A stretch of DNA of 64,000 bases, taken from positions 2,914,001 to 2,978,000 of the forward strand of contig JAYXKI010000002.1 of assembly GCA_037892935.1 (NCBI GenBank), written 5' to 3'. The stretch is from Phlebopus portentosus. Taxonomy: Eukaryota; Basidiomycota; Agaricomycetes; Boletales; Boletinellaceae. Every line of letters starts with the position of its first letter. Positions within the stretch are counted from its first letter, which is position 1. Under the pieces are notes generated by a model, which saw nothing but the letters and a program-made list of their open reading frames with translations, ran no database searches and was not told where the DNA came from. Made by a program: the position numbers and the translations under genes. Of the stretch, positions 1-64,000 are shown in pieces.

Positions 1-1088
1 CTCCCTACCTTGCGTCACTCCGCGCAACCGAGGTCACCCCTACGACAGACATACCACTCACACCACGATCGCGAACACGAGCATGACCACAATGACGGAT
101 ATCCCAACCCACTTGTTGATATAACGAGGCTACGTGTGCGTTCAAAAGGGTACAGGTGTTTGCAACCCGGCGCCACATTCAAGGGCACGCAGAGAAGCGG
201 TCGGAATAGTTACGATGTCAACGTCACCATCGTTGTCAGTTTTTCTTCAGTTCTTCTTTCCGATTCGTCTTGTTTTGCTAATGCGACTCTCTTCCGTCGT
301 CTACGTAGGACGTCGACTTTGCGTCTTCCTTCCTATGCGGTTACCTCCGCATCCGCGGACTTACAGATGACTGGCCGGAACTTACGACATACTTCGACGC
401 TCAGATCATAGGCATGCGCCACGGATTCGACACATCAGATTGGGGAGCGTCGCGTCAGGACGATAATGTACATTGGTCGCGGTTTGCACCATTTCACGCG
501 ATCCAGAAAGATTTGATCGAGCCGCGCTTATTGCTTCCTGCGAATACGGCCCGTCCGGCTGTGTTTATGCGATGGAAGGAACGGTTCCTCGTGCCCGATC
601 ACCGCGTGGAGGACATCAGTGGCGCAAGCTTCGCCGGTACGTTGATACGCCTCGATTTGATCAGCAATGCTAAAAATTTGTCGTCTTGTGTAGGCTTCTA
701 CTATGTCTGTGTAGAGTTTGAACCTCAACCAGGATCTGCATCTCCGGTCGCCCCTCAAACCACCACCGGGGACATGCCAGGCTGCATAGAAAGCGGGTTC
801 GTGCCATATCCAACAGATCCGTCATCTTTCTCGCACGTCCAACGACATCACGGGAGTAGGAGAAAGCCGACTGTCCCTCCCGCAGTTTGGGATGATGCTG
901 AGCTTGCTCCCGGAGAAGTGCCAAGAGCGAGGATGTGTGGGTTTTATTACCACAAGAACTCTGAGCCGTGCGTGTCTTTCTCATTTATTTTCGGACGCTG
1001 CTAAGTGAAATGCATTGGGTACAGATACCAACAGCTTTCATTGACGCACGTGGAGAACACGTATCATTCAGGTTTCGAGTTCCGCTAA
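1..1088 (+). CDS. GID4/Vid24-like substrate receptor of the GID/CTLH E3 ligase (5'-partial)
   Basis: Recognised from spliced translation. Exons: up to 234, 309-636, 694-967 and 1025-1088 (stop TAA 1086-1088); the introns are 74, 57 and 57 nt, all GT-AG. In order the protein shows FKGTQRSGRNSYDVNVTIV, then DVDFASSFLCGYLRIRGLTD, the strongly conserved VFMRWKERFLVPDHRV and DISGASFAG/FYYVCVEF blocks, and ends YQQLSLTHV...FEFR, as human GID4 and yeast Vid24 do. The family forms a beta-barrel that binds N-degrons and delivers gluconeogenic enzymes and other targets to the GID/CTLH ligase. An insert rich in Pro/Ser/Thr after FYYVCVEF is common in fungal members. The true start is unresolved: an ATG at about 91 could join through a short intron ending near 157, or the gene may begin before the window. 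No break is seen in the core domain. Confidence 0.9.
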
Positions 1089-1797
1089 GTTTTCTGGAGC
1101 TGAGGTGGGATGATGTCAAGGTTACACTGCTGGTGCAGCTGTAGCCCGCCATTCATTCTCTTGCGACATACAATGTATTCCCATAAACACCAGACCCGTT
1201 CGATCACTTAATACTCTATCCACCGGTTAAAGCATCTGCTATTCTTCTACTCCGAATCGCATACTGTTTTCGCTCTCTACACGTTCATCATGATTTTCTC
1301 TTACCACAGGGACTGAAATATCGCTTTCATTCTCAGAAGTCGTTCTTAGGCCTCATGTATTTTACCCCATGCATCATGCCCCGGTTACTCCCCGCTCCAC
1401 TTCTCATACACATTCTTACGCAGTTTTACGAACCACCTGTTTCTGTATTTTTTTCTTACATTCTCACATTCTCACACTCGCGTCATCTCTGGTTTTTTCC
1501 TTCGATTCCAACTTCCTTCAGCTTCAGTCAGTGTCGTAGTGAGCTATGGATACCGTGACGTACGTACATAATTCAAATGGCCAATGGTTTTTTTTTAACT
1601 CTATCGATATGGATTGAGTTGGAGGTTAGACATGAGTTGGAACGCGGTTTAATGAGTTCGCGAATCGCATGCGCACGTGACGCTTCGTCATCAAGTAAAG
1701 CGCCGATCAGAAATACATACAGTAGCAGTCGATCACTCCTTACGACTTGATTGACTTGACTTGAACTTCCTCCTCTAATCCTCTGGATTCATTCCTC
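1089..1797. other. Intergenic region between GID4-like and FRG1-like genes
   Basis: About 0.7 kb of T/C-rich DNA. It should hold the GID4-like 3' UTR and the promoter of the downstream gene. Short ORFs here (for example 1355-1558) are low-complexity F/S/P-rich and I do not support them as genes. No clear TATA box or terminator could be assigned. Confidence 0.5.
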
Positions 1798-2904
1798 ATG
1801 CCGACGAAACTAAGATTCAAGGGCGAAAAGCCCAAGAAGAAACGCAAGCACCCGGAATATGAGGAAGATGGAGAGCCAGGGCCGTCTCGTTGGCGGCGAA
1901 GGAGGGGAGATGACGATGAAGATGACGACGGGGACGGGGATGCGTGGGTGTTACCAGACAGAGTAGAGGAAATTCGCGGACCGGTGTTTATTGTGCACCC
2001 GTCGGACCCTGCGCCTGTGTGTGTTGCGTTCGACGCGACGAGAGGGCGGGCGGTACTTCATTCTTTCGACAAGGACAAAGACAAAGACAGGGAGAAAGAG
2101 AAAGACAAGGAGGAGAAGGAAGACGGAGAGAGCGGTGGAGGAGGAGGAGGGGTGTTATCCAAAACCCCGGCGGATGTGTCGCAGGTGTGGGTAGCGACGC
2201 GCGTAGCGGGGTCAGATACGCTCACGCTGCGCACGGGTATACCTTCCTCAACGGGATCGGGCGAGACCAAGTTCCTCTCGTGCTCCGAGCATGGCGTCGT
2301 CAGCGCCTTCCGCGAGGCGCGGGGTCCGCAGGAAACTTGGATACCTGTCATCCTTCCCGATGGGATGGTCGCCTTCCAGAACGTGTATGAGAAGTATCTG
2401 GGGCTGGATGAAGTTGCTGGTGGGGGGAGGTCGCTGAGAGGGGATGCGGAGGAGGTGGGGTTTAATGAGCGATTTTGGGTTAAGGTGCAGAGTAAGTTCA
2501 AGAAGGAGGCGGGGGAGGAGGAGAGGAAGAAGAGGGAGGGAGAGAGGAAGGCAAAAATTGATGAGGCTGGCACGAAGTAAGCTTTTCTTTTCCTGAGGCT
2601 GGAATATAGAATGCCGACTGGGATTTTGTTCTGTAGCCGCGTTTATCAGGCTTGGGGGCAAGGCAGGTCTATCGTTTCGAAGGAGGATAAGAAGGAGGTG
2701 TGTAAACTGTGGCCCTCACTATACATTTCTTCTGGACTGACTTCTGTTTTTCTCCGGCGTAGTTGAAGAAAGCCCGGAAGGAAGGGAAGCTAGCCGAGGC
2801 TTTGTTAGATCGACGGGCAAAGCTGAAGAGGTATAGATGGCCTTCTTTTTATTAATATTGACATCATATTCTGACGCGTTCGTCGCAGCGATCGATTTTG
2901 TTAG
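1798..2904 (+). CDS. FRG1-family protein (nucleolar/actin- and RNA-associated, fascin-like fold)
   Basis: Four exons: 1798-2576, 2637-2697, 2763-2830 and 2889-2904, giving 307 aa; introns 60, 65 and 58 nt, all GT-AG and frame-preserving. The N-terminus is Lys-rich (KGEKPKKKRKH, a likely nuclear signal), followed by an acidic run and the beta-trefoil core with VYEKYLGLD and the NERFWVKVQSKFKKE segment. Exons 2-4 encode VYQAWGQGRSIVSKEDKKE, LKKARKEGKLAEALLDRRAKL and a last 16-nt exon ending SDRFC, aligning end to end with the C-terminus of human FRG1 (LLDRRAKLKADRYCK). Family members associate with nucleoli and Cajal bodies, spliceosomal complexes and actin; the role in this fungus is inferred only. 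An insert of DKDKDKDREKEK repeats plus poly-Gly sits in the middle. Reading straight through would stop at 2580 and lose the C-terminus. Confidence 0.9.
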
Positions 2905-3059
2905 GTGAACAGGCTTTCCTCCCCCTGTACGCATGCATTCGGGGTTATATCTCTTGTATTATACATACATGGACCATCTGCCAAGAGGCCATATCAAAAT
3001 GCATTGATGCGCCTAGAGACCCTTCGTAGACATTCTAAGCAGACCTAGTAAGATCTAAA

Positions 3060-4560
3060 GTTACCTTGCTCCAGATAAACGCAGGTCTTCTATTCTTACC
3101 TGGGTGAAGATGGCTGTAGGCAATCTAGGAAGAGGTATGTTTAGATGAGGATAGATGGTCTACGCTTACCTGGGGAAGGCTCCTTTAGATCATCTACGTT
3201 CGTCTAGTTGGTGCGATAGGTAGTCGTAGGTCTTCTAACCTTACCCGGGTGAGGGTAACCGTAGGCGATCTAGGAAGGGGTATGTCCAGGTGAGGATAGA
3301 TCGTTGACGCTTATCTGGGGAATGCTCCTCTACGTTCGTCCAGGTGGTGCAGTAGGTAAACGTAGGTCTTCTAATCTTACCTGGGAGAAGGTGGCCATAG
3401 GTGATCTACTGTAAGTAGAGGTACGCCTAGATGAGGCTAGATGGTCTACGCTTATCTGGGGAAGGTCCGTCTGGAATATCTCATAGCTGAACTTCTATAC
3501 AGGTGGTCCTATTAATAGTATGCTCCGTCTCGACACAATTATGCAAGCCATTTGCTACGCCAGGCTTTGATATCGTGTATTCATCTCAAAAAAACATAAC
3601 GCCTAGGACCAACTTTCGGTATTTGTTCGTAGAGAATAAAGTAAATCTCAAGTGCATCTATGAGAGCATCTATGAGAACCTAGAATCTCAGGCTAGGCGA
3701 ACGTAGGTCTTCTAATCTTACCTGGGTGAAGGTGACTATAGATGATCTAGAGAGGTGAGAATAGACTGTCTACGCTAACCTGCGGCAGCTTCCTGAATCC
3801 TCTAGGTCATCTATACAGAGGCAAAGGTGTACCCAGGTGAGGCTAGATGATCTACACTTACCTAGGCAGGTTCCTCTAGATCATCTGTTCTCACCTAGGT
3901 GAAGGTGACCGTAGATGATCTAGGGTAGGTATGCCTAGGTGAGATTAGATAGTCTAGGCTTTGGGAAGGTCCTCCTAGATCATCTAGGTTCATCTAGCTG
4001 AATCTTGTCAGGTAGACGTAGGCCTTCTAATCTTACCTAGGTGAAGGTGAGCGTAGGTGATCTAAGGATTAGGTAGACCTAGGTGAGGCTAGACGCTCTA
4101 CACTTACCTGGGGAAGGCTCCTCTAGATCATCTATTCTTACCTAGGTGAAGGTGACTATGTTACCATAGGTGATCTAGGAAGAGGCGTGACCGGGTAATG
4201 CTAGATGGTCTATGCTTGACTGGGGAGGTTTCGCCTAGATCGCCTAACTAAGCCTCGCTCTAGAAACTCCTCACACTTTAAGTTGAAAACCCTTCTTGCT
4301 GCGTAACATTTACTATGTCCTAGTACTCGGGTAACTGACAATGCACATTCGTCTTAGGAAAACCTAAATCCTGGAGGCAACATTAGTATTTGGTGTGCAT
4401 ATGCATAGGCATAAATAGATCTACAGGAACGTTGGTCCAGAAAACACGTGTCTTCTATTATTACCTTGGCCAAGGTGGCCGCAGGTGAACTAATTAGAGG
4501 TATGTCTAGGTGAGGTTAGATGGTCTGTGCTCACCTAGGGAAGACTCCTCTAGATCATCT
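3060..4560. repeat. Degenerate satellite-like array, ~70-bp monomer in ~140-bp dimers
   Basis: Recurring blocks CTTACCTGGGTGAAGG...GATCTAGG and CTTACCTGGGGAAGG...AGATCATCTA alternate. The CTTACCTGGG core starts near 3095, 3165, 3240, 3310, 3376 and 3451 (steps 66-75), reappears at 3717, and continues to about 4540. Two stretches interrupt it (about 3480-3700 and 4250-4430). Units are diverged by substitutions and small indels. CTAG is very frequent. No ORF of substance. On the minus strand each monomer presents CAGGTAAG, a perfect 5' splice-site consensus. Confidence 0.75.
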
Positions 4561-4730
4561 GAGTCGGGCTTAATTTCTTCAAATTTATTTGATTATATAT
4601 CTTATTTTACCATTTATTTGTATGTATTTGGTGCGTCGTGTGCAAACAAACAGTCTTCACCTTCACTTGTCAACCTACGCCTTTGGCGGTCTCATGACCC
4701 AACGTTACTCAATATTGGAACAACATACCT

Positions 4731-5918
4731 ATGCTCAAGAATGCCACTCTTATAGCACATGGTCAACATTATGCTTTATGCGCTCGTCCCGTGTCTGAAG
4801 CACATCCCGAGCTGGGACACGGCTTTCTGAGTTCTGGATCTCACTTTCGTGCTCGTTTCGTTCAGCAAAAGCGTTCGGCGTATTTCGCGCGAGGAGGGGA
4901 TGTAGGGAGGCCATTTGCACGGGGAGCTAGTTCTACTGTTGCAACCCAGCAGCGAGCTTCAACCTCGATATTGTTGCACACCCGCGCTTCGCCCGTTAGA
5001 GGTACCCATTCTGCTTTGCACACCGAAGCTCGCGCACAAGTCCAATCTCAATCTCAGTCTCGATCTCAGCCACATTCTCTCAACGAAAGTCGCAAGGATG
5101 AGAATAATGACACTGATACGACAGAAGCTCTAAGCTCCAAGCTAAAAGTTCGACATGCAGAAAGACCGGACCTCTCGATCTTGAAGGAGGAGACGTACGA
5201 GTATATGTTAGATGATTTGCGCATGGCGATGAAGCACACGGACCCGAATCAGACGCGAAGTCGGAGTATAGCGTGGACTGATGGGTGGACCGGGGAGAAG
5301 CCTAGGGAGAAGCAAGCCAGAGATTCCGGTAAACTTGGCAGGGAGAGGGGGAAACGCAGAACTATTGAAGGATCGGGGCGGGATGAAGGAGTAAAGCGAC
5401 CTGCCGGTATGCAAAGGAAGGCGTTCGATGACTCCCAGCCGAGTTCACGTCCTCAAAACAAAATACCTTCCTTCGATGACTCCTCTAACCCCCTCCTCGA
5501 ACGCATCCTTCCAATCTACTATCGCAACTCACACCTGCGACAAGCTCGCATGCGTAGAAACGATCTTCGAAACCTCTCCTACCTCGAGGCAGAGGCGAAG
5601 TTAGGGATGGCAAGCGAACTGTATTTCAATGGGAGCTTCGCGTCGGGAAAGGCACGCGGTGGGAGGAGGAAGGAGACAGAAATATGGAGAGGGAAGAAAG
5701 TCATTGAACATTTTGAGAGGGAGACGTCGGAGAAACCTACTTGGACGCGGGAGCAGGGGAAGGGGGAGGAAAGCAGAGATCAAGGAAGAATCGGGGGATG
5801 GGGGAGAAGGACTCGTTTACGAAAGTCTGGGGCAACCTTGCTTCTACAATGCGATCATAGCCACGCATTGCTCGCATTACGAATTTCATATCCTCTCAGC
5901 AAAACTCTGCATCTGTAA
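4731..5918 (+). CDS. Hypothetical basic protein, possibly mitochondrial; 3' end uncertain
   Basis: An uninterrupted 395-codon frame from ATG 4731. I do not recognise the family. The first ~110 residues have few acids and many Arg/Ser/Ala/His (including the QSQSQSRSQ run), compatible with a mitochondrial presequence. Middle and C-terminal parts are charged and include LSILKEETYEYMLDDLRMAM and LLERILPIYYRNSHLRQARM, which look like amphipathic helices. The ending is doubtful: near 5790-5860 two other frames also read plausibly (one gives KVWGNLASTM then a stop), and a donor-like GTAAGT follows at about 5916, so an intron or frameshift may lie near the 3' end. It is the last non-transposon coding candidate before the transposon pile. 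RNA evidence is needed to fix the structure. Confidence 0.5.
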   Translation: MLKNATLIAHGQHYALCARPVSEAHPELGHGFLSSGSHFRARFVQQKRSAYFARGGDVGRPFARGASSTVATQQRASTSILLHTRASPVRGTHSALHTEARAQVQSQSQSRSQPHSLNESRKDENNDTDTTEALSSKLKVRHAERPDLSILKEETYEYMLDDLRMAMKHTDPNQTRSRSIAWTDGWTGEKPREKQARDSGKLGRERGKRRTIEGSGRDEGVKRPAGMQRKAFDDSQPSSRPQNKIPSFDDSSNPLLERILPIYYRNSHLRQARMRRNDLRNLSYLEAEAKLGMASELYFNGSFASGKARGGRRKETEIWRGKKVIEHFERETSEKPTWTREQGKGEESRDQGRIGGWGRRTRLRKSGATLLLQCDHSHALLALRISYPLSKTLHL

Positions 5919-5939
5919 GTTGATTATTCATTTTCGGAC

Positions 5940-6304
5940 CGAGATGAGACTTCAAAGTAGCCATTTTTGAGCATTTTAGGGCAAAATGGGGCAAAATCAG
6001 CCACTTTGCAGTTACAGATCTCGACAACCACTAATTCAATCTTCATGATTCAAAATGCAGTTGCATTCCACTCATCTGGAAGTGGTTTTTAGTGATTTTT
6101 CCCAGAGCATATACCCAACCAGTAAAGAGCTGAAAAATGACCCCTTTTCTGTTTTTAGGGGCTTTCTCTCAATTTTTGACATTTTTTCTCAGACAAACGG
6201 CAGTCTTATTTGAAAGAAGCTACACTATAACTACTAATTTACAGAGCTAAGAAATGTTGAGTTTTGAGGAAGTTATGAATTTTTCTTGGGTGGTGCAATA
6301 CTTA
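5940..6304. other. AT-rich intergenic DNA flanking the transposon pile
   Basis: No ORF of substance. It contains runs such as AAAATGGGGCAAAATC and many T-tracts. It abuts the Tc1 terminus at 6305 through a TA dinucleotide (6303-6304), the expected Tc1/mariner target. The bases just before it (GGTGCAATACT, 6283-6302) resemble the outer end of such an element in the opposite sense, so an older remnant may lie here. Confidence 0.4.
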
Positions 6305-6893
6305 CAGTGGCTGACAAAAGTATTGCACAGCCACGTCACACCATCTTTCCAATGAAATTGCACGACGACGAATCATCCAAATTTCATTGTAGCTACTGAG
6401 TTATGTACTGTAAGATATGCCATTAAATGAAAAGGTATTGAAATTTGAAAGAAATGGAGTGGCGATTTAATATTCAGGAAGAAAGGGGGAAAATGCTGTG
6501 CAGTACTTTTGACGTTACATATCTACGAGAAAGATAAGGTCAGAAAAATTCACGGAGTAAAGCTATCACTTACCTGTAAGTTAGTACTTTGTATGGCCAC
6601 CATGGGCTTTCAGAAGAGCAGCTACACGACGGGGCATGCTCTCGAAGAGTGTGTCCAATGAGTGCTTTGGGAAGTTGGCCCATTCCTCCTGCAAAGCCTG
6701 CCATAACTCTTCAAGATTGCATGGCAGACGGTTGCGTGCACGTATGAGATGGTCCAATTGGTCCCAGACATGCTCTATGATATTCATATCTGGGCTGAAT
6801 GATGGCCATGCGAGTTGACGGATTCTTTTCTTCTTGAACCATGCTTCTGCTTTTTTAGACCGGTGTTTTGGATCATTATCTTGTTGAAATACC
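6305..6893 (-). mobile_element. Tc1-type DNA transposon fragment (one TIR plus transposase C-terminus)
   Basis: The left end is CAGTGGCTGACAAAAGTATTG (6305 on), a typical Tc1-like terminal sequence, preceded by TA. A related inverted block, CTGTGCAGTACTTTTGAC, lies inside at about 6496-6513. The transposase C-terminus occupies 6581-6893. The element is cut at 6893/6894 by the 3' LTR of chromovirus A1; its other half should lie beyond A1's far end, outside the window. Confidence 0.8.
6581..6893 (-). pseudogene. Tc1 (DD34E) transposase, C-terminal fragment
   Basis: About 104 residues remain, running VFQQDNDPKH to MPRRVAALLKAHGGHTKY and stop (6583-6581). The second catalytic Asp (QQDNDPKH) and the third acid (SPDMNIIEHVW) are both present with exactly 34 residues between them, the DD34E spacing of the Tc1 family. 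The DNA-binding domain and first catalytic Asp are missing because A1 inserted at 6893/6894. No stop within the retained part, so the disruption is recent relative to its decay. Confidence 0.88.
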
Positions 6894-8500
6894 TGTTAGG
6901 ACCAGTGTTTTCGGATGAGGTGGTCAGTCCGAGCGTACCGGAACAAGTCCCTGCTTCCTCCTTCTGACAATGTATAATTGGAGAGTAGAGTAGCGAAGGT
7001 TAGATGCACTACTAAGAAGCGAGCTATAGGCTCAAGCTTGACCTAGCAGTAGAGCAGAGGTTCAATCGAAGAGGTACAGTTATGATTGAAGGTACAAAAT
7101 AATTTTGCTGAGGGACAACACCCCGCTCAGCTGGCGCCTTTAAATAAAGTTTCTACTGAATACTACCGACTACCAAATACTACCGACCATGCCTTGCCAT
7201 TGGTTAGGACAATGTGTTTCAGCTGGTGTCACTACTACTCTCTTGAGTCTGTAGTACCACTGACAACTCTGGTGGTGCTACCGAAACTCCTGGTTGCACC
7301 ACCGACTACTTCCTTCCCTATTAGGCAGGCCCCTTCTCTACCTTCGATCCGAAGAAGCTTTCCCCAGGCTTCTATCGATCTTGGTTCCTATCACATGTTA
7401 ATCCTTAACGCCAATCCTCCTACGAGAGACTTCTTCTATGTGCCACGATCTCGCTTCGCCGGCGCTCCGTTACTCCGGCCGAGCTTCTGCCATTAGTCTT
7501 CCATCATGGGGCTGACCGTTATCTCAGGATTCGGAATCGGCAACCCCTGCCGATCTTCGGAGATTAATACTGGTGGCTGTGTAAATTTAGCAGACACCCT
7601 TCTGTGCCTAGCCGCAATCTCGATGTCAGAGAATTGTAGTCCGGTACCCGACGTTAACCTGTATCTTCTTCTCAGGTGATTCGTCCCGCGCCATTCGTCG
7701 ACTGTAATAACCCCTTCTTCCGATCGTTCTCATGCTTCCAGCATTCGATCCGTTGCTTCTTCGATAAGACTTTCGACGTCCGATGGTGCCCTGTAATAGA
7801 TTGGCCAATCGACTTCCACTGCAGTGTTTTGACACAAGGTCTGGTGACGATGCTGATTGATCCAAGCTCTCACGCCAACCTTCAGTGCATAGATATCCCT
7901 GTCGCCGAGCCATACAGATACCTCGTGGTCGTATGCGCTCATTCTGCGATTCGGTAATGGTTGGTCAAACGTTCGTTCTGAGGGTCCGGGTTTATGCTGA
8001 ATCTTGACATCGGCCCCTTCCCTAGTTACTAAGCGCTCCACGAAGTTCTTGAGGAGCCACTCCGAAAGAACCCAACTCCTTTGGTATGCCAAATAGCAGT
8101 TTGTACAAACCAGGCTTTCATGAACAAAGCGTTTGGTTGCACTATGTCGATATCGTCTCTTCTGCAGGAGTTCCACGTATCTTGCGATGTTCCGTTCTTC
8201 CATATCCACGTAGCTTCGCTCGGGTGGAGGAGTATGTCCAACATGCATTCCAGCTAGTCCTTGCTGTAAATCGTATGGGTCCTCCCTTTCGTCGCGTTCG
8301 TCTTCGTAATATCGTCGATCAGGTTCCTCTTGAATATATTCCGCAGCGACCTCCCCAGGTCTTTGCTGTACTAGTGGGCGAGAATCGCCTCCACTATTCT
8401 GTCCTTGAAGCCTTTCGAAATGCTCTTGATTAGGCTGCATAATTCGGTGTGTAAAGCGTCTGATACCACGCCGCATTGTATATCCACAATTTTCGTAACA
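6894..8500 (-). repeat. 3' LTR of A1 (family A LTR)
   Basis: 1607 bp, TGTTA...TAACA inverted ends; + strand starts TGTTAGGACC and ends TTCGTAACA. It is bounded by the interrupted Tc1 transposase on the left and by the polypurine tract (+ strand TTCCTCCCCTT) from 8501. More diverged than the two A2 LTRs. It contains the decayed LTR ORF. Confidence 0.88.
7493..8476 (-). pseudogene. LTR-encoded 327-aa-type ORF, A1 copy, nonsense-mutated
   Basis: Same protein as the intact A2 copies (start MRRGIRRFTHR, end VSPMMED), but a Trp codon in the sequence LEAWERSEE is TGA (7732-7730), stopping at 248 residues. Downstream sequence still follows the same frame to TAA at 7493-7495. Other changes against A2 are few and mainly conservative. 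Function unknown. Confidence 0.75.
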
Positions 8501-8685
8501 TTCCTCCCCTTAAGATCCACTTCGGACTGCAAGGAGAGTGTGGATCCCTTAATTGTGGTAGCCATAATCTTGCTGTTTCGTATTGTTGCTCCCTAGACCA
8601 GACCCTTCTGCTGTACTAGTGTCTCATTCCTCTTGTCTGGAATAACTGTAGCACTGTACATCCAGAGTCCTCCACTCATTATTGA

Positions 8686-8823
8686 TCATGTGACCTGACG
8701 CACAACCCGTTCGAACAAAGGTGTGGCAGTCATGTGACTTAAACACTTTCTGTTTGGATGAGAGGGTGGCCATCACGTGATTGACGCTCAACCTGTTCTC
8801 AGAGAAAGGCGGCGGTCACGTGA
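8686..8823. repeat. 43-bp repeats each carrying a palindromic E-box (A1)
   Basis: TCATGTGA (8686-8693), TCATGTGA (8730-8737), TCACGTGA (8773-8780) and TCACGTGA (8816-8823) are spaced 44, 43 and 43 bp. The intervening DNA is also repetitive (GACGCNCAACC.GTTC...AAAGGNGGC). CACGTG/CATGTG are sites for bHLH regulators in fungi. The array lies between the integrase stop and the LTR ORF, about 210-350 bp before the ORF's ATG. Confidence 0.7.
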
Positions 8824-8869
8824 CACTTGCTCAATAACTCAAAGCCTCGCCGAGTGTCGGCTTCCAACA

Positions 8870-9015
8870 TACTAGATGCTTCCCAACATGCTAGGAATAG
8901 TTTAACGACTTGTTCAGGTCAAATATGACCTCGATTAGTGTCGGTCCCAACTTACAAGGTACGTCCCAGTATGCTTGGAATAGTTTAACGACTTGTTCAG
9001 GTCAAATATGCCTAT
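8870..9015. repeat. Direct repeat at the 3' end of A1 integrase
   Basis: The string GGAATAGTTTAACGACTTGT followed by TCAGGTCAAATATG occurs twice, about 90 bp apart (near 8891 and 8979). The same pair recurs in A2 near 11250 and 11332. It forms the 3' untranslated DNA after the integrase stop. Confidence 0.7.
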
Positions 9016-9309
9016 CTAAGCCTCGCTGTACTCACTATCCGAGGAGTCAGCCCAAAACCAATCCTTGTATGAAGGATCCCCTTTTTCTTCTAGTAGATCC
9101 CATCTGCGAACCGGCAGCACTTTGTTTCGAGTGAATGGCCTTTTCGCGGCTCTCCAATGACGCTTGTGCCATTCCGGATAACCGAAATCTCGCTGCTTGA
9201 TACCTGTCTTGCTCTGGTATCTTCTTCTCCTAATTACCCTCTGAGCTATGGACTCTCCTAGTGCCATCCTCAGGAACTCGTCATCTTCCTTCTTGATGTC
9301 GATTACTCT
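9016..9309 (-). pseudogene. Integrase C-terminal tail of A1 (severed part of pol)
   Basis: Encodes the last ~95 residues of A1 pol: IKKEDDEFL, then LGESIAQRVIRRRRYQSK, ending WFWADSSDSEYSEA and stop. Its N-terminal continuation is at 34024 on the far side of A2. The ACTCT bases 9305-9309 are the target duplication. Confidence 0.85.
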
Positions 9310-10914
9310 TGTTAGGACCAGTATTTTCGGACGAGGTGGTTAGTCCGAGCGTACCGGAACAAGTCCCTGCTTCCTCCTTCTGACAATGTATAATTGGAGA
9401 GTAGAGTAGCGAAGGTTAGATGTACTACTAAGAAGCGAGCTATAGGCTCAAGCTTGACCCAGTAGTAGAGCAGAGGTTCAATCAAAGGGGTACAGTTATG
9501 ATTGAAAGTACAAAATAATTTTGCTGAGGGACAACACCCTGCTCAGCTGGCGCCTTAAATAAAGTTTCTACTGAATACTACCGACTACTAAATACTACCG
9601 ACCATGCCTCGTCATTGGTTAGGACAATGTGTTTCAGCTGGTGTCACTACTACTCTCTTGAGTCTGTAGTACCACTGACAACTCTGGTGGTGCTACCGAA
9701 ACTCCTGGTTGCACCACCAACTACTTCCTTCCCTATTAGGCAAGCCCTAATTTCCTTCCGTTCCGAAGAAGCTTTCCCCAGGCTTCTATCGATCTCCATT
9801 CCTATCACATGTTAATCCTTAACGCCAATCCTCCCACGAGAGACTTCTTCCCTGTGCCGCGATCTCGCTTCGCCGGCGCTCCGTTACTCCGGCCGAGCTT
9901 CTGCCGTTAGTCTTCCATCATGGGGCTGACCGTTATCTCGGGATTTGGAATCGGCAACCCCTGCCGATCATCGGAGATTAACCTCGGCGGCTGTGTAAAT
10001 TTAGCAGACACCCTTCTGTGCCTAGCCGCGATATCGATGTCGGAGAATTGTAGTCCGGTACCCGACGTTAACCTGTATCTTCTTCCCAGGTGATTCGTCC
10101 CGCGCCATTCGTCGACTGTAATAACCCCTTCTTCCGATCGTTCCCATGCTTCTAGCATTCGATCTGTTGCTTCTTCGATAAGACTTTCGACGTCCGATGG
10201 TGCCCTGTAATAGATTGGCCAATCGACTTCCACTGCAGTGTTTCGACACAAGGTCTGGTGACGATGCTGATTGATCCAAGCTCTCACGCCAACCTTCAGT
10301 GCATAGATATCCCTGTCGCCGAGCCATACAGATACCTCGTGGTCGTATGCGCTCATTCCGCGGTTTGGCAATGGTTGGTCAAACGTTCGTTCTGAGGGTC
10401 CGGGTTTATGCCGAATCTTGACATCGGCCCCTTCCCTAGTTACCAAGCGCTCCACGAAGTTCTTGAGGAGCCACTCCGAAAGAACCCAACTCCTCTGGTA
10501 TGCCAAATAGCAGTTTGTACAAACCAGGCTTTCATGAACAAAGCGTCTGGTTGCACTATGTCGATATCGTCTCTTCTGCAGGAGTTCCACGTATCTTGCG
10601 ATGTTCCGTTCTTCCATGTCCACATAGCTTCGCTCGGGTGGAGGAGTATGTCCAATATGCATTCCAGCTAGTCCTTGCTGTAAATCGTATGGGTCCTCCC
10701 TTTCGTCGCGTTCGTCTTCGTAATATCGTCGATCAGGTTCCTCTTGAATATATTCCACAGCGACCTCCCCAGGTCCTTGCTGTACTAGTGGGCGAGAATC
10801 GCCTCCACTATTCTGTCCTTGAAGCCTTTCGAAATGCTCTTGATTAGGCTGCATAATTCGGTGTGTAAAGCGTCTAATACCACGCCGCATTGTATATCCA
10901 CAATTTTCGTAACA
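9310..10914 (-). repeat. 3' LTR of A2
   Basis: 1605 bp, TGTTA...TAACA. Nearly identical to 32419-34023. U3, read on the minus strand, holds the 327-aa ORF; the presumed transcription start and short R/U5 lie at the low-coordinate end. Confidence 0.93.
9907..10890 (-). CDS. LTR-encoded protein of family A (327 aa), intact
   Basis: The complete ORF lies wholly inside the LTR (U3), 24 nt from the LTR edge. I do not recognise a family. It is charged and Arg/Glu-rich, with a single CxxC (ESLVCTNCYLAYQRSW), the segment WLLKNFVERLVTREGADVKI, and WLGDRDIYALKVGVRAWINQH; no signal peptide or membrane helix. The same ORF is intact in the other A2 LTR, nearly intact in A1 (one nonsense codon) and open in A3 apart from the element C insertion, so the frame is kept across copies. 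By position (last ORF, after integrase, in U3) it resembles retroviral LTR ORFs such as nef or sag; this is an analogy of place, not homology. Expression could come from the full-length RNA's 3' end or from the E-box array upstream. Confidence 0.8.
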   Translation of the reverse strand: MRRGIRRFTHRIMQPNQEHFERLQGQNSGGDSRPLVQQGPGEVAVEYIQEEPDRRYYEDERDEREDPYDLQQGLAGMHIGHTPPPERSYVDMEERNIARYVELLQKRRYRHSATRRFVHESLVCTNCYLAYQRSWVLSEWLLKNFVERLVTREGADVKIRHKPGPSERTFDQPLPNRGMSAYDHEVSVWLGDRDIYALKVGVRAWINQHRHQTLCRNTAVEVDWPIYYRAPSDVESLIEEATDRMLEAWERSEEGVITVDEWRGTNHLGRRYRLTSGTGLQFSDIDIAARHRRVSAKFTQPPRLISDDRQGLPIPNPEITVSPMMED

Positions 10915-10925
10915 TTCCTCCCCTT
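10915..10925 (-). other. Polypurine tract of A2 (plus-strand primer site)
   Basis: On the minus strand AAGGGGAGGAA directly precedes the LTR start TGTTACG. The same tract abuts the A1 3' LTR (8501-8511). This placement defines the true LTR edge and shows that the 327-aa ORF is inside the LTR. Confidence 0.85.
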
Positions 10926-11085
10926 AAGATCCACTTCGGACTGCAAGGAGAGTGTGGATCCCTTAATTGTGGTAGCCATAATCTTGCTGTTTCGTATTGT
11001 TGCTTCCTAGACCAGACCCTTCTTGTGTACTAGTGTCTTATTCCTCTTGCCTGGAATAAAACTCGTTCGAACAAAAGTGCGGCAG

Positions 11086-11179
11086 TCATGTGACTTAAAC
11101 ACTTCCTGTTTGGATGAGAGGGTGGCAATCACGTGATTGACGCTCAACCTGTTCTCAGAGAAAGGCGGCGGTCACGTGA
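11086..11179. repeat. 43-bp E-box repeats of A2
   Basis: TCATGTGA 11086-11093, TCACGTGA 11129-11136 and TCACGTGA 11172-11179, spaced exactly 43 bp. A2 lacks the fourth (outermost) unit present in A1, through a deletion next to GGAATAAA. They lie 200-290 bp before the LTR ORF start. Confidence 0.7.
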
Positions 11180-11373
11180 CACTTGCTCAATAACTCAAAG
11201 CCTCGCTGAGTGTCGGCTTCCAACATACTAGATGCTTCCCAACATGCTAGGAATAGTTTAACGACTTGTTCAGGTCAAATATGACCTCGATTAGTGTCGG
11301 TCCCAACTTACAAGGTACGTCCCAGTACGCTTGGAATAGTTTAACGACTTGTTCAGGTCAATTATGGGCCTTC

Positions 11374-13138
11374 CTAAGCCTCGCTGCACTCACTATCCGA
11401 GGAGTCAGCCCAAAACCAATCCTTGTATGAAGGATTCCCTTTTTCTTCTGGCAGATCCCATCTGCGAACCGGCAGTGCTTTGTTTCGAGTGAATGGCCTT
11501 TTTGCGGCTCTCCAATGACGCTTGTGCCATTCCGGATAACCGAAATCTCGCTGCTTGATACCTGTCTTGCTCTGGTATCTTCTTCTTCTAATTACCCTCT
11601 GAGCTACGGACTCTCCTAGTGCTGTCCTCAGGAACTCGTCATCTTCCTTCTTGATGTCGATTACTCTCTGCGTAGAGTCTATAATATCCGCGATCTTCTT
11701 TCTAGAGGGAAGATCTATCGTGTCCGGCCAACGATTCCTCTCGTGATACTCCCGCAATTTCTCTGGGGCATTGCGCAGCCCTTCTACAGGTTCCCAGGTA
11801 TTTTCTTCCTCCGGGTAGCCGAGCCATTTAACCTGATATTCCCATTTTCCGTGCCTTTTCCTCATGTCCCGGATCGCTTCAACCTCATACTCGGTTTCTC
11901 CAGCGATAACTTCTGGTGGTGGTCTTGTTCTTTGTGCCGGATCTTTTCTTTCTCGATAGGGAATCAACAGTCCTGCATAGAACACCGGGTGGATCCTTAA
12001 TTCCTTTGGAAGATCCAACTCGTAGTTGACTAGCCCATGCTTCGCGATGACTTGATAAGGTCCTAGGTTTCTATCCCCTAGCTTCCTAGTGGGAACTAGC
12101 AAGGTTAGATTCCGACCATCTAACATAACTTTATCGCCAACTTCGAATGACGGCATTGGGCCTCGGTGTCTGTCTGCGAATCTCTTCATCGCGTCTCGTG
12201 CCTTCTCCAGCGCCTTTGTTGCTTCTTCTTGATTCTTCTTTCGCATAGCCACATAGTCCTGTGTTCCTCGGATGGGAAGCTTGAATCCTAATTCCGGCTG
12301 AAATCCATACACCAATTCAAACGGTGTCTTGCCTGTACTAGAGTGAGAGCGACTATTATAGGCGAATTCTGCCATAGGTAGATGTTCGTCCCAATCGTCT
12401 TGCTGCAAGCTGGAATAGCAACGTAGCAGCTGTTCCATTTCTTGATTTACTCGCTCTGTTTGACCATCTGTTTGTGGATGATACGCCGTGCTAAGTTTCG
12501 TTTCAATTCCGAGGGCCTGGTTCACCTGTTCTGTAAACCGGCTAGCGAATTGAGGTCCCCTGTCGCTGATTACTGTCTTCGGAGTTCCGACCTTGCTGTA
12601 GACATGATTGATCATCAAGTCCGCAGTGGTCTTCGAGTTTGCATTTACTGTAGTAGGTATAAAAGTTCCCATTTTAGAGAATCTGTCTACCACCACTAGT
12701 ATCGCATTGTTTCCTTTGCTCGTCGTTGGAAGTCCGGTGACATAGTCCATGGTAATCTCGTCATAGGGCCTTGTCGCTATCTGCAAAGGTTGCAGCGGTG
12801 GTTGCACCTTTCCTCGTCGCGCTTTCGTCCTTTGGCACACGTCGCATGTGCGCACATATTCTTCGACCCATTCCCTCATCTTTGGCCACCAAACTCTTCT
12901 TTCCAGTTTGTCTATAGTCTTCTGTAACCCCGGGTGTCCTGACGCCGGTGCGTCATGGCACTGTCGTACAATTTCCTTCTTAACTTCTTCGTCTGGCGGG
13001 ATAACCAATTTATCATCCTTCCACCAATATCCTTCTTCGAACGTTCCGATTGCTGGCTCTTTGGATCGTTCATAGGCGTCTCGAATCTTCTCTCCCAGTT
13101 CAGGACCCCCTGTAAGCTCAAATACCCGTACTGTGCGC
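11374..13138 (-). CDS. A2 pol, 3' part: integrase and chromodomain
   Basis: Continuation of 25194-28724 after element B. Order: FEEGYWWKDDKLVIPP, zinc-binding HHCC (HDAPASGHPG...CDVCQRTKAR), catalytic core Asp (ITMDYVTG, codon 12747-12745), Asp (VISDRGPQF, 12564-12562) and Glu (GQTERVNQE, 12456-12454) with 35 residues between the last two, the GPY-like region (LGDRNLGPYQVI), then a chromodomain (EYEVEAIRDMRKR...EYQVKWLGYPEEENTWEPVEGL, roughly 11905-11740) and a basic tail. The chromodomain classifies family A as a chromovirus; in this group it guides integration to marked chromatin. All catalytic residues are present. The frame is broken only by element B at 13138/13139. Confidence 0.92.
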
Positions 13139-14766
13139 TGAAACTCCTGTGGACGTTCTGATGCCGGACAGGGAGTGTATAGTTCGAGGGGCTGCCCTAG
13201 AATACCTTCAAACGGTCAGCAGAGAATTACACCCGAGCTAAGGGCACGAAGGAGTGGAGGGAAATAGGGATAGACAATGGAAGGGCTTGGTGAGGACCGG
13301 GGATGTGAGGTGAGCGCTCGAGGAGGAATTCCGAGGGTAGGCTTCTCCCGAGATCGACGGTGGCGGTGCAAAGGCTAAATCGACTCTCCGGCTCAACTGC
13401 GAGCTCTGGACTAAAGCCGACTAACCCAAGGCACAAGAACTGAACTAACTAAGCTACGCTAGTCGAACCACCAACCCGAACGTGACTAATCGACTGTGCT
13501 AACACACTGGCAAGCGACTGCAGCCGATCTCACTCGTAGTCTAAAGTGTCGGAACGCGGCGTAACGATTCGAAACGCGATACGATGGACGAAAGACAATT
13601 GCTGAGTGTATCGAAATGTGATGCGAGGGATGGAGGTGCAAAACGATGACGGAAGGGGACTGAGAGAATCGAAGGATATGTGTGGGACGATGGAACCGAC
13701 CGTTTCCGATCGAAACGATGCGGAATAGCACCGGGCTGGTCTTGAGGAAGCGGAGAGTGGAAAGTCAAGAGGAAAGGGATGATATGGTGTCCTTTCCCGA
13801 CGACAATGGAGAGGAGAAGGTGTTGCGAGACCAAATGCGGGCGGCACGCAGAGTAACTGGGTTACGAGCGAAACCGGGCGAAACGGATCGAAACACGTGA
13901 GGGGGTCTTGTTTCGGGTGAGAGAAGATAGAGAAGCCTTTATACGATGACGGCGAACTATACGAACGCACGAACGGCTCTACTGCGAAGAGAGATCACCG
14001 ATCGACTGTACAGAACACGAAATGTCGTATATTAGACTATAGAGACGAGAGAGTCCACTACGAACAAGTAGACTAGAGGTCGAGAGGCTTTGAGACGATG
14101 TGAGAACTGCAAGCTAAGCTCCCACTCAGCTCCGACTAAGCTGTCCCTCTACTACGAGAGTCGTGCTATATTTATACTAAACGTCCAAGACTGAGCCTCC
14201 CAGCGGTCAGAGAACCTACGTCATAAAGAAAAGGGAACGCATATCGCTATCTACAAAGGAGAGGAGCGCATAGGAATGGTTTAAGGGACATATAGGTCAA
14301 AAGAAACAATACTAAGCATGTCTGGAACGAGAGCATAATGGATTAAAGGGGACGCATATAGAAAGGTCAGAAAATGTGCGGAACCTTCGGAACCGGGTCT
14401 CTTTGAGCGGAACGAAGCGGAACTCGGGGAAACGACTCGGAAGGGCTCTGGATAGCCTGACAAAGTAAGTCTGCGATGTTTAACAAAGGAGAGGGACTGA
14501 GGACGAGGTTGCAGGGTCAAATCTCTTTGTCTGGAACGCGGATCCGAGGTCCGGAGACTTGTGATCGACGCGTGCAAACTCGATGCCGTGATTCTCCCGT
14601 CTTGATGGCCGATCAAAGAACGGTGCACGTGCCATCTGGACTATGGCGTTCTTGCTAAGTCTACTCGTTCGAGCGAAACCAGTCGAAACCGAGCGAAACC
14701 AGTCGGAACACCGCGGAACTGGTCGTAACGACTCCGTACGTTCCCAAGCTTCTGACTTACTCTTCA
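13139..14766 (-). repeat. 3' LTR of element B
   Basis: 1628 bp, matched by 23566-25193. Contains exact 10-bp-phased arrays: CGAAAC/CGGAAC/CGTAAC starting at 14674, 14684, 14694, 14704, 14714 and 14724, and CGAAAC at 13869, 13879 and 13889. ORFs within (for example 13530-13970 minus) are identical in the two LTRs simply because the LTRs are, so I do not call them. Confidence 0.92.
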
Positions 14767-14894
14767 TCTCCCGGGTTCATGAAATAGTGACCGTCCGCGG
14801 TCACTCCCATCTCAATCCGACGCGTGGGAGTTTCGAAGCATAACGCGTCGCGTCCAAATTTTCTTCCGCTGTCATCTCTTCTTCATTCTCCAAC

Positions 14895-17186
14895 ATGTTC
14901 ACTTCCGAAGAAATCGTCGCGCTCTTGGGACCCATCAACTCCGATGACGACTGGAAGGCAGCGGTCGCGAAATTCGAGGCAGACGTCGCCTTGGCCAGGT
15001 CGGCAATGGATGAACTAGACCATGGCGTCACGACGGTAATTCTGCCGGATAAGACAAAACCGGTCGAATGGATCGCGCCTACAGGTTCGATGACGGTTCG
15101 GTGGTTGACGAATCCGGTGATGGAATCTTTGATGGATGGGTGGAAGGCAACCACGGTGCGTAAACCGCGCACTCTAATCAAGAATTTTTGTTAACGAAAT
15201 TCGACAGGCACGGAAGGAAGCGTTGGAGCAAGTCCGTCCCAAAGGAACGAAAGAAGTCTGGTCGGAGACGGCGTACTCCAACTACTGCGACACGGACGCT
15301 CTCCTACGGACGCTGTACTACGATCGACGGGAATTTTACGCCAGGATGGAGACCAAACGACGAGCTTTCTTCCGCAGACGCAGGGTTCCATTCCATCCTG
15401 CCTCGTTCGATTCGATTCGTGGGTTCTTCTTGGGCGAATCGTTCCCTCCAATGTTCCCGAAACCGCGCCCTGACATCGAAAAGGCTCTCGAGAACGTGAG
15501 AATGGAGAGCTCCAAGTTCCAACAAACGGCGAGGTTCACCGGCAACACGGACTACACGCGAGACGAAGCTGTCCGGAGTCACGTAGGTACTTCTTCTTGT
15601 CTATCATCTCCATCTAATCCTTCCTACAGCAAGCGTTCGAATATTGGGAGGATATCGAGCAACGACACCTTCGTGCAGGGCACATCCTTCGCATCGACAG
15701 GGTGAAATTGAGAACGGTCCGGCTCCTCTGGGAATACTACGGCTATTCCATCCTTCGTCGTCGGCTCTATCAACTCGTTCGTGCTCAGGAATCCGAAACG
15801 CAACAACAACAACAGCAACAACAACGATCCCAACAAGTGCTGTCTAAACCTTTCTCTCAACCGCAACAACAACAGCAGCAACAACTAATGCTGCCTGAAC
15901 CATTTCCTCTGCAACAACAACAACAGCAGCAACATCAAATGCTGCCTCAGGACGTCGATAGTCTAATGGAGGTTGATTCCGCTCCTCTCCAGGTCGAAAC
16001 TGGCGAAACGATTGAGGACGGAGAGGTCGCGGAACCGGTCGAAACGCTCGAAACCGGAGCGGAACGTTTGGAGGGGGCTAGCCGTTCTACACCCTTAACC
16101 TCACTCAAACCTACAATGCTCGAGATTGAGCTTCGCGAGAGTGAAAGACGAGAAGAAGAAGAACGCGCTGCTCAACGCGCCGAAATCTCCCGGATGGCTG
16201 CCGAAATCGAGGCCAACATGCGACGACGACTGGATGCAGGGACTCGCCGCGTTCGTGGTGTTCGGCAAGTGGTGGACTCGGACGAGGAGACTCCTGCGAT
16301 TCAGGAAAGTCCTGAGAGTCCTCCTCCTGGTCATCGGGGAGAAGACTCCGTTGTCATGAGTCCAGGCGACGGCGGAATGGATATCGGTGATGTGGGAATG
16401 GAGGCGAATGAGCCGTTTGAGGCGGACGCAAGCCTTGAAGAGATTCAGGCTCTCAATACCGCGAGCAACAACAACAACAGCAACAACAACAACAACAATA
16501 GCGGTACTGCTGCTGTTCCGCGCGAAACTGTCGAAACGCAAGCGAGACGCGTTTCTCCGGCACGGCGAGCGTCTTCTCAACCTGAGGCTGGTCCTTCTAG
16601 GATTCCGGCTAATGGTGGTGGTTCTGGTGGTGACGACAACGATAATGACGACGACGACGATGACGACGACGACGACGACGAACGATTGAGCGATGGGCGC
16701 GTTCGTCATCGGGTTCCGTGCGACCAGTGCCAGAAGCGTGGCCGTGATTGCGTGGGTCTTCCGCAGAGGACCTGCGCTCCGTGCTTGAAGCAGGCGAAGG
16801 GCTGTAGTCTAGCCACGAAGGGCAGGGCTGTAGCCGCGAAGCGTAAGGCAGCTCGGGAGGCGCGCGATCGGGAAGCAAAACGCCGGAAAGTCACGGCTCT
16901 GGCGGCCAGATCGGTGGGTGGTCGCGTCGAGCATGAAGCTCTGCAGCGGGAGGTCGGGGAATCCGAGCTGCAGTTCGTGCTGGCGCGGATGGATCACCGG
17001 GACAAGGTCCTGTCCCGGATGCTGAACGAATTCAGCGTCCTCGTAGCGCAGGCGCACGCGGATCGTCGTCTGCTGCTCGAGTTGGCTGGGGTGAAGACGG
17101 GGGAAGGTGAAGACGAGGAAGAGGAAGATAGAGGGGAAGTGGAGAGGGTTCGTCAGTCGAAGGGGAAAGGTAGGGCTCGGGAATAG
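14895..17186 (+). CDS. Antisense Zn(II)2Cys6-type zinc-cluster/coiled-coil protein of element B
   Basis: Three exons, 14895-15155, 15208-15582 and 15630-17186 (introns 52 and 47 nt, GT-AG), give 730 aa on the strand opposite gag-pol. N-terminal ~270 residues are helical and charged (FEYWEDIEQRHLRAG, LWEYYGYSILRRRLYQL). Then come Gln repeats, an Asn repeat and a long Asp run, and a cluster CDQC-x6-C-x7-CAPC-x6-C (residues 576-604: C576, C579, C586, C594, C597, C604), the spacing of Gal4-type binuclear zinc clusters. A basic stretch (KRKAAREARDREAKRRKV) and a C-terminal helix (LQFVLARMDHRDKVLSRML) follow, as in DNA-binding plus dimerisation modules. The gene starts 129 nt inside the 3' LTR and converges on pol (446-nt gap). 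The ORF is intact while pol is broken. The DNA-binding role is inferred from spacing only. Confidence 0.8.
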
Positions 17187-17631
17187 AGTATAATCGTCGT
17201 GTATGCTCTATGTCCTGGTCGGACTTTTGTAAAATAGAAAAAGAAAAGGACAAAAGAAAAAGAAAAATAACTTGTACTGTACATAGTTGTTTTTATAGTT
17301 AATTTATACGATTTTGTTTCGGTTTTTGTGAATTTTCGTGCGATCGAGCTAGACTGAGTGAAGGCTAGAAGAATAGATCAAAGAATTCAAGGAATAGGAT
17401 GAAAGGAAACTGATACGAAGTGAATTGAGGCGTTTCGCCGTCGTTCCGCTGTTTTGAACGGCGAAACCGTGCGGAACTGCGTATTAAGTAAAGTACACGC
17501 GTTAGATCCTATTGTGGATCACGCTAGCAGAGACGAAACTATAGAAGGAGAATTGGAAGATTAGAATTGATCAGAGGAGAGAGAGAGAATCGGAAATAAG
17601 TAAGGAGCATATATGAAGGAAAATGAATGAT
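17187..17631. other. Convergent spacer between zinc-cluster gene and B pol
   Basis: 445 bp with no gene. A/T-rich just after 17220 (AAAATAGAAAAAGAAAAGG...), likely 3' ends of both transcripts. It holds the motif cluster GTTTCG, GTTCCG, CGAAAC, CGGAAC at 17425-17480. Confidence 0.5.
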
Positions 17632-20600
17632 TTAATCGGAATTTTGGGACTCATCGTCAGGGAATTTCTCTGGCGAATCTTCTATTTCGGGTATGTCATC
17701 ATCTTCGTCCGATCCAATGAGCTTGGTCACCGGAACAGTCAAATGCGAACGCGGGAAGTACGGAACCAGGCGAAACGCTGCTATTCGGAGTTTCGAAACC
17801 GCTCCATCGAGTTCGGCGACGATATACGAACCGCCTTGGGTGCGTCGAACTACCACGTAGGGGCCTAAATAGCGGGGTTTCGTTTTACGATTGAGTTCCA
17901 TCTTGATACGCGTGTTTCGCAAGAGTACGAGGCTTCCTGGCTGAAAGTCGTAGTCCTTGATTCTATGCTTCTCCACCTCGGCGAACTGCTTCGCGTATGC
18001 ATGCCTTGCATTCATGACGAGTTTCGCAACGCGATCCAACTCTTCTGGACGTTTCTGGAGTTGTTTCGCACGTATTACGATGAGTTCCGACGTCGTAATT
18101 GGCGAATCGAGCGGCGGTGCTAGGTATGTTGCTTCTGCGAGGTCGAAAGGCAAAACTGCTTCGACTCCATGGGCCATGTAATACGGGGACATTCCTGTTG
18201 CTCTGTTGATCGTGATTCTTTCTGCCCAAAATACCGAGTCAGCGTGATCACTCCAACGCTTGTCATTACCGTCTGCAGCTTTAATCAAGGCTTCCTGTAC
18301 GTCGAAATGTCTGCATTCGACTAATCCATTTGCGCGTGAGTTGTATGACAAAATCCGAATGTGGTTGATGTGATACCGCGTCTTCAAGTAATCTAGCGCG
18401 GCAATGAATGGTGTGCCATTATCTGTAACGAGTTCGGGGCATGCTCCATATCAACACAAAAGGTTCTGGAAGATAAACTGGCCTACGGTCTTACCAGTTT
18501 CTTCACGAAGAAGTCTAAATTCGGGATACGCGGTTAACGAACAACGCGCATGCACGATATACCGGAATCCACTCGATTTCGGCATAACCTTCGAGTCAAT
18601 ATGGATGCGTTGAAACAGAGGGGCTACCTCCGGTACGTTCGGTGGGATAAGAATATTCTTCGTCTGGCGTATCTGGCACTCATGACAGGTGCGCACGAAA
18701 TACTTCACGTCCTGTCCTAAGGACGGCCACCAAAATCTCTCCAGCAGTCGCATTCGAGTGCAGAAAATTCCTTTGTGTCCTAGATCGTCGTGAGCTTGCT
18801 TGACTAGGTCCCATCTGCGTTTCGCTTCTATTACGACTTGGTGCCGGCCGTTCCGCGCTTTTCTCCACAGACGGCCTCCTTCACGAAGAAGTCAGCTGCG
18901 TACCTGATTAGCTTCGCATAGCCACTATCGCTAAGATTGTCTGGGCGTGTGAGATGCGTGATTAGCTTCGTGACGTCATCTAAGCGGCTATCCTTCCTTC
19001 TCGCGGATTCCGTAGAAGGAAATAGGTCCTTGGTCGCTGTTTCGCTAGGTGTTCCGCCCTGTTGCGCTACTTGGTATGTCGAAACCGGCTCTTCTATCGC
19101 AAAACCGTACGTTTCGTCTACCCAGTCTTCGTACGTTTCATCCGGAGGGGGGTCTTCTTCAGCTGCTCTTCGTCTGGATAATCCATCGGTACATCGGAAA
19201 TCGGCTGCTGGGATGTGTCTGAGCTTGAAACTGAAGAGAAGGATACCTGCGATCCATCTGTTAATGGTCGCATTGGGCTGCAGGTCGGGATTGTTGATCA
19301 TCCCCTTGATGTATGCTGCGTCCATTTCGACTACTAGATTCCGGACTCCGATGAGATACAGTCGCATCGCGTGCAATGCTCGAAATAAGCCGTATAACTC
19401 GATTTTCGGCTGTGAATACGATGCCTGGGTCTGATTCCAGTTAATAGAGCCGAAACGATTGATCCTTCGCCTTCCATCCGAGTGCTCTTGTCCTAAATAC
19501 CAACCAACTCCAATAATAGACGAGTCTACCGCCAATATTACTTCGTTGTCTGACGCGTAGTCGATTGCGCACAGCGCCGGGCAAATAATAACGGCTTGCT
19601 TTAGTTCGTCCATTGCGTTCTGTTCTTCGTCTGTCCACGCGAAAATCTGGTTCTTCCTTGTCATGCGGTACAACGGGCGAGCGAGTTTCGAATAATCCCT
19701 GACGAAAATCCGAAGGACTCCTACCGTTCCCAGAAATCCTCTGACTTCGGTCAGCGTTCTACATGGCGGCCAATCTCGTATCTTCTGTACTTTCGAATCG
19801 TCTGGCTCGCGTCCCTGGTACGTCAACTTGTGTCCAACGAATACGGCTGACTCCACACACGGAACCAACTTCTTTCCTGAAAACGTTCCTCCTACGGCCT
19901 TCATTCGCTGCAAAATTCTGTTCACATCGCATATATGCTCATACACGAAACGACGAATCTCGGAGTTTCCCGGTATGGTCTCGTACGAACCGTCTGGTAG
20001 CTCGTATCGCGATTTCGGACCTAAACCGGGCGCATCGTCTGCGAAAGGGTTCGTAACGTGCGGAATCTCGTCCTGAAGGATAAAGGCCACATCGTTATGC
20101 ATAATCTGCAAGGAATTGGTGTATCCCATTGGTAGAACCGTCATTCGAAATGTTCCCAAGGGTGTCTGAAACGTAGTAAGATCTCGAGATTGTTCGTCCA
20201 GCTTTCTTTGGTCGAATGCCACGAATAAATCCAACTCCGTGTAACAAGCTCGTCCACCACTGCTCTCCGCGATCGTTTCGACGTTCGGTGGTACTGCCGA
20301 GTCCTTGACCGTAACCGCATTAAGATCCTGCAAGTCGATAATGGATCGTAACGTTTCCTTGTCTTTCTTTACCAAGCAAAACCATCTAGATCGATACGAC
20401 GAATTCGACGGTTCAATAACCCCGTTGCGAATCTTCTCTCGAATAAGTTCGAGGGCCTTGTCATGAATTCCCGGGGGAATCGGAATGCTCTTGTGCTGCC
20501 ACGGTATATGCGGTATCGTGGGAATGCGTATCGGGTCGAAATACGTCGGATCGAGTGTTCCGCGTTCGGATTCGGTCCATGCTAATGCTTCTTCCTGCAA

Positions 20601-21014
20601 CATAATTAGATTCTTCACTAACAACCTCTCCGCCGGCCACAGAAAGGTATTCTCGTCGATCTTCAGCGCTTCCATCCTTTCGGCGGTTACACGACCCGTG
20701 GGTTCGAACGGCTTCGGTACAACTGGCATCTCGGGCATCCCTCTCAACGGATCCGGATGCTGCCTTCGAACAATCCTGTACTCTTCTGGAAGGACTCCCG
20801 GGATCGGCCTGACTTTCTGCGCTACTCGTTTGTAAGCCATTACTGCCGCGTCTTCTTCTTCTGGGGTTTCTAAAACACATGAACGATATGACCGTTCTTC
20901 TTTGTCAGTAGTATAGCAATTTTTGTTTAATAAATAAGGCAATCGTTGGTTGAAAAGAGATGGGATCATGTGTGAGATAAATTCGAAATCATAAGAAAAT
21001 ACCTGAACCGGCAA
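17632..21014 (-). pseudogene. Element B pol (RT, RNase H, integrase), frameshifted and nonsense-mutated
   Basis: RT region: SNSSYRSRWFCLVKKD, CYTELDLFVAFDQRKLD, FRMTVLPMGYTNSLQIMH, and a catalytic box reading NPFADD where element C has PYIDD. RNase H-like LAVDSSIIGVGWYLG and YIKGMINNPDLQPNATINRW follow. Integrase: HDDLGHKG, CHECQ, first Asp HIDSKVMP, second Asp ELVTDNG, Glu NGLVECRH, then LNRKTKPRYLGPYVVVRR. Two lesions: near 18888 a missing base shifts the frame (FFVKEAV instead of FLREGGRLWRK), and TGA at 18453-18451 replaces a codon at the Arg of element C's SRWGR, consistent with CGA>TGA. There is no AUG at the start; the open frame runs back past the gag stop at -1. No chromodomain. Confidence 0.85.
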
Positions 21015-21052
21015 TTGGTTACTACCATTCTCGTCTCGCCGATTTCTCTCAA

Positions 21053-23446
21053 TCAGTTCCTCGACGCTTGCGGAAAACCCTTTGGAAGTGGTCCTCGCGC
21101 GATCGTTCGAATTCCGGTGGCCACTTTGCTTTGCTTTCTGCGATCGTTCGGGTCCGTTAAGGTGATATGTTGGTCACCTGACGTGTAATCCTTCGTTTCG
21201 CACTCCGTAATAGCGAAAAACGGTCTCCCCAACAAAGCCTGGAAGGGAGCGTTCGGAACGACTTGCACTTGGAGCGAAACGTCGATCCCGGCTATCGTGA
21301 ACTTCGCATTAGAGATCATGCCAATGGTAGATGACCTAGCTGCGTCTGCTGTCTCGAGGATCATTCCTTTGTCAGGGGATAGGGGTATCTGAAGCTTCTC
21401 CCACACGTCTTCGCGGAGCAGACACACTACGGCTCCCTGGTCGAGCACGCATTCGACTTCCAGAGTGTCTTCAATCAACGCGCTAACGGTCCTGAGGGGC
21501 ATGGATGCCTCTGCGGCAACGCCTTGTCCACTGAGCGCCAGTATTTCCTCCGTCGAAAGCGTTTCGCCTGTTTCGACTTGTTCCGACACGAAACACCCAA
21601 CTTGTAACGTAAGTGAATCATCTACGACCTCACCATATTTGACTTCAGCCGCGTTGTATCTCTTCGCCGTCGTCAGCTCCTTCATCTGTTTCCTAACGTC
21701 CAGGGCGATTGAGAGGAGTTCTCGTTGGCTGATGGTGATAGGGGTATCGAGGGTACGAGTCAGAACATTGGAGACTGCGCTCGAGTCTTCTATTGGTACG
21801 ACGTATTTATACTGGGGTTGTGATTTCCTGGTAATGTCGTCCTGCTGCGGTGACTGGAGTGACCTTGTCGAGGGCCGCACGCCACTCGGTGGCGCGGGCT
21901 GCGGTTTCGCCTGCGCCTTCTTACGAGGCTGAACTCTAGGGATCTCTACGCTATCGGGCTTCGTTCTTCGTCCACCAGCTGCCTTCTTCTTTGCCTCGTT
22001 AATCAAAATCTCCAAATGTTCGATGTCGTAGTTTTCCTGCTCGTCCTGATCTTCTTCGTCGTGACTATATGCGTACGCTGGACCAGCTTGATGGCTATAT
22101 GCGGGCGTGACCGACTCGACCATTCCTACTGTGTGTGTTGCCGGAGCTTTAGCGTGAAAGCTATCGATTCGTTCTTTGAGATTGTTCCCCGGTAGCGACC
22201 TTGTAATGAGACCGCCGTTCGGCAACACAATCCTTCCATCCGGGCTCCTAACGCACTTTCCGGCTTGGATGTACTCGAGAACCTTCGTACACGATCGAAT
22301 ATAGTGTCCTGCTTCGCCGCAGAAGTTGCAAACTGGGTTTCGCGGAGTTTCGCTGCGTTCCGTCCCTGGTCGATGCGGAACGTTCCCTTTGCTCAGGGCA
22401 TCGAGCGTAACCTGGAAACTCTTCAACGTATCCATTACCTTGGCCAAATCCACTTCTTCCTTCTTTACGATACTTGTCGAAGCTTCTCCGGTAGCTGGGG
22501 GTGGAAAGTTACTGCCGAAACTCCCCACAATCTTTCCTCCCAGCACGAAATTCGAATGCTCGAGAACGTCTTTAATCTTGTAAGGCGTAGATGAATCGTG
22601 GTCTGGTAGCTTGATCTCGATACGACGAATGAGCGCCTCTCTAAGGTCTCCTGTAATTCCCATCAGGAACATCTCGTCAGCTTGGGACTCCAAGATCTTT
22701 CCGTTCGTTATAAGATACTTAGAGCGCCTGACGAATTCTCGATGATATTCGCCTAGGTCTTCTCGGTTCTTGATCCCTTTCTTCGCCCGTTCTACGACCA
22801 AATGCTCCAGTTCTCCCTTGGAGTAGCGTTTCCCTGCCGTGAGACTCGGGTATAGAGCTATAATCTCTCTCTTCACCGTCTCCACATCAGGGTTCGGGTC
22901 GTTAATCTCGTCGGTAGTCTCCCAAAGTTCCGCGACGTCGGTCTTCGCATAGTACAAGAACTTTCGGACGTGATCTCTATCGTTCCACGCGGCCTGTCTT
23001 GCGATTTCTGCAACGTCTTCGAAGAACCTAGGGAGTTCCTTTGGTTCTGAGCCGTCAAACGTTGGGGCACGTTTGTCCCCACGCGAGGGCGGTTGGTACG
23101 CCATTGCGGTTTGTCGATTTGTAAGTTGTTGTAATACGTTAGCGTTAGCAGACAGACGAGCTATTATCGCTGCGTTGCTGGCTAAGATCTGTTGAGTTCC
23201 GGTAGGTAGTTGGTAATTGGTAGGCGGGCTAGCTGGTCTGTTCGGCGAGCCTGGGGTGGAAGCTGGCACAGATGAGAGGTTGGGGAGTTCTGAATCGGCG
23301 ATGGTAGATGGGGAATGATCTAGGGAATCGGTGTTGGAAGGAATGGCGCTAACGGATTGTCGCAAGGGTGTTTCGCTGTGTTCCGCGTTTTCCGCAGCGG
23401 AACGTAAGTTGCGATTGACAATCCTCGGCCTTCGAGTCGGCGGCAA
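21053..23446 (-). CDS. Element B gag-protease
   Basis: 797 codons, uninterrupted. A Ser/Pro/Thr-rich N-terminus is followed by a capsid-like helical region (DVAEIARQAAWNDRDHVRKF, VVERAKKGIKNREDLGEYHREF), a CCHC zinc knuckle CNFCGEAGHYIRSC, and a C-terminal retropepsin-like domain with the active-site variant VLDQGAVVCLL and the flap/ALLGRPFF segment. Element C shows the usual DSG there, so DQG may be altered activity. The listed start is a non-AUG codon; the frame is open back to the PBS (23565) without ATG, so initiation may use an upstream spliced exon or a non-AUG codon. The stop TGA (21055-21053) is followed by pol in the -1 frame. Confidence 0.85.
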   Translation of the reverse strand: MPPTRRPRIVNRNLRSAAENAEHSETPLRQSVSAIPSNTDSLDHSPSTIADSELPNLSSVPASTPGSPNRPASPPTNYQLPTGTQQILASNAAIIARLSANANVLQQLTNRQTAMAYQPPSRGDKRAPTFDGSEPKELPRFFEDVAEIARQAAWNDRDHVRKFLYYAKTDVAELWETTDEINDPNPDVETVKREIIALYPSLTAGKRYSKGELEHLVVERAKKGIKNREDLGEYHREFVRRSKYLITNGKILESQADEMFLMGITGDLREALIRRIEIKLPDHDSSTPYKIKDVLEHSNFVLGGKIVGSFGSNFPPPATGEASTSIVKKEEVDLAKVMDTLKSFQVTLDALSKGNVPHRPGTERSETPRNPVCNFCGEAGHYIRSCTKVLEYIQAGKCVRSPDGRIVLPNGGLITRSLPGNNLKERIDSFHAKAPATHTVGMVESVTPAYSHQAGPAYAYSHDEEDQDEQENYDIEHLEILINEAKKKAAGGRRTKPDSVEIPRVQPRKKAQAKPQPAPPSGVRPSTRSLQSPQQDDITRKSQPQYKYVVPIEDSSAVSNVLTRTLDTPITISQRELLSIALDVRKQMKELTTAKRYNAAEVKYGEVVDDSLTLQVGCFVSEQVETGETLSTEEILALSGQGVAAEASMPLRTVSALIEDTLEVECVLDQGAVVCLLREDVWEKLQIPLSPDKGMILETADAARSSTIGMISNAKFTIAGIDVSLQVQVVPNAPFQALLGRPFFAITECETKDYTSGDQHITLTDPNDRRKQSKVATGIRTIARGPLPKGFPQASRN

Positions 23447-23546
23447 AACCTGATGTTCTACAGGGACTCGAGCGGATTGGCTACGTGTAACTCGTCTGCT
23501 AGACGAATTTGGCGGGGTATTCGTAATGGTTGGACAGTGAAATCCC

Positions 23547-23563
23547 CCTCGCCGTGGGCTCCA
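23547..23563 (-). other. Primer-binding site of element B
   Basis: On the minus strand TGGAGCCCACGGCGAGG begins 2 nt after the 5' LTR. TGG pairs with a tRNA CCA end. Element C has TGGAGCCCACCGCGAGG in the same place. The tRNA was not identified. Confidence 0.75.
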
Positions 23564-23565
23564 CT

Positions 23566-25193
23566 TGAAACTCCTGTGGACGTTCTGATGCCGGACAGGG
23601 AGTGTATAGTTCGAGGGGCTGCCCTAGAATACCTTCAAACGGTCAGCAGAGAATTACACCCGAGCTAAGGGCACGAAGGAGTGGAGGGAAATAGGGATAG
23701 ACAATGGAAGGGCTTGGTGAGGACCGGGGATGTGAGGTGAGCGCTCGAGGAGGAATTCCGAGGGTAGGCTTCTCCCGAGATCGACGGTGGCGGTGCAAAG
23801 GCTAAATCGACTCTCCGGCTCAACTGCGAGCTCTGGACTAAAGCCGACTAACCCAAGGCACAAGAACTGAACTAACTAAGCTACGCTAGTCGAACCACCA
23901 ACCCGAACGTGACTAATCGACTGTGCTAACACACTGGCAAGCGACTGCAGCCGATCTCACTCGTAGTCTAAAGTGTCGGAACGCGGCGTAACGATTCGAA
24001 ACGCGATACGATGGACGAAAGACAATTGCTGAGTGTATCGAAATGTGATGCGAGGGATGGAGGTGCAAAACGATGACGGAAGGGGACTGAGAGAATCGAA
24101 GGATATGTGTGGGACGATGGAACCGACCGTTTCCGATCGAAACGATGCGGAATAGCACCGGGCTGGTCTTGAGGAAGCGGAGAGTGGAAAGTCAAGAGGA
24201 AAGGGATGATATGGTGTCCTTTCCCGACGACAATGGAGAGGAGAAGGTGTTGCGAGACCAAATGCGGGCGGCACGCAGAGTAACTGGGTTACGAGCGAAA
24301 CCGGGCGAAACGGATCGAAACACGTGAGGGGGTCTTGTTTCGGGTGAGAGAAGATAGAGAAGCCTTTATACGATGACGGCGAACTATACGAACGCACGAA
24401 CGGCTCTACTGCGAAGAGAGATCACCGATCGACTGTACAGAACACGAAATGTCGTATATTAGACTATAGAGACGAGAGAGTCCACTACGAACAAGTAGAC
24501 TAGAGGTCGAGAGGCTTTGAGACGATGTGAGAACTGCAAGCTAAGCTCCCACTCAGCTCCGACTAAGCTGTCCCTCTACTACGAGAGTCGTGCTATATTT
24601 ATACTAAACGTCCAAGACTGAGCCTCCCAGCGGTCAGAGAACCTACGTCATAAAGAAAAGGGAACGCATATCACTATCTACAAAGGAGAGGAGCGCATAG
24701 GAATGGTTTAAGGGACACATAGGTCAAAAGAAACAATACTAAGCATGTCTGGAATGAGAGCATAATGGATTAAAGGGGACGCATATAGAAAGGTCAGAAA
24801 ATGTGCGGAACCTTCGGAACCGGGTCTCTTTGAGCGGAACGAAGCGGAACTCGGGGAAACGACTCGGAAGGGCTCTGGATAGCCTGACAAAGTAAGTCTG
24901 CGATGTTTAACAAAGGAGAGGGACTGAGGACGAGGTTGCAGGGTCAATTCTCTTTGTCTGGAACGCGGATCCGAGGTCCGGAGACTTGTGATCGACGCGT
25001 GCAAACTCGATGCCGTGATTCTCCCGTCTTGATGGCCGATCAAAGAACGGTGCACGTGCCATCTGGACTATGGCGTTCTTGCTAAGTCTACTCGTTCGAG
25101 CGAAACCAGTCGAAACCGAGCGAAACCAGTCGGAACACCGCGGAACTGGTCATAACGACTCCGTACGTTCCCAAGCTTCTGACTTACTCTTCA
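23566..25193 (-). repeat. 5' LTR of element B
   Basis: 1628 bp, TGAA...TTCA. Differences from 13139-14766 that I can find: CGCTA/CACTA, TATAGG/CATAGG, ACGAG/ATGAG, AAATC/AATTC, TCGTAAC/TCATAAC. Three of five are CpG transitions. About 0.3% divergence. Confidence 0.92.
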
Positions 25194-28100
25194 GCGCATG
25201 GGCAAGTCCGATGTTCTGAACAATTGCGGAGGAAGTAGGACTTGTTCTGGCTGGTCTTCTTGGTCCTGTTCATAGTCTGGCCTCCTTGATAATGCGTCCG
25301 CTCGTGAATTCTTGGTTCCAGGTCGATACTCGATTCGAAATCGAAATCTGCTGAGAAATGTCGCCCATCTTGCTTGGCGGCCACTTAGCTTCCTAGCTCC
25401 CATAAAATATCGAAGGTTAGCTTGATCGCTGACCACTCGAATTTCATGTTTAGCTCCTTCCAAGTGGTGCCTCCAGTTGCTCAAGGCCTTGACAATCGCT
25501 AGTAATTCCTTGTCCATTACTGGATAGTTATTCTCGGCGTCTCGATAGGTGTTCGACCAATATCCAATGGGGTGCAAAATTTCATCGTCCCCAAGCTGCG
25601 AGAGCACGGCTCCCATCGCAAAGTTTGACGCGTCGGTTTCCAGCACAAATTGCTTCTCATGATCCGGTCGTACTAGCATTGGTGCAGTGGTAAAAGCTTC
25701 TTTAAGTTTCCTAAAGCTCTCTTGTTGTCGTTCTCCCCAGGTAAACGTCTTCTTGCCGGACATAAGTTCCGTTAGTGGCCTAGCAATCTTGGCGAAGCCT
25801 TCGATAAATTTACGGTAGAAGTTTGCAAAACCGATAAACTTTCGAATGTCTCTCTTGCTTGACAAATCCAGCCATTCTTGAACTGCTTTTACCTTGTAGG
25901 GGTCCATCTGCATGCCCGACTGGTTGACCACAAATCCTAAATAGTCGAGTTCCTTCTTTCCGAAGTAGCACTTCTCTGGTTTGCAGAAGAAGTCTGCTTC
26001 CCTTAACCTGCGCAATACTTCTGCTAACAGGTCCCAATGTTCCTGTTCCGTTTCCGCATAGACTATAATGTCGTCCAAATAAATGAGTATGCCCTGCCCA
26101 ATCATGTCCTGAAAGAGCTCGTTCATTGCACGTTGGAATACCGCAGGTGCATTCATTAATCCAAACTGCATTACCATTGGCTGGTATACTCCCATGTGAG
26201 TCCTGAAGGCGGCATACTTCTCATGCCCAGGGTGTATTCTGATGTTGTTATACCCGCTTCGCAAATCCAGTGTAGAGAACCATTTGGCATGTGCAAGGTC
26301 GTCCGGGAGCATATGTAATAGAGGCATCGGTTGGTGGTCTGGAATGACCACCGCATTCAGTCCTCTATAGTCGATAACAATCCTATACTCCGGCTTGCCA
26401 TCCTTCCCTATTGTCTTCTTGGCTATGACAAATACTGGTGCGCAAGTGTTCGCCTTTTCTTCAGCTGGTACTCGGTTTCCTACAACACGAATCCATCCCT
26501 TCTTCAGGTCCTCGCGAATCCATTCTTCTACCGCTCGCTTTTCAGCAGGAGCGAGTGGATATACCGGTCCAGGTTTCGGGAGCTCTGCTCCTGGTAGGAG
26601 CTCAATCTTCATGTCCCATTGTCCCGACTTAGGTAGCCGCTTGGCAGCATCCTTGTCGAACCTATCCCTGAACTCCCATATTTGTTTTGGAAGAATGTCT
26701 TCGAGAGATTTGTCGCCAGCAGAGCCTGCCATCCTTTCATCGAGTGCTTTCTCTTGTGCATATTTTTGAGCTATGCTGTTGTACTTGAGAAGGCGTTCTC
26801 TCCGTGATGCGACTTGTCGATGCTCTAGGCGGCGGATCCAGTGAGGAGGTTTGGGTGGCTCTCCTCTTCGAGAGGCGTCCTCTGCTTCCCCTAAGGTAGC
26901 AGGCTTGTGCGATCCTAGGATACCCTTGAACTCCGTCTCAGATCCAGCTCTTCTCTCTAGCACTTTTCTTTCCACTTTGGGCGGCTGCATGACCGAGTCA
27001 ACAGGTGTGCGCCATCGGCGCCTCTTCTGCCCCTGCGAGAGCTCCTGCTCCATCACGGCATAATTCGAAATGAACCTGTTACCTTTACCGTTTGTTTTCC
27101 CTGTCGGAGCAGGGCCCTGCATTTGGTTCTTAAACCGTGGTCTTCGCGGGCGCACTTGAGCTCCCAAAGCTAGCCTACTTGATGATTGCGGCGTACTAAC
27201 TTCGGCCCTGTGCCAATTGAGTGGGACTACCCTCCCTTTGGGGTGGACCACTTTCCTAGACACTAGCCTACCCTTGAACGGCGTCTCATGTCTAGTTACT
27301 CCTCGGTTTCTCGTAGGAGGAGTTCTCGCTAGGTGGCCGAACCTAGTACGCTTCGTGGCCTTAGTTCCACGGCGCTCCCGACCCGAAGTACTCCTGCTTG
27401 TACCTCTGCTTCGTGTGGTGAAGCTTACCGACTGCTTTTGCACTGCCAGGGTTGAGTCATTGTGGCCCTCGTGCACGGATGGAGGAGTCCACTCCACCCT
27501 TATACTCCTTATGACAGGGTTTGAATCCGTACCACTTCCTCCGCTCTTCTGTCGACGCATCTTGAGAGGATCAGGTGCGTAGTGTCCAGGCTTTCCTCCT
27601 TTAGGTGGTACACTAGGCTTCTTCCTTCTACTCGTATCAGATCCTTCTGCGTCGACTGTCATTTGTGCCTGTATTTCTTCCCGCACTCTTGCTTGGTCTT
27701 CAGATGTTGTTGGTGAGGTCGTTGTTCCCAGGCCTCCCTGAATCGCTATCAGCTGAAGACGCGCCATATACATGCCGCCATATTCATCGAGGAGTTCATC
27801 ATGTTTGGCGCCCTTGTCCATTTCTCTGACCATGGTGCGGTATACTGCACTATCTGCATCCTCGAGACTGTTAAAGTTGTGCCAGTTTTGATCGTCCTTC
27901 GTTATTCGGCACTTGTCCCCGAACCAAAAGAATCTCCATCTTCCTTCTTGTTTGGCGAAGGAGAGTTCTGGTGACTTGTGCATGACTTCTTCGAACGTGA
28001 CAAGCGGTGCTGCTGATTCCTTTTCTTTTCCTTTGTCTGGTGGTACGATCGTAGGTTCTTCTTCTATGTCTTCCTTCTCGGTTTCTTGTCCTGTTTCGAT

Positions 28101-28724
28101 ATCGCTGTGGTAATAGACCCTAGTTTCCCAAGCTTCTTCCTTTTCATCATCGGCATCCCATTCGGGTGGAATGTAGTCTGGAATTCTTCGCCATCTTCTG
28201 CGTTTCCGGAGTTTCCTTGGGGCTAGGATTAGCTGTATGGAACGCAATCGTGCCGTTCCATTAAATGCAATTTCCTTCCCGCCTTTGCGCAGAATCCCCT
28301 TTGTCCAGTCGATAGTTGGCTTATGCTGTTCAAGCCAATCATTTCCTATGAGAAACTTGTCTTCGTGTGTATCCACCACTGCGATGTCCATTAAACCTCT
28401 TGTAATCCCTGTGTCCACTATTGCTCTGACGTTCCGAGTCCATCCACCATGATTAATCGATCCATCGGCATTCCGGATGGTATAATTACCTTCTGCAGGC
28501 ACTGTTCTCAGCCCTAGGCCCTGTACAACCGTGGGGCTAATAGTAGTGATCGCAGATCCAGAGTCAATCATAGCCGAGAGATTAACCTTTTTCTGTCCCT
28601 GAATGACGTCAATGGGTATGGTGGGATGGTTGGAGTTTGGTCTCGCAATAGTCCATCGGTGCTTTATCTCTTGTGTGTCCTTCGAGCCCTCGCCAGTGTC
28701 CGATGTTGACTGGCGGCCCTTCAA
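25194..28724 (-). CDS. A2 pol, 5' part: protease, reverse transcriptase, RNase H
   Basis: 1177 codons before element B. Retropepsin motif NLSAMIDSGSAITT (Asp ~54) with GNDWLEQHKPTIDW; a long charged linker; RT with VFVIAKK...PEYRIVIDYRGLN, FSTLDLRSGYNNIRIHPGHE, MQFGLMNAPAVFQRAMNE and the catalytic YLDD (residues ~882-885); RNase H starting FVLETDASNFAMGAVL; and SRADALSRRPDY before the integrase linker. The frame overlaps the gag stop by one frame step (-1) and begins without AUG, so it is read as a gag-pol fusion. The rest of the protein is at 11374-13138. Confidence 0.93.
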
Positions 28725-29743
28725 AAATCCTCCTCGGAATCCTCCTCGAGGGCATACGAAGCCCGTTCCTTACGCCTTGGTAACTTCGTTTTCTTGTCCA
28801 GTAGTTCCTCCATTTCAGAATCGCTGCTAATCCCAACTTCCCGGCGTTTTAGGAAGTGGCCAGTCTTGCCAGATCGTCTCTTCTGCACCCGTCTCTTGTA
28901 GTTGGTTCGGTGTCCACGGCTTCCCTGTGTGTCTCGCCCTACATTATTGCAGTCCCGTGCGAAGTGACCTGTCTTGCCGCATGCCCAGCATATCCCGGCA
29001 TCTCCTCGGGACCCCCTAGTAAAGCGCCTAGACATGTCGATGTCCATAGGCTCACCCAGAAACTCAGCTGGACGGCGAGCTTCTGGGGGCACTGGCGTGT
29101 ACGATACTGCCTGCCCATCTTTAAACATAGGGGTGTACTTCCTATTGCTGCCTATCACCTTGGCAGCCATCAGACTGGCCTCCAGATTACTAGCATTCTC
29201 CTTCCATTGGTTCAGGTCCCATTCTGGGTGGTCTGTATTCGTAAGCAGGGCCTTTAGGATCATTTGATTGAGTCCTCTCTTGTACTCGTAAATCAGTGCC
29301 TGATGATCGTAGTGCTTTGGCAGCCTCATCCTAATGTCGTCAAAGGCCCTGTTATACTGCTTCACCCGCGCCCGTTCCTGATAAATCGTCCTAATATTCC
29401 GCTCGGCTTCTTCTTGAAGTCCAAAGATGCCATTGTGGTTGAGCGCTAATTCGTTCCATAGATCGTCCTCGTCGTCCCATCCACCCTTCTGGTCTATAAC
29501 AAGCTTGCCATTCGCATCTCGCTTGTAGGTGGAGACTAATTGATTTCTGTTCACGGCCCACTTGCCATTAACCCAAGTCTGAGCTTGACCTCGCAGACAT
29601 TCTAAAATAATCTTAACCCTCTTGACTGGGTCGCTCGGATGTTTTTCATTCAACCGGCTGATCATTTGATTCTGGAAGTTCTCAAGCGACTCATAAGGGT
29701 TTCCCTTAAACAAGGGATACTTCATGATATCTTTGTTTGACAT
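28721..29743 (-). CDS. A2 gag (capsid and nucleocapsid)
   Basis: 340 aa from ATG (MSNKDIMKYPLFKGNPYESL). A Retrotrans_gag-like helical region (MISRLNEKHPSDPVKRVKIILECLRGQAQTW; DIRMRLPKHYDHQALIYEYKRGLN) is followed by one CCHC zinc knuckle CWACGKTGHFARDC and a basic then acidic tail. The stop TGA sits in GATTTTTGA; pol continues in -1. Intact. Confidence 0.93.
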   Translation of the reverse strand: MSNKDIMKYPLFKGNPYESLENFQNQMISRLNEKHPSDPVKRVKIILECLRGQAQTWVNGKWAVNRNQLVSTYKRDANGKLVIDQKGGWDDEDDLWNELALNHNGIFGLQEEAERNIRTIYQERARVKQYNRAFDDIRMRLPKHYDHQALIYEYKRGLNQMILKALLTNTDHPEWDLNQWKENASNLEASLMAAKVIGSNRKYTPMFKDGQAVSYTPVPPEARRPAEFLGEPMDIDMSRRFTRGSRGDAGICWACGKTGHFARDCNNVGRDTQGSRGHRTNYKRRVQKRRSGKTGHFLKRREVGISSDSEMEELLDKKTKLPRRKERASYALEEDSEEDF

Positions 29744-29939
29744 AATGACCTAGACGAATTCAACAACATTTTTATGAGTATCACCTTCATTTAGCGCATT
29801 ACAATAATACATGGTTTAGTAGCTAAGTTATCCAGCGAGTACCACCTCCGCTTTCCAACTAGCCACCTTACCCTTCCTCCCCGGTCGGTTCTTGGGCGTC
29901 TTTCTTTCTCCTGGCAAGCTCCCAGCTCTAAACCAGGGC

Positions 29940-32281
29940 CTATCTCCTTTCTTCCCGAGCTTCGTATCGTTCCTCGCCGCTTTCGTGTTCCTCGCTTTCC
30001 TCTTCTGTCTCCCATTCGTCGTTCGCATCGAAGTACTCTTGATCCTCGCTGGTTGGCTCTTCTACGTTGTTACCTCGCACCCAAACTACCATTGCCATGT
30101 TCGCTACCCCCTGCCTCGGTGGTCCCTCTCGTATGTCGAGAGAGTCCGATGGTATAGGGCAGCTGTTAGGACGAATGATAGGATCATAGATATAATCAGA
30201 GTCTGGGGAGTACTCACTGACCGCCTGGAGCCTTGCTTCTCTCTCCTCAAGCTCAAGAGCACTTGGAGTAGGCGATCCTGGCGGCGAGTCCTGGTGCGGG
30301 TGCTGGAGGTGGTTCCTTTCGACGTAGTGGCCGTTCCATCCCAGCCGTTGGATCGCTCCCTCGACGAGCTCTCCTTGCTCGTTCCACATCAACTCCCGGA
30401 TTCCCGTGCCATACCCCGTCTCATGAGTATTGTCTGCCTCCCATGCTTCCCCCGCATCGGGAGGCGGTCCCCATCCGTCGTTGGATGGCCAAGGCTGTGG
30501 CGACCCAGGAATTACCTCCCTCAGCAGTTCTTCTGCTTGCTGGTCCAGGCTTCCGGGTTGTGTGTCCGTAGAGATGTAGTCCGGGAGGTCTTCTTCTTCC
30601 ACTTCGATGCTTCCTTCGACTTCCTGTTCTTCTTCCTGGGCGAGCGCAGCAGGCGCTACCAGCCCTCCTTCTGCAACTACCTCCGCAGCGTAACTCCTGA
30701 AGGCTTCAGCTGCTTGTTGTCGCAGTGGCGACGAGAGGTGTCCTGTACGAGTGTCCGTTCCATCTGGTTCCCTGCTCTGGCGAATAATCTCGACTACCTG
30801 ATCCACAAAACGTTCTTCATGGGGTATCAGGCCGGGCATCTGGTCGTCGTCGGAGTCTGAGCTCACGCTTGCGAAGCGGTTAGCCAGACTTAGGCCTCTA
30901 CCTTGCAGCGGAGAGTCGGGGCTCAACCTTGCCCCTCCTCGCCTAGCTCGCTGCGTCAGGTAGGATTGACGAAGCCTAGTCGTTTGTTGGATCCGACGAA
31001 TGCCTTCCGTGATCGAGTACTGGGCCGCGAGTTCTTCCTCGGCATTGCTGATCCAGGCTCGAATAGCTTCGACCTGTTCGACCAGGTAGCTAGCCTGCGT
31101 GTGTAACTGCAGGAAGTCCGTACCAGTTAGTCGAATAATTTCTTGCTGGGAGTTGACCACTTGTTGAGCAAGGGCTGATTGACTGCCCTGAATAGCCATT
31201 GTTACTGCTCCCAGAATACGAGCCTGAAGAATTCCGAACGCGTAGTTGATCCGCACGTCCCGCTGTTCGCCTTCTCGCCTGAGACTGGTGATGACTGCCT
31301 CGGCGATTGCATCCCCGACGTGTCCCTGAATGTGCGCCAGAAACTCCCCCAGTGTCTGTCCTTCTACAGTAAGGTTCTCGGAGTATTGAGAGCCCATGTC
31401 GTAGAGTCGAGCGACAGTAGCTGTGAGAGTTCTGAGGGACCGATCAACGCTAGTAAGTCGATTGTCGAGGTCGATGACGGCGTGTCGCAGGGCAGAGACA
31501 ACTTGGTTGGGTTGCCCGTCAGCACTGACCATTCGGTCCAAGCGTCCGTGTAGACTGTCGAGTCGTTCACTGATGCGTGCCAAAGCGGATTCCATGCGTT
31601 CTCCAGGTCCGGGTTGAGGAACTGCCAGTCGTTGAGTTTGGAGTAGAAATCTCCGACCGGCACGACGGAATGGGGAACTTCTTTCGCTGTCTTGCCGTTC
31701 CACCCACGTCCGTAGCGTTCCAAAGCCTCGAAGAAGGCTGACTCGACCTCGGAGTTGTTGAGCAAAGACGAATACCAGGGAAGAAAACCAGATGAAGCAG
31801 AGTGTAAACCAGAAACTAGACCAACCAGCTTGCCACAGTTCCATCGGTGACATAGCTGTTTCGCAGTAGTGTAGTTGCCTTGATAAACTTGCAGTAGGAC
31901 TTGGTGGAGGAAATGAGAATGTTCGAGTAGGGTGTATTCGAACGCTTTATATTCCTGACACAGAGCGAGTAGTTCTTCTTCAACTGGCGTCGGACCTCTG
32001 AGTGCCTCCCAATTGAAACTGTGTCCGTTCAACAGGTTGTCCGCGTGTACAAGCAAGAACTTCCTCCCAACTCTTTCGTGTCTTTCGGCGGTGATACGAA
32101 GCTCCAGGGCGGATAGTATAACCGACCGGTAGGGTTCTAAGATAGGGGTGTTTGAGTGCTTCTTACCTCGATAGAAGTTTATCGTGCGAAACGCCGAATT
32201 GACTTCTTCTTCGAATGTATGGAGCGCTCTAACGAAACTCCGATGGAGTGTGTAAGCCTGCTTTAGCCGTCGACGATACGC
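29940..32281 (-). CDS. A2 pre-gag ORF (two overlapping frames), unknown function
   Basis: Between the 5' LTR and gag, unusual for Ty3/gypsy. One frame (open from 32281 to 31364, no AUG near its start) gives a helical segment (VEEELLALCQEYKAFEYTLLEHSHFLHQVLL). The other, ATG 31853 to 29940 (637 codons), gives long helices (MESALARISERLDSLHGRLDRM, QQEIIRLTGTDFLQLHTQASYL) likely to coil, then an acidic, Pro/Ser-rich tail. Comparing with A3, the first frame is the conserved one upstream and the second downstream, so one product probably reads across a shift or intron near 31600-31690. I do not recognise a family. Confidence 0.65.
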
Positions 32282-32405
32282 TTATCGGAGATCAGCTAAC
32301 TGAATTAACAGGCACAGGAGAAACCCTCCCGGGGCAGAGCAATACTTACTGATCGATAGTGGGTATTGCACTATGAAACAGCAAGATTGATTATCCCAGG
32401 ATTGG

Positions 32406-32416
32406 AGCAAAATTAT
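32406..32416 (-). promoter_or_regulatory. Self-priming primer-binding site of A2
   Basis: Two nt inside the 5' LTR edge lies (minus strand) ATAATTTTGCT, the exact complement of AGCAAAATTAT in the LTR (minus strand, 32634-32624). No TGG-type tRNA site follows the LTR. This matches the design of Tf1, whose RNA 5' end (11 nt) primes reverse transcription. Confidence 0.65.
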
Positions 32417-32418
32417 AA

Positions 32419-34023
32419 TGTTAGGACCAGTATTTTCGGACGAGGTGGTTAGTCCGAGCGTACCGGAACAAGTCCCTGCTTCCTCCTTCTGACAATGTAT
32501 AATTGGAGAGTAGAGTAGCGAAGGTTAGATGTACTACTAAGAAGCGAGCTATAGGCTCAAGCTTGACCCAGTAGTAGAGCAGAGGTTCAATCAAAGGGGT
32601 ACAGTTATGATTGAAAGTACAAAATAATTTTGCTGAGGGACAACACCCTGCTCAGCTGGCGCCTTAAATAAAGTTTCTACTGAATACTACCGACTACTAA
32701 ATACTACCGACCATGCCTCGTCATTGGTTAGGACAATGTGTTTCAGCTGGTGTCACTACTACTCTCTTGAGTCTGTAGTACCACTGACAACTCTGGTGGT
32801 GCTACCGAAACTCCTGGTTGCACCACCAACTACTTCCTTCCCTATTAGGCAAGCCCTAATTTCCTTCCGTTCCGAAGAAGCTTTCCCCAGGCTTCTATCG
32901 ATCTCCGTTCCTATCACATGTTAATCCTTAACGCCAATCCTCCCACGAGAGACTTCTTCCCTGTGCCGCGATCTCGCTTCGCCGGCGCTCCGTTACTCCG
33001 GCCGAGCTTCTGCCGTTAGTCTTCCATCATGGGGCTGACCGTTATCTCGGGATTTGGAATCGGCAACCCCTGCCGATCATCGGAGATTAACCTCGGCGGC
33101 TGTGTAAATTTAGCAGACACCCTTCTGTGCCTAGCCGCGATATCGATGTCGGAGAATTGTAGTCCGGTACCCGACGTTAACCTGTATCTTCTTCCCAGGT
33201 GATTCGTCCCGCGCCATTCGTCGACTGTAATAACCCCTTCTTCCGATCGTTCCCATGCTTCTAGCATTCGATCTGTTGCTTCTTCGATAAGACTTTCGAC
33301 ATCCGATGGTGCCCTGTAATAGATTGGCCAATCGACTTCCACTGCAGTGTTTCGACACAAGGTCTGGTGACGATGCTGATTGATCCAAGCTCTCACGCCA
33401 ACCTTCAGTGCATAGATATCCCTGTCGCCGAGCCATACAGATACCTCGTGGTCGTATGCGCTCATTCCGCGGTTTGGCAATGGTTGGTCAAACGTTCGTT
33501 CTGAGGGTCCGGGTTTATGCCGAATCTTGACATCGGCCCCTTCCCTAGTTACCAAGCGCTCCACGAAGTTCTTGAGGAGCCACTCCGAAAGAACCCAACT
33601 CCTCTGGTATGCCAAATAGCAGTTTGTACAAACCAGGCTTTCATGAACAAAGCGTCTGGTTGCACTATGTCGATATCGTCTCTTCTGCAGGAGTTCCACG
33701 TATCTTGCGATGTTCCGTTCTTCCATGTCCACATAGCTTCGCTCGGGTGGAGGAGTATGTCCAATATGCATTCCAGCTAGTCCTTGCTGTAAATCGTATG
33801 GGTCCTCCCTTTCGTCGCGTTTGTCTTCGTAATATCGTCGATCAGGTTCCTCTTGAATATATTCCACAGCGACCTCCCCAGGTCCTTGCTGTACTAGTGG
33901 GCGAGAATCGCCTCCACTATTCTGTCCTTGAAGCCTTTCGAAATGCTCTTGATTAGGCTGCATAATTCGGTGTGTAAAGCGTCTAATACCACGCCGCATT
34001 GTATATCCACAATTTTCGTAACA
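32419..34023 (-). repeat. 5' LTR of A2, including an LTR ORF copy
   Basis: 1605 bp, TGTTA...TAACA. It directly abuts A1 integrase DNA at 34024 (TSD ACTCT). Contains an ORF equal to 9907-10890 except for rare changes. Confidence 0.93.
33016..33999 (-). CDS. LTR-encoded protein, copy in A2 5' LTR
   Basis: 327 aa, intact, differing from 9907-10890 by one residue (E/K in YEDERDERED). The ORF lies upstream of the presumed transcription start in this LTR, so it should be silent unless it has its own promoter; the 3' copy is the one carried on genomic RNA. Confidence 0.75.
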   Translation of the reverse strand: MRRGIRRFTHRIMQPNQEHFERLQGQNSGGDSRPLVQQGPGEVAVEYIQEEPDRRYYEDKRDEREDPYDLQQGLAGMHIGHTPPPERSYVDMEERNIARYVELLQKRRYRHSATRRFVHESLVCTNCYLAYQRSWVLSEWLLKNFVERLVTREGADVKIRHKPGPSERTFDQPLPNRGMSAYDHEVSVWLGDRDIYALKVGVRAWINQHRHQTLCRNTAVEVDWPIYYRAPSDVESLIEEATDRMLEAWERSEEGVITVDEWRGTNHLGRRYRLTSGTGLQFSDIDIAARHRRVSAKFTQPPRLISDDRQGLPIPNPEITVSPMMED

Positions 34024-37000
34024 ACTCTCTGCGTAGAGTCTATAATATCTGCGATCTTCTTTCTAGAGGGAAGATCTATCGTGTCCGGCCAATGATTCCT
34101 CCCGTGATACTCCCGCAATTTCTCTGGGGCATTGCGCAGCCCTTCTACAGGTTCCCAGGTATTTTCTTCCTCCGGGTAGCCGAGCCATTTAACCTGATAT
34201 TCCCATTTTCTGTGCCTTTTCCTCATGTCCCGGATCGCTTCAACCTCATACTCGGTTTCTCCAGCAATAACTTCTGGTGGTGGTCTTGTTCTCTGTGCCG
34301 GATCTTTTCTTTCTCGATAGGGAATCAATAGTCCTGCATAGAACACCAGGTGGATCCTTAATTCCTTCGGAAGATCCAACTCGTAGTTGACTAGCCCATG
34401 CTTCGCGATGACTTGATAAGGTCCTAGGTTTCTATCCCCTAGCTTCCTAGTGGGAACTAGCAAGGTTAGATTCCGACCATCTAACATAACTTTATCGCCA
34501 ACTTCGAATGACGGCATCGGGCCTCGGTGTCTGTCTGCGAATCTCTTCATCGCGTCTCGTGCCTTCTCTAGCACCTTTGTTGCTTCTTCTTGATTCTTCT
34601 TTCGCATAGCTACATAGTCCTGTGTTTCTCGGATCGGAAGCTTGAATCCTAATTCCGGCTGAAATCCATACACCAATTCAAACGGTGTCTTGCCTGTACT
34701 AGAGTGAGAGCGACTATTATAGGCGAATTCTGCCATAGGTAGATGTTCGTCCCAATCGTCTTGCTGCAAGCTGGAATAGCAACGTAGCAGCTGTTCCATT
34801 TCTTGATTTACTCGCTCTGTTTGACCATCTGTTTGTGGATGATATGCCGTGCTAAGCTTCGTTTCAATCCCGAGGGCCTGGTTCACCTGTTCTGTAAACC
34901 GGCTAGCAAATTGAGGTCCCCTGTCGCTGATTACTGTCTTCGGAGTCCCGACCTTGCTGTAGACATAATTGATCATCAAGTCCGCAGTGGTCTTCGAGTT
35001 TGCATTTACTGTAGTAGGTATAAAAGTTCCCATTTTAGAGAACCTGTCTACCACCACTAGTATCGCATTGTTTCCTTTGCTCGTCGTTGGAAGTCCGGTG
35101 ACATAGTCCATAGTAATCTCGTCGTAGGGCCTTGTCGCTATCTGCAATGGTTGTAGCGGTGGTTGCGTCTTTCCTCATCGCGCTTTCGTCCTTTGGCACA
35201 CGTCGCATGTGCGCACGTATTCTTCGACCCATTCCCTCATCTTTGGCCACCAAACTCTTCTTTCCAGTTTGTCTATAGTCTTTTGTAACCCCGGGTGTCC
35301 CGACGCTGGTGCGTCATGGCACTGTCGTACAATTTCCTTCTTAACTTCTTCGTCTGGTGGGATAACCAATTTATCATCCTTCCACCAATATCCTTCTTCG
35401 AACGTTCCGATTTCTGGCTCTTTGGATCGTTCATAGGCGTCTCGAATCTTCTCTCCCAGTTCAGGACTCCCTGTAAGCTCAAATACCCGTACTGTGCGCA
35501 TAGGCAGGTCCGATGTTCTGAACAACTGCGGAGGAAGTAGGACTTGTTCTGGCTGGTCCTCTTGGCCCTGTTCGTAGTCTGGCCTCCTTGATAATGCGTC
35601 CGCTCGTGAATTCTTGGTTCCAGGTCGATACTCGATTCGAAATCGAAATCTGCTGAGAAATGTCGCCCATCTTGCTTGGCGGCCACTTAGCTTCCTAGCT
35701 CCCATAAAATATCGAAGGTTAGCTTGATCGCTAACCACTCGAATCTCATGTTTAGCTCCTTCCAAGTGGTGCCTCCAATTGCTCAAGGCCTTGACAATCG
35801 CTAGTAATTCCTTGTCCATTACTGGATAGTTATTCTCGGCGTCTCGATAGGTGTTCGACCAATATCCAATGGGGTGCAAAATTTCATCGTCCCCGAGCTG
35901 CGAGAGCACAGCTCCCATCGCAAAGTTTGACACGTCGGTTTCCAGCACAAATTGCTTCTTGTGATCCGGTCGTACTAGCATTGGTGCAGTGGTAAAAGCT
36001 TCTTTAAGTTTTCTAAAGCTCTCTTGTTGCCATTCTCCCCAGGTAAATGTCTTCTTGCCAGACATTAGTTCCGTTAGTGGCCTAGCAATTTTGGCAAAGC
36101 TTTCAATAAATTTCCGGTAGAAGTTTGCAAATCCAATAAACTTTCGAATGTCTCGCTTGCTTGACAAGTCTGGCCATTCTTGAACTGCTTTTACCTTGTA
36201 GGGATCCATCTGCATGCCCGACTGGTTAACCACAAATCCTAAATAGTCGAGTTCCTTCTTTCCGAAGTAGCACTTCTCTGGTTTACAGAAGAAGTCTGCT
36301 TCCCTTAACCTGCGCAATACCTCTGCTAACAGGTCCCAATGTTCCTGTTCCGTCTCCGCATAGATTATAATGTCGTCCAAATAAATGAGTATGCCCTGCC
36401 CAATCATATCCTGAAAGAGCTCGTTCATTGCACGTTGGAATACCGCAGGTGCATTCATTAATCCAAACTGCATTACCATCGGCTGGTATACTCCCATGTG
36501 AGTCCTGAAGGCGGCATACTTCTCATGCCCAGGGTGTATTCGGATGTTGTTATACCCACTCCGCAAATCCAGTGTAGAGAACCATTTGGCATGTGCAAGA
36601 TCGTCCGGGAGCATATGTAACAAAGGCATTGGTTGGTGGTCTGGAATAACCACCGCGTTTAGCCCTCTATAGTCGATAACAATTCTGTACTCCGGCTTGC
36701 CATCCTTCCCTATTGTCTTCTTGGCTATGACAAATACTGGTGCGCAAGTGTTCGCCTTTTCTTCAGCTGGTACTCGGTTTCCTACAACACGAATCCATCC
36801 CTTCTTCAGATCCTCACGAATCCATTCTTCTACCACACGCTTTTCAGCAGGAGCGAGTGGATATACTGGTCCAGGTTTCGGGAGCTCTGCCCCTGGTAGG
36901 AGCTTGATTTTCATGTCCCATTGTCCCGACTTAGGTAGCCGCTTAGCAGCATTCTTGTTGAACCTATCCCTGAACTCCCATATTTGTTTTGGAAGAATGT

Positions 37001-39026
37001 CTTCGAGAGTTTTGTCGCCAGCAGCGTCTGCCATCCTTTCATCGAGTGCTTTCTCTTGTGCATATTTTTGAGCTATGCTGTTATACTTGAGAAGGCGTTC
37101 TCTCCGTGATGCGACTTGTCGATGCTCTAGGCGGCGAATCCAGTGAGGAGGTTTGGGTGGCTCTCCTCTTCGAGAGGCGTCCTCTGCTTTCCCTAAGGTA
37201 GCAGGCTTGTGCGATCCTAGGATACCCTTGAACTCCGTCTCAGATCTAGCTCTTCTCTCTAGCACTTTTCCTTCCACTTTGGGCGGCTGCATGACCGAGT
37301 CAACAGGCGTGCGCCATCGGCGCCTCTTCTGCCCCTGTGAGAGCCCCTGCTCTATCACGGCATAATTTGAAATGAACCTGTTACCTTTACTGTTTGTTTT
37401 CCCTGTCAGAGCAGGGCCCTGCATTTGGTTCTTAAACCGTGGTCTTCGCGGGCACACTTGAGCTCCCGAAGCTAGCCTACTTGATGATTGCGGCGTACTA
37501 ACTTCGGCCCTGTGCCAATTGAGTGGGACTACCCTCCCTTTGGGGTGGACCACTTTCCTAGACACTAGCCTACCCTTGAACGGCATCTCATGTCTAGTTA
37601 CTCCTCGGTCTCTCATAGGAGGAGATCTCGCTAGGTGGCCAAACCTAGTACGCTTCGTGGCCTTAGTTCCACGGCGCTCCTGACCCGAAGTACTCCTGCT
37701 TGTACCTCTGCTTCGTGTGGTGAAGCTTACCGACTGCTTCTGCACTGCCAGGGTTGAGTCATTTTGGCCCTCGTGCACGGATGGAGGAGTCCACTCCACC
37801 CTAATACTCCTTATGACAGGGTTCGATTCTGTACCACTTCCTCCGCTCTTCTGTCGACGCATCTTGAGAGGGTCAGGTGCGTAGTGTCTAGGCTTTCCTC
37901 CTTTAGGTGGTACACTAGGCTTCTTCCTTCTACTTGTATCTGATCCTTCTGCGTCGATTGTCATTTGTGCCTGTATTTCTTCTCGCACTCTTGCTTGGTC
38001 TTCAGATGTTGTTGGTGAGGTAGTTATTCCCAGGCCTCCCTGAATTGTTATCAGCTGAAGACGCGCCATATACATGCCGCCATATTCATTGAGGAGTTCA
38101 TCATGTTTGGCGCCCTTGTCCATTTCTCTGACCATGGTGCGGTATACTGCACCATCCGCATCCTCGAGACTGTTGAAGTTGTGCCAGTTTTGTTCATCCT
38201 TCGTTATTCGGCACTTGTCCCCGAACCAAAAGAATTTCCATCTTCCTTCTTGCTTAGCGAAGGAGAGTTCTGGCGGTTTGTGCATGACTTCCTCGAACGT
38301 GACGAGTGGTGCTGCTGATTCCTTTTCTTTTCCTTTGTCTGGTGGTATGATCGTAGGTTCTTCTTCTATGTCTTCCTTTTCGGTTTCTTGTCCTGTTTCG
38401 ATGTCGCTGTGGTAATAGACCCTAGTTTCCCAAGCTTCTTCCTTTTCATCATCGGCATCCCACTCGGGTGGAATGTAGTCTGGAATTCTTCGCCATCTTC
38501 TGCGTTTCCGGAGCTTCCTTGGGGCTAGGATTAGCTGTATGGAACGCAATCGTGCTGTCCCATTAAAAGCAATTTCCTTTCCGCCTTTGCGAAGAATCCC
38601 CTTTGTCCAGTCGATGGTTGGCTTATGCTGTTCAAGCCAATCATTTCCTATGAGAAACTTGTCTTTGTGTGTATCCACCACTGCGATGTCCATTAAACCT
38701 CTTGTAATCCCTGTGTCCACTATTGCTCTGACGTTCCGAGTCCATCCACCATGATTAATCGACCCATCGGCATTCCGGATGGTATAATTACCTTCTGCCG
38801 GCACTGTTCTCAGCCCTAGGCTCTGTACAACCGTGGGGCTAATCGTAGTGATTGCAGATCCGGAGTCAATCATAGCTGAGAGATTAACCTTTTTCTGTCC
38901 CTGAATGACGTCAATGGGTATAGTAGGATGGTTGGAGTTTGGTCTAGCAATAGTCCATCGGCGCTTTATCTCTTGTGTGTCCTTTGAGCCCTCGCCAGTG
39001 TCCGATGTTGACTGGCGGCCCTTCAA
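34024..39026 (-). pseudogene. A1 pol (PR-RT-RH-INT-chromodomain), inactivated
   Basis: Continuous with 9016-9309 across A2. Protease, RT (YLDD), RNase H, HHCC, the three integrase acids and chromodomain all as in A2. An internal TGA at 35177-35175 follows CQRTKAR, where A2 has CGA (Arg): a CpG transition. A2's insertion at 34023 further separates the tail. The region before the stop (35175-39026) still reads 1283 codons and carries several substitutions relative to A2. Confidence 0.9.
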
Positions 39027-40045
39027 AAATCCTCCTCGGAATCCTCCTCGAGGGCATATGAAGCCCGTTCCTTACGCCTTGGTAACTTTGTTTTCTTGTC
39101 CAGTAGTTCTTCCATTTCAGAATTGCTGCTAATCCCAACTTCCCGGCGTTTTAGGAAGCGGCCAGTCTTGCCAGATCGTTTCTTCTGCACCCGTCTCTTG
39201 TAGTTGGTTCGGTGTCCACGGCTTCCCTGTGTGTCTCGCCCTACATTGTTGCAGTCCCGTGCGAAGTGACCCATCTTGCCGCATGCCCAGCATATCCCGG
39301 CATCTCCTCGGGACCCCCTAGTAAAGCGCCTAGACATATCAATGTCCATAGGCTCACCCAGAAACTCAGCTGGACAGCGCGCTTCTGGGGGCACTGGCGT
39401 GTACGATACCGCCTGCCCATCTTTAAACATAGGGGTGTACTTCCTATTGCTGCCTATCACCTTGGCAGCCATCAGACTGGCCTCCAGATTACTAGCGTTC
39501 TCCTTCCATTGGTTAAGGTCCCATTCAGGGTGGTCTGTATTCATAAGCAGGGCCTTTAGGATCGTTTGGTTGAGTCCTCTCTTGTATTCGTAAATCAGTG
39601 CCTGATGGTCGTAGTGCTTCGGCAGCCTCATCCTAATGTCGTCAAAGGCCCTGTTATACTGCTTCACCCGTGCCCGTTCCTGATAAATCGTCCTAATATT
39701 TCGCTTGGCTTCTTCTTGAAGTCCAAAAATGCCATTGTGGTTGAGCGCTAATTCGTTCCATAGATCGTCCTCGTCGTCCCATCCACCCTTCTTGTCCATA
39801 ACAAGCTTGCCATCCGCATCTCGCTTGTAGGTGGAGACTAATTGATTTCTATTCACGGCCCACTTGCCATTAACCCAAGTCTGAGCTTGACCTCGCAGAC
39901 ATTCCAAAATAATCTTAACCCTCTTGGCTGGGTCGCTCGGATGTTTTTCATTCAACCGGCTGATCATTTGATTCTGGAAGTTCTCAAGCGACTCATAAGG
40001 GTTTCCCTTAAACAAGGGATACTTCATGATATCTTTGTTTGACAT
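39023..40045 (-). CDS. A1 gag
   Basis: 340 codons, intact, same domains as A2 gag; zinc knuckle CWACGKMGHFARDC. Same GATTTTTGA stop context overlapping pol. Confidence 0.88.
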   Translation of the reverse strand: MSNKDIMKYPLFKGNPYESLENFQNQMISRLNEKHPSDPAKRVKIILECLRGQAQTWVNGKWAVNRNQLVSTYKRDADGKLVMDKKGGWDDEDDLWNELALNHNGIFGLQEEAKRNIRTIYQERARVKQYNRAFDDIRMRLPKHYDHQALIYEYKRGLNQTILKALLMNTDHPEWDLNQWKENASNLEASLMAAKVIGSNRKYTPMFKDGQAVSYTPVPPEARCPAEFLGEPMDIDMSRRFTRGSRGDAGICWACGKMGHFARDCNNVGRDTQGSRGHRTNYKRRVQKKRSGKTGRFLKRREVGISSNSEMEELLDKKTKLPRRKERASYALEEDSEEDF

Positions 40046-40241
40046 AATGACCTAGACGAATTCAACCAACATTTTTATGAGTATCACCTTCATTCAGCGC
40101 ATTACAATAATACATGGTTTAGTAGCTAAGTTATCCAGCAAGTACCACCTCCGCTTTCCAACTAGCCACCTTACCCTTCCTCCCGGTCGGTTCTTGGGTA
40201 TCTTCCTTCCTCCTGGCAAGCTCCCTGCTCTAAACCAGGGC

Positions 40242-41245
40242 CTATCTCCTTTCTTCCCGAGCTTCGTATCGTTCCTCGCCACTTTTGTGTTCCTCGCTTT
40301 CCTCTTCCGTCTCCCAGTCGTCGTTAGCATCGAAGTATTCTTGATCCTCGCTGGTTGGCTCTTCTACGTCGTTACCTCGCACCCAAACTACCCTCGCCAT
40401 GTTTGCTACCCCCTGCCTCGGTGGTCCCTCTCGTATGTTGAGAGAGTCCGAAGGTATAGGGCAGCTGTTAGGACGAATGATAGGACCATAAATATAATCA
40501 GAGTCTGGGGAGTACTCACTGACCGCCTGGAGCCTTGCTTCTCTCTCCTCAAGCTCAAGAGCGCTTGGAGTAGGCGATCCTGGCGGCGAGTCCTGGTGCG
40601 GGTACTGGAGGTGGTTCCTTTCGACGTAGTGGTTGTTCCATCCCAGCCATTGGATCGTTCCCTCGACGAGCTCTCCTTGCTCGTTCCACATGAGCTCCCG
40701 GGTTCCCGTGCCATAACCTGTTTCTGCTGTGTTATGCGCCTCCCATGCTTCCCCAGCATCCGGGGGTGGTCCCCATCCGTCGTTGGATGGCCAGGGCTGT
40801 GGCGACTCGGGAATCACCTCCCTCAGCAGTTCTTCTGCTTGCTGGTCCAGGCTTCCGGGTTGCGTCTCTGTGGAGACGTAGTCCGGGAGATCTTCATCAA
40901 CTTCGATGCTTTCTTCGACTTCCTGTTCCTCTTGGGCAAGCGCAGTAGGCGCTACCAGCCCTCTTTCCGCAACTACCTCAGCGACATAGCTCCTTCCAAC
41001 TTCTACTGCCTGCTGTCGCAACTGCGACAACGGTTGTCCTGTTCGAGTGTCCGTTCCTCCTGGTTCCCTGCTCTGGCAAATGATCTCAACCATCTGATCC
41101 ACAAAGCGTTCACTTGCTGGGATCAGATCGGGCATCTGGTCGTCGTCAGAGTCCGAGCTCACGCTTTCGAAGCGGCTAGCTAGACCTAGGCCTCTACCTT
41201 GCAGCAGGGAGTCAGGGCTCAACCTTGCCCCTCCTCGCCTAGCTC
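40242..41245 (-). pseudogene. A1 pre-gag ORF, truncated by A3
   Basis: C-terminal ~334 residues of the pre-gag protein (from RARRGGARLSPDS to YEAREERR). The N-terminal part was separated when A3 inserted at 41245/41246; AGCTC (41241-41245) is the expected 5-bp duplication, its partner being outside the window. The first residues of the apparent ORF (MYIHNFRN) come from A3 LTR read backwards. Confidence 0.85.
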
Positions 41246-42105
41246 TGTTACGAAAATTGTGGATATACAATGCGGCGTGGTATCAGACGCTTTACACACC
41301 GAATTATGCAGCCCAATCCAGAGCATTTCGAAAGGCTTCAAGGACAGAATAGTGGAGACGATTCTCACCCACTAGTACAGCAAGGGCCTGGGGAGGTCGC
41401 TGTGGAATATATTCAAGAGGAACCCGATCGACGATATTACGAGGACGAATGCGACGAAAGGGAGGACCCATACGATTTACAGCAAGGACTAGCTGGAATG
41501 CATATTGGACATACTCCTCCACCCGAGCGAAGCTACGTGGACATGGAAGAACGGAACATCGCAAGATACGTGGAACTCCTGCAGAAGAGACGATATCGAC
41601 ATAGTGCAACCAGACGCTTTGTTCATGAAAGCCTGGTCTGTACAAACTGCTATTTGGCATACCAAAGGAGTTGGGTTCTTTCGGAGTGGCTCCTCAAGAA
41701 CTTCGTGGAGCGCTTAGTAACTAGGGAAGGAGCCGATGTCAAGATTCGGCATAAACCCGGACCCTCAGAACGAACGTTTGACCAACCATTACCGAACCGC
41801 GGAATGAGCGCATACGACCATGAGGTATCTGTATGGCTCGGCGATAGGGATATCTATGCACTAAAGGTTGGCGTGAGAGCTTGGATCAATCAGCATCGTC
41901 ACCAGACCTTGTGTCGAAACACTGCAGTGGAAGTCGATTGGCCGATCTATTACAGGGTGCCATCAGACGTCGAAAGTCTTATCGAAGAAGCAACGGATCG
42001 AATGCTAGAAGCATGGGAACGATCGGAAGAAGGGGTTATTACAGTCGACGAATGGTGCAGGACGAATCACCTGGGAAGAAGATACAGGTTAACGTCGGGT
42101 ACCGG

Positions 42106-43821
42106 TGTAGTGCGCCGCACTAACCTGTACCGGTCCAGCGGCACAGGCCTGTAAGGGCGGTACTCCCCTATGCCATACCCAGGACAACCCGCGTACTATT
42201 GCCAGCAAACCAGCCTTCGCCGCCGTTACCCATAATACAGCCTGCTCAGCGGCCGCCGGACCTTCGGCGGCCTAGGAACAGCATCCACGCCGCCGCTGCC
42301 GCCGACCATACGAATCGGCGGCGACGCCTCCACTCCTATCTTATGATCACCTTGTCCTCCCTTCGACCAAATCCTAGTTCCCCTTCTCCAGCCTCTCTCA
42401 AGAACGGGTCCGCCGAATCCGGTGACTCTGGGCTTCGGAAGTGCTCGCATGGCGGCCGGACGCGCTGCGGCGGATGTATATCGTGCCATCGCGGAGGTGT
42501 ATGCCCGCCGCCGCGCCGGCTGGGTGAACGATAGCCAATCTCAGGTCCATTTCGTTGATTGTTTCATATTCTTATCATCCCACATTGTACGCCGAGTGCG
42601 GTAGCGCGCCCGGCGGCCGTCCGTATATTCCCCCTTTTAGTTTTATTCGACCCCTTGGCGTTTCAGATCTATATAGAGCGCGCCCTGACCGATCCGAACG
42701 GCCCCGACATTCGACACGACGTACCAGCACTCCGCCGTTCCGATTGGGGCGCCCCTAGGTCTTGGTGGCTTGGCGGCGCATCTCGGCGGCGGCCCCCACC
42801 GTCGCGGCGCGCCTGTCACGCCTCGCCGCCCGCCGCTTTAAGTGATATTTCTTATCAAGGACTCATAGTATATATAGAGAGCATGTATCTATCCTAAAAA
42901 GCAGCAGATATACATTCTAGAACGCAGCTACCAGAGACCAACCACAAGTAAAGAAGCCTCCTTCAAGAAACCAGTATATACAAAGAATCAGACAGCCGGA
43001 TCGGGCGAACTCCCGGTCACGTGCCCTCGCCGATCCCGTCCTGACGGCGTGGCCCCGGATCTCACAGGATAGAAGCCGCCGAGCTCATTCGCCACCCTGG
43101 TCGTCTCCCCTCTGCACAGCTGTCACTCGTCTAGTAATCGCTCCGGGGACGTCCCACTCATATCTGCATCGCCGTCCCTCTCTCTCTAGCCTCCGCCGCC
43201 GCTCGGGCCCTGAACATTTGTGATTCTTCCTCAACGCCTCGACGCAGCCGTCACTCTTCTAGGCATCTGTTATACTTCATCGACGCCTCGACGCAGCTGT
43301 CACTCTTCTTGTGTTCACCCCTTCCGTCGGCGCCGGCGCCCCTTTTCGACTGAGTCCAGTCTCCCACTTCTCGCCGCCTCCGCCGCCTCTGCGTCGTTCC
43401 ACCGCCGACACTACTCCCCTTTTTAAGTGGTGTCGACTCTCTCTCTCCCGCATCCTCTCTGTGTCGTTCCGACGTCATCTCCCCGACTACCAGGCGGAAT
43501 TGCACTGGTGCGAACCTCCGCCGGCCCCGCACCCAGTCCGCCGCTGCGACCCCTTCGCCGGTTCAGTCGGACTCGGTGATCCCTATACAGTCGCCGAGGC
43601 CCGGATCGCCGCGGCGAGTTATTCGAAGGCGCGGCGGATCTGCCCTAACGGCCAGATCCTTGTACATCTGAGCTGAGTGTCGCTTCTGAAAGCCTGTAGG
43701 TAGTCTGTAGATCTGGTAGGACCTCCCCTGTTTCCTCTCGACACCTTTGACATCGCCTCCCTGTGGTCGAACGCCACCGCCGCCGCCTTTGTCCCTACCT
43801 AGGAGAGTCTGATAGTCTACA
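42106..43821 (+). repeat. 5' LTR of element C
   Basis: 1716 bp, GC-rich. Differs from 54883-56599 by 14 substitutions that I could find, every one a CpG transition, plus one C in a run. Short ORFs inside are not supported as genes. Confidence 0.92.
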
Positions 43822-46800
43822 TTTTGGAGCCCACCGCGAGGGAGGTAAAAAGGTGTCGTTCCAACCGATCTCAGGCCCTTCCAAGGGCACGCGATACTCA
43901 CTAAGGCTGCAAAGAAGGGCGGAAAACAGTCAAACAGCCTCAGCCACAACCGCCGGCCAACCATACCATTATTCCACACTCTTTACAAGAGGCCGAACAG
44001 AAGAACCCCGTCCCACCGCACCCAGATCTCCGTCCGCGCCGAACCGTCGACGCGCGTCCATCGCCGCAGACGACCCACCCACCCGGCGTCCCAGAAGAGC
44101 ATCTATCACTCCTTTTACACGTAACCCACCGCCCGGCGAAAGCGCAAGCACCGCCGCCGCACACCCTATATCGCCTATAATTCCCCCTCGTTTCATCCAC
44201 GTTCCTAAAGACCTCCGCGAATCCGAAATTCGCCCCAGTACTCACGTTCGTGTCCCCGGCGGCATCGAGGACCTGTCAATATCCCTCCAGGAACCTCCAG
44301 CCACCAGCCCCATCGAAACCGACCTCTTCTCCGACATAGACAACCCCCCAGATCTCCACCGCCGCACCGGCCTACAGTTATACTCCGCCGCAGAAGAACA
44401 GGAGGACGACGACCTTTACGTCCCCGACTCCCTCGTACACGGCCACGCAATCACCCCCGACTCTCCACTATCCCCCGTCGAAGAAGAGCGATCGGCGAGG
44501 CTCTCCCCACCCCCCCCTCTTACGCCGCCGACACCAGCTCAGAGGCCGCGGCTCTCCCCAATTGACAACGCCCAACCACCCACCCCCAGTACACCTCCTA
44601 AGACGGCCTCGATACCAACAATGACCAGCACCCATACCGGCATTCCCGCCGCGCCCCCCGCAGCCTCAGGATCGACCCCGCCCCCCCCCCCCCCAACAGC
44701 CGTCCCCCGCCGCACCAGCCTATGCCGCACCAGCACCAACCCCCGCGGGCGCCTTTCCCCCTCTCCCAGACCTCAGTGACCCAGATACCCATCCATTAAG
44801 TGGTCCCAACCCACCAGTGCCAGGAGCTACAATGCCCTACCCGGGAGACCGCCGTGCGCCGAAGTTCAACGCCTCCGGCGACCCCGCGGAAATCCCCATC
44901 TTCTTTAACAGAGTCCGGCTATTTGGACGAAGCGCCGGCCTAACAGATGCACAAATGATCGCTTGGGCAAGATGCTACGCCGACGCTAAAGACGATCAGC
45001 TATGGTGCAAAAGGCCCGAAACGAGAGGAAACGACTTTATGGCATTCAAAGACGCTATCCTAAAGTACTACCCAAACGCTACGACCCAGTACACACTCGG
45101 CGACCTCCACAACCTTATTAACATAAGCCGCAACCAAATTATGCTGAACACCGCCGCCCTCGGCGAATACCATAGGAACTTTATCACCGTCTCCTCGTAT
45201 CTTATCGACGCCGGCATGCTATCAGAGTTCGAACAGAAGCGTATGTTCAGAGAAGGCCTCCACCCGACGCTAAACAGAGAGCTGGATCTTAATTTGCGGT
45301 TTGTCAAGCACGACCACCCTACCGGCGTGCCCTGGGACATCGACACAGTTGTAAGAGAACTAGAACGCATCCTAACCGGCGGCCGCCTCACAACCGCCGA
45401 CCAACCACTGATGTATGCGGCGACAGCGGCCATGCCCACCTATACACAAGTTACGACGTACACGCCGCCGCCGCAGCCCGGTGCTCCGGCCTACGGAGTC
45501 ATCAACCAACCCCAGGTTAAGCAAGAAGAACCGTGGGTGTCCCTCCTAATCCAGGAAATGCGCGCCCTCCGTGAAGCCACCGAGAAGTCAAACCGCCGCG
45601 CTCCGCCGCCAACCGCAGGAGCCCTGCCGCAGCCCCGACAAGCCAGATTTAACGGAAAATGCGCCGTATGCGCCAGTGTAACGCACTCTACCCGCGACTG
45701 TCCCACCAAGATCTCCCTGATCCAGAGGGGAATCATGCTCGCCGACGCCAAAGGGTACTTGTACCCCTCCAATGGCCGACTTCCTCAGGGAGAACCGGGG
45801 ATGTCAGTACTGGACAGGATTAATAAGCTCTTCATAGAGAACCCAAACTACGCACCAGTTGGCGTCCAGCTCCCCATTCAGCCCGTATCCGACACGCCGC
45901 CGAGGATCGCTCCACCGAGGCAGGATCCCACATATCAGGGACAACCGCCGACTCAACAATCCATGTATCAGTCACACCCTCCGTCACAGGAATCTATGTA
46001 CCAGGGCCTCAACCGGGCACCGCCTCCCTTAGCCTACAATACAAATCCGCCGAACGGCCTGCCGCCGCGAATCCAGGAATCGAACTACTTCGAGGCTATC
46101 ACCCCAGAAGACCCCCCAGACGACGATGCCTGCGACGGAGTCGCGCTCCTTTTTGAACAAGAAGAATCCCCCGAACAACCGCAGAATGCCTTCGCCGCCG
46201 CCGGAAGACGGCCAGGCCCCAGAGAAGTTTTCGACGGAATCGAAATCCCCACCAGAAAGCCGCCTCGAGACCCCAACCCGAAATGGGGAGATAACAGCAA
46301 GAAGGGGAAACCACCCGGACAACGCCCGGCCCCGCCGCCGACGCCCTCGGCGCCGCACAGGGACGACGCGGCGGATCCGAAGCCGCAATACCGAACCACC
46401 GTACCAGCATACGATGACGCCGCGGTATCGAACGTTTTCGACAAGATTCTGGACTCGGAAGTCACCCTGCTGATCCGAAGCCTGCTCGCCGCCTCTCCCG
46501 AAATCAGAAAGAAGTGTAAAGAATTTGTCATGGGGCGCCGAGAACTAATTAGGGAAAATCCTGATCACGAGATGGCAATGTACGCCTCGATCCCGAGGCC
46601 CACCTCGCCGGTTAACTTCGGCGACGAAGATCCTTCCGTCGCCCCGCCGAACATTCCCCTCCGCGAAATCGAGGTCTGGCTCGATGATAAATTCGAAGTA
46701 AAAGCTTTGCTCGACTCGGGGTCGACATTTATCGCCGTGCCAAAAGAGGTATGGAAGGACCTCGGGTCCCCGACGATAATGAGCCAAGCAATCACAGTAG

Positions 46801-47084
46801 AAACCGCCGACAGACAAACCTCACGCTCGGCGGGACTCATCCCTCGCGTCAGACTCACCATAGGCGCCTTCTCTATTGTTGTCCAAGTCCAGGTCGTCGA
46901 AAAGGCCCCCTTTCAGTTACTATTAGGCCGCCCGTTTTTCGTACACACTAGGGCGCAGGTCATAGACGAGGCCGACGGCGAACAGACGCTATACCTTACT
47001 CATCCCGATACGAACGAAACCATGTCGATCCCGACGATTCAGCGCGGCGCCGGGACAGAAAAACAGCGCCCCCCTAGACAATGA
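43763..47084 (+). pseudogene. Element C gag-protease, split by a frame change at a C14 run
   Basis: N-terminal frame (43763-44779) is basic then Pro/Ser/Thr-rich, contains KGTRYSLRLQRRAE, and runs back through the PBS into the LTR without an ATG. At the C14 run (44691-44704) the reading must move to the frame of 44817-47084; one C fewer would join them. The second part has the capsid-like region (DAQMIAWARCYADAKDDQLW; LGEYHRNFITVSSYLIDAGM), zinc knuckle CAVCASVTHSTRDC (~residue 282 from 44817), Pro/Gln-rich linker, and retropepsin VKALLDSGSTFIAV (~residue 632) with QLLLGRPFFV. The run change may be a true mutation, a slippage site or a base-calling error. gag ends in ATGA, overlapping the pol ATG. 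Confidence 0.8.
43825..43841 (+). other. Primer-binding site of element C
   Basis: TGGAGCCCACCGCGAGG, 3 nt after the LTR; the same site as in element B with one difference. Confidence 0.75.
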
Positions 47085-50000
47085 CGTCCCAGCGGCGTCC
47101 GCCGGAACATATGCGGCGTATACCCCCAACCATACCCGACGCATATGTGCTCCATCACGGCCCGGCGACTGTAAATATCGCCTTCAATCCCCGCACCATA
47201 GATATCTCCACCTCATTTTCTGATCGATCCGCCGAAAAGGGTTTCACAGCCCAGAACAAAGCCCAAAAACACCCAGCCTTCTTCATTAACTCTATTTTCG
47301 ATGATGAATCACTCCCCGTACGCAACCGAATACCCCGCTCCAACAGCACTCTTAATACCACGGCCGCTCAACCGGCTGGGCACGCCTACAAGTACAAAAA
47401 GGTCGCCCAACGAACCAAACCTATATCGGCGACCCTTCCAGAGGACTACCGCATCATACGCAAATCACACCCGCAGCCGCTCACAGATCTACCGAAGCTC
47501 CCTATCGATCCGCCGGAGTTCATTCCAGGACGCCGCTTTACACAAGGGCGCTTCGACGCCCTAGACATCGACCCAACTGGCTTCCTCAGTGAGGAAGAAA
47601 AGAACCTCGCCTACTGGACCCTTCTACAACATGAAGACGGCCTAGCTTGGGACGAAACAGAAAAGGGCTCCCTCGACTATCAATACTTCGCGCCGGTTCT
47701 AATTCCTACTGTCGACCATACGCCGTGGGTAATGAAAAACATCCCTATTCCGCCGGGGATCTTCAACGAAGTGGTTCGCATAATCAAAGACAAAATTAAC
47801 TCCGGCGTCTACGAGCCGTCCAATTCCTCTTACCGCTCCCGATGGTTCTGCGTCGTTAAAAAGGATGGAAAATCCCTTCGACTTGTACACGACCTCCAGC
47901 CACTCAACAAAGTCTCCATACGCGACCCCTCCGTCCCTTACCCCACAGAACACATCGCCGAGACCTTCGGCGGCCATGCCTGCTACACCACACTCGATCT
48001 ATTCGTCGCCTTCGACCAGAGAAAGCTCGACGTACGATCCCGCGACCTCACAACATTCCAAACACCTCTCGGCGCGTTTCGCCTCACGTCGATTCCTATG
48101 GGATACACCAACTCGCAACAAATTATGCACGCCGACGTCACCTTCGTACTCAAAGATGAGATACCCCACGTCTGTATCCCATACATCGACGATATTCCTG
48201 TAAAAGGGCCTAAATCCCGATACGAGCTCGCCGCCGGAAACTACGAAACCATTCCGGGAAACCCGAACATCCGCCGCTTCATCTGGGAACATCTCAACGA
48301 CGTCAACCGCGTCCTCCAACGCCTCAAAGTAGTCGGCGCCACTGTCTCGGGTAAGAAACTCATCATCGCCGCACCAGAAGCAGTCATTGTAGGACACACC
48401 TGTAATTACGCCGGCCGAGTCCCAGACGCATCCAGGGTCAAGGCGATAATGGATTGGCCGCCGCCGCGGGATGTCCACGATGTTCGGGCATTCTTAGGTA
48501 CGGCCGGCGTCCTTAGACACTTCGTGAAGAACTACGCCAGACTATCCGCCGGTCTCAACAAACTACTCTGCAAAGACCAGCCCTTCCTATTCGACGAAGA
48601 CGCCCGCCGATCTATGGATCTACTAAAACACGCCGTAGCATCCTCCGGCGCCATTCGTTCTATTGACTACGAGTCAGGACAACCTGTTCATTTCTGTGTA
48701 GACTCCTCCGTTCATGGCTACGGCGCCATCTTGTTACAGCTCGGCGAAAACGGCGAAAGGGTCCCATCCCGTTTCATGTCCGGAACTTGGAACAACAGAG
48801 AACGAAACTACTCCCAGGCGAAGCTAGAACTCTTCGGCCTCTTCAGAGCTCTATATGAGGCGCGCATATACCTCGTTGGCATCGATCACTTTTTCGTCGA
48901 AGTCGACGCCAGCTATATTAAAGGCATGATTAACAACCCAGACCTCCAACCCAACGCCACTATCAATAGATGGATCGCCGGCATCTTACTTTTCAATTTC
49001 ACGATCATTCATACGCCGGCGCCCAAACACCTCGGCCCAGACGGCCTATCGCGCCGCGGCGCCGCACAAACCGATCCGCCGCGAGACGAAGGCTTCGAAG
49101 AATGGATCGACCATCAATACTCCTTCCTAAACCAAGACCTTTCCGACACGGCCTATACCCCAAACAGCGAACCCGTACAACTCCCCGATCACAAAGCCTC
49201 ACAAAAAGGATTCAAAGACCTCGATTGTATCAAGAAATTTCTCGCCGCCCCATCCCGCCCCGCCGATTTTTCAGACGCCCAATTCAAACAGTTCGTACGC
49301 CGAGCCACTCGTTTCTTCCTACAGCACGGTGAACTCTACAGAAAGAACGACAAAGGTCACGCCGCACTCGTTATTCCGCCGGAACGCCGAATTTCCATTA
49401 TCAGAACTGCCCACGACGAACTCGGCCACAAAGGCTTCTTCTCTGTCAGAACAACGATTCAAGACCGATTCTGGTGGCCAGGAATGCATCAGGACATCAA
49501 ATGGTATATCAGAACCTGCCACCAATGCCAAACGAGGCAGTTTACGAAAATATATACCACGCCGCAAAGCCCGACGCCCACGCCGCTATTCTCCAGGGTG
49601 CATATAGACGTCATGTTAATGCCGCCCTCCGGCGGATTCAAGTATATCGTTCAGGCCCGAGACTCCCTCACCGGATACCCCGAATTCCGAACGCTGCACA
49701 AAGACAACGCCGCCTCGATAGCACGCTTCGTTTTTGAAGATATCTTGTCAAGATGGGGACGAGTCGAGGAGATCGTAACCGACAACGGCGCCTCATTCTC
49801 CAAGGACCTACCCCGCCTTCTCGCCAAATACAATGTCCAGCACATTCGAATCTCGCCGTACAACTCAAGAGCCAACGGAATCATTGAGCGGCGACACCGG
49901 GACCTTAGAGAAACCCTAATGAAGCTCGCCGACGCAAGCCCAGACAAGTGGTCCCAGCATATATACCACGCCATTTGGGCCGAACGAATCACGATTCAAC

Positions 50001-50566
50001 GCCGCACAGGCTATAGCCCATACTTTATGGCCCACGGCGTCGAACCAGTACTCCCCTTCGACCTCGCCGAACAGACGTACATCTCGCCGGCGGTCACCTC
50101 CAAGATGTCCGACGCACAACTCATCGCGGCGAGAGCAAGGGCACTCCAGAAACGTCCCGAGGACCTCCAACGAGTCAAGGAATCCGTCATCCAGGGGCGT
50201 TTCAAATCCATACAGGACTTCGAGAAAACCCACGCCGCAACAATTAAAGATTACAATTTCGCCCCCGGCTCACTTGTGCTGGTCCGGAACTCCCAGATCG
50301 AAAACGAGCTGAACAGGAAGACAAAGCCAAAGTACCTAGGGCCCATGATTGTCGTGCGGCGAACCAAAGGAGGATCCTACGTTCTCGCCGAAGCAAACGG
50401 CGCCATTTCAGCACTTCGTTACGCAGCATTCAGAGTTATCCCCTACCACGCACGCACTCGAATCATCGACTCAGTCGAAGACCTCACTCAGAAATCCACG
50501 CCGGAACTCGACAACCTAGCACAAGAGACCGCGGCGGATGACCTAGACGCCGAATCCAACTTATGA
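47081..50566 (+). CDS. Element C pol: reverse transcriptase, RNase H, integrase
   Basis: 1161 aa, intact, ATG overlapping the gag TGA (ATGA), suggesting termination-reinitiation. RT: SNSSYRSRWFCVVKKDGKSL, CYTTLDLFVAFDQRKLD, YIDD (residues 368-371). RNase H around CVDSSVHGYGAILLQ (Asp ~540) and LFVEVD-like/YIKGMINNPDLQ. Integrase: HDELGHKGFF, CHQCQ, then Asp ~843 (HIDVMLMP), Asp ~900 (IVTDNG) and Glu ~936 (GIIERRH), 35 residues apart; the tail has LNRKTKPKYLGPMIVVRR and no chromodomain. All catalytic residues are present, so this copy could supply enzymes in trans. The apparent ORF starting at 50563 (ATGA again) is not supported. Confidence 0.93.
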   Translation: MTSQRRPPEHMRRIPPTIPDAYVLHHGPATVNIAFNPRTIDISTSFSDRSAEKGFTAQNKAQKHPAFFINSIFDDESLPVRNRIPRSNSTLNTTAAQPAGHAYKYKKVAQRTKPISATLPEDYRIIRKSHPQPLTDLPKLPIDPPEFIPGRRFTQGRFDALDIDPTGFLSEEEKNLAYWTLLQHEDGLAWDETEKGSLDYQYFAPVLIPTVDHTPWVMKNIPIPPGIFNEVVRIIKDKINSGVYEPSNSSYRSRWFCVVKKDGKSLRLVHDLQPLNKVSIRDPSVPYPTEHIAETFGGHACYTTLDLFVAFDQRKLDVRSRDLTTFQTPLGAFRLTSIPMGYTNSQQIMHADVTFVLKDEIPHVCIPYIDDIPVKGPKSRYELAAGNYETIPGNPNIRRFIWEHLNDVNRVLQRLKVVGATVSGKKLIIAAPEAVIVGHTCNYAGRVPDASRVKAIMDWPPPRDVHDVRAFLGTAGVLRHFVKNYARLSAGLNKLLCKDQPFLFDEDARRSMDLLKHAVASSGAIRSIDYESGQPVHFCVDSSVHGYGAILLQLGENGERVPSRFMSGTWNNRERNYSQAKLELFGLFRALYEARIYLVGIDHFFVEVDASYIKGMINNPDLQPNATINRWIAGILLFNFTIIHTPAPKHLGPDGLSRRGAAQTDPPRDEGFEEWIDHQYSFLNQDLSDTAYTPNSEPVQLPDHKASQKGFKDLDCIKKFLAAPSRPADFSDAQFKQFVRRATRFFLQHGELYRKNDKGHAALVIPPERRISIIRTAHDELGHKGFFSVRTTIQDRFWWPGMHQDIKWYIRTCHQCQTRQFTKIYTTPQSPTPTPLFSRVHIDVMLMPPSGGFKYIVQARDSLTGYPEFRTLHKDNAASIARFVFEDILSRWGRVEEIVTDNGASFSKDLPRLLAKYNVQHIRISPYNSRANGIIERRHRDLRETLMKLADASPDKWSQHIYHAIWAERITIQRRTGYSPYFMAHGVEPVLPFDLAEQTYISPAVTSKMSDAQLIAARARALQKRPEDLQRVKESVIQGRFKSIQDFEKTHAATIKDYNFAPGSLVLVRNSQIENELNRKTKPKYLGPMIVVRRTKGGSYVLAEANGAISALRYAAFRVIPYHARTRIIDSVEDLTQKSTPELDNLAQETAADDLDAESNL

Positions 50567-51018
50567 AGATCCGCCGAAGCCTCATAATCACCCTCTCCCT
50601 TATATACACATTCCCTAAGTCACCTATTCGGACCCGCCGCTATCTTCACTCTCTCCAATCATCACCCAAACGACTGCGGCGAGACGCCGAGTCACCCCCT
50701 CCCACATTTTCACCTTACTCAAGTCATTCTTTCGGCCCCGGCGCTATTTTTAGGGCGCCTATCCTCCCTATTTCACTCCAGCCCATCTCAATCTTACATT
50801 CCCTGATCTCACAAAGAACCATCCTCACAAGAAAAACATTCGGCTTGTTATTACAAGCCACTATAGTACACAAGAAAAAGAAAAATACAATATTTTTGTA
50901 CTTTTATATTTTTCCTATTTTTTTTAATATTTTTTTCGGCCCAAGGGCGCTTCATGGTCGCCGAAGACCGCGAGCCGACGCCGTTTGCGTCGTTTGGCTC
51001 GCCGCCTATCCACGGCGT
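50567..51018. other. Convergent spacer of element C with T-rich tract
   Basis: 452 bp between pol and the antisense gene, with A/T-rich runs at 50870-50940 (AAGAAAAAGAAAAATAC...TTTTTTTTAATATTTTTTTC), plausible 3'-end signals for both converging transcripts. Nearly the same length as the equivalent spacer in element B (445 bp). Confidence 0.5.
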
Positions 51019-52671
51019 TCACCCTGGGCCTTTTCCTCCACCCCCCCACCCGCACTCTCTCCCCGCCAACGTCGACTCCATCCCCTCCAGCTGCCGGCGG
51101 AGAGCGAGGACCTCCTGCTGCGCCAGGAAGGTCACGTCCGACTCCAAGATATCGCACCGGTGGTGCGATACCCGGCACGCCTGGCACAGGAGCGCCGGCG
51201 GGCGCCTCGTGCACACCTCCCCACGCCCGATGCACCGCTCGCACCCCGGCGACACGAACTCGAGGAGGCGGCGGCTCTGACCCCTGGGGAGCCGCCCGAC
51301 CCTCTCGAACTCCCAACCCCCCTCCTCCCTCTGAATATTATAGTCAGAGAGTGTCACGAACAAAATTCAAGACAGCACTCACCGCCCCGTCCCGTCTTCC
51401 TGTCGCCTCCTCTTTCGCCCTGCCCCCACCCGAGGCCGCCGTTCCCGGCGCTCTTGCTCGTTTCGCCGGCGGCTCGACCACCGGCTCACGTACGCGCTTC
51501 GGAAGGGGAGGCACCTAGAAACGAAACATGTCAGTGAAGAATAAGATCCAGGACATAAAACACACATCGACATATACCTCCTTTCCTCTCGACCTTTTCG
51601 CTCGCGTTGACCCCTCATCAGACTCAACCTCAAGAGTAATGGTCTTTCCCGTGACCGTCCCCGAGCGTCCCCCTCGCGTCACTCGACCACTCTCCCCTTG
51701 AGCGTCTCGCTGGACGAACCCGCCACCTCAAGACCAGGGATCGACGACCCAGGAAGAGTAATCGTCTTTCCCGTCGCCGGCCTGGCCGCGGGACGCGCCT
51801 GCACCTTCGCTTTGGTGCTCGTTTTAGGCGCCGCGACCTAAGAAGATATTATCAGAGACAGTAAAAAACAAGATTCAAGACAACGACTTACCAGGTTCCC
51901 CGCCTCATCGCGCCCTGAGGACCTACAGAAGGCCTCAACGACCTCCGGGCCCCCAACTCGCAGGGTGGCGAGCGTCTTGAGGAAGGAGGCTTTCGCCTCC
52001 TCGGCCACCTTCGCCGCGCTCCGCTTCGCCTCCTCACGAGCCTCCTCCTCCCGGCGCTCGGCCAGCCTCTCCGCGACGCGTCGGAGGCGATTCACCTCCG
52101 ACTGGGCGGCCTTGTCCAACGCCTCGGTGGCGTCCTTAGCCTCCCCGGCGGCCATCCGCACCACCGTCGCCCGGTTCACCAACCACCTCCCCGCGCAATA
52201 ATATTCGGGCTTTTCAGCCCTCGCGTCGTCGGATAGCGCGGGGAAGCGCTCCCCAAGCCCCTTCTGAAAAAGTAAACCAGATCGTCAGCTCACACGGTTA
52301 TTATCAAGGGAACGCAAATTTACCAAGAGCCCATCGAGCTCATCGGCAGCGGGCCCCTCATCGTTTCGGGCCCGCTCGATCCACCCCCTCACCGCCGTAA
52401 TGGCCGCCCACACGGCCGCATCCAGTTCTCCCCCCCCCCCCCCCCCCCCCCCCTCCCCACCCTCCTCCTCCGTCTCCCCCTGCGACTCCGGCGGGACCTC
52501 TTGCCCGCTGGGGGCCCGCGACATCCCGCCCGCGGCAGGAGCCCCCGTCGCCGCCCCGGCGTCCACCTCCATCTGGTCGGAGGGAGCCTCCGACCCCTCC
52601 CTGCTGTTGTTGCTGCTGCTGTCGCTGTCGCTGCCGCTGCTGCTGCTGACGCTGAGAATCGTCGGCGCCAT
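51019..52671 (-). pseudogene. Antisense Zn(II)2Cys6-type zinc-cluster gene of element C, one base short
   Basis: Five exons on the minus strand: 52671-52324, 52263-51892, 51837-51578, 51514-51383, 51330-51019; introns 60, 54, 63 and 52 nt, all GT-AG. Exon 1: Ser/Asp-rich, then a Gly run encoded by G24 (52453-52430). Exon 2: long coiled coil (ALDKAAQSEVNRLRRVAERL, REEEAREEAKRSAAKVAEEA). Exon 3 carries TGKTITL twice; it is 260 nt, and a TGA follows a G4 run, whereas one more G would keep the frame. Exon 5 has CERC-x6-C-x8-CQAC-x6-C (51243-51154), Gal4-type spacing, then LAQQEVLALRRQLEGMESTL. Same position, direction and cluster type as in element B, although the rest of the protein is not alignable by eye. 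The base loss may be mutation or sequencing error. Confidence 0.78.
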
Positions 52672-53205
52672 GGTGGAAAGAGAAAAAGAGAAACGGGGAA
52701 CTCAGACACGAGTCCCCGTCGTCTATATCCTCGCCGCACCCAATTCAAACTCCGATTTCAGCCCTCCATACACGCGACCTCCCCGCCCCCTTTTTACCAA
52801 TCAATTACCAAATCCTCCCCACTGCTCCACCGCAATCTCCACTCAAATTCCACAAACCCCTCGGCGACTCTCCCCCCTCCAAAACTCGCCGGAACAATCC
52901 GCCGAACCCCGCCACAACACAGCCCCAACCTTCCAGACCCCTGCCAAGCTGGCCGATACAACATTCTACGCCGATCCCCACCGCCGATCATCAAATATCG
53001 CCGCACACCCTACCCTAGCCGTACCTACACCCATTAACAAATCCTCAACCTATATGCTACGACCTACACCGCCCTAGTTAACTACCTGGCATCCCCGACT
53101 GGTTCCCGGACCGCCAAAAGCCCGCCGAAGTGTATTTCCGATGTACCACTACCCCTGACTACAAGGCCATTGTATCCATATCTGGTACCAGATCAAGATC
53201 ATGAT
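52672..53205. promoter_or_regulatory. Divergent intergenic region of element C
   Basis: 534 bp between the start of the antisense zinc-cluster gene and the first ATG (53206) of the sense ORF, so it could hold a bidirectional promoter. C-rich; apparent ORFs across it are proline-rich low-complexity. No TATA box identified. Confidence 0.4.
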
Positions 53206-54758
53206 ATGACGACACCTTCCATGATTAACCATTTAAACTTTACTTCCGAACTCCCTTCTAAATCGAAGCTCGTCCCTCCGACGCCCCGCCTATACGAAAC
53301 TCCTTCGCCCAGGCCCCCTTCTATTCGAAGATCGCTTCGCCCTACGCCGCTACAGGCCACCATACCCGAACTACCGGCGAACCAGCCTCGCCGCGAGCCT
53401 CCCATCCCACTCACTCGTCCCGCCGACGACCCGCCTGTACGAAACTCCTTCGCCCAGGCCCCCTCCCATTCGAAGTTCGCTTCGCCCCACGCCGCTACAG
53501 GCCACCATACCCGAACTACCGGCGAACCAGCCCCGCCGCTAGCCTCCCATCCCACTTACTCGTCCCGCCGACAATCCGCCTACACGAAACACCTTCGCCT
53601 AGGCCCCCTTCCATTAGAACACTACTTCGGCTTTCGCCTATATTGGCCCCTACACTATAATACTGGCAACTTCACCTCGCCAAAAGCCGTCATACCTTCC
53701 GGCCAACCCGGAAAACACTCGCCGAAAATATATAAAGCGGTCGGCGAACTACTCACCGCCCCCAAAACATCTACCCTACAGATTACGAATACCATCGGCG
53801 CTCCTTACAACATGCCCCAGCTGGTTCCCAGCCTCGCCGAAGCGTTTCCATTCGCACCGGCGACACCACTACTCCAAGTCCCGCACCCAGTCCACTTCCC
53901 CCGCCATGCCCAACACCTTTTAGATTTCAACTTCGCCCAATTAATCACACTTCCCGGGCACCCCATGCTCCTCTACCCATGGCACCCTGATTACACCGCT
54001 CTACCAAATATTCTCATCGCCGCCCTTCGCAGTTTTCATCACCCCTGCCCCGACACGGCGACTCTAATCTTCCTGCTGTACATTTGGGCCTCGCCGGACG
54101 CCCAGCAACTCCTCTGTCAAGACCCACGCCTCTCCGGAGGAAACTGGGGATCATTTTGCGACCTCCTCGCCGACGCGTTTCCTGCGGCGATGCCGTTCCC
54201 CGCCAGACACGTCCCCGCGATGCTTCAGATCATCCCCGAACTCTTCGCCAGACACCATCTGACGCCTGCCAACAAAGTGACACTCGTTTGCCGCATCCGA
54301 GAAACGCTCCGCATCGGCGGCGCCCTCACTACGATCCCCATAATTCTCGGCGCGCCTATCGGCGATGGCGTACTACCCAATGCCCCCTCGCCATCCTCAG
54401 AGAAGGGCCTATTGCACTCGAAAACGCCGTCATTTACTCCGACGCCGCCTCAGACCTATCCCACAATGCCATAATCCAAGTCTTACGCCTCTTCGACGAG
54501 CGCGGCGACGATGATATACGCGACTGCGCCGCCAACGTCATCGCCATTATACTCCAAGCACAACAGTATTCGCTCTCAGCAATCGCAGCCGCCCAGGACA
54601 TCGAAGAGCACCTCGCCGAGCTTCGGGAATCCATTGAACATCACCCATACCTCAACAACGTACCTCAACAAGATGCGGCGGACAGAGCCAACCCTCCACC
54701 GCACACCGCCGCACCAATCCACGATCCGCCGATGATCGATCTCACAACCGAAGACTAA
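53206..54758 (+). pseudogene. Element C sense ORF downstream of pol, frameshifted; unknown function
   Basis: First frame 53206-54474, then the reading continues in another frame to TAA 54758. The N-terminal third is Pro/Arg-rich and built from a 145-bp DNA repeat (units from 53296, 53441 and 53586); as 145 is not a multiple of 3, the repeat is translated in three frames in turn without a stop. The middle looks folded (FGFRLYWPLHYNTGNF, ILIAALRSFHHPCPDTATLI, LPARHVP-like/MLQIIPELFARHHLTPANKV). Near 54360-54390 the frame must change to reach ALENAVIYSDAASDLSHNAI and helices (DCAANVIAIILQAQQYSLSA), ending PPMIDLTTED. No family recognised; element B lacks it. Confidence 0.6.
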
Positions 54759-54882
54759 TCCAGGAGCAAGTCACAGACATACCACCCAGTTACATCACAA
54801 CCCCCGCTCAACTTCGCCTAAATACCTCCCCTACACTACCCAGCATTTTTTTTAATCATTTTTTTACTTCGTCAGAAGGAGA

Positions 54883-56599
54883 TGTAGTGCGCCGCACTAA
54901 CCTGTACCGGTCCAGCGGCACAGGCCTGTAAGGGCGGTACTCCCCTATGCCATACCCAGGACAACCCGCGTACTATTGCCAGCAAACCAGCCTTCGCCGC
55001 CGTTACCCATAATACAGCCTGCTCAGCGGCCGCCGGACCTTCGGCGGCCTAGGAACAGCATCCACGCCGCCGCCGCCGCCGACCATACGAATCGGCGGCG
55101 ACGCCTCCACTCCTATCTTATGATCACCTTGTCCTCCCTTCGACCAAATCCTAGTTCCCCTTCTCCAGCCTCTCTCAAGAACGGGTCCGCCGAATCCGGT
55201 GACTCCGGGCTTCGGAAGTGCTCGCATGGCGGCCGGACGCGCTGCGGCGGATGTATATCGCGCCATCGCGGAGGTGTATGCCCGCCGCCGCGCCGGCTGG
55301 GTGAACGATAGCCAATCTCAGGTCCATTTCGTTGATTGTTTCATATTCTTATCATCCCACATTGTACGCCGAGCGCGGTAGCGCGCCCGGCGGCCGTCCG
55401 TATATTCCCCCTTTTAGTTTTATTCGACCCCTTGGCGTTTCAGATCTATATAGAGCGCGCCCTGACCGATCCGAACGGCCCCGACATTCGACACGACGTA
55501 CCAGCACTCCGCCGTTCTGATTGGGGCGCCCCTAGGTCTTGGTGGCTTGGCGGCGCATCTCGGCGGCGGCCCCCACCGTCGTGGCGTGCCTGTCACGCCT
55601 CGCCGCCCGCCGCTTTAAGTGATATTTCTTATCAAGGACTCATAGTATATATAGAGAGCATGTATCTATCCTAAAAAGCAGCAGATATACATTCTAGAAC
55701 GCAGCTACCAGAGACCAACCACAAGTAAAGAAGCCTCCTTCAAGAAACCAGTATATACAAAGAATCAGACAGCCGGATCGGGCGAACTCCCAGTCACGTG
55801 CCCTCGCCAATCCCGTCCTGACGGCGTGGCCCCGGATCTCACAGGATAGAAGCCGCCGAGCTCATTCGCCGCCCTGGTCGTCTCCCCTCTGCGCAGCTGT
55901 CACTCGTCTAGTAATCGCTCCGGGGACGTCCCACTCATATCTGCATCGCCGTCCCTCTCTCTCTAGCCTCCGCCGCCGCTCGGGCCCTGAACATTTGTGA
56001 TTCTTCCTCAACGCCTCGACGCAGCCGTCACTCTTCTAGGCATCTGTTATACTTCATCGACGCCTCGACGCAGCTGTCACTCTTCTTGTGTTCACCCCTT
56101 CCGTCGGCGCCGGCGCCCTTTTCGACTGAGTCCAGTCTCCCACTTCTCGCCGCCTCCGCTGCCTCCGCGTCGTTCCACCGCCGACACTACTCCCCTTTTT
56201 AAGTGGTGTCGACTCTCTCTCTCCCGCATCCTCTCTGTGTCGTTCCGACGTCATCTCCCCGACTACCAGGCGGAATTGCACTGGTGCGAACCTCCGCCGG
56301 CCCCGCACCCAGTCCGCCGCTGCGACCCCTTCGCCGGTTCAGTCGGACTCGGTGATCCCTATACAGTCGCCGAGGCCCGGATCGCCGCGGCGAGTTATTC
56401 GAAGGCGCGGCGGATCTGCCCTAACGGCCAGATCCTTGTACATCTGAGCTGAGTGTCGCTTCTGAAAGCCTGTAGGTAGTCTGTAGATCTGGTAGGACCT
56501 CCCCTGTTTCCTCTCGACACCTTTGACATCGCCTCCCTGTGGTCGAACGCCGCCGCCGCCGCCTTTGTCCCTACCTAGGAGAGTCTGATAGTCTACACC
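54883..56599 (+). repeat. 3' LTR of element C
   Basis: 1717 bp, TGTAG...CTACA, preceded by a purine tract. See 5' LTR for comparison. Confidence 0.92.
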
Positions 56600-57094
56600 G
56601 GACTACAATTCTCTGACATCGATATCGCGGCTAGGCACAGAAGGGTGTCTGCTAAATTTACACAGCCGCCGAGGTTAATCTCCGATGATCGGCAGGGGTT
56701 GCCGATCCCAAATCCCGAGATAACGGTCAGCCCCATGATGGAAGACTAACGGCAGAAGCTCGGCCGGAGTAACGGAGCGCCGGCGAAGCGAGATCGCGGC
56801 ACAGGGAAGAAGTCTCTCGTGGGAGGTTTGGCGTTAAGGATTAACATGTGATAGGAACGGAGATCGATAGAAGCCTGGGGAAAGCTTCTTCGGAACGGAA
56901 GGAAATTAGGGCCTGCCTAATAGGGAAGGAAGTAGTTGGTGGTGCAACCAGGAGTTTTGGTAGCACCACCAGAGTTGTCAGTGGTACTACAGACTCAAGA
57001 GAGTAGTAGTGACACCAGCTGAAACACATTGTCCTAACCAATAGCGAGGCATGGTCGGTAGTATTTGGTAGTCGGTAGTATTCAGTAGAAACTT

Positions 57095-57141
57095 TATTTA
57101 AGGCGCCAGTTGAGCGGGGTGTTGTCCCTCAGCAAAATTAT
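57095..57141 (+). promoter_or_regulatory. Predicted A3 LTR promoter and transcript start
   Basis: TATTTAA at 57095-57101 followed by AGCAAAATTAT at 57131-57141, about 30 bp later. The latter is complementary to the PBS at 57349-57359. If transcription starts at 57131, R+U5 is 216 nt and U3 about 1.39 kb. Inferred from position and complementarity. Confidence 0.55.
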
Positions 57142-57348
57142 TTTGTACTTTCAATCATAACTGTACCCCTTTGATTGAAGCTCTGCTCTACTGCTGGGTC
57201 AAGCTTGAGCCTATAGCTCGCTTTCTAGTAGTACATCTAACCTTCGCTACTCTACTCTCCAATCATACATTGTCAGAAGGAGGAAGCAGGGACTTGTTCC
57301 GGTACGCTCGGACTAACCACCTCGTCCGAAAATACTGGTCCTAACATT

Positions 57349-57359
57349 ATAATTTTGCT
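57349..57359 (+). promoter_or_regulatory. Self-priming primer-binding site of A3
   Basis: ATAATTTTGCT starts 2 nt after the LTR end (57346) and is the exact reverse complement of 57131-57141; flanking bases do not extend the match, so it is 11 nt as in Tf1. Confidence 0.65.
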
Positions 57360-57483
57360 CCAATCCTGGGATAATCAATCTTGCTGTTTCATAGTGCAAT
57401 ACCCACTATCGATCAGTAAGTATTGCTCTGCCCTGGGAGGGTGTCTTCTGTGCCTGTTAATACAATTAGCTGATCACCGATAA

Positions 57484-59819
57484 GCGTATCGTCAACGGCT
57501 AAAGCAGGCTTACACACTCCATCGGAGTTTTGTTAGAGCGCTCCATACATTCGAAGAAGAAGTCAATTCGGCGTTTAGCACGATAAACTTCTACCGAGGT
57601 AAGAAGCACTCAAACACCCCTATCCTAGAACCCTACTGGTCGGTTATACTATCCGCCCTGGAGCTTCGAATCAACGCCGAAAGACACGAAAGAGTTGGAA
57701 GGAAGTTCTTGCTTGTACACGCGGACAACCTATTGAACGGACACAGTTTTAATTGGGAAGCACTCAGAGGTCCGACGCCGGTTGAAGAAGAACTACTCGC
57801 TCTGTGTCAGGAATATAAAGCATTCGAATACACCCTACTCGAACATTCTCATTTCCTCCATCAAGTCCTACTACAGGTTTATCAAGGCAACTATACTACT
57901 GCGAAACAACTATGTCACCGATGGAACTGTGGCAAGTTGGTTGGTCTAGTCCCTGGGTTACACTCTGCATCGTCTGGTTTTCTTCCATGGTATATGTCGT
58001 TGCTCAACAACTCCGAGGTCGAATCAGCCTTCTTCGAGGCTTTGGAACGCTATGGACGTGGGTGGAATGGCAAGACAACGAAAGAAGTTCCCCATTCCGT
58101 CGTGCCGGTCGGAGATTTCTACTCCAAACTCAACGACTGGCAGTTCCTCAACCCGGACCTGGAGAACGTATGGAATCCGCTCTGGCACGCATCAGCGAAC
58201 GACTCGACAGTCTACACGGACGCTTGGACCGAATGGTCAGTGCTGACGGGCAACCCAACCAAGTTGTCTCCGCCCTGCGACACGCCATCATCGACCTCGA
58301 CAATCGACTTACTAGCGTTGATCGGTCCCTCAGAACTCTCACAGCTACTGTCGCTCGACTCTACGACATGGGCTCTCAATACTCCGAGAACCTTACCATA
58401 GAAGGACAGACACTGGGGGAGTTTCTGGCGCATATTCAGGGACATGTCGGGGATGCGATCGCCGAGGCAGTCATCACCAACCTCAGGCGAGAAGGCGAAC
58501 AGCGAGACGTACGGATCAACTACGCGTTCGGTATTCTTCAGGCTCGTATTCTGGGAACGGTAACCATGGCCATTCAGGGCAGTCAGTCAGCCCTTGCTCA
58601 ACAAGTGGTCAACTCCCAGCAAGAGATTATTCGGCTCACTGGTACGGACTTCCTGCAGTTACACACGCAGGCTAGCTACCTAGTCGAACAGGTTGAGGCT
58701 ATTCGAGCCCGGATCAGCAATGCCGAGGAAGAACTCGCGGCCCAGTACTCAATCACGGAAGGCATTCGTCGGATCCAACAAACGATTAGGCTTCGTCAAT
58801 CCTACCTGACGCAGCGAGCTAGGCGAGGAAGGGCGAGGTTGAGCCCTGACTCCCCGCTGCAAGGTAGAGGCCTAGGTCTAGCCAGCCGCTTCGAAAGCGT
58901 GAGCTCGGACTCCGACGACGACCAGATGCCCTACCTGATCCCAGCAAGTGAATGCTTTGTGGATCAGATGGTTGAGATTATTCGCCAGAGCAGGGAACCA
59001 GGAGGAACGGACACTCGAACAGGACAACCGTCGTCGCAGTTGCGACAGCAGGCAGTAGAAGTTGGAAGGAACTATGTCGCTGAGGTAGTTGCGGAAGGAG
59101 GGCTGGTAGCGCCTACTGCGCTCGCCCAAGAGGAACAGGAAGTCGAAGGAAGCATCGAAGTTGAAGAAGATCTCCCGGACTACGTCTCCACAGAAACGCA
59201 ACCCGGAAGCCTGGACCAGCAAGCAGAAGAACTGCTGAGGGAGGTGATTCCCGAGTCACCACGGCCCTGGCCATCCAACGACGGATGGGGACCACCTCCC
59301 GATGCGGGGGAAGCATGGGAGGCGGACAACACGGCAGAAACGGGTCATGGCACGGGAATCCGGGAGCTCATGTGGAATGAGCAGGGAGAACTCGTCGAGG
59401 GAGCGATTCAACGGCTGGGATGGAATGGCCACTACGTCGAAAGGAACCACCTTCAATACCCGCACCAGGACTCGCCGCCAGGATCGCCTACTCTAAGTGC
59501 TCTTGAGCTTGAGGAGAGAGAAGCAAGGCTCCAGGCGGTCAGTGAGTACTCCCCAGACTCTGATTATATCTATGATCCTATCATTCGTCCTAACAGCTGC
59601 CCTATACCATCGGACTCTCTCGACATACGAGAGGGACCACCGAGGCAGGGGGTAGCGAACATGGCAATGGTAGTTTGGGTGCGAGGTAACAATGTAGAAG
59701 AGCCAACCAGCGAGGATCAAGAGTACTTCGATGCGAACAACGAATGGGAGACAGAAGAGGAAAGCGAGGAACACAAAAGCGGCGAGGAACGATACGAAGC
59801 TCGGGAAGAAAGGAGATAG
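57484..59819 (+). CDS. A3 pre-gag ORF (two overlapping frames), unknown function
   Basis: Counterpart of 29940-32281. Frame one is open 57484-58401 without a clear ATG; frame two is ATG 57912 to TAG 59819 (635 codons). Against A2, changes between 57912 and 58080 are almost all silent in frame one and almost all amino-acid changing in frame two; after about 58165 the pattern reverses. The real product therefore seems to start in frame one and finish in frame two, with the shift between about 58080 and 58170. The second part has coiled-coil helices (~residues 87-300 of frame two) and an acidic tail. Confidence 0.65.
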
Positions 59820-60016
59820 GCCCTGGTTTAGAGCTGGAAGCTTGCCAGGAGGAAGAAAGATGCCCAAGAACCGACCGGGGAGGAAGGGTAAGGTGGCTAG
59901 TTGGAAAGCGGAGGTGGTACTCGCTGGATAACTTAGCTACTAAACCATGTATTATTGTAATGAGCTGAAAGAAGGTGATACTCATAAAAATGTTGGTTGA
60001 ATTCGTCTAGGTCATT

Positions 60017-61039
60017 ATGTCAAACAAAGATATCATGAAGTATCCCTTGTTTAAGGGAAACCCTTATGAGTCGCTTGAGAACTTCCAGAATCAAATGATC
60101 AGCCGGCTGAATGAAAAACATCCGAGCGACCCAGTCAAGAGGGTTAAGATTATTTTGGAATGTCTGTGAGGTCAAGCTCAGACTTGGGTTAATGGCAAGT
60201 GGGCCATGAACAGAAATCAATTAGTCTCCACCTACAAGCGAGATGCGGATGGCAAGCTTGTTATGGACAAGAAGGGTGGATGGGACAGCGAGGACGATCT
60301 ATGGAACGAATTAGCACTCAACCACAATGGCATTTTTGGACTTCAAGAAGAAGCCGAGCGGAATATTAGGACGATTTATCAGGAACGGGCGCGGGTGAAG
60401 CAGTATAACAGGGCCTTTGACGACATTAGGATGAGGCTGCCAAAGCACTACGACCATCAGGCACTGATTTACGAGTACAAGAGAGGACTCAATCAAACGA
60501 TCCTAAAGGCCCTGCTTACGAATACAGACCACCCAGAATGGGACCTGAACCAATGGAAGGAGAACGCTAGTAATCTGGAGGCCAGTCTGATGGCGGCCAA
60601 GGTGATAGGCAGCAATAGGAAGTACACCCCTATGTTTAAAGATGGGCAGGCAGTATCGTACACGCCAGTGCCCCCAGAAGCTCGCCGTCCAGCTGAGTTT
60701 CTGGGTGAGCCTATGGACATTGACATGTCTAGGCGCTTTACTAGGGGGTCCCGAGGAGATGCCGGGATATGCTGGGCATGCGGCAAGACAGGTCACTTCG
60801 CACGGGACTGTAATAATGTAGGGCGAGACACACAGGGAAGCCGTGGACACTGAACCAACTACAAGAGACGGGTGCAGAAGAGACGATCTGGCAAGACTGG
60901 CCGCTTCCTAAAACGCCGGGAAGTTGGGATTAGCAGCGATTCTGAAATGGAGGAACTACTGGACAAGAAAACGAAGTTACCAAGGCGTAAGGAACGGGCT
61001 TCGTATGCCCTCGAGGAGGATTCCGAGGAGGATTTTTGA
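60017..61039 (+). pseudogene. A3 gag with two nonsense codons
   Basis: Same protein as A2 gag (MSNKDIMKYP... CWACGKTGHFARDC ... EEDSEEDF). TGA at 60167-60169 and at 60851-60853 stand where A1 and A2 have Arg (CGA), both CpG transitions on the coding strand. The zinc knuckle is intact. The gag stop keeps the GATTTTTGA context. Confidence 0.9.
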
Positions 61040-64000
61040 AGGGCCGCCAGTCAACATCGGACACTGGCGAGGGCTCGAAGGACACACAAGAGATAAAGCG
61101 CCGATGGACTATTGCTAGACCAAACTCCAACCATCCCACTATACCCATTGACGTCATTCAGGGACAGAAAAAGGTTAATCTCTCGGCTATGATTGACTCC
61201 GGATCTGCGATCACTACTATTAGCCCCACGGTTGTACAGAGCCTAGGGCTGAGAACAGTGCCTGCAGAAGGTAATTATACCATCCGGAATGCCGATGGAT
61301 CGATTAATCATGGTGGATGGACTCGGAACGTCAGAGCAATAGTGGACACAGGGATTACAAGAGGTTTAATGGACATCGCAGTGGTGGATACACACGAAGA
61401 CAAGTTTCTCATAGGAAATGATTGGCTTGAACAGCATAAGCCAACTATCGACTGGACAAAGGGGATTCTTCGCAAGGGCGGGAAGGAAATTGCATTTAAT
61501 GGAACGGCACGATTGCATTCCATACAGCTAATCCTAGCCCCAAGGAAGCTCCGGAAACGCAGAAGATGGCGAAGAATTCCAGACTACATTCCACCCGAAT
61601 GGGATGCCGATGATGAAAAGGAAGAAGCTTGGGAAACTAGGGTCTATTACCACAGCGACATCGAAACAGGACAAGAAACCGAGAAGGAAGACATAGAAGA
61701 AGAACCTACGATCGTACCACCAGACAAAGGAAAAGAAAAGGAATCAGCAGCACCGCTTGTCACGTTCGAAGAAGTCATGCACAAGCCGCCAGAACTCTTC
61801 TTCGCTAAACAAGAAGGAAGATGGAGATTCTATCGGTTCGGGGACAAGTGCCGAATAACAAAGGACGAGCAAAACTGGCACGACTTTGACAGTGTTGAGG
61901 ATGCGGATGGTGCAGTATACCGCACCATGGTCAGAGAAATGGACAAGGGCGCCAAGCATAATGAACTCCTCGATGAATATGGCAGCATGTATACAGCGCG
62001 TCTTCAGCTGATGGCAATTCAGGGAAGCCTGGGAACACCAACAACATCTGAAGACCAAGCAAGAGTACGGGAAGAAATACAAGCACAAATGACGATCGAT
62101 GCAGAAGGATCTGATACGAGTAGAAGGAAGAAGCCTAGTGTACCACCTAAAGGAGGAAAGCCTGGACACTACGCACCTGATCCTCTCAAGATGCGTCGAC
62201 AGAAGAGTAGAGGAAGTGGTACAGAATCGAACCCTGTTATAAGGAGTATTAGGGTGGAGTGGACTCCTCCATCCGTGCACGAGGGCCAAAATGACTCAAC
62301 CCTGGCAGTGCAAAAGCAGTCGGTAAGCTTCACCACACGAAGCAGAGGTACAAGCAGGAGTACTTCGGGTCAGGAGCGCCGTAGAACTAAGGCTACGAAG
62401 CGTACTAGGTTCAGCCACCTAGCGAGATCTCCTCCTACGAGAGACCGAGGAGTGACTAGACATGAGACGCCGTTCAAGGGTAGGCTAGTGTCTAGGAAAG
62501 TGGTCCACCCCAAAGGGAGGGTAGTCCCACTCAAGTGGCACGGGGCCGAAGTTAGTACGCCGCAATCATCAAGTAGGCTAGCTTCGGGAGCTCAAGTGCG
62601 CCCACGAAGACCACGGTTTAAGGACCAAATGCAGGGCCCTGCTCCGACAGGGAAAACAAATGGTAAAGGTAACAGGTTCATTTCGAATTATGCCGCGATG
62701 GAGCAGGGGCTCTCACAGGGGCAGAAGAGGCGCCGATGGCGCACGCCTGTTGACTCGGTTATGCAGCCGCCCAAAGTGGAAGGAAAAGTGCTAGAGAGAA
62801 GAGCTGGATCTGAGACAGAGTTCAAGGGTATCCTAGGATCGCACAAGCCCGCTACCTCAATGGAAGCGGAGGACGCCTCTCGAAGAGGAAGGCCACCCAA
62901 GCCTCCTCACTGGATCCGCCGCCTAGAGCATCGACAAGTCGCATCTCGGAGAGAACGCCTTCTCAAGTATAACAGTATAGCTCAAAAATATGCGCAGGAG
63001 AAAGCACTCGATGAAAGGATGGCAGGCTCTGCTGGCGACAAATCCCTCGAAGACATTCTTCCAAAACAAATATGGGAGTTCAGGGATAGGTTCGACAAGG
63101 ATGCTGCTAAGCGGCTACCTAAGTCAGGACAATGGGACATGAAGATCGAGCTCCTACCAGGGGCAGAGCTCCCGAAACCTGGACCGGTATATTCACTCGC
63201 TCCTGCTGAAAAGCGTGCGGTAGAAGAATGGATTCGCGAGGATCTGAAGAAGGGATGGATTCGTGTTGTAGGAAACCGAGTACCAGCTGAAGAAAAGGCG
63301 AACACTTGCGCACCAGTATTTGTCATAGCCAAGAAGACAATAGGGAAGGATGGCAAGCCGGAGTACAGAATTGTTATCGACTATAGAGGGCTAAATGCAG
63401 TGGTTATTCCAGACCACCAACCAATGCCTCTGTTACATATGCTCCCGGACGATCTTGCACATGCCAAATGGTTCTCTACATTGGATTTGCGAAGTGGGTA
63501 TAACAACATCCAAATACACCCTGGGCATGAGAAGTATGCCGCCTTCAGGACTCATATGGGAGTATACCAGCCGATGGTAATGCAGTTTGGATTAATGAAT
63601 GCACCTGCGGTATTCCAACGTGCAATGAACGAGCTCTTTCAGGATATGATTGGGCAGGGCATACTCATTTATTTGGACGACATTATAATCTATGCGGAGA
63701 TGGAACAGGAACATTGGGACCTGTTAGCAGAAGTATTGCGCAGGTTAAGGGAAGCAGACTTCTTCTGCAAACCAGAGAAGTGCTACTTCGGAAAGAAGGA
63801 ACTCGACTATTTAGGATTTGTGGTCAACCAGTCGGGCATGCAGATGGACCCCTACAAGGTAAAAGCAGTTCAAGAATGGCCGGATTTGTCAAGCAAGAGA
63901 GACATTCGAAAGTTTATCGGTTTTGCAAACTTCTACCGTAAATTTATCGAAGGCTTCGCCAAGATTGCTAGGCCACTAACGGAACTTATGTCCGGCAAGA
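61036..64000 (+). CDS. A3 pol, 5' part, continuing beyond the window
   Basis: 988 codons without a stop, in the -1 frame relative to gag and starting without AUG. Protease SAMIDSGSAITT, RT with FSTLDLRSGYNNI, MQFGLMNAPAVFQRAMNE and YLDD (63675-63686), ending just after PLTELMSGK. Compared with A1 and A2 the linker between protease and RT has the most differences (for example FFAKQEGRWRFYRFGDK) and a short deletion near 62030 (GTPTTSEDQ). Confidence 0.9.
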   Translation, partial: MKGRQSTSDTGEGSKDTQEIKRRWTIARPNSNHPTIPIDVIQGQKKVNLSAMIDSGSAITTISPTVVQSLGLRTVPAEGNYTIRNADGSINHGGWTRNVRAIVDTGITRGLMDIAVVDTHEDKFLIGNDWLEQHKPTIDWTKGILRKGGKEIAFNGTARLHSIQLILAPRKLRKRRRWRRIPDYIPPEWDADDEKEEAWETRVYYHSDIETGQETEKEDIEEEPTIVPPDKGKEKESAAPLVTFEEVMHKPPELFFAKQEGRWRFYRFGDKCRITKDEQNWHDFDSVEDADGAVYRTMVREMDKGAKHNELLDEYGSMYTARLQLMAIQGSLGTPTTSEDQARVREEIQAQMTIDAEGSDTSRRKKPSVPPKGGKPGHYAPDPLKMRRQKSRGSGTESNPVIRSIRVEWTPPSVHEGQNDSTLAVQKQSVSFTTRSRGTSRSTSGQERRRTKATKRTRFSHLARSPPTRDRGVTRHETPFKGRLVSRKVVHPKGRVVPLKWHGAEVSTPQSSSRLASGAQVRPRRPRFKDQMQGPAPTGKTNGKGNRFISNYAAMEQGLSQGQKRRRWRTPVDSVMQPPKVEGKVLERRAGSETEFKGILGSHKPATSMEAEDASRRGRPPKPPHWIRRLEHRQVASRRERLLKYNSIAQKYAQEKALDERMAGSAGDKSLEDILPKQIWEFRDRFDKDAAKRLPKSGQWDMKIELLPGAELPKPGPVYSLAPAEKRAVEEWIREDLKKGWIRVVGNRVPAEEKANTCAPVFVIAKKTIGKDGKPEYRIVIDYRGLNAVVIPDHQPMPLLHMLPDDLAHAKWFSTLDLRSGYNNIQIHPGHEKYAAFRTHMGVYQPMVMQFGLMNAPAVFQRAMNELFQDMIGQGILIYLDDIIIYAEMEQEHWDLLAEVLRRLREADFFCKPEKCYFGKKELDYLGFVVNQSGMQMDPYKVKAVQEWPDLSSKRDIRKFIGFANFYRKFIEGFAKIARPLTELMSGK

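Follow-up and report, generated by a model that had tools for sequence, protein, structure and literature searches.

Antisense open reading frames (ORFs) between pol and the 3′ LTR are already known from plant retrotransposons and, reportedly, from a fungus, the case being brtn of the Botrytis element Boty, which is said to have been described by Zhao et al. in 2011. In plants, a 2020 review lists such frames (aORF-3R) for maize Grande (gene23), RIRE2, Retand, and PvRetro13 (PMC7264820). According to the available text of that review, they are present in most copies and conserved like other element genes, and some products are nuclear; no clear database similarity is described for the proteins, one has an SMC domain, and the function of antisense ORFs in LTR retrotransposons is called unknown (PMC7264820). 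Among the titles and abstract openings of the open-licence PMC literature, we found no description of a Ty3/gypsy element with an antisense gene for a zinc-cluster protein.

VANDALs are plant DNA transposons. In the available text on their VANC anti-silencing proteins in Arabidopsis, these are encoded by the element and combine conserved with very variable parts, the transposase alongside being better conserved; related families differ in their short target words, which are often arranged in tandem and lie in non-coding DNA (PMC5735166, PMC10398659). In HTLV-1, HBZ is described in the available source text as a spliced antisense gene expressed from the 3′ LTR, with a nuclear product that has a basic region and a dimerising helix and regulates its own LTR (PMC3185765).

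In this work, we analyzed a window of 64,000 nt from Phlebopus portentosus (GCA_037892935.1, JAYXKI010000002.1, positions 2,914,001-2,978,000, forward strand). We found that one Ty3/gypsy clade of this fungus carries a predicted third gene, antisense to gag-pol and located between pol and the 3′ LTR. This putative gene is spliced, and its predicted product is of nuclear type with a C-terminal six-cysteine (Zn2Cys6-like) cluster. New here are also the short words that each family has as its own throughout the element, in numbers exceeding what proteins and codons explain.

Structure of the Elements and Their Antisense Genes

Element B lies on the minus strand, with a 3′ LTR of 1628 bp (13139-14766) and a 5′ LTR (23566-25193) that are 99.7% identical, and is flanked on either side by the target duplication GCGC. 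Its gag/protease frame (21053-23623, minus strand) contains a zinc knuckle, DUF4100, and an aspartic protease. The layout is that of a Ty3/gypsy element, but pol (17632-21173, minus strand) is in two open pieces, namely, RT/RNase H (18831-21173) and the C-terminal end (17632-18450), and is broken between them. The antisense gene has three exons on the plus strand (14895-15155, 15208-15582, and 15630-17186), separated by phase 0 GT-AG introns of 52 and 47 nt, and its start codon is 128 nt from the 3′ LTR. The frame of 730 aa is open in the window copy, and exon 3 encodes poly-Q and acidic tracts, the six-cysteine cluster (16719-16805, plus strand; C-x2-C-x6-C-x7-C-x2-C-x6-C), a basic NLS-like helix, and a coiled coil. 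Among the copies, both introns retain GT and AG in 18 of 20, the frame is open in 14 of 20, and all six cysteines are retained in every fetched locus (21/21).

Element C lies on the plus strand and has the complete Ty3/gypsy layout (LTRs, target duplication, gag, protease, RT, RNase H, and integrase in order). Its 5′ LTR (42106-43821) and 3′ LTR (54883-56597) are 99.1% identical, and CCGG flanks it on either side. The gag/protease frame (44625-47084, plus strand) contains DUF4100 and an aspartic protease, and the pol frame (47078-50566, plus strand) contains RT, RNase H, and integrase and has no chromodomain match. The antisense gene has five exons on the minus strand (52324-52671, 51892-52263, 51578-51837, 51383-51514, and 51019-51330) joined by GT-AG introns, and exon 5 encodes the six-cysteine cluster (51243 down to 51154; C-x2-C-x6-C-x8-C-x2-C-x6-C) and a leucine-rich stretch. 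The start codon is 2.2 kb from the LTR. In the window copy this gene is not open, with a stop after 292 codons and a frame disrupted in exon 3, a point that the first-pass annotation had missed. It is open over all exons in 6 of the 24 fetched copies, and the GT and AG of all four introns are kept in 24/24.

These exon/intron and LTR coordinates bear out the earlier proposal of a spliced antisense gene between pol and the 3′ LTR in both elements, and the spacers to pol, put at 445-452 bp, measure 445 bp (B) and 452 bp (C). Retrotransposition does not remove these introns, because they run opposite to the genomic RNA; this explains how a multi-exon gene can persist in a retroelement. The combination of an intact antisense gene and a broken pol in B, correctly observed in the first-pass annotation, had been taken as a hint of selection or of recency. 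The former is not supported; the contrast fits recency, with LTRs that differ at 5 of 1628 sites. It is a property of the window copy, because at 16 other B-type places the frame around the pol match is open over 1180 aa.

Distribution, Homology, and Selection

Across the genome, at least 61 B, 33 C, and 38 D gene places were tallied after merging, with pieces that belong together joined by hand for B and C; these counts are lower bounds because the searches scored best candidates only. The pol places entering the tally were 65 B-type among 134 rows, 32 C-type among 125 rows, and 32 D-type, and a further position tally covered 40 of the 42 rows of one search and 40 of the 55 of another (C match 34 was left out of the context tally). 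The antisense position of the predicted gene is fixed in all three families. The conserved gene lies between pol and the 3′ LTR in most copies, as in aORF-3R, and its placement relative to retroelements is not random. For twelve B-type pol matches, counting fragments, no gene was seen at first, and antisense genes were later found beside four of them. Two candidates were rejected: C8:515576-515758, a weak match to a C exon (E 0.077) in which the six-cysteine pattern is absent, and L066, considered as a pol-less derivative with the gene, where a fragment of B directly adjoins another gag frame.

Family D, which is closer to B than C is, likewise carries the gene in this position, and its three-exon, phase-0 layout is identical to that of B. 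The homology between B and D in the C-terminal part is significant (profile comparison, probability 97%, E 7.7e-11). For C, the same comparison gave probabilities of 16% (D) and 5% (B), which alone are not convincing; the weaker case for its homology to B and D is built on position, orientation, phase-0 introns, and cysteine pattern. The chromodomain element A has neither an antisense gene nor a comparable word.

The dN/dS was 0.29 for the whole B antisense gene and 0.43 for that of C, well under 1, which indicates purifying selection in both; an earlier run gave 0.39 (B, all 20 loci) and 0.44 (C, exons 1-2 only). The B loci L011 and L020, in which the exon-1 match is absent, were left out of the dN/dS and conservation analyses, and C locus L049, which has only part of the gene, was left out of the C alignments. 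Together with the gene and layout found in D, these values support the earlier suggestion that the accessory gene predates the split of the families and was kept, and the remainder of the protein has indeed diverged strongly. A chance ORF or an annotation artefact is ruled out by the dN/dS, the retained cysteines, and the absence of pattern matches in simulated windows (see below).

Six-Cysteine Cluster and Predicted Fold

Gal4-type zinc clusters follow the pattern C-x2-C-x6-C-x5-12-C-x2-C-x6-8-C. This pattern is present in B, C, D, and every fetched locus, with the middle spacing of x7 in B and x8 in C as first reported. A loose version of it has two matches in the six frames of the window, those of B and C, and none in 60 simulated windows (order-2 Markov). 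In B and D, the cluster is followed by a predicted basic helix and coiled coil. In a Pfam search of the antisense proteins nothing scored above cut-off: for Zn_clus (PF00172), C reached 11.7 bits versus a gathering score of 21, and B and D had no match. The genome has 58 matches to PF00172; compared by eye, none of them fell on these antisense genes, and Rfam had no match in the window.

The structure models, built from 13 and 9 sequences, have a pTM of 0.3. Foldseek gave them no significant match (E 0.78 and 3.7), and the matches to PDB sequences are sub-threshold (E 0.013-0.6) and include an unrelated carboxypeptidase inhibitor and MarR regulator. In VIA-align, unrelated helical proteins reached 4.0-4.4, nearly equal to PPR1, and the D model had no match. 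In fold, the weak matches point to Zn2Cys6 proteins that bind DNA. The Gal4-type assignment is supported by spacing and, weakly, by predicted fold, but finds no support in Pfam, and the cluster sits at the C-terminus instead of the N-terminus.

Family-Specific DNA Words and Possible Roles

Each family carries one element-wide DNA word, i.e., CGRAAC in B, CGGCG in C, and TGCGCAA/CGGAAC in D, and the excess survives shuffles that preserve protein and codon usage. The first-pass annotation had missed these words. Their spacing in B and D is about 10 bp, and in B this involves one hexamer on the same strand. Five CGRAAC words in the B LTR (14674-14719, plus strand) follow exact 10-bp steps, as one of several arrays, and three in B gag (22337-22362, minus strand) also follow 10-bp steps. 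The C word, CGGCG, has no 10-bp phasing and no extra conservation (rank 23 of 60); its CpGs vary less than other CpGs (permutation p 0.0014), and among words this is unremarkable (7 of 31). The decay of CpGs among copies suggests methylation.

The B LTR contains CGRAAC 16 times versus 2.7. This count, the short distance from the B start codon to the 3′ LTR, and the likeness to HTLV-1 HBZ in position, antisense orientation, splicing, and basic/coiled-coil nuclear design would suit a regulator that acts at the LTR, alone or via host factors, and tunes sense versus antisense transcription, the words in the element body having another cause. We regard this as rather unlikely: CGRAAC is also in excess beyond codon usage in B gag, pol, and antisense exon 3, which would be superfluous for an LTR-only regulator, and the start codon of C is far from its LTR.

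Such words could also stem from the local base composition of each family, its codon habits, or the positioning of nucleosomes, with no connection to the antisense protein. All words contain CpG, C is GC-rich, and periods of about 10 bp are also found in nucleosomal DNA. In L008, a control locus from a different Ty3 family, TGCGCA is in excess in a 3.3-kb stretch (z 7.6 versus 6.4 for B at that scale), with seven sites in 10 kb and no six-cysteine gene within the same 10 kb. However, the excess persists in the codon-preserving shuffles (CGGCG occurs 66 times in the C pol frame versus 20.9), the B word has its 10-bp same-strand spacing, phased CGRAAC triplets number 450 in the genome versus 2 for the reversed pattern, and neither A nor the tested stretches of host DNA show the word excess, so we find this explanation unlikely.

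An RNA-binding or export factor (Rev-like) or a nucleocapsid-like helper, with the six cysteines as an RNA-binding zinc module, is improbable. Cysteine-rich and basic regions can bind RNA, and in the available source text CERV of Cer1, another retroelement accessory protein, exports genomic RNA. Yet the weak fold matches are to DNA-binding proteins, and the words occur on both strands (42 and 33 in B; 81 and 158 in C), which hints at double-stranded DNA. Very unlikely is a role of the antisense RNA itself, through pairing with gag-pol RNA that feeds RNA silencing or through transcriptional interference, as raised for plant elements in the available text of a review (PMC7264820): the transcript would converge on pol, but if only the RNA mattered, the frame itself should be under no constraint, contrary to the dN/dS, the open B frames, and the six cysteines of all fetched loci, and the predicted coding part ends ~450 nt before pol.

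The reading that we consider best is a self-recognising DNA-binding regulator, VANC- or HBZ-like. The antisense gene may be transcribed from the 3′ LTR side, and its product would bind zinc, dimerise, and enter the nucleus. There it would bind the word of its own family (CGRAAC, CGGCG, or TGCGCAA/CGGAAC), and such binding would mark the element's own copies and change their transcription or silencing. We give about even chances to this pairing of protein and family word, for which the evidence is a correlation over three related families and family A, which has neither. Points against it are the C word, with neither phasing nor extra conservation, the TGCGCA excess of L008 in a 10-kb stretch that has no six-cysteine gene, the sub-threshold fold and PDB-sequence matches, and the occurrence of the words in coding DNA, unlike those of VANC. 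The most likely role would be counter-silencing (VANC-like), followed by LTR feedback control (HBZ-like). More tentatively, and somewhat short of even, protein and word may have co-evolved, and a family would then mark and activate (or de-silence) no copies but its own, with the word helically phased in B and D and located inside gag and pol, as a fungal VANC counterpart of independent origin.

Comparison with Known Systems

These genes bear on the question of how a retroelement can evade silencing by its host while all other elements stay silent; in the available text of the literature found, the sequence-specific system is that of plant VANDAL transposons. If the proteins bind the words, the fungus would offer a compact system of three families whose proteins and targets diverged together. 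Set beside VANC by description, the likeness is an element-encoded protein with variable parts and a family-specific word enriched in the encoding element. VANC words are in non-coding DNA, whereas those of B, C, and D also fill coding frames; and VANC comes from plant VANDAL transposons, whereas the genes reported here belong to fungal Ty3/gypsy elements and would encode a zinc-cluster protein.

HBZ, in contrast, is a bZIP factor of a deltaretrovirus, for which the available source text describes no zinc cluster or dispersed word (PMC3185765), and we claim no sequence relation between it and the B, C, and D genes. With fungal Zn2Cys6 (Gal4-type) factors, these genes have in common the cysteine spacing, a weak match of the predicted fold, and a predicted basic linker and coiled coil; they differ in scoring below the Pfam Zn_clus cut-off, in the C-terminal location of the cluster, and in being encoded by a retroelement. 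Likened by description, the plant aORF-3R and brtn have the same place and orientation as the genes of B, C, and D, which differ from them by three to five exons, the six-cysteine cluster, the family word, and, in B and D, the coiled coil. If our reading is true, it would provide a concrete job for the antisense ORFs of LTR retrotransposons.

Structure and organization of the antisense gene

The window (C2:2914001-2978000, in a genome of 38.4 Mb and 23 contigs) is occupied by LTR retrotransposons nested in one another. Two Ty3/gypsy elements, B (minus strand) and C (plus strand), sit in copies of a further element, A, which bears a chromodomain; each is inserted with a 4-bp duplication, and the LTR identities are 99.7% (B) and 99.1% (C). 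In both, the gag-protease frame contains DUF4100, and pol gave no chromodomain match. The nest is dense across 6894-64000, where several A copies are found, some interrupted by B and C; such a layout is known from fungal centromeres. To the left of the elements, dispersed repeats of 64-70 bp (families of 6 and 7 copies) lie at 3067-4561, and the nest is flanked by host genes at 309-1004 and 1765-2580, with matches to Vac_ImportDeg and FRG1. B and C also have TGGAGCCCAC in common, with GCGAGGG after it, immediately internal to the 5' LTR (approximately 23545-23565 and 43822-43845); this is probably the same tRNA primer-binding site.

As proposed in the first-pass annotation, a spliced gene is present between pol and the 3' LTR of both B and C, on the strand opposite pol. 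The B gene has three exons encoding 730 aa and is open in the window copy; the C gene has five exons with GT-AG introns, and its window copy is interrupted by a stop after 292 codons. A copy of another family, D (L054), contains the same antisense gene, encoding 600 aa in three exons of 82, 117, and 401 codons (87, 125, and 518 in B). All introns in the gene models used for B, C, and D are in phase 0 (for C, as read in open copies). Between the C antisense gene and the C 3' LTR, a 145-bp unit occurs three times (53269-53703), the repeats being 93% and 60% identical to the first.

Distribution among element families

Searches of the same genome found the B protein in at least 61 places (a lower bound, as 61 of 185 candidates were scored) and the last C exon in 33. 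The expectation that these matches sit antisense to pol was borne out, with a matching pol end downstream on the opposite strand in 53/61 (B) and 31/33 (C) places. The pol-end searches, with 142/318 and 124/440 candidates scored, revealed family D, whose integrase end has approximately 75-78% identity to B (best full-length rows), against approximately 54% for C. The D gene was found in 38 places, namely, 30 with a facing pol end and eight without an adjoining one. The D query also recovered B genes (E 6e-12 to 5e-6; 24-33% identity in the C-terminal part), and no clearly unrelated place was seen among its 104 matches. Based on these places, their pol matches, and the D copy, all three families of the clade found by the searches carry the antisense gene. 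Family A in the window is without it; the A pol frame extends to 11374, within a repeated block ending at 11667 that was taken for its LTR. At L066 (C1:2076500-2080500), an internally deleted B antisense gene abuts a gag frame of another Ty3-type element.

Selection and coding capacity

A dN/dS near 1 had been named as evidence against the gene; the values found were 0.29 (0.21-0.38) for 18 B copies and 0.43 (0.37-0.50) for 24 C copies, with 0.35 and 0.23 for the pol ends. D was left out because the fetched copies are nearly identical. With these alignments read in the five remaining ways, the values were 0.36-1.12 (B) and 0.50-1.35 (C); in both families, the lowest comes from the reading that has the wobble position in common with the gene frame. 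Fetched copies are open in 14/20 (B) and 6/24 (C) cases. All six cysteines of the C-terminal cluster are kept in 21/21 B, 25/25 C, and 11/11 D loci (10 D places), these loci having been chosen by similarity and the sample being without old copies. The antisense reading is a real gene.

Family-specific words

Short words were counted in search of a possible target of the antisense protein. CGRAAC occurs 75 times in B (19.0 expected from dinucleotides), in the LTR, spacer, gag, pol, and antisense exon 3; CGGCG occurs 239 times in C (61.9 expected); and D is enriched in TGCGCAA (16 vs. 1.0), GCGCAAC (16 vs. 1.3), and CGGAAC (23 vs. 7.2). In each family, the words of the others are near background, except for CGGAAC, which B and D, the most closely related pair, have in common. 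In shuffles preserving protein and codon usage, CGAAAC headed the 376 hexamers of B gag and pol (z 6.6), and CGGCG the 471 pentamers of C (z 15.6). In D, the three leading words among 464 were TGCGCA, CGCAAC, and GCGCAA (z 6.3-5.8); no word exceeded z 4.1 in A.

Same-strand B words follow one another at 10 bp (distances of 9, 10, and 11 bp occur 5, 14, and 2 times), recurring near 20 and 30. D words are also phased, with a best period of 10.7 in both B and D; the C word has no such phasing. Genome-wide, there are 450 triplets of words in 10-bp phase vs. 2 for the reversed pattern, and among approximately 100 places listed, the phased triplets resembled B's own arrays by eye, one simple repeat excepted. 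In the B alignment, 5 of 2574 cells at non-CpG word positions differ vs. 922 of 62426 elsewhere. By conservation at such positions, CGRAAC ranks second of 27 words, and the first-ranked overlaps it. CpG positions within the B word are not special in conservation, and the C word has no such constraint.

Among eight 3.3-kb control loci with other Ty3 hits, one (L008) has a TGCGCA excess of z 7.6, higher than the 6.4 of B at this scale; the 10 kb read there contained no antisense six-cysteine gene. Such an excess without the gene counts against a link between word and protein. This locus (also fetched as L068; C19:557000-566999) belongs to another Ty3 family, with seven TGCGCA sites over approximately 3 kb. 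The other seven controls have no CpG-bearing word in their top three.

Possible function and known systems

The antisense protein would bind zinc, act as a nuclear dimer, recognize its own family's word, and thereby affect silencing or transcription. C>T/G>A differences among the copies of B and C (L009-L053) are 4-5 times more common at CpG than at other C/G sites (3.6% and 3.4% vs. 0.75% and 0.8%). This decay suggests that the elements are CpG-methylated, which makes counter-silencing by the antisense protein plausible.

Antisense ORFs at this position are described for plants and for Boty of Botrytis; among the papers listed in our literature search, none was seen to report a zinc-cluster gene on the antisense strand, or words particular to a family, for such elements. 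VANC, the anti-silencing protein of Arabidopsis VANDAL elements (PMC5735166, PMC10398659), and HBZ, the antisense protein of HTLV-1 (PMC3185765), serve as working models for the B, C, and D proteins, not as relatives.
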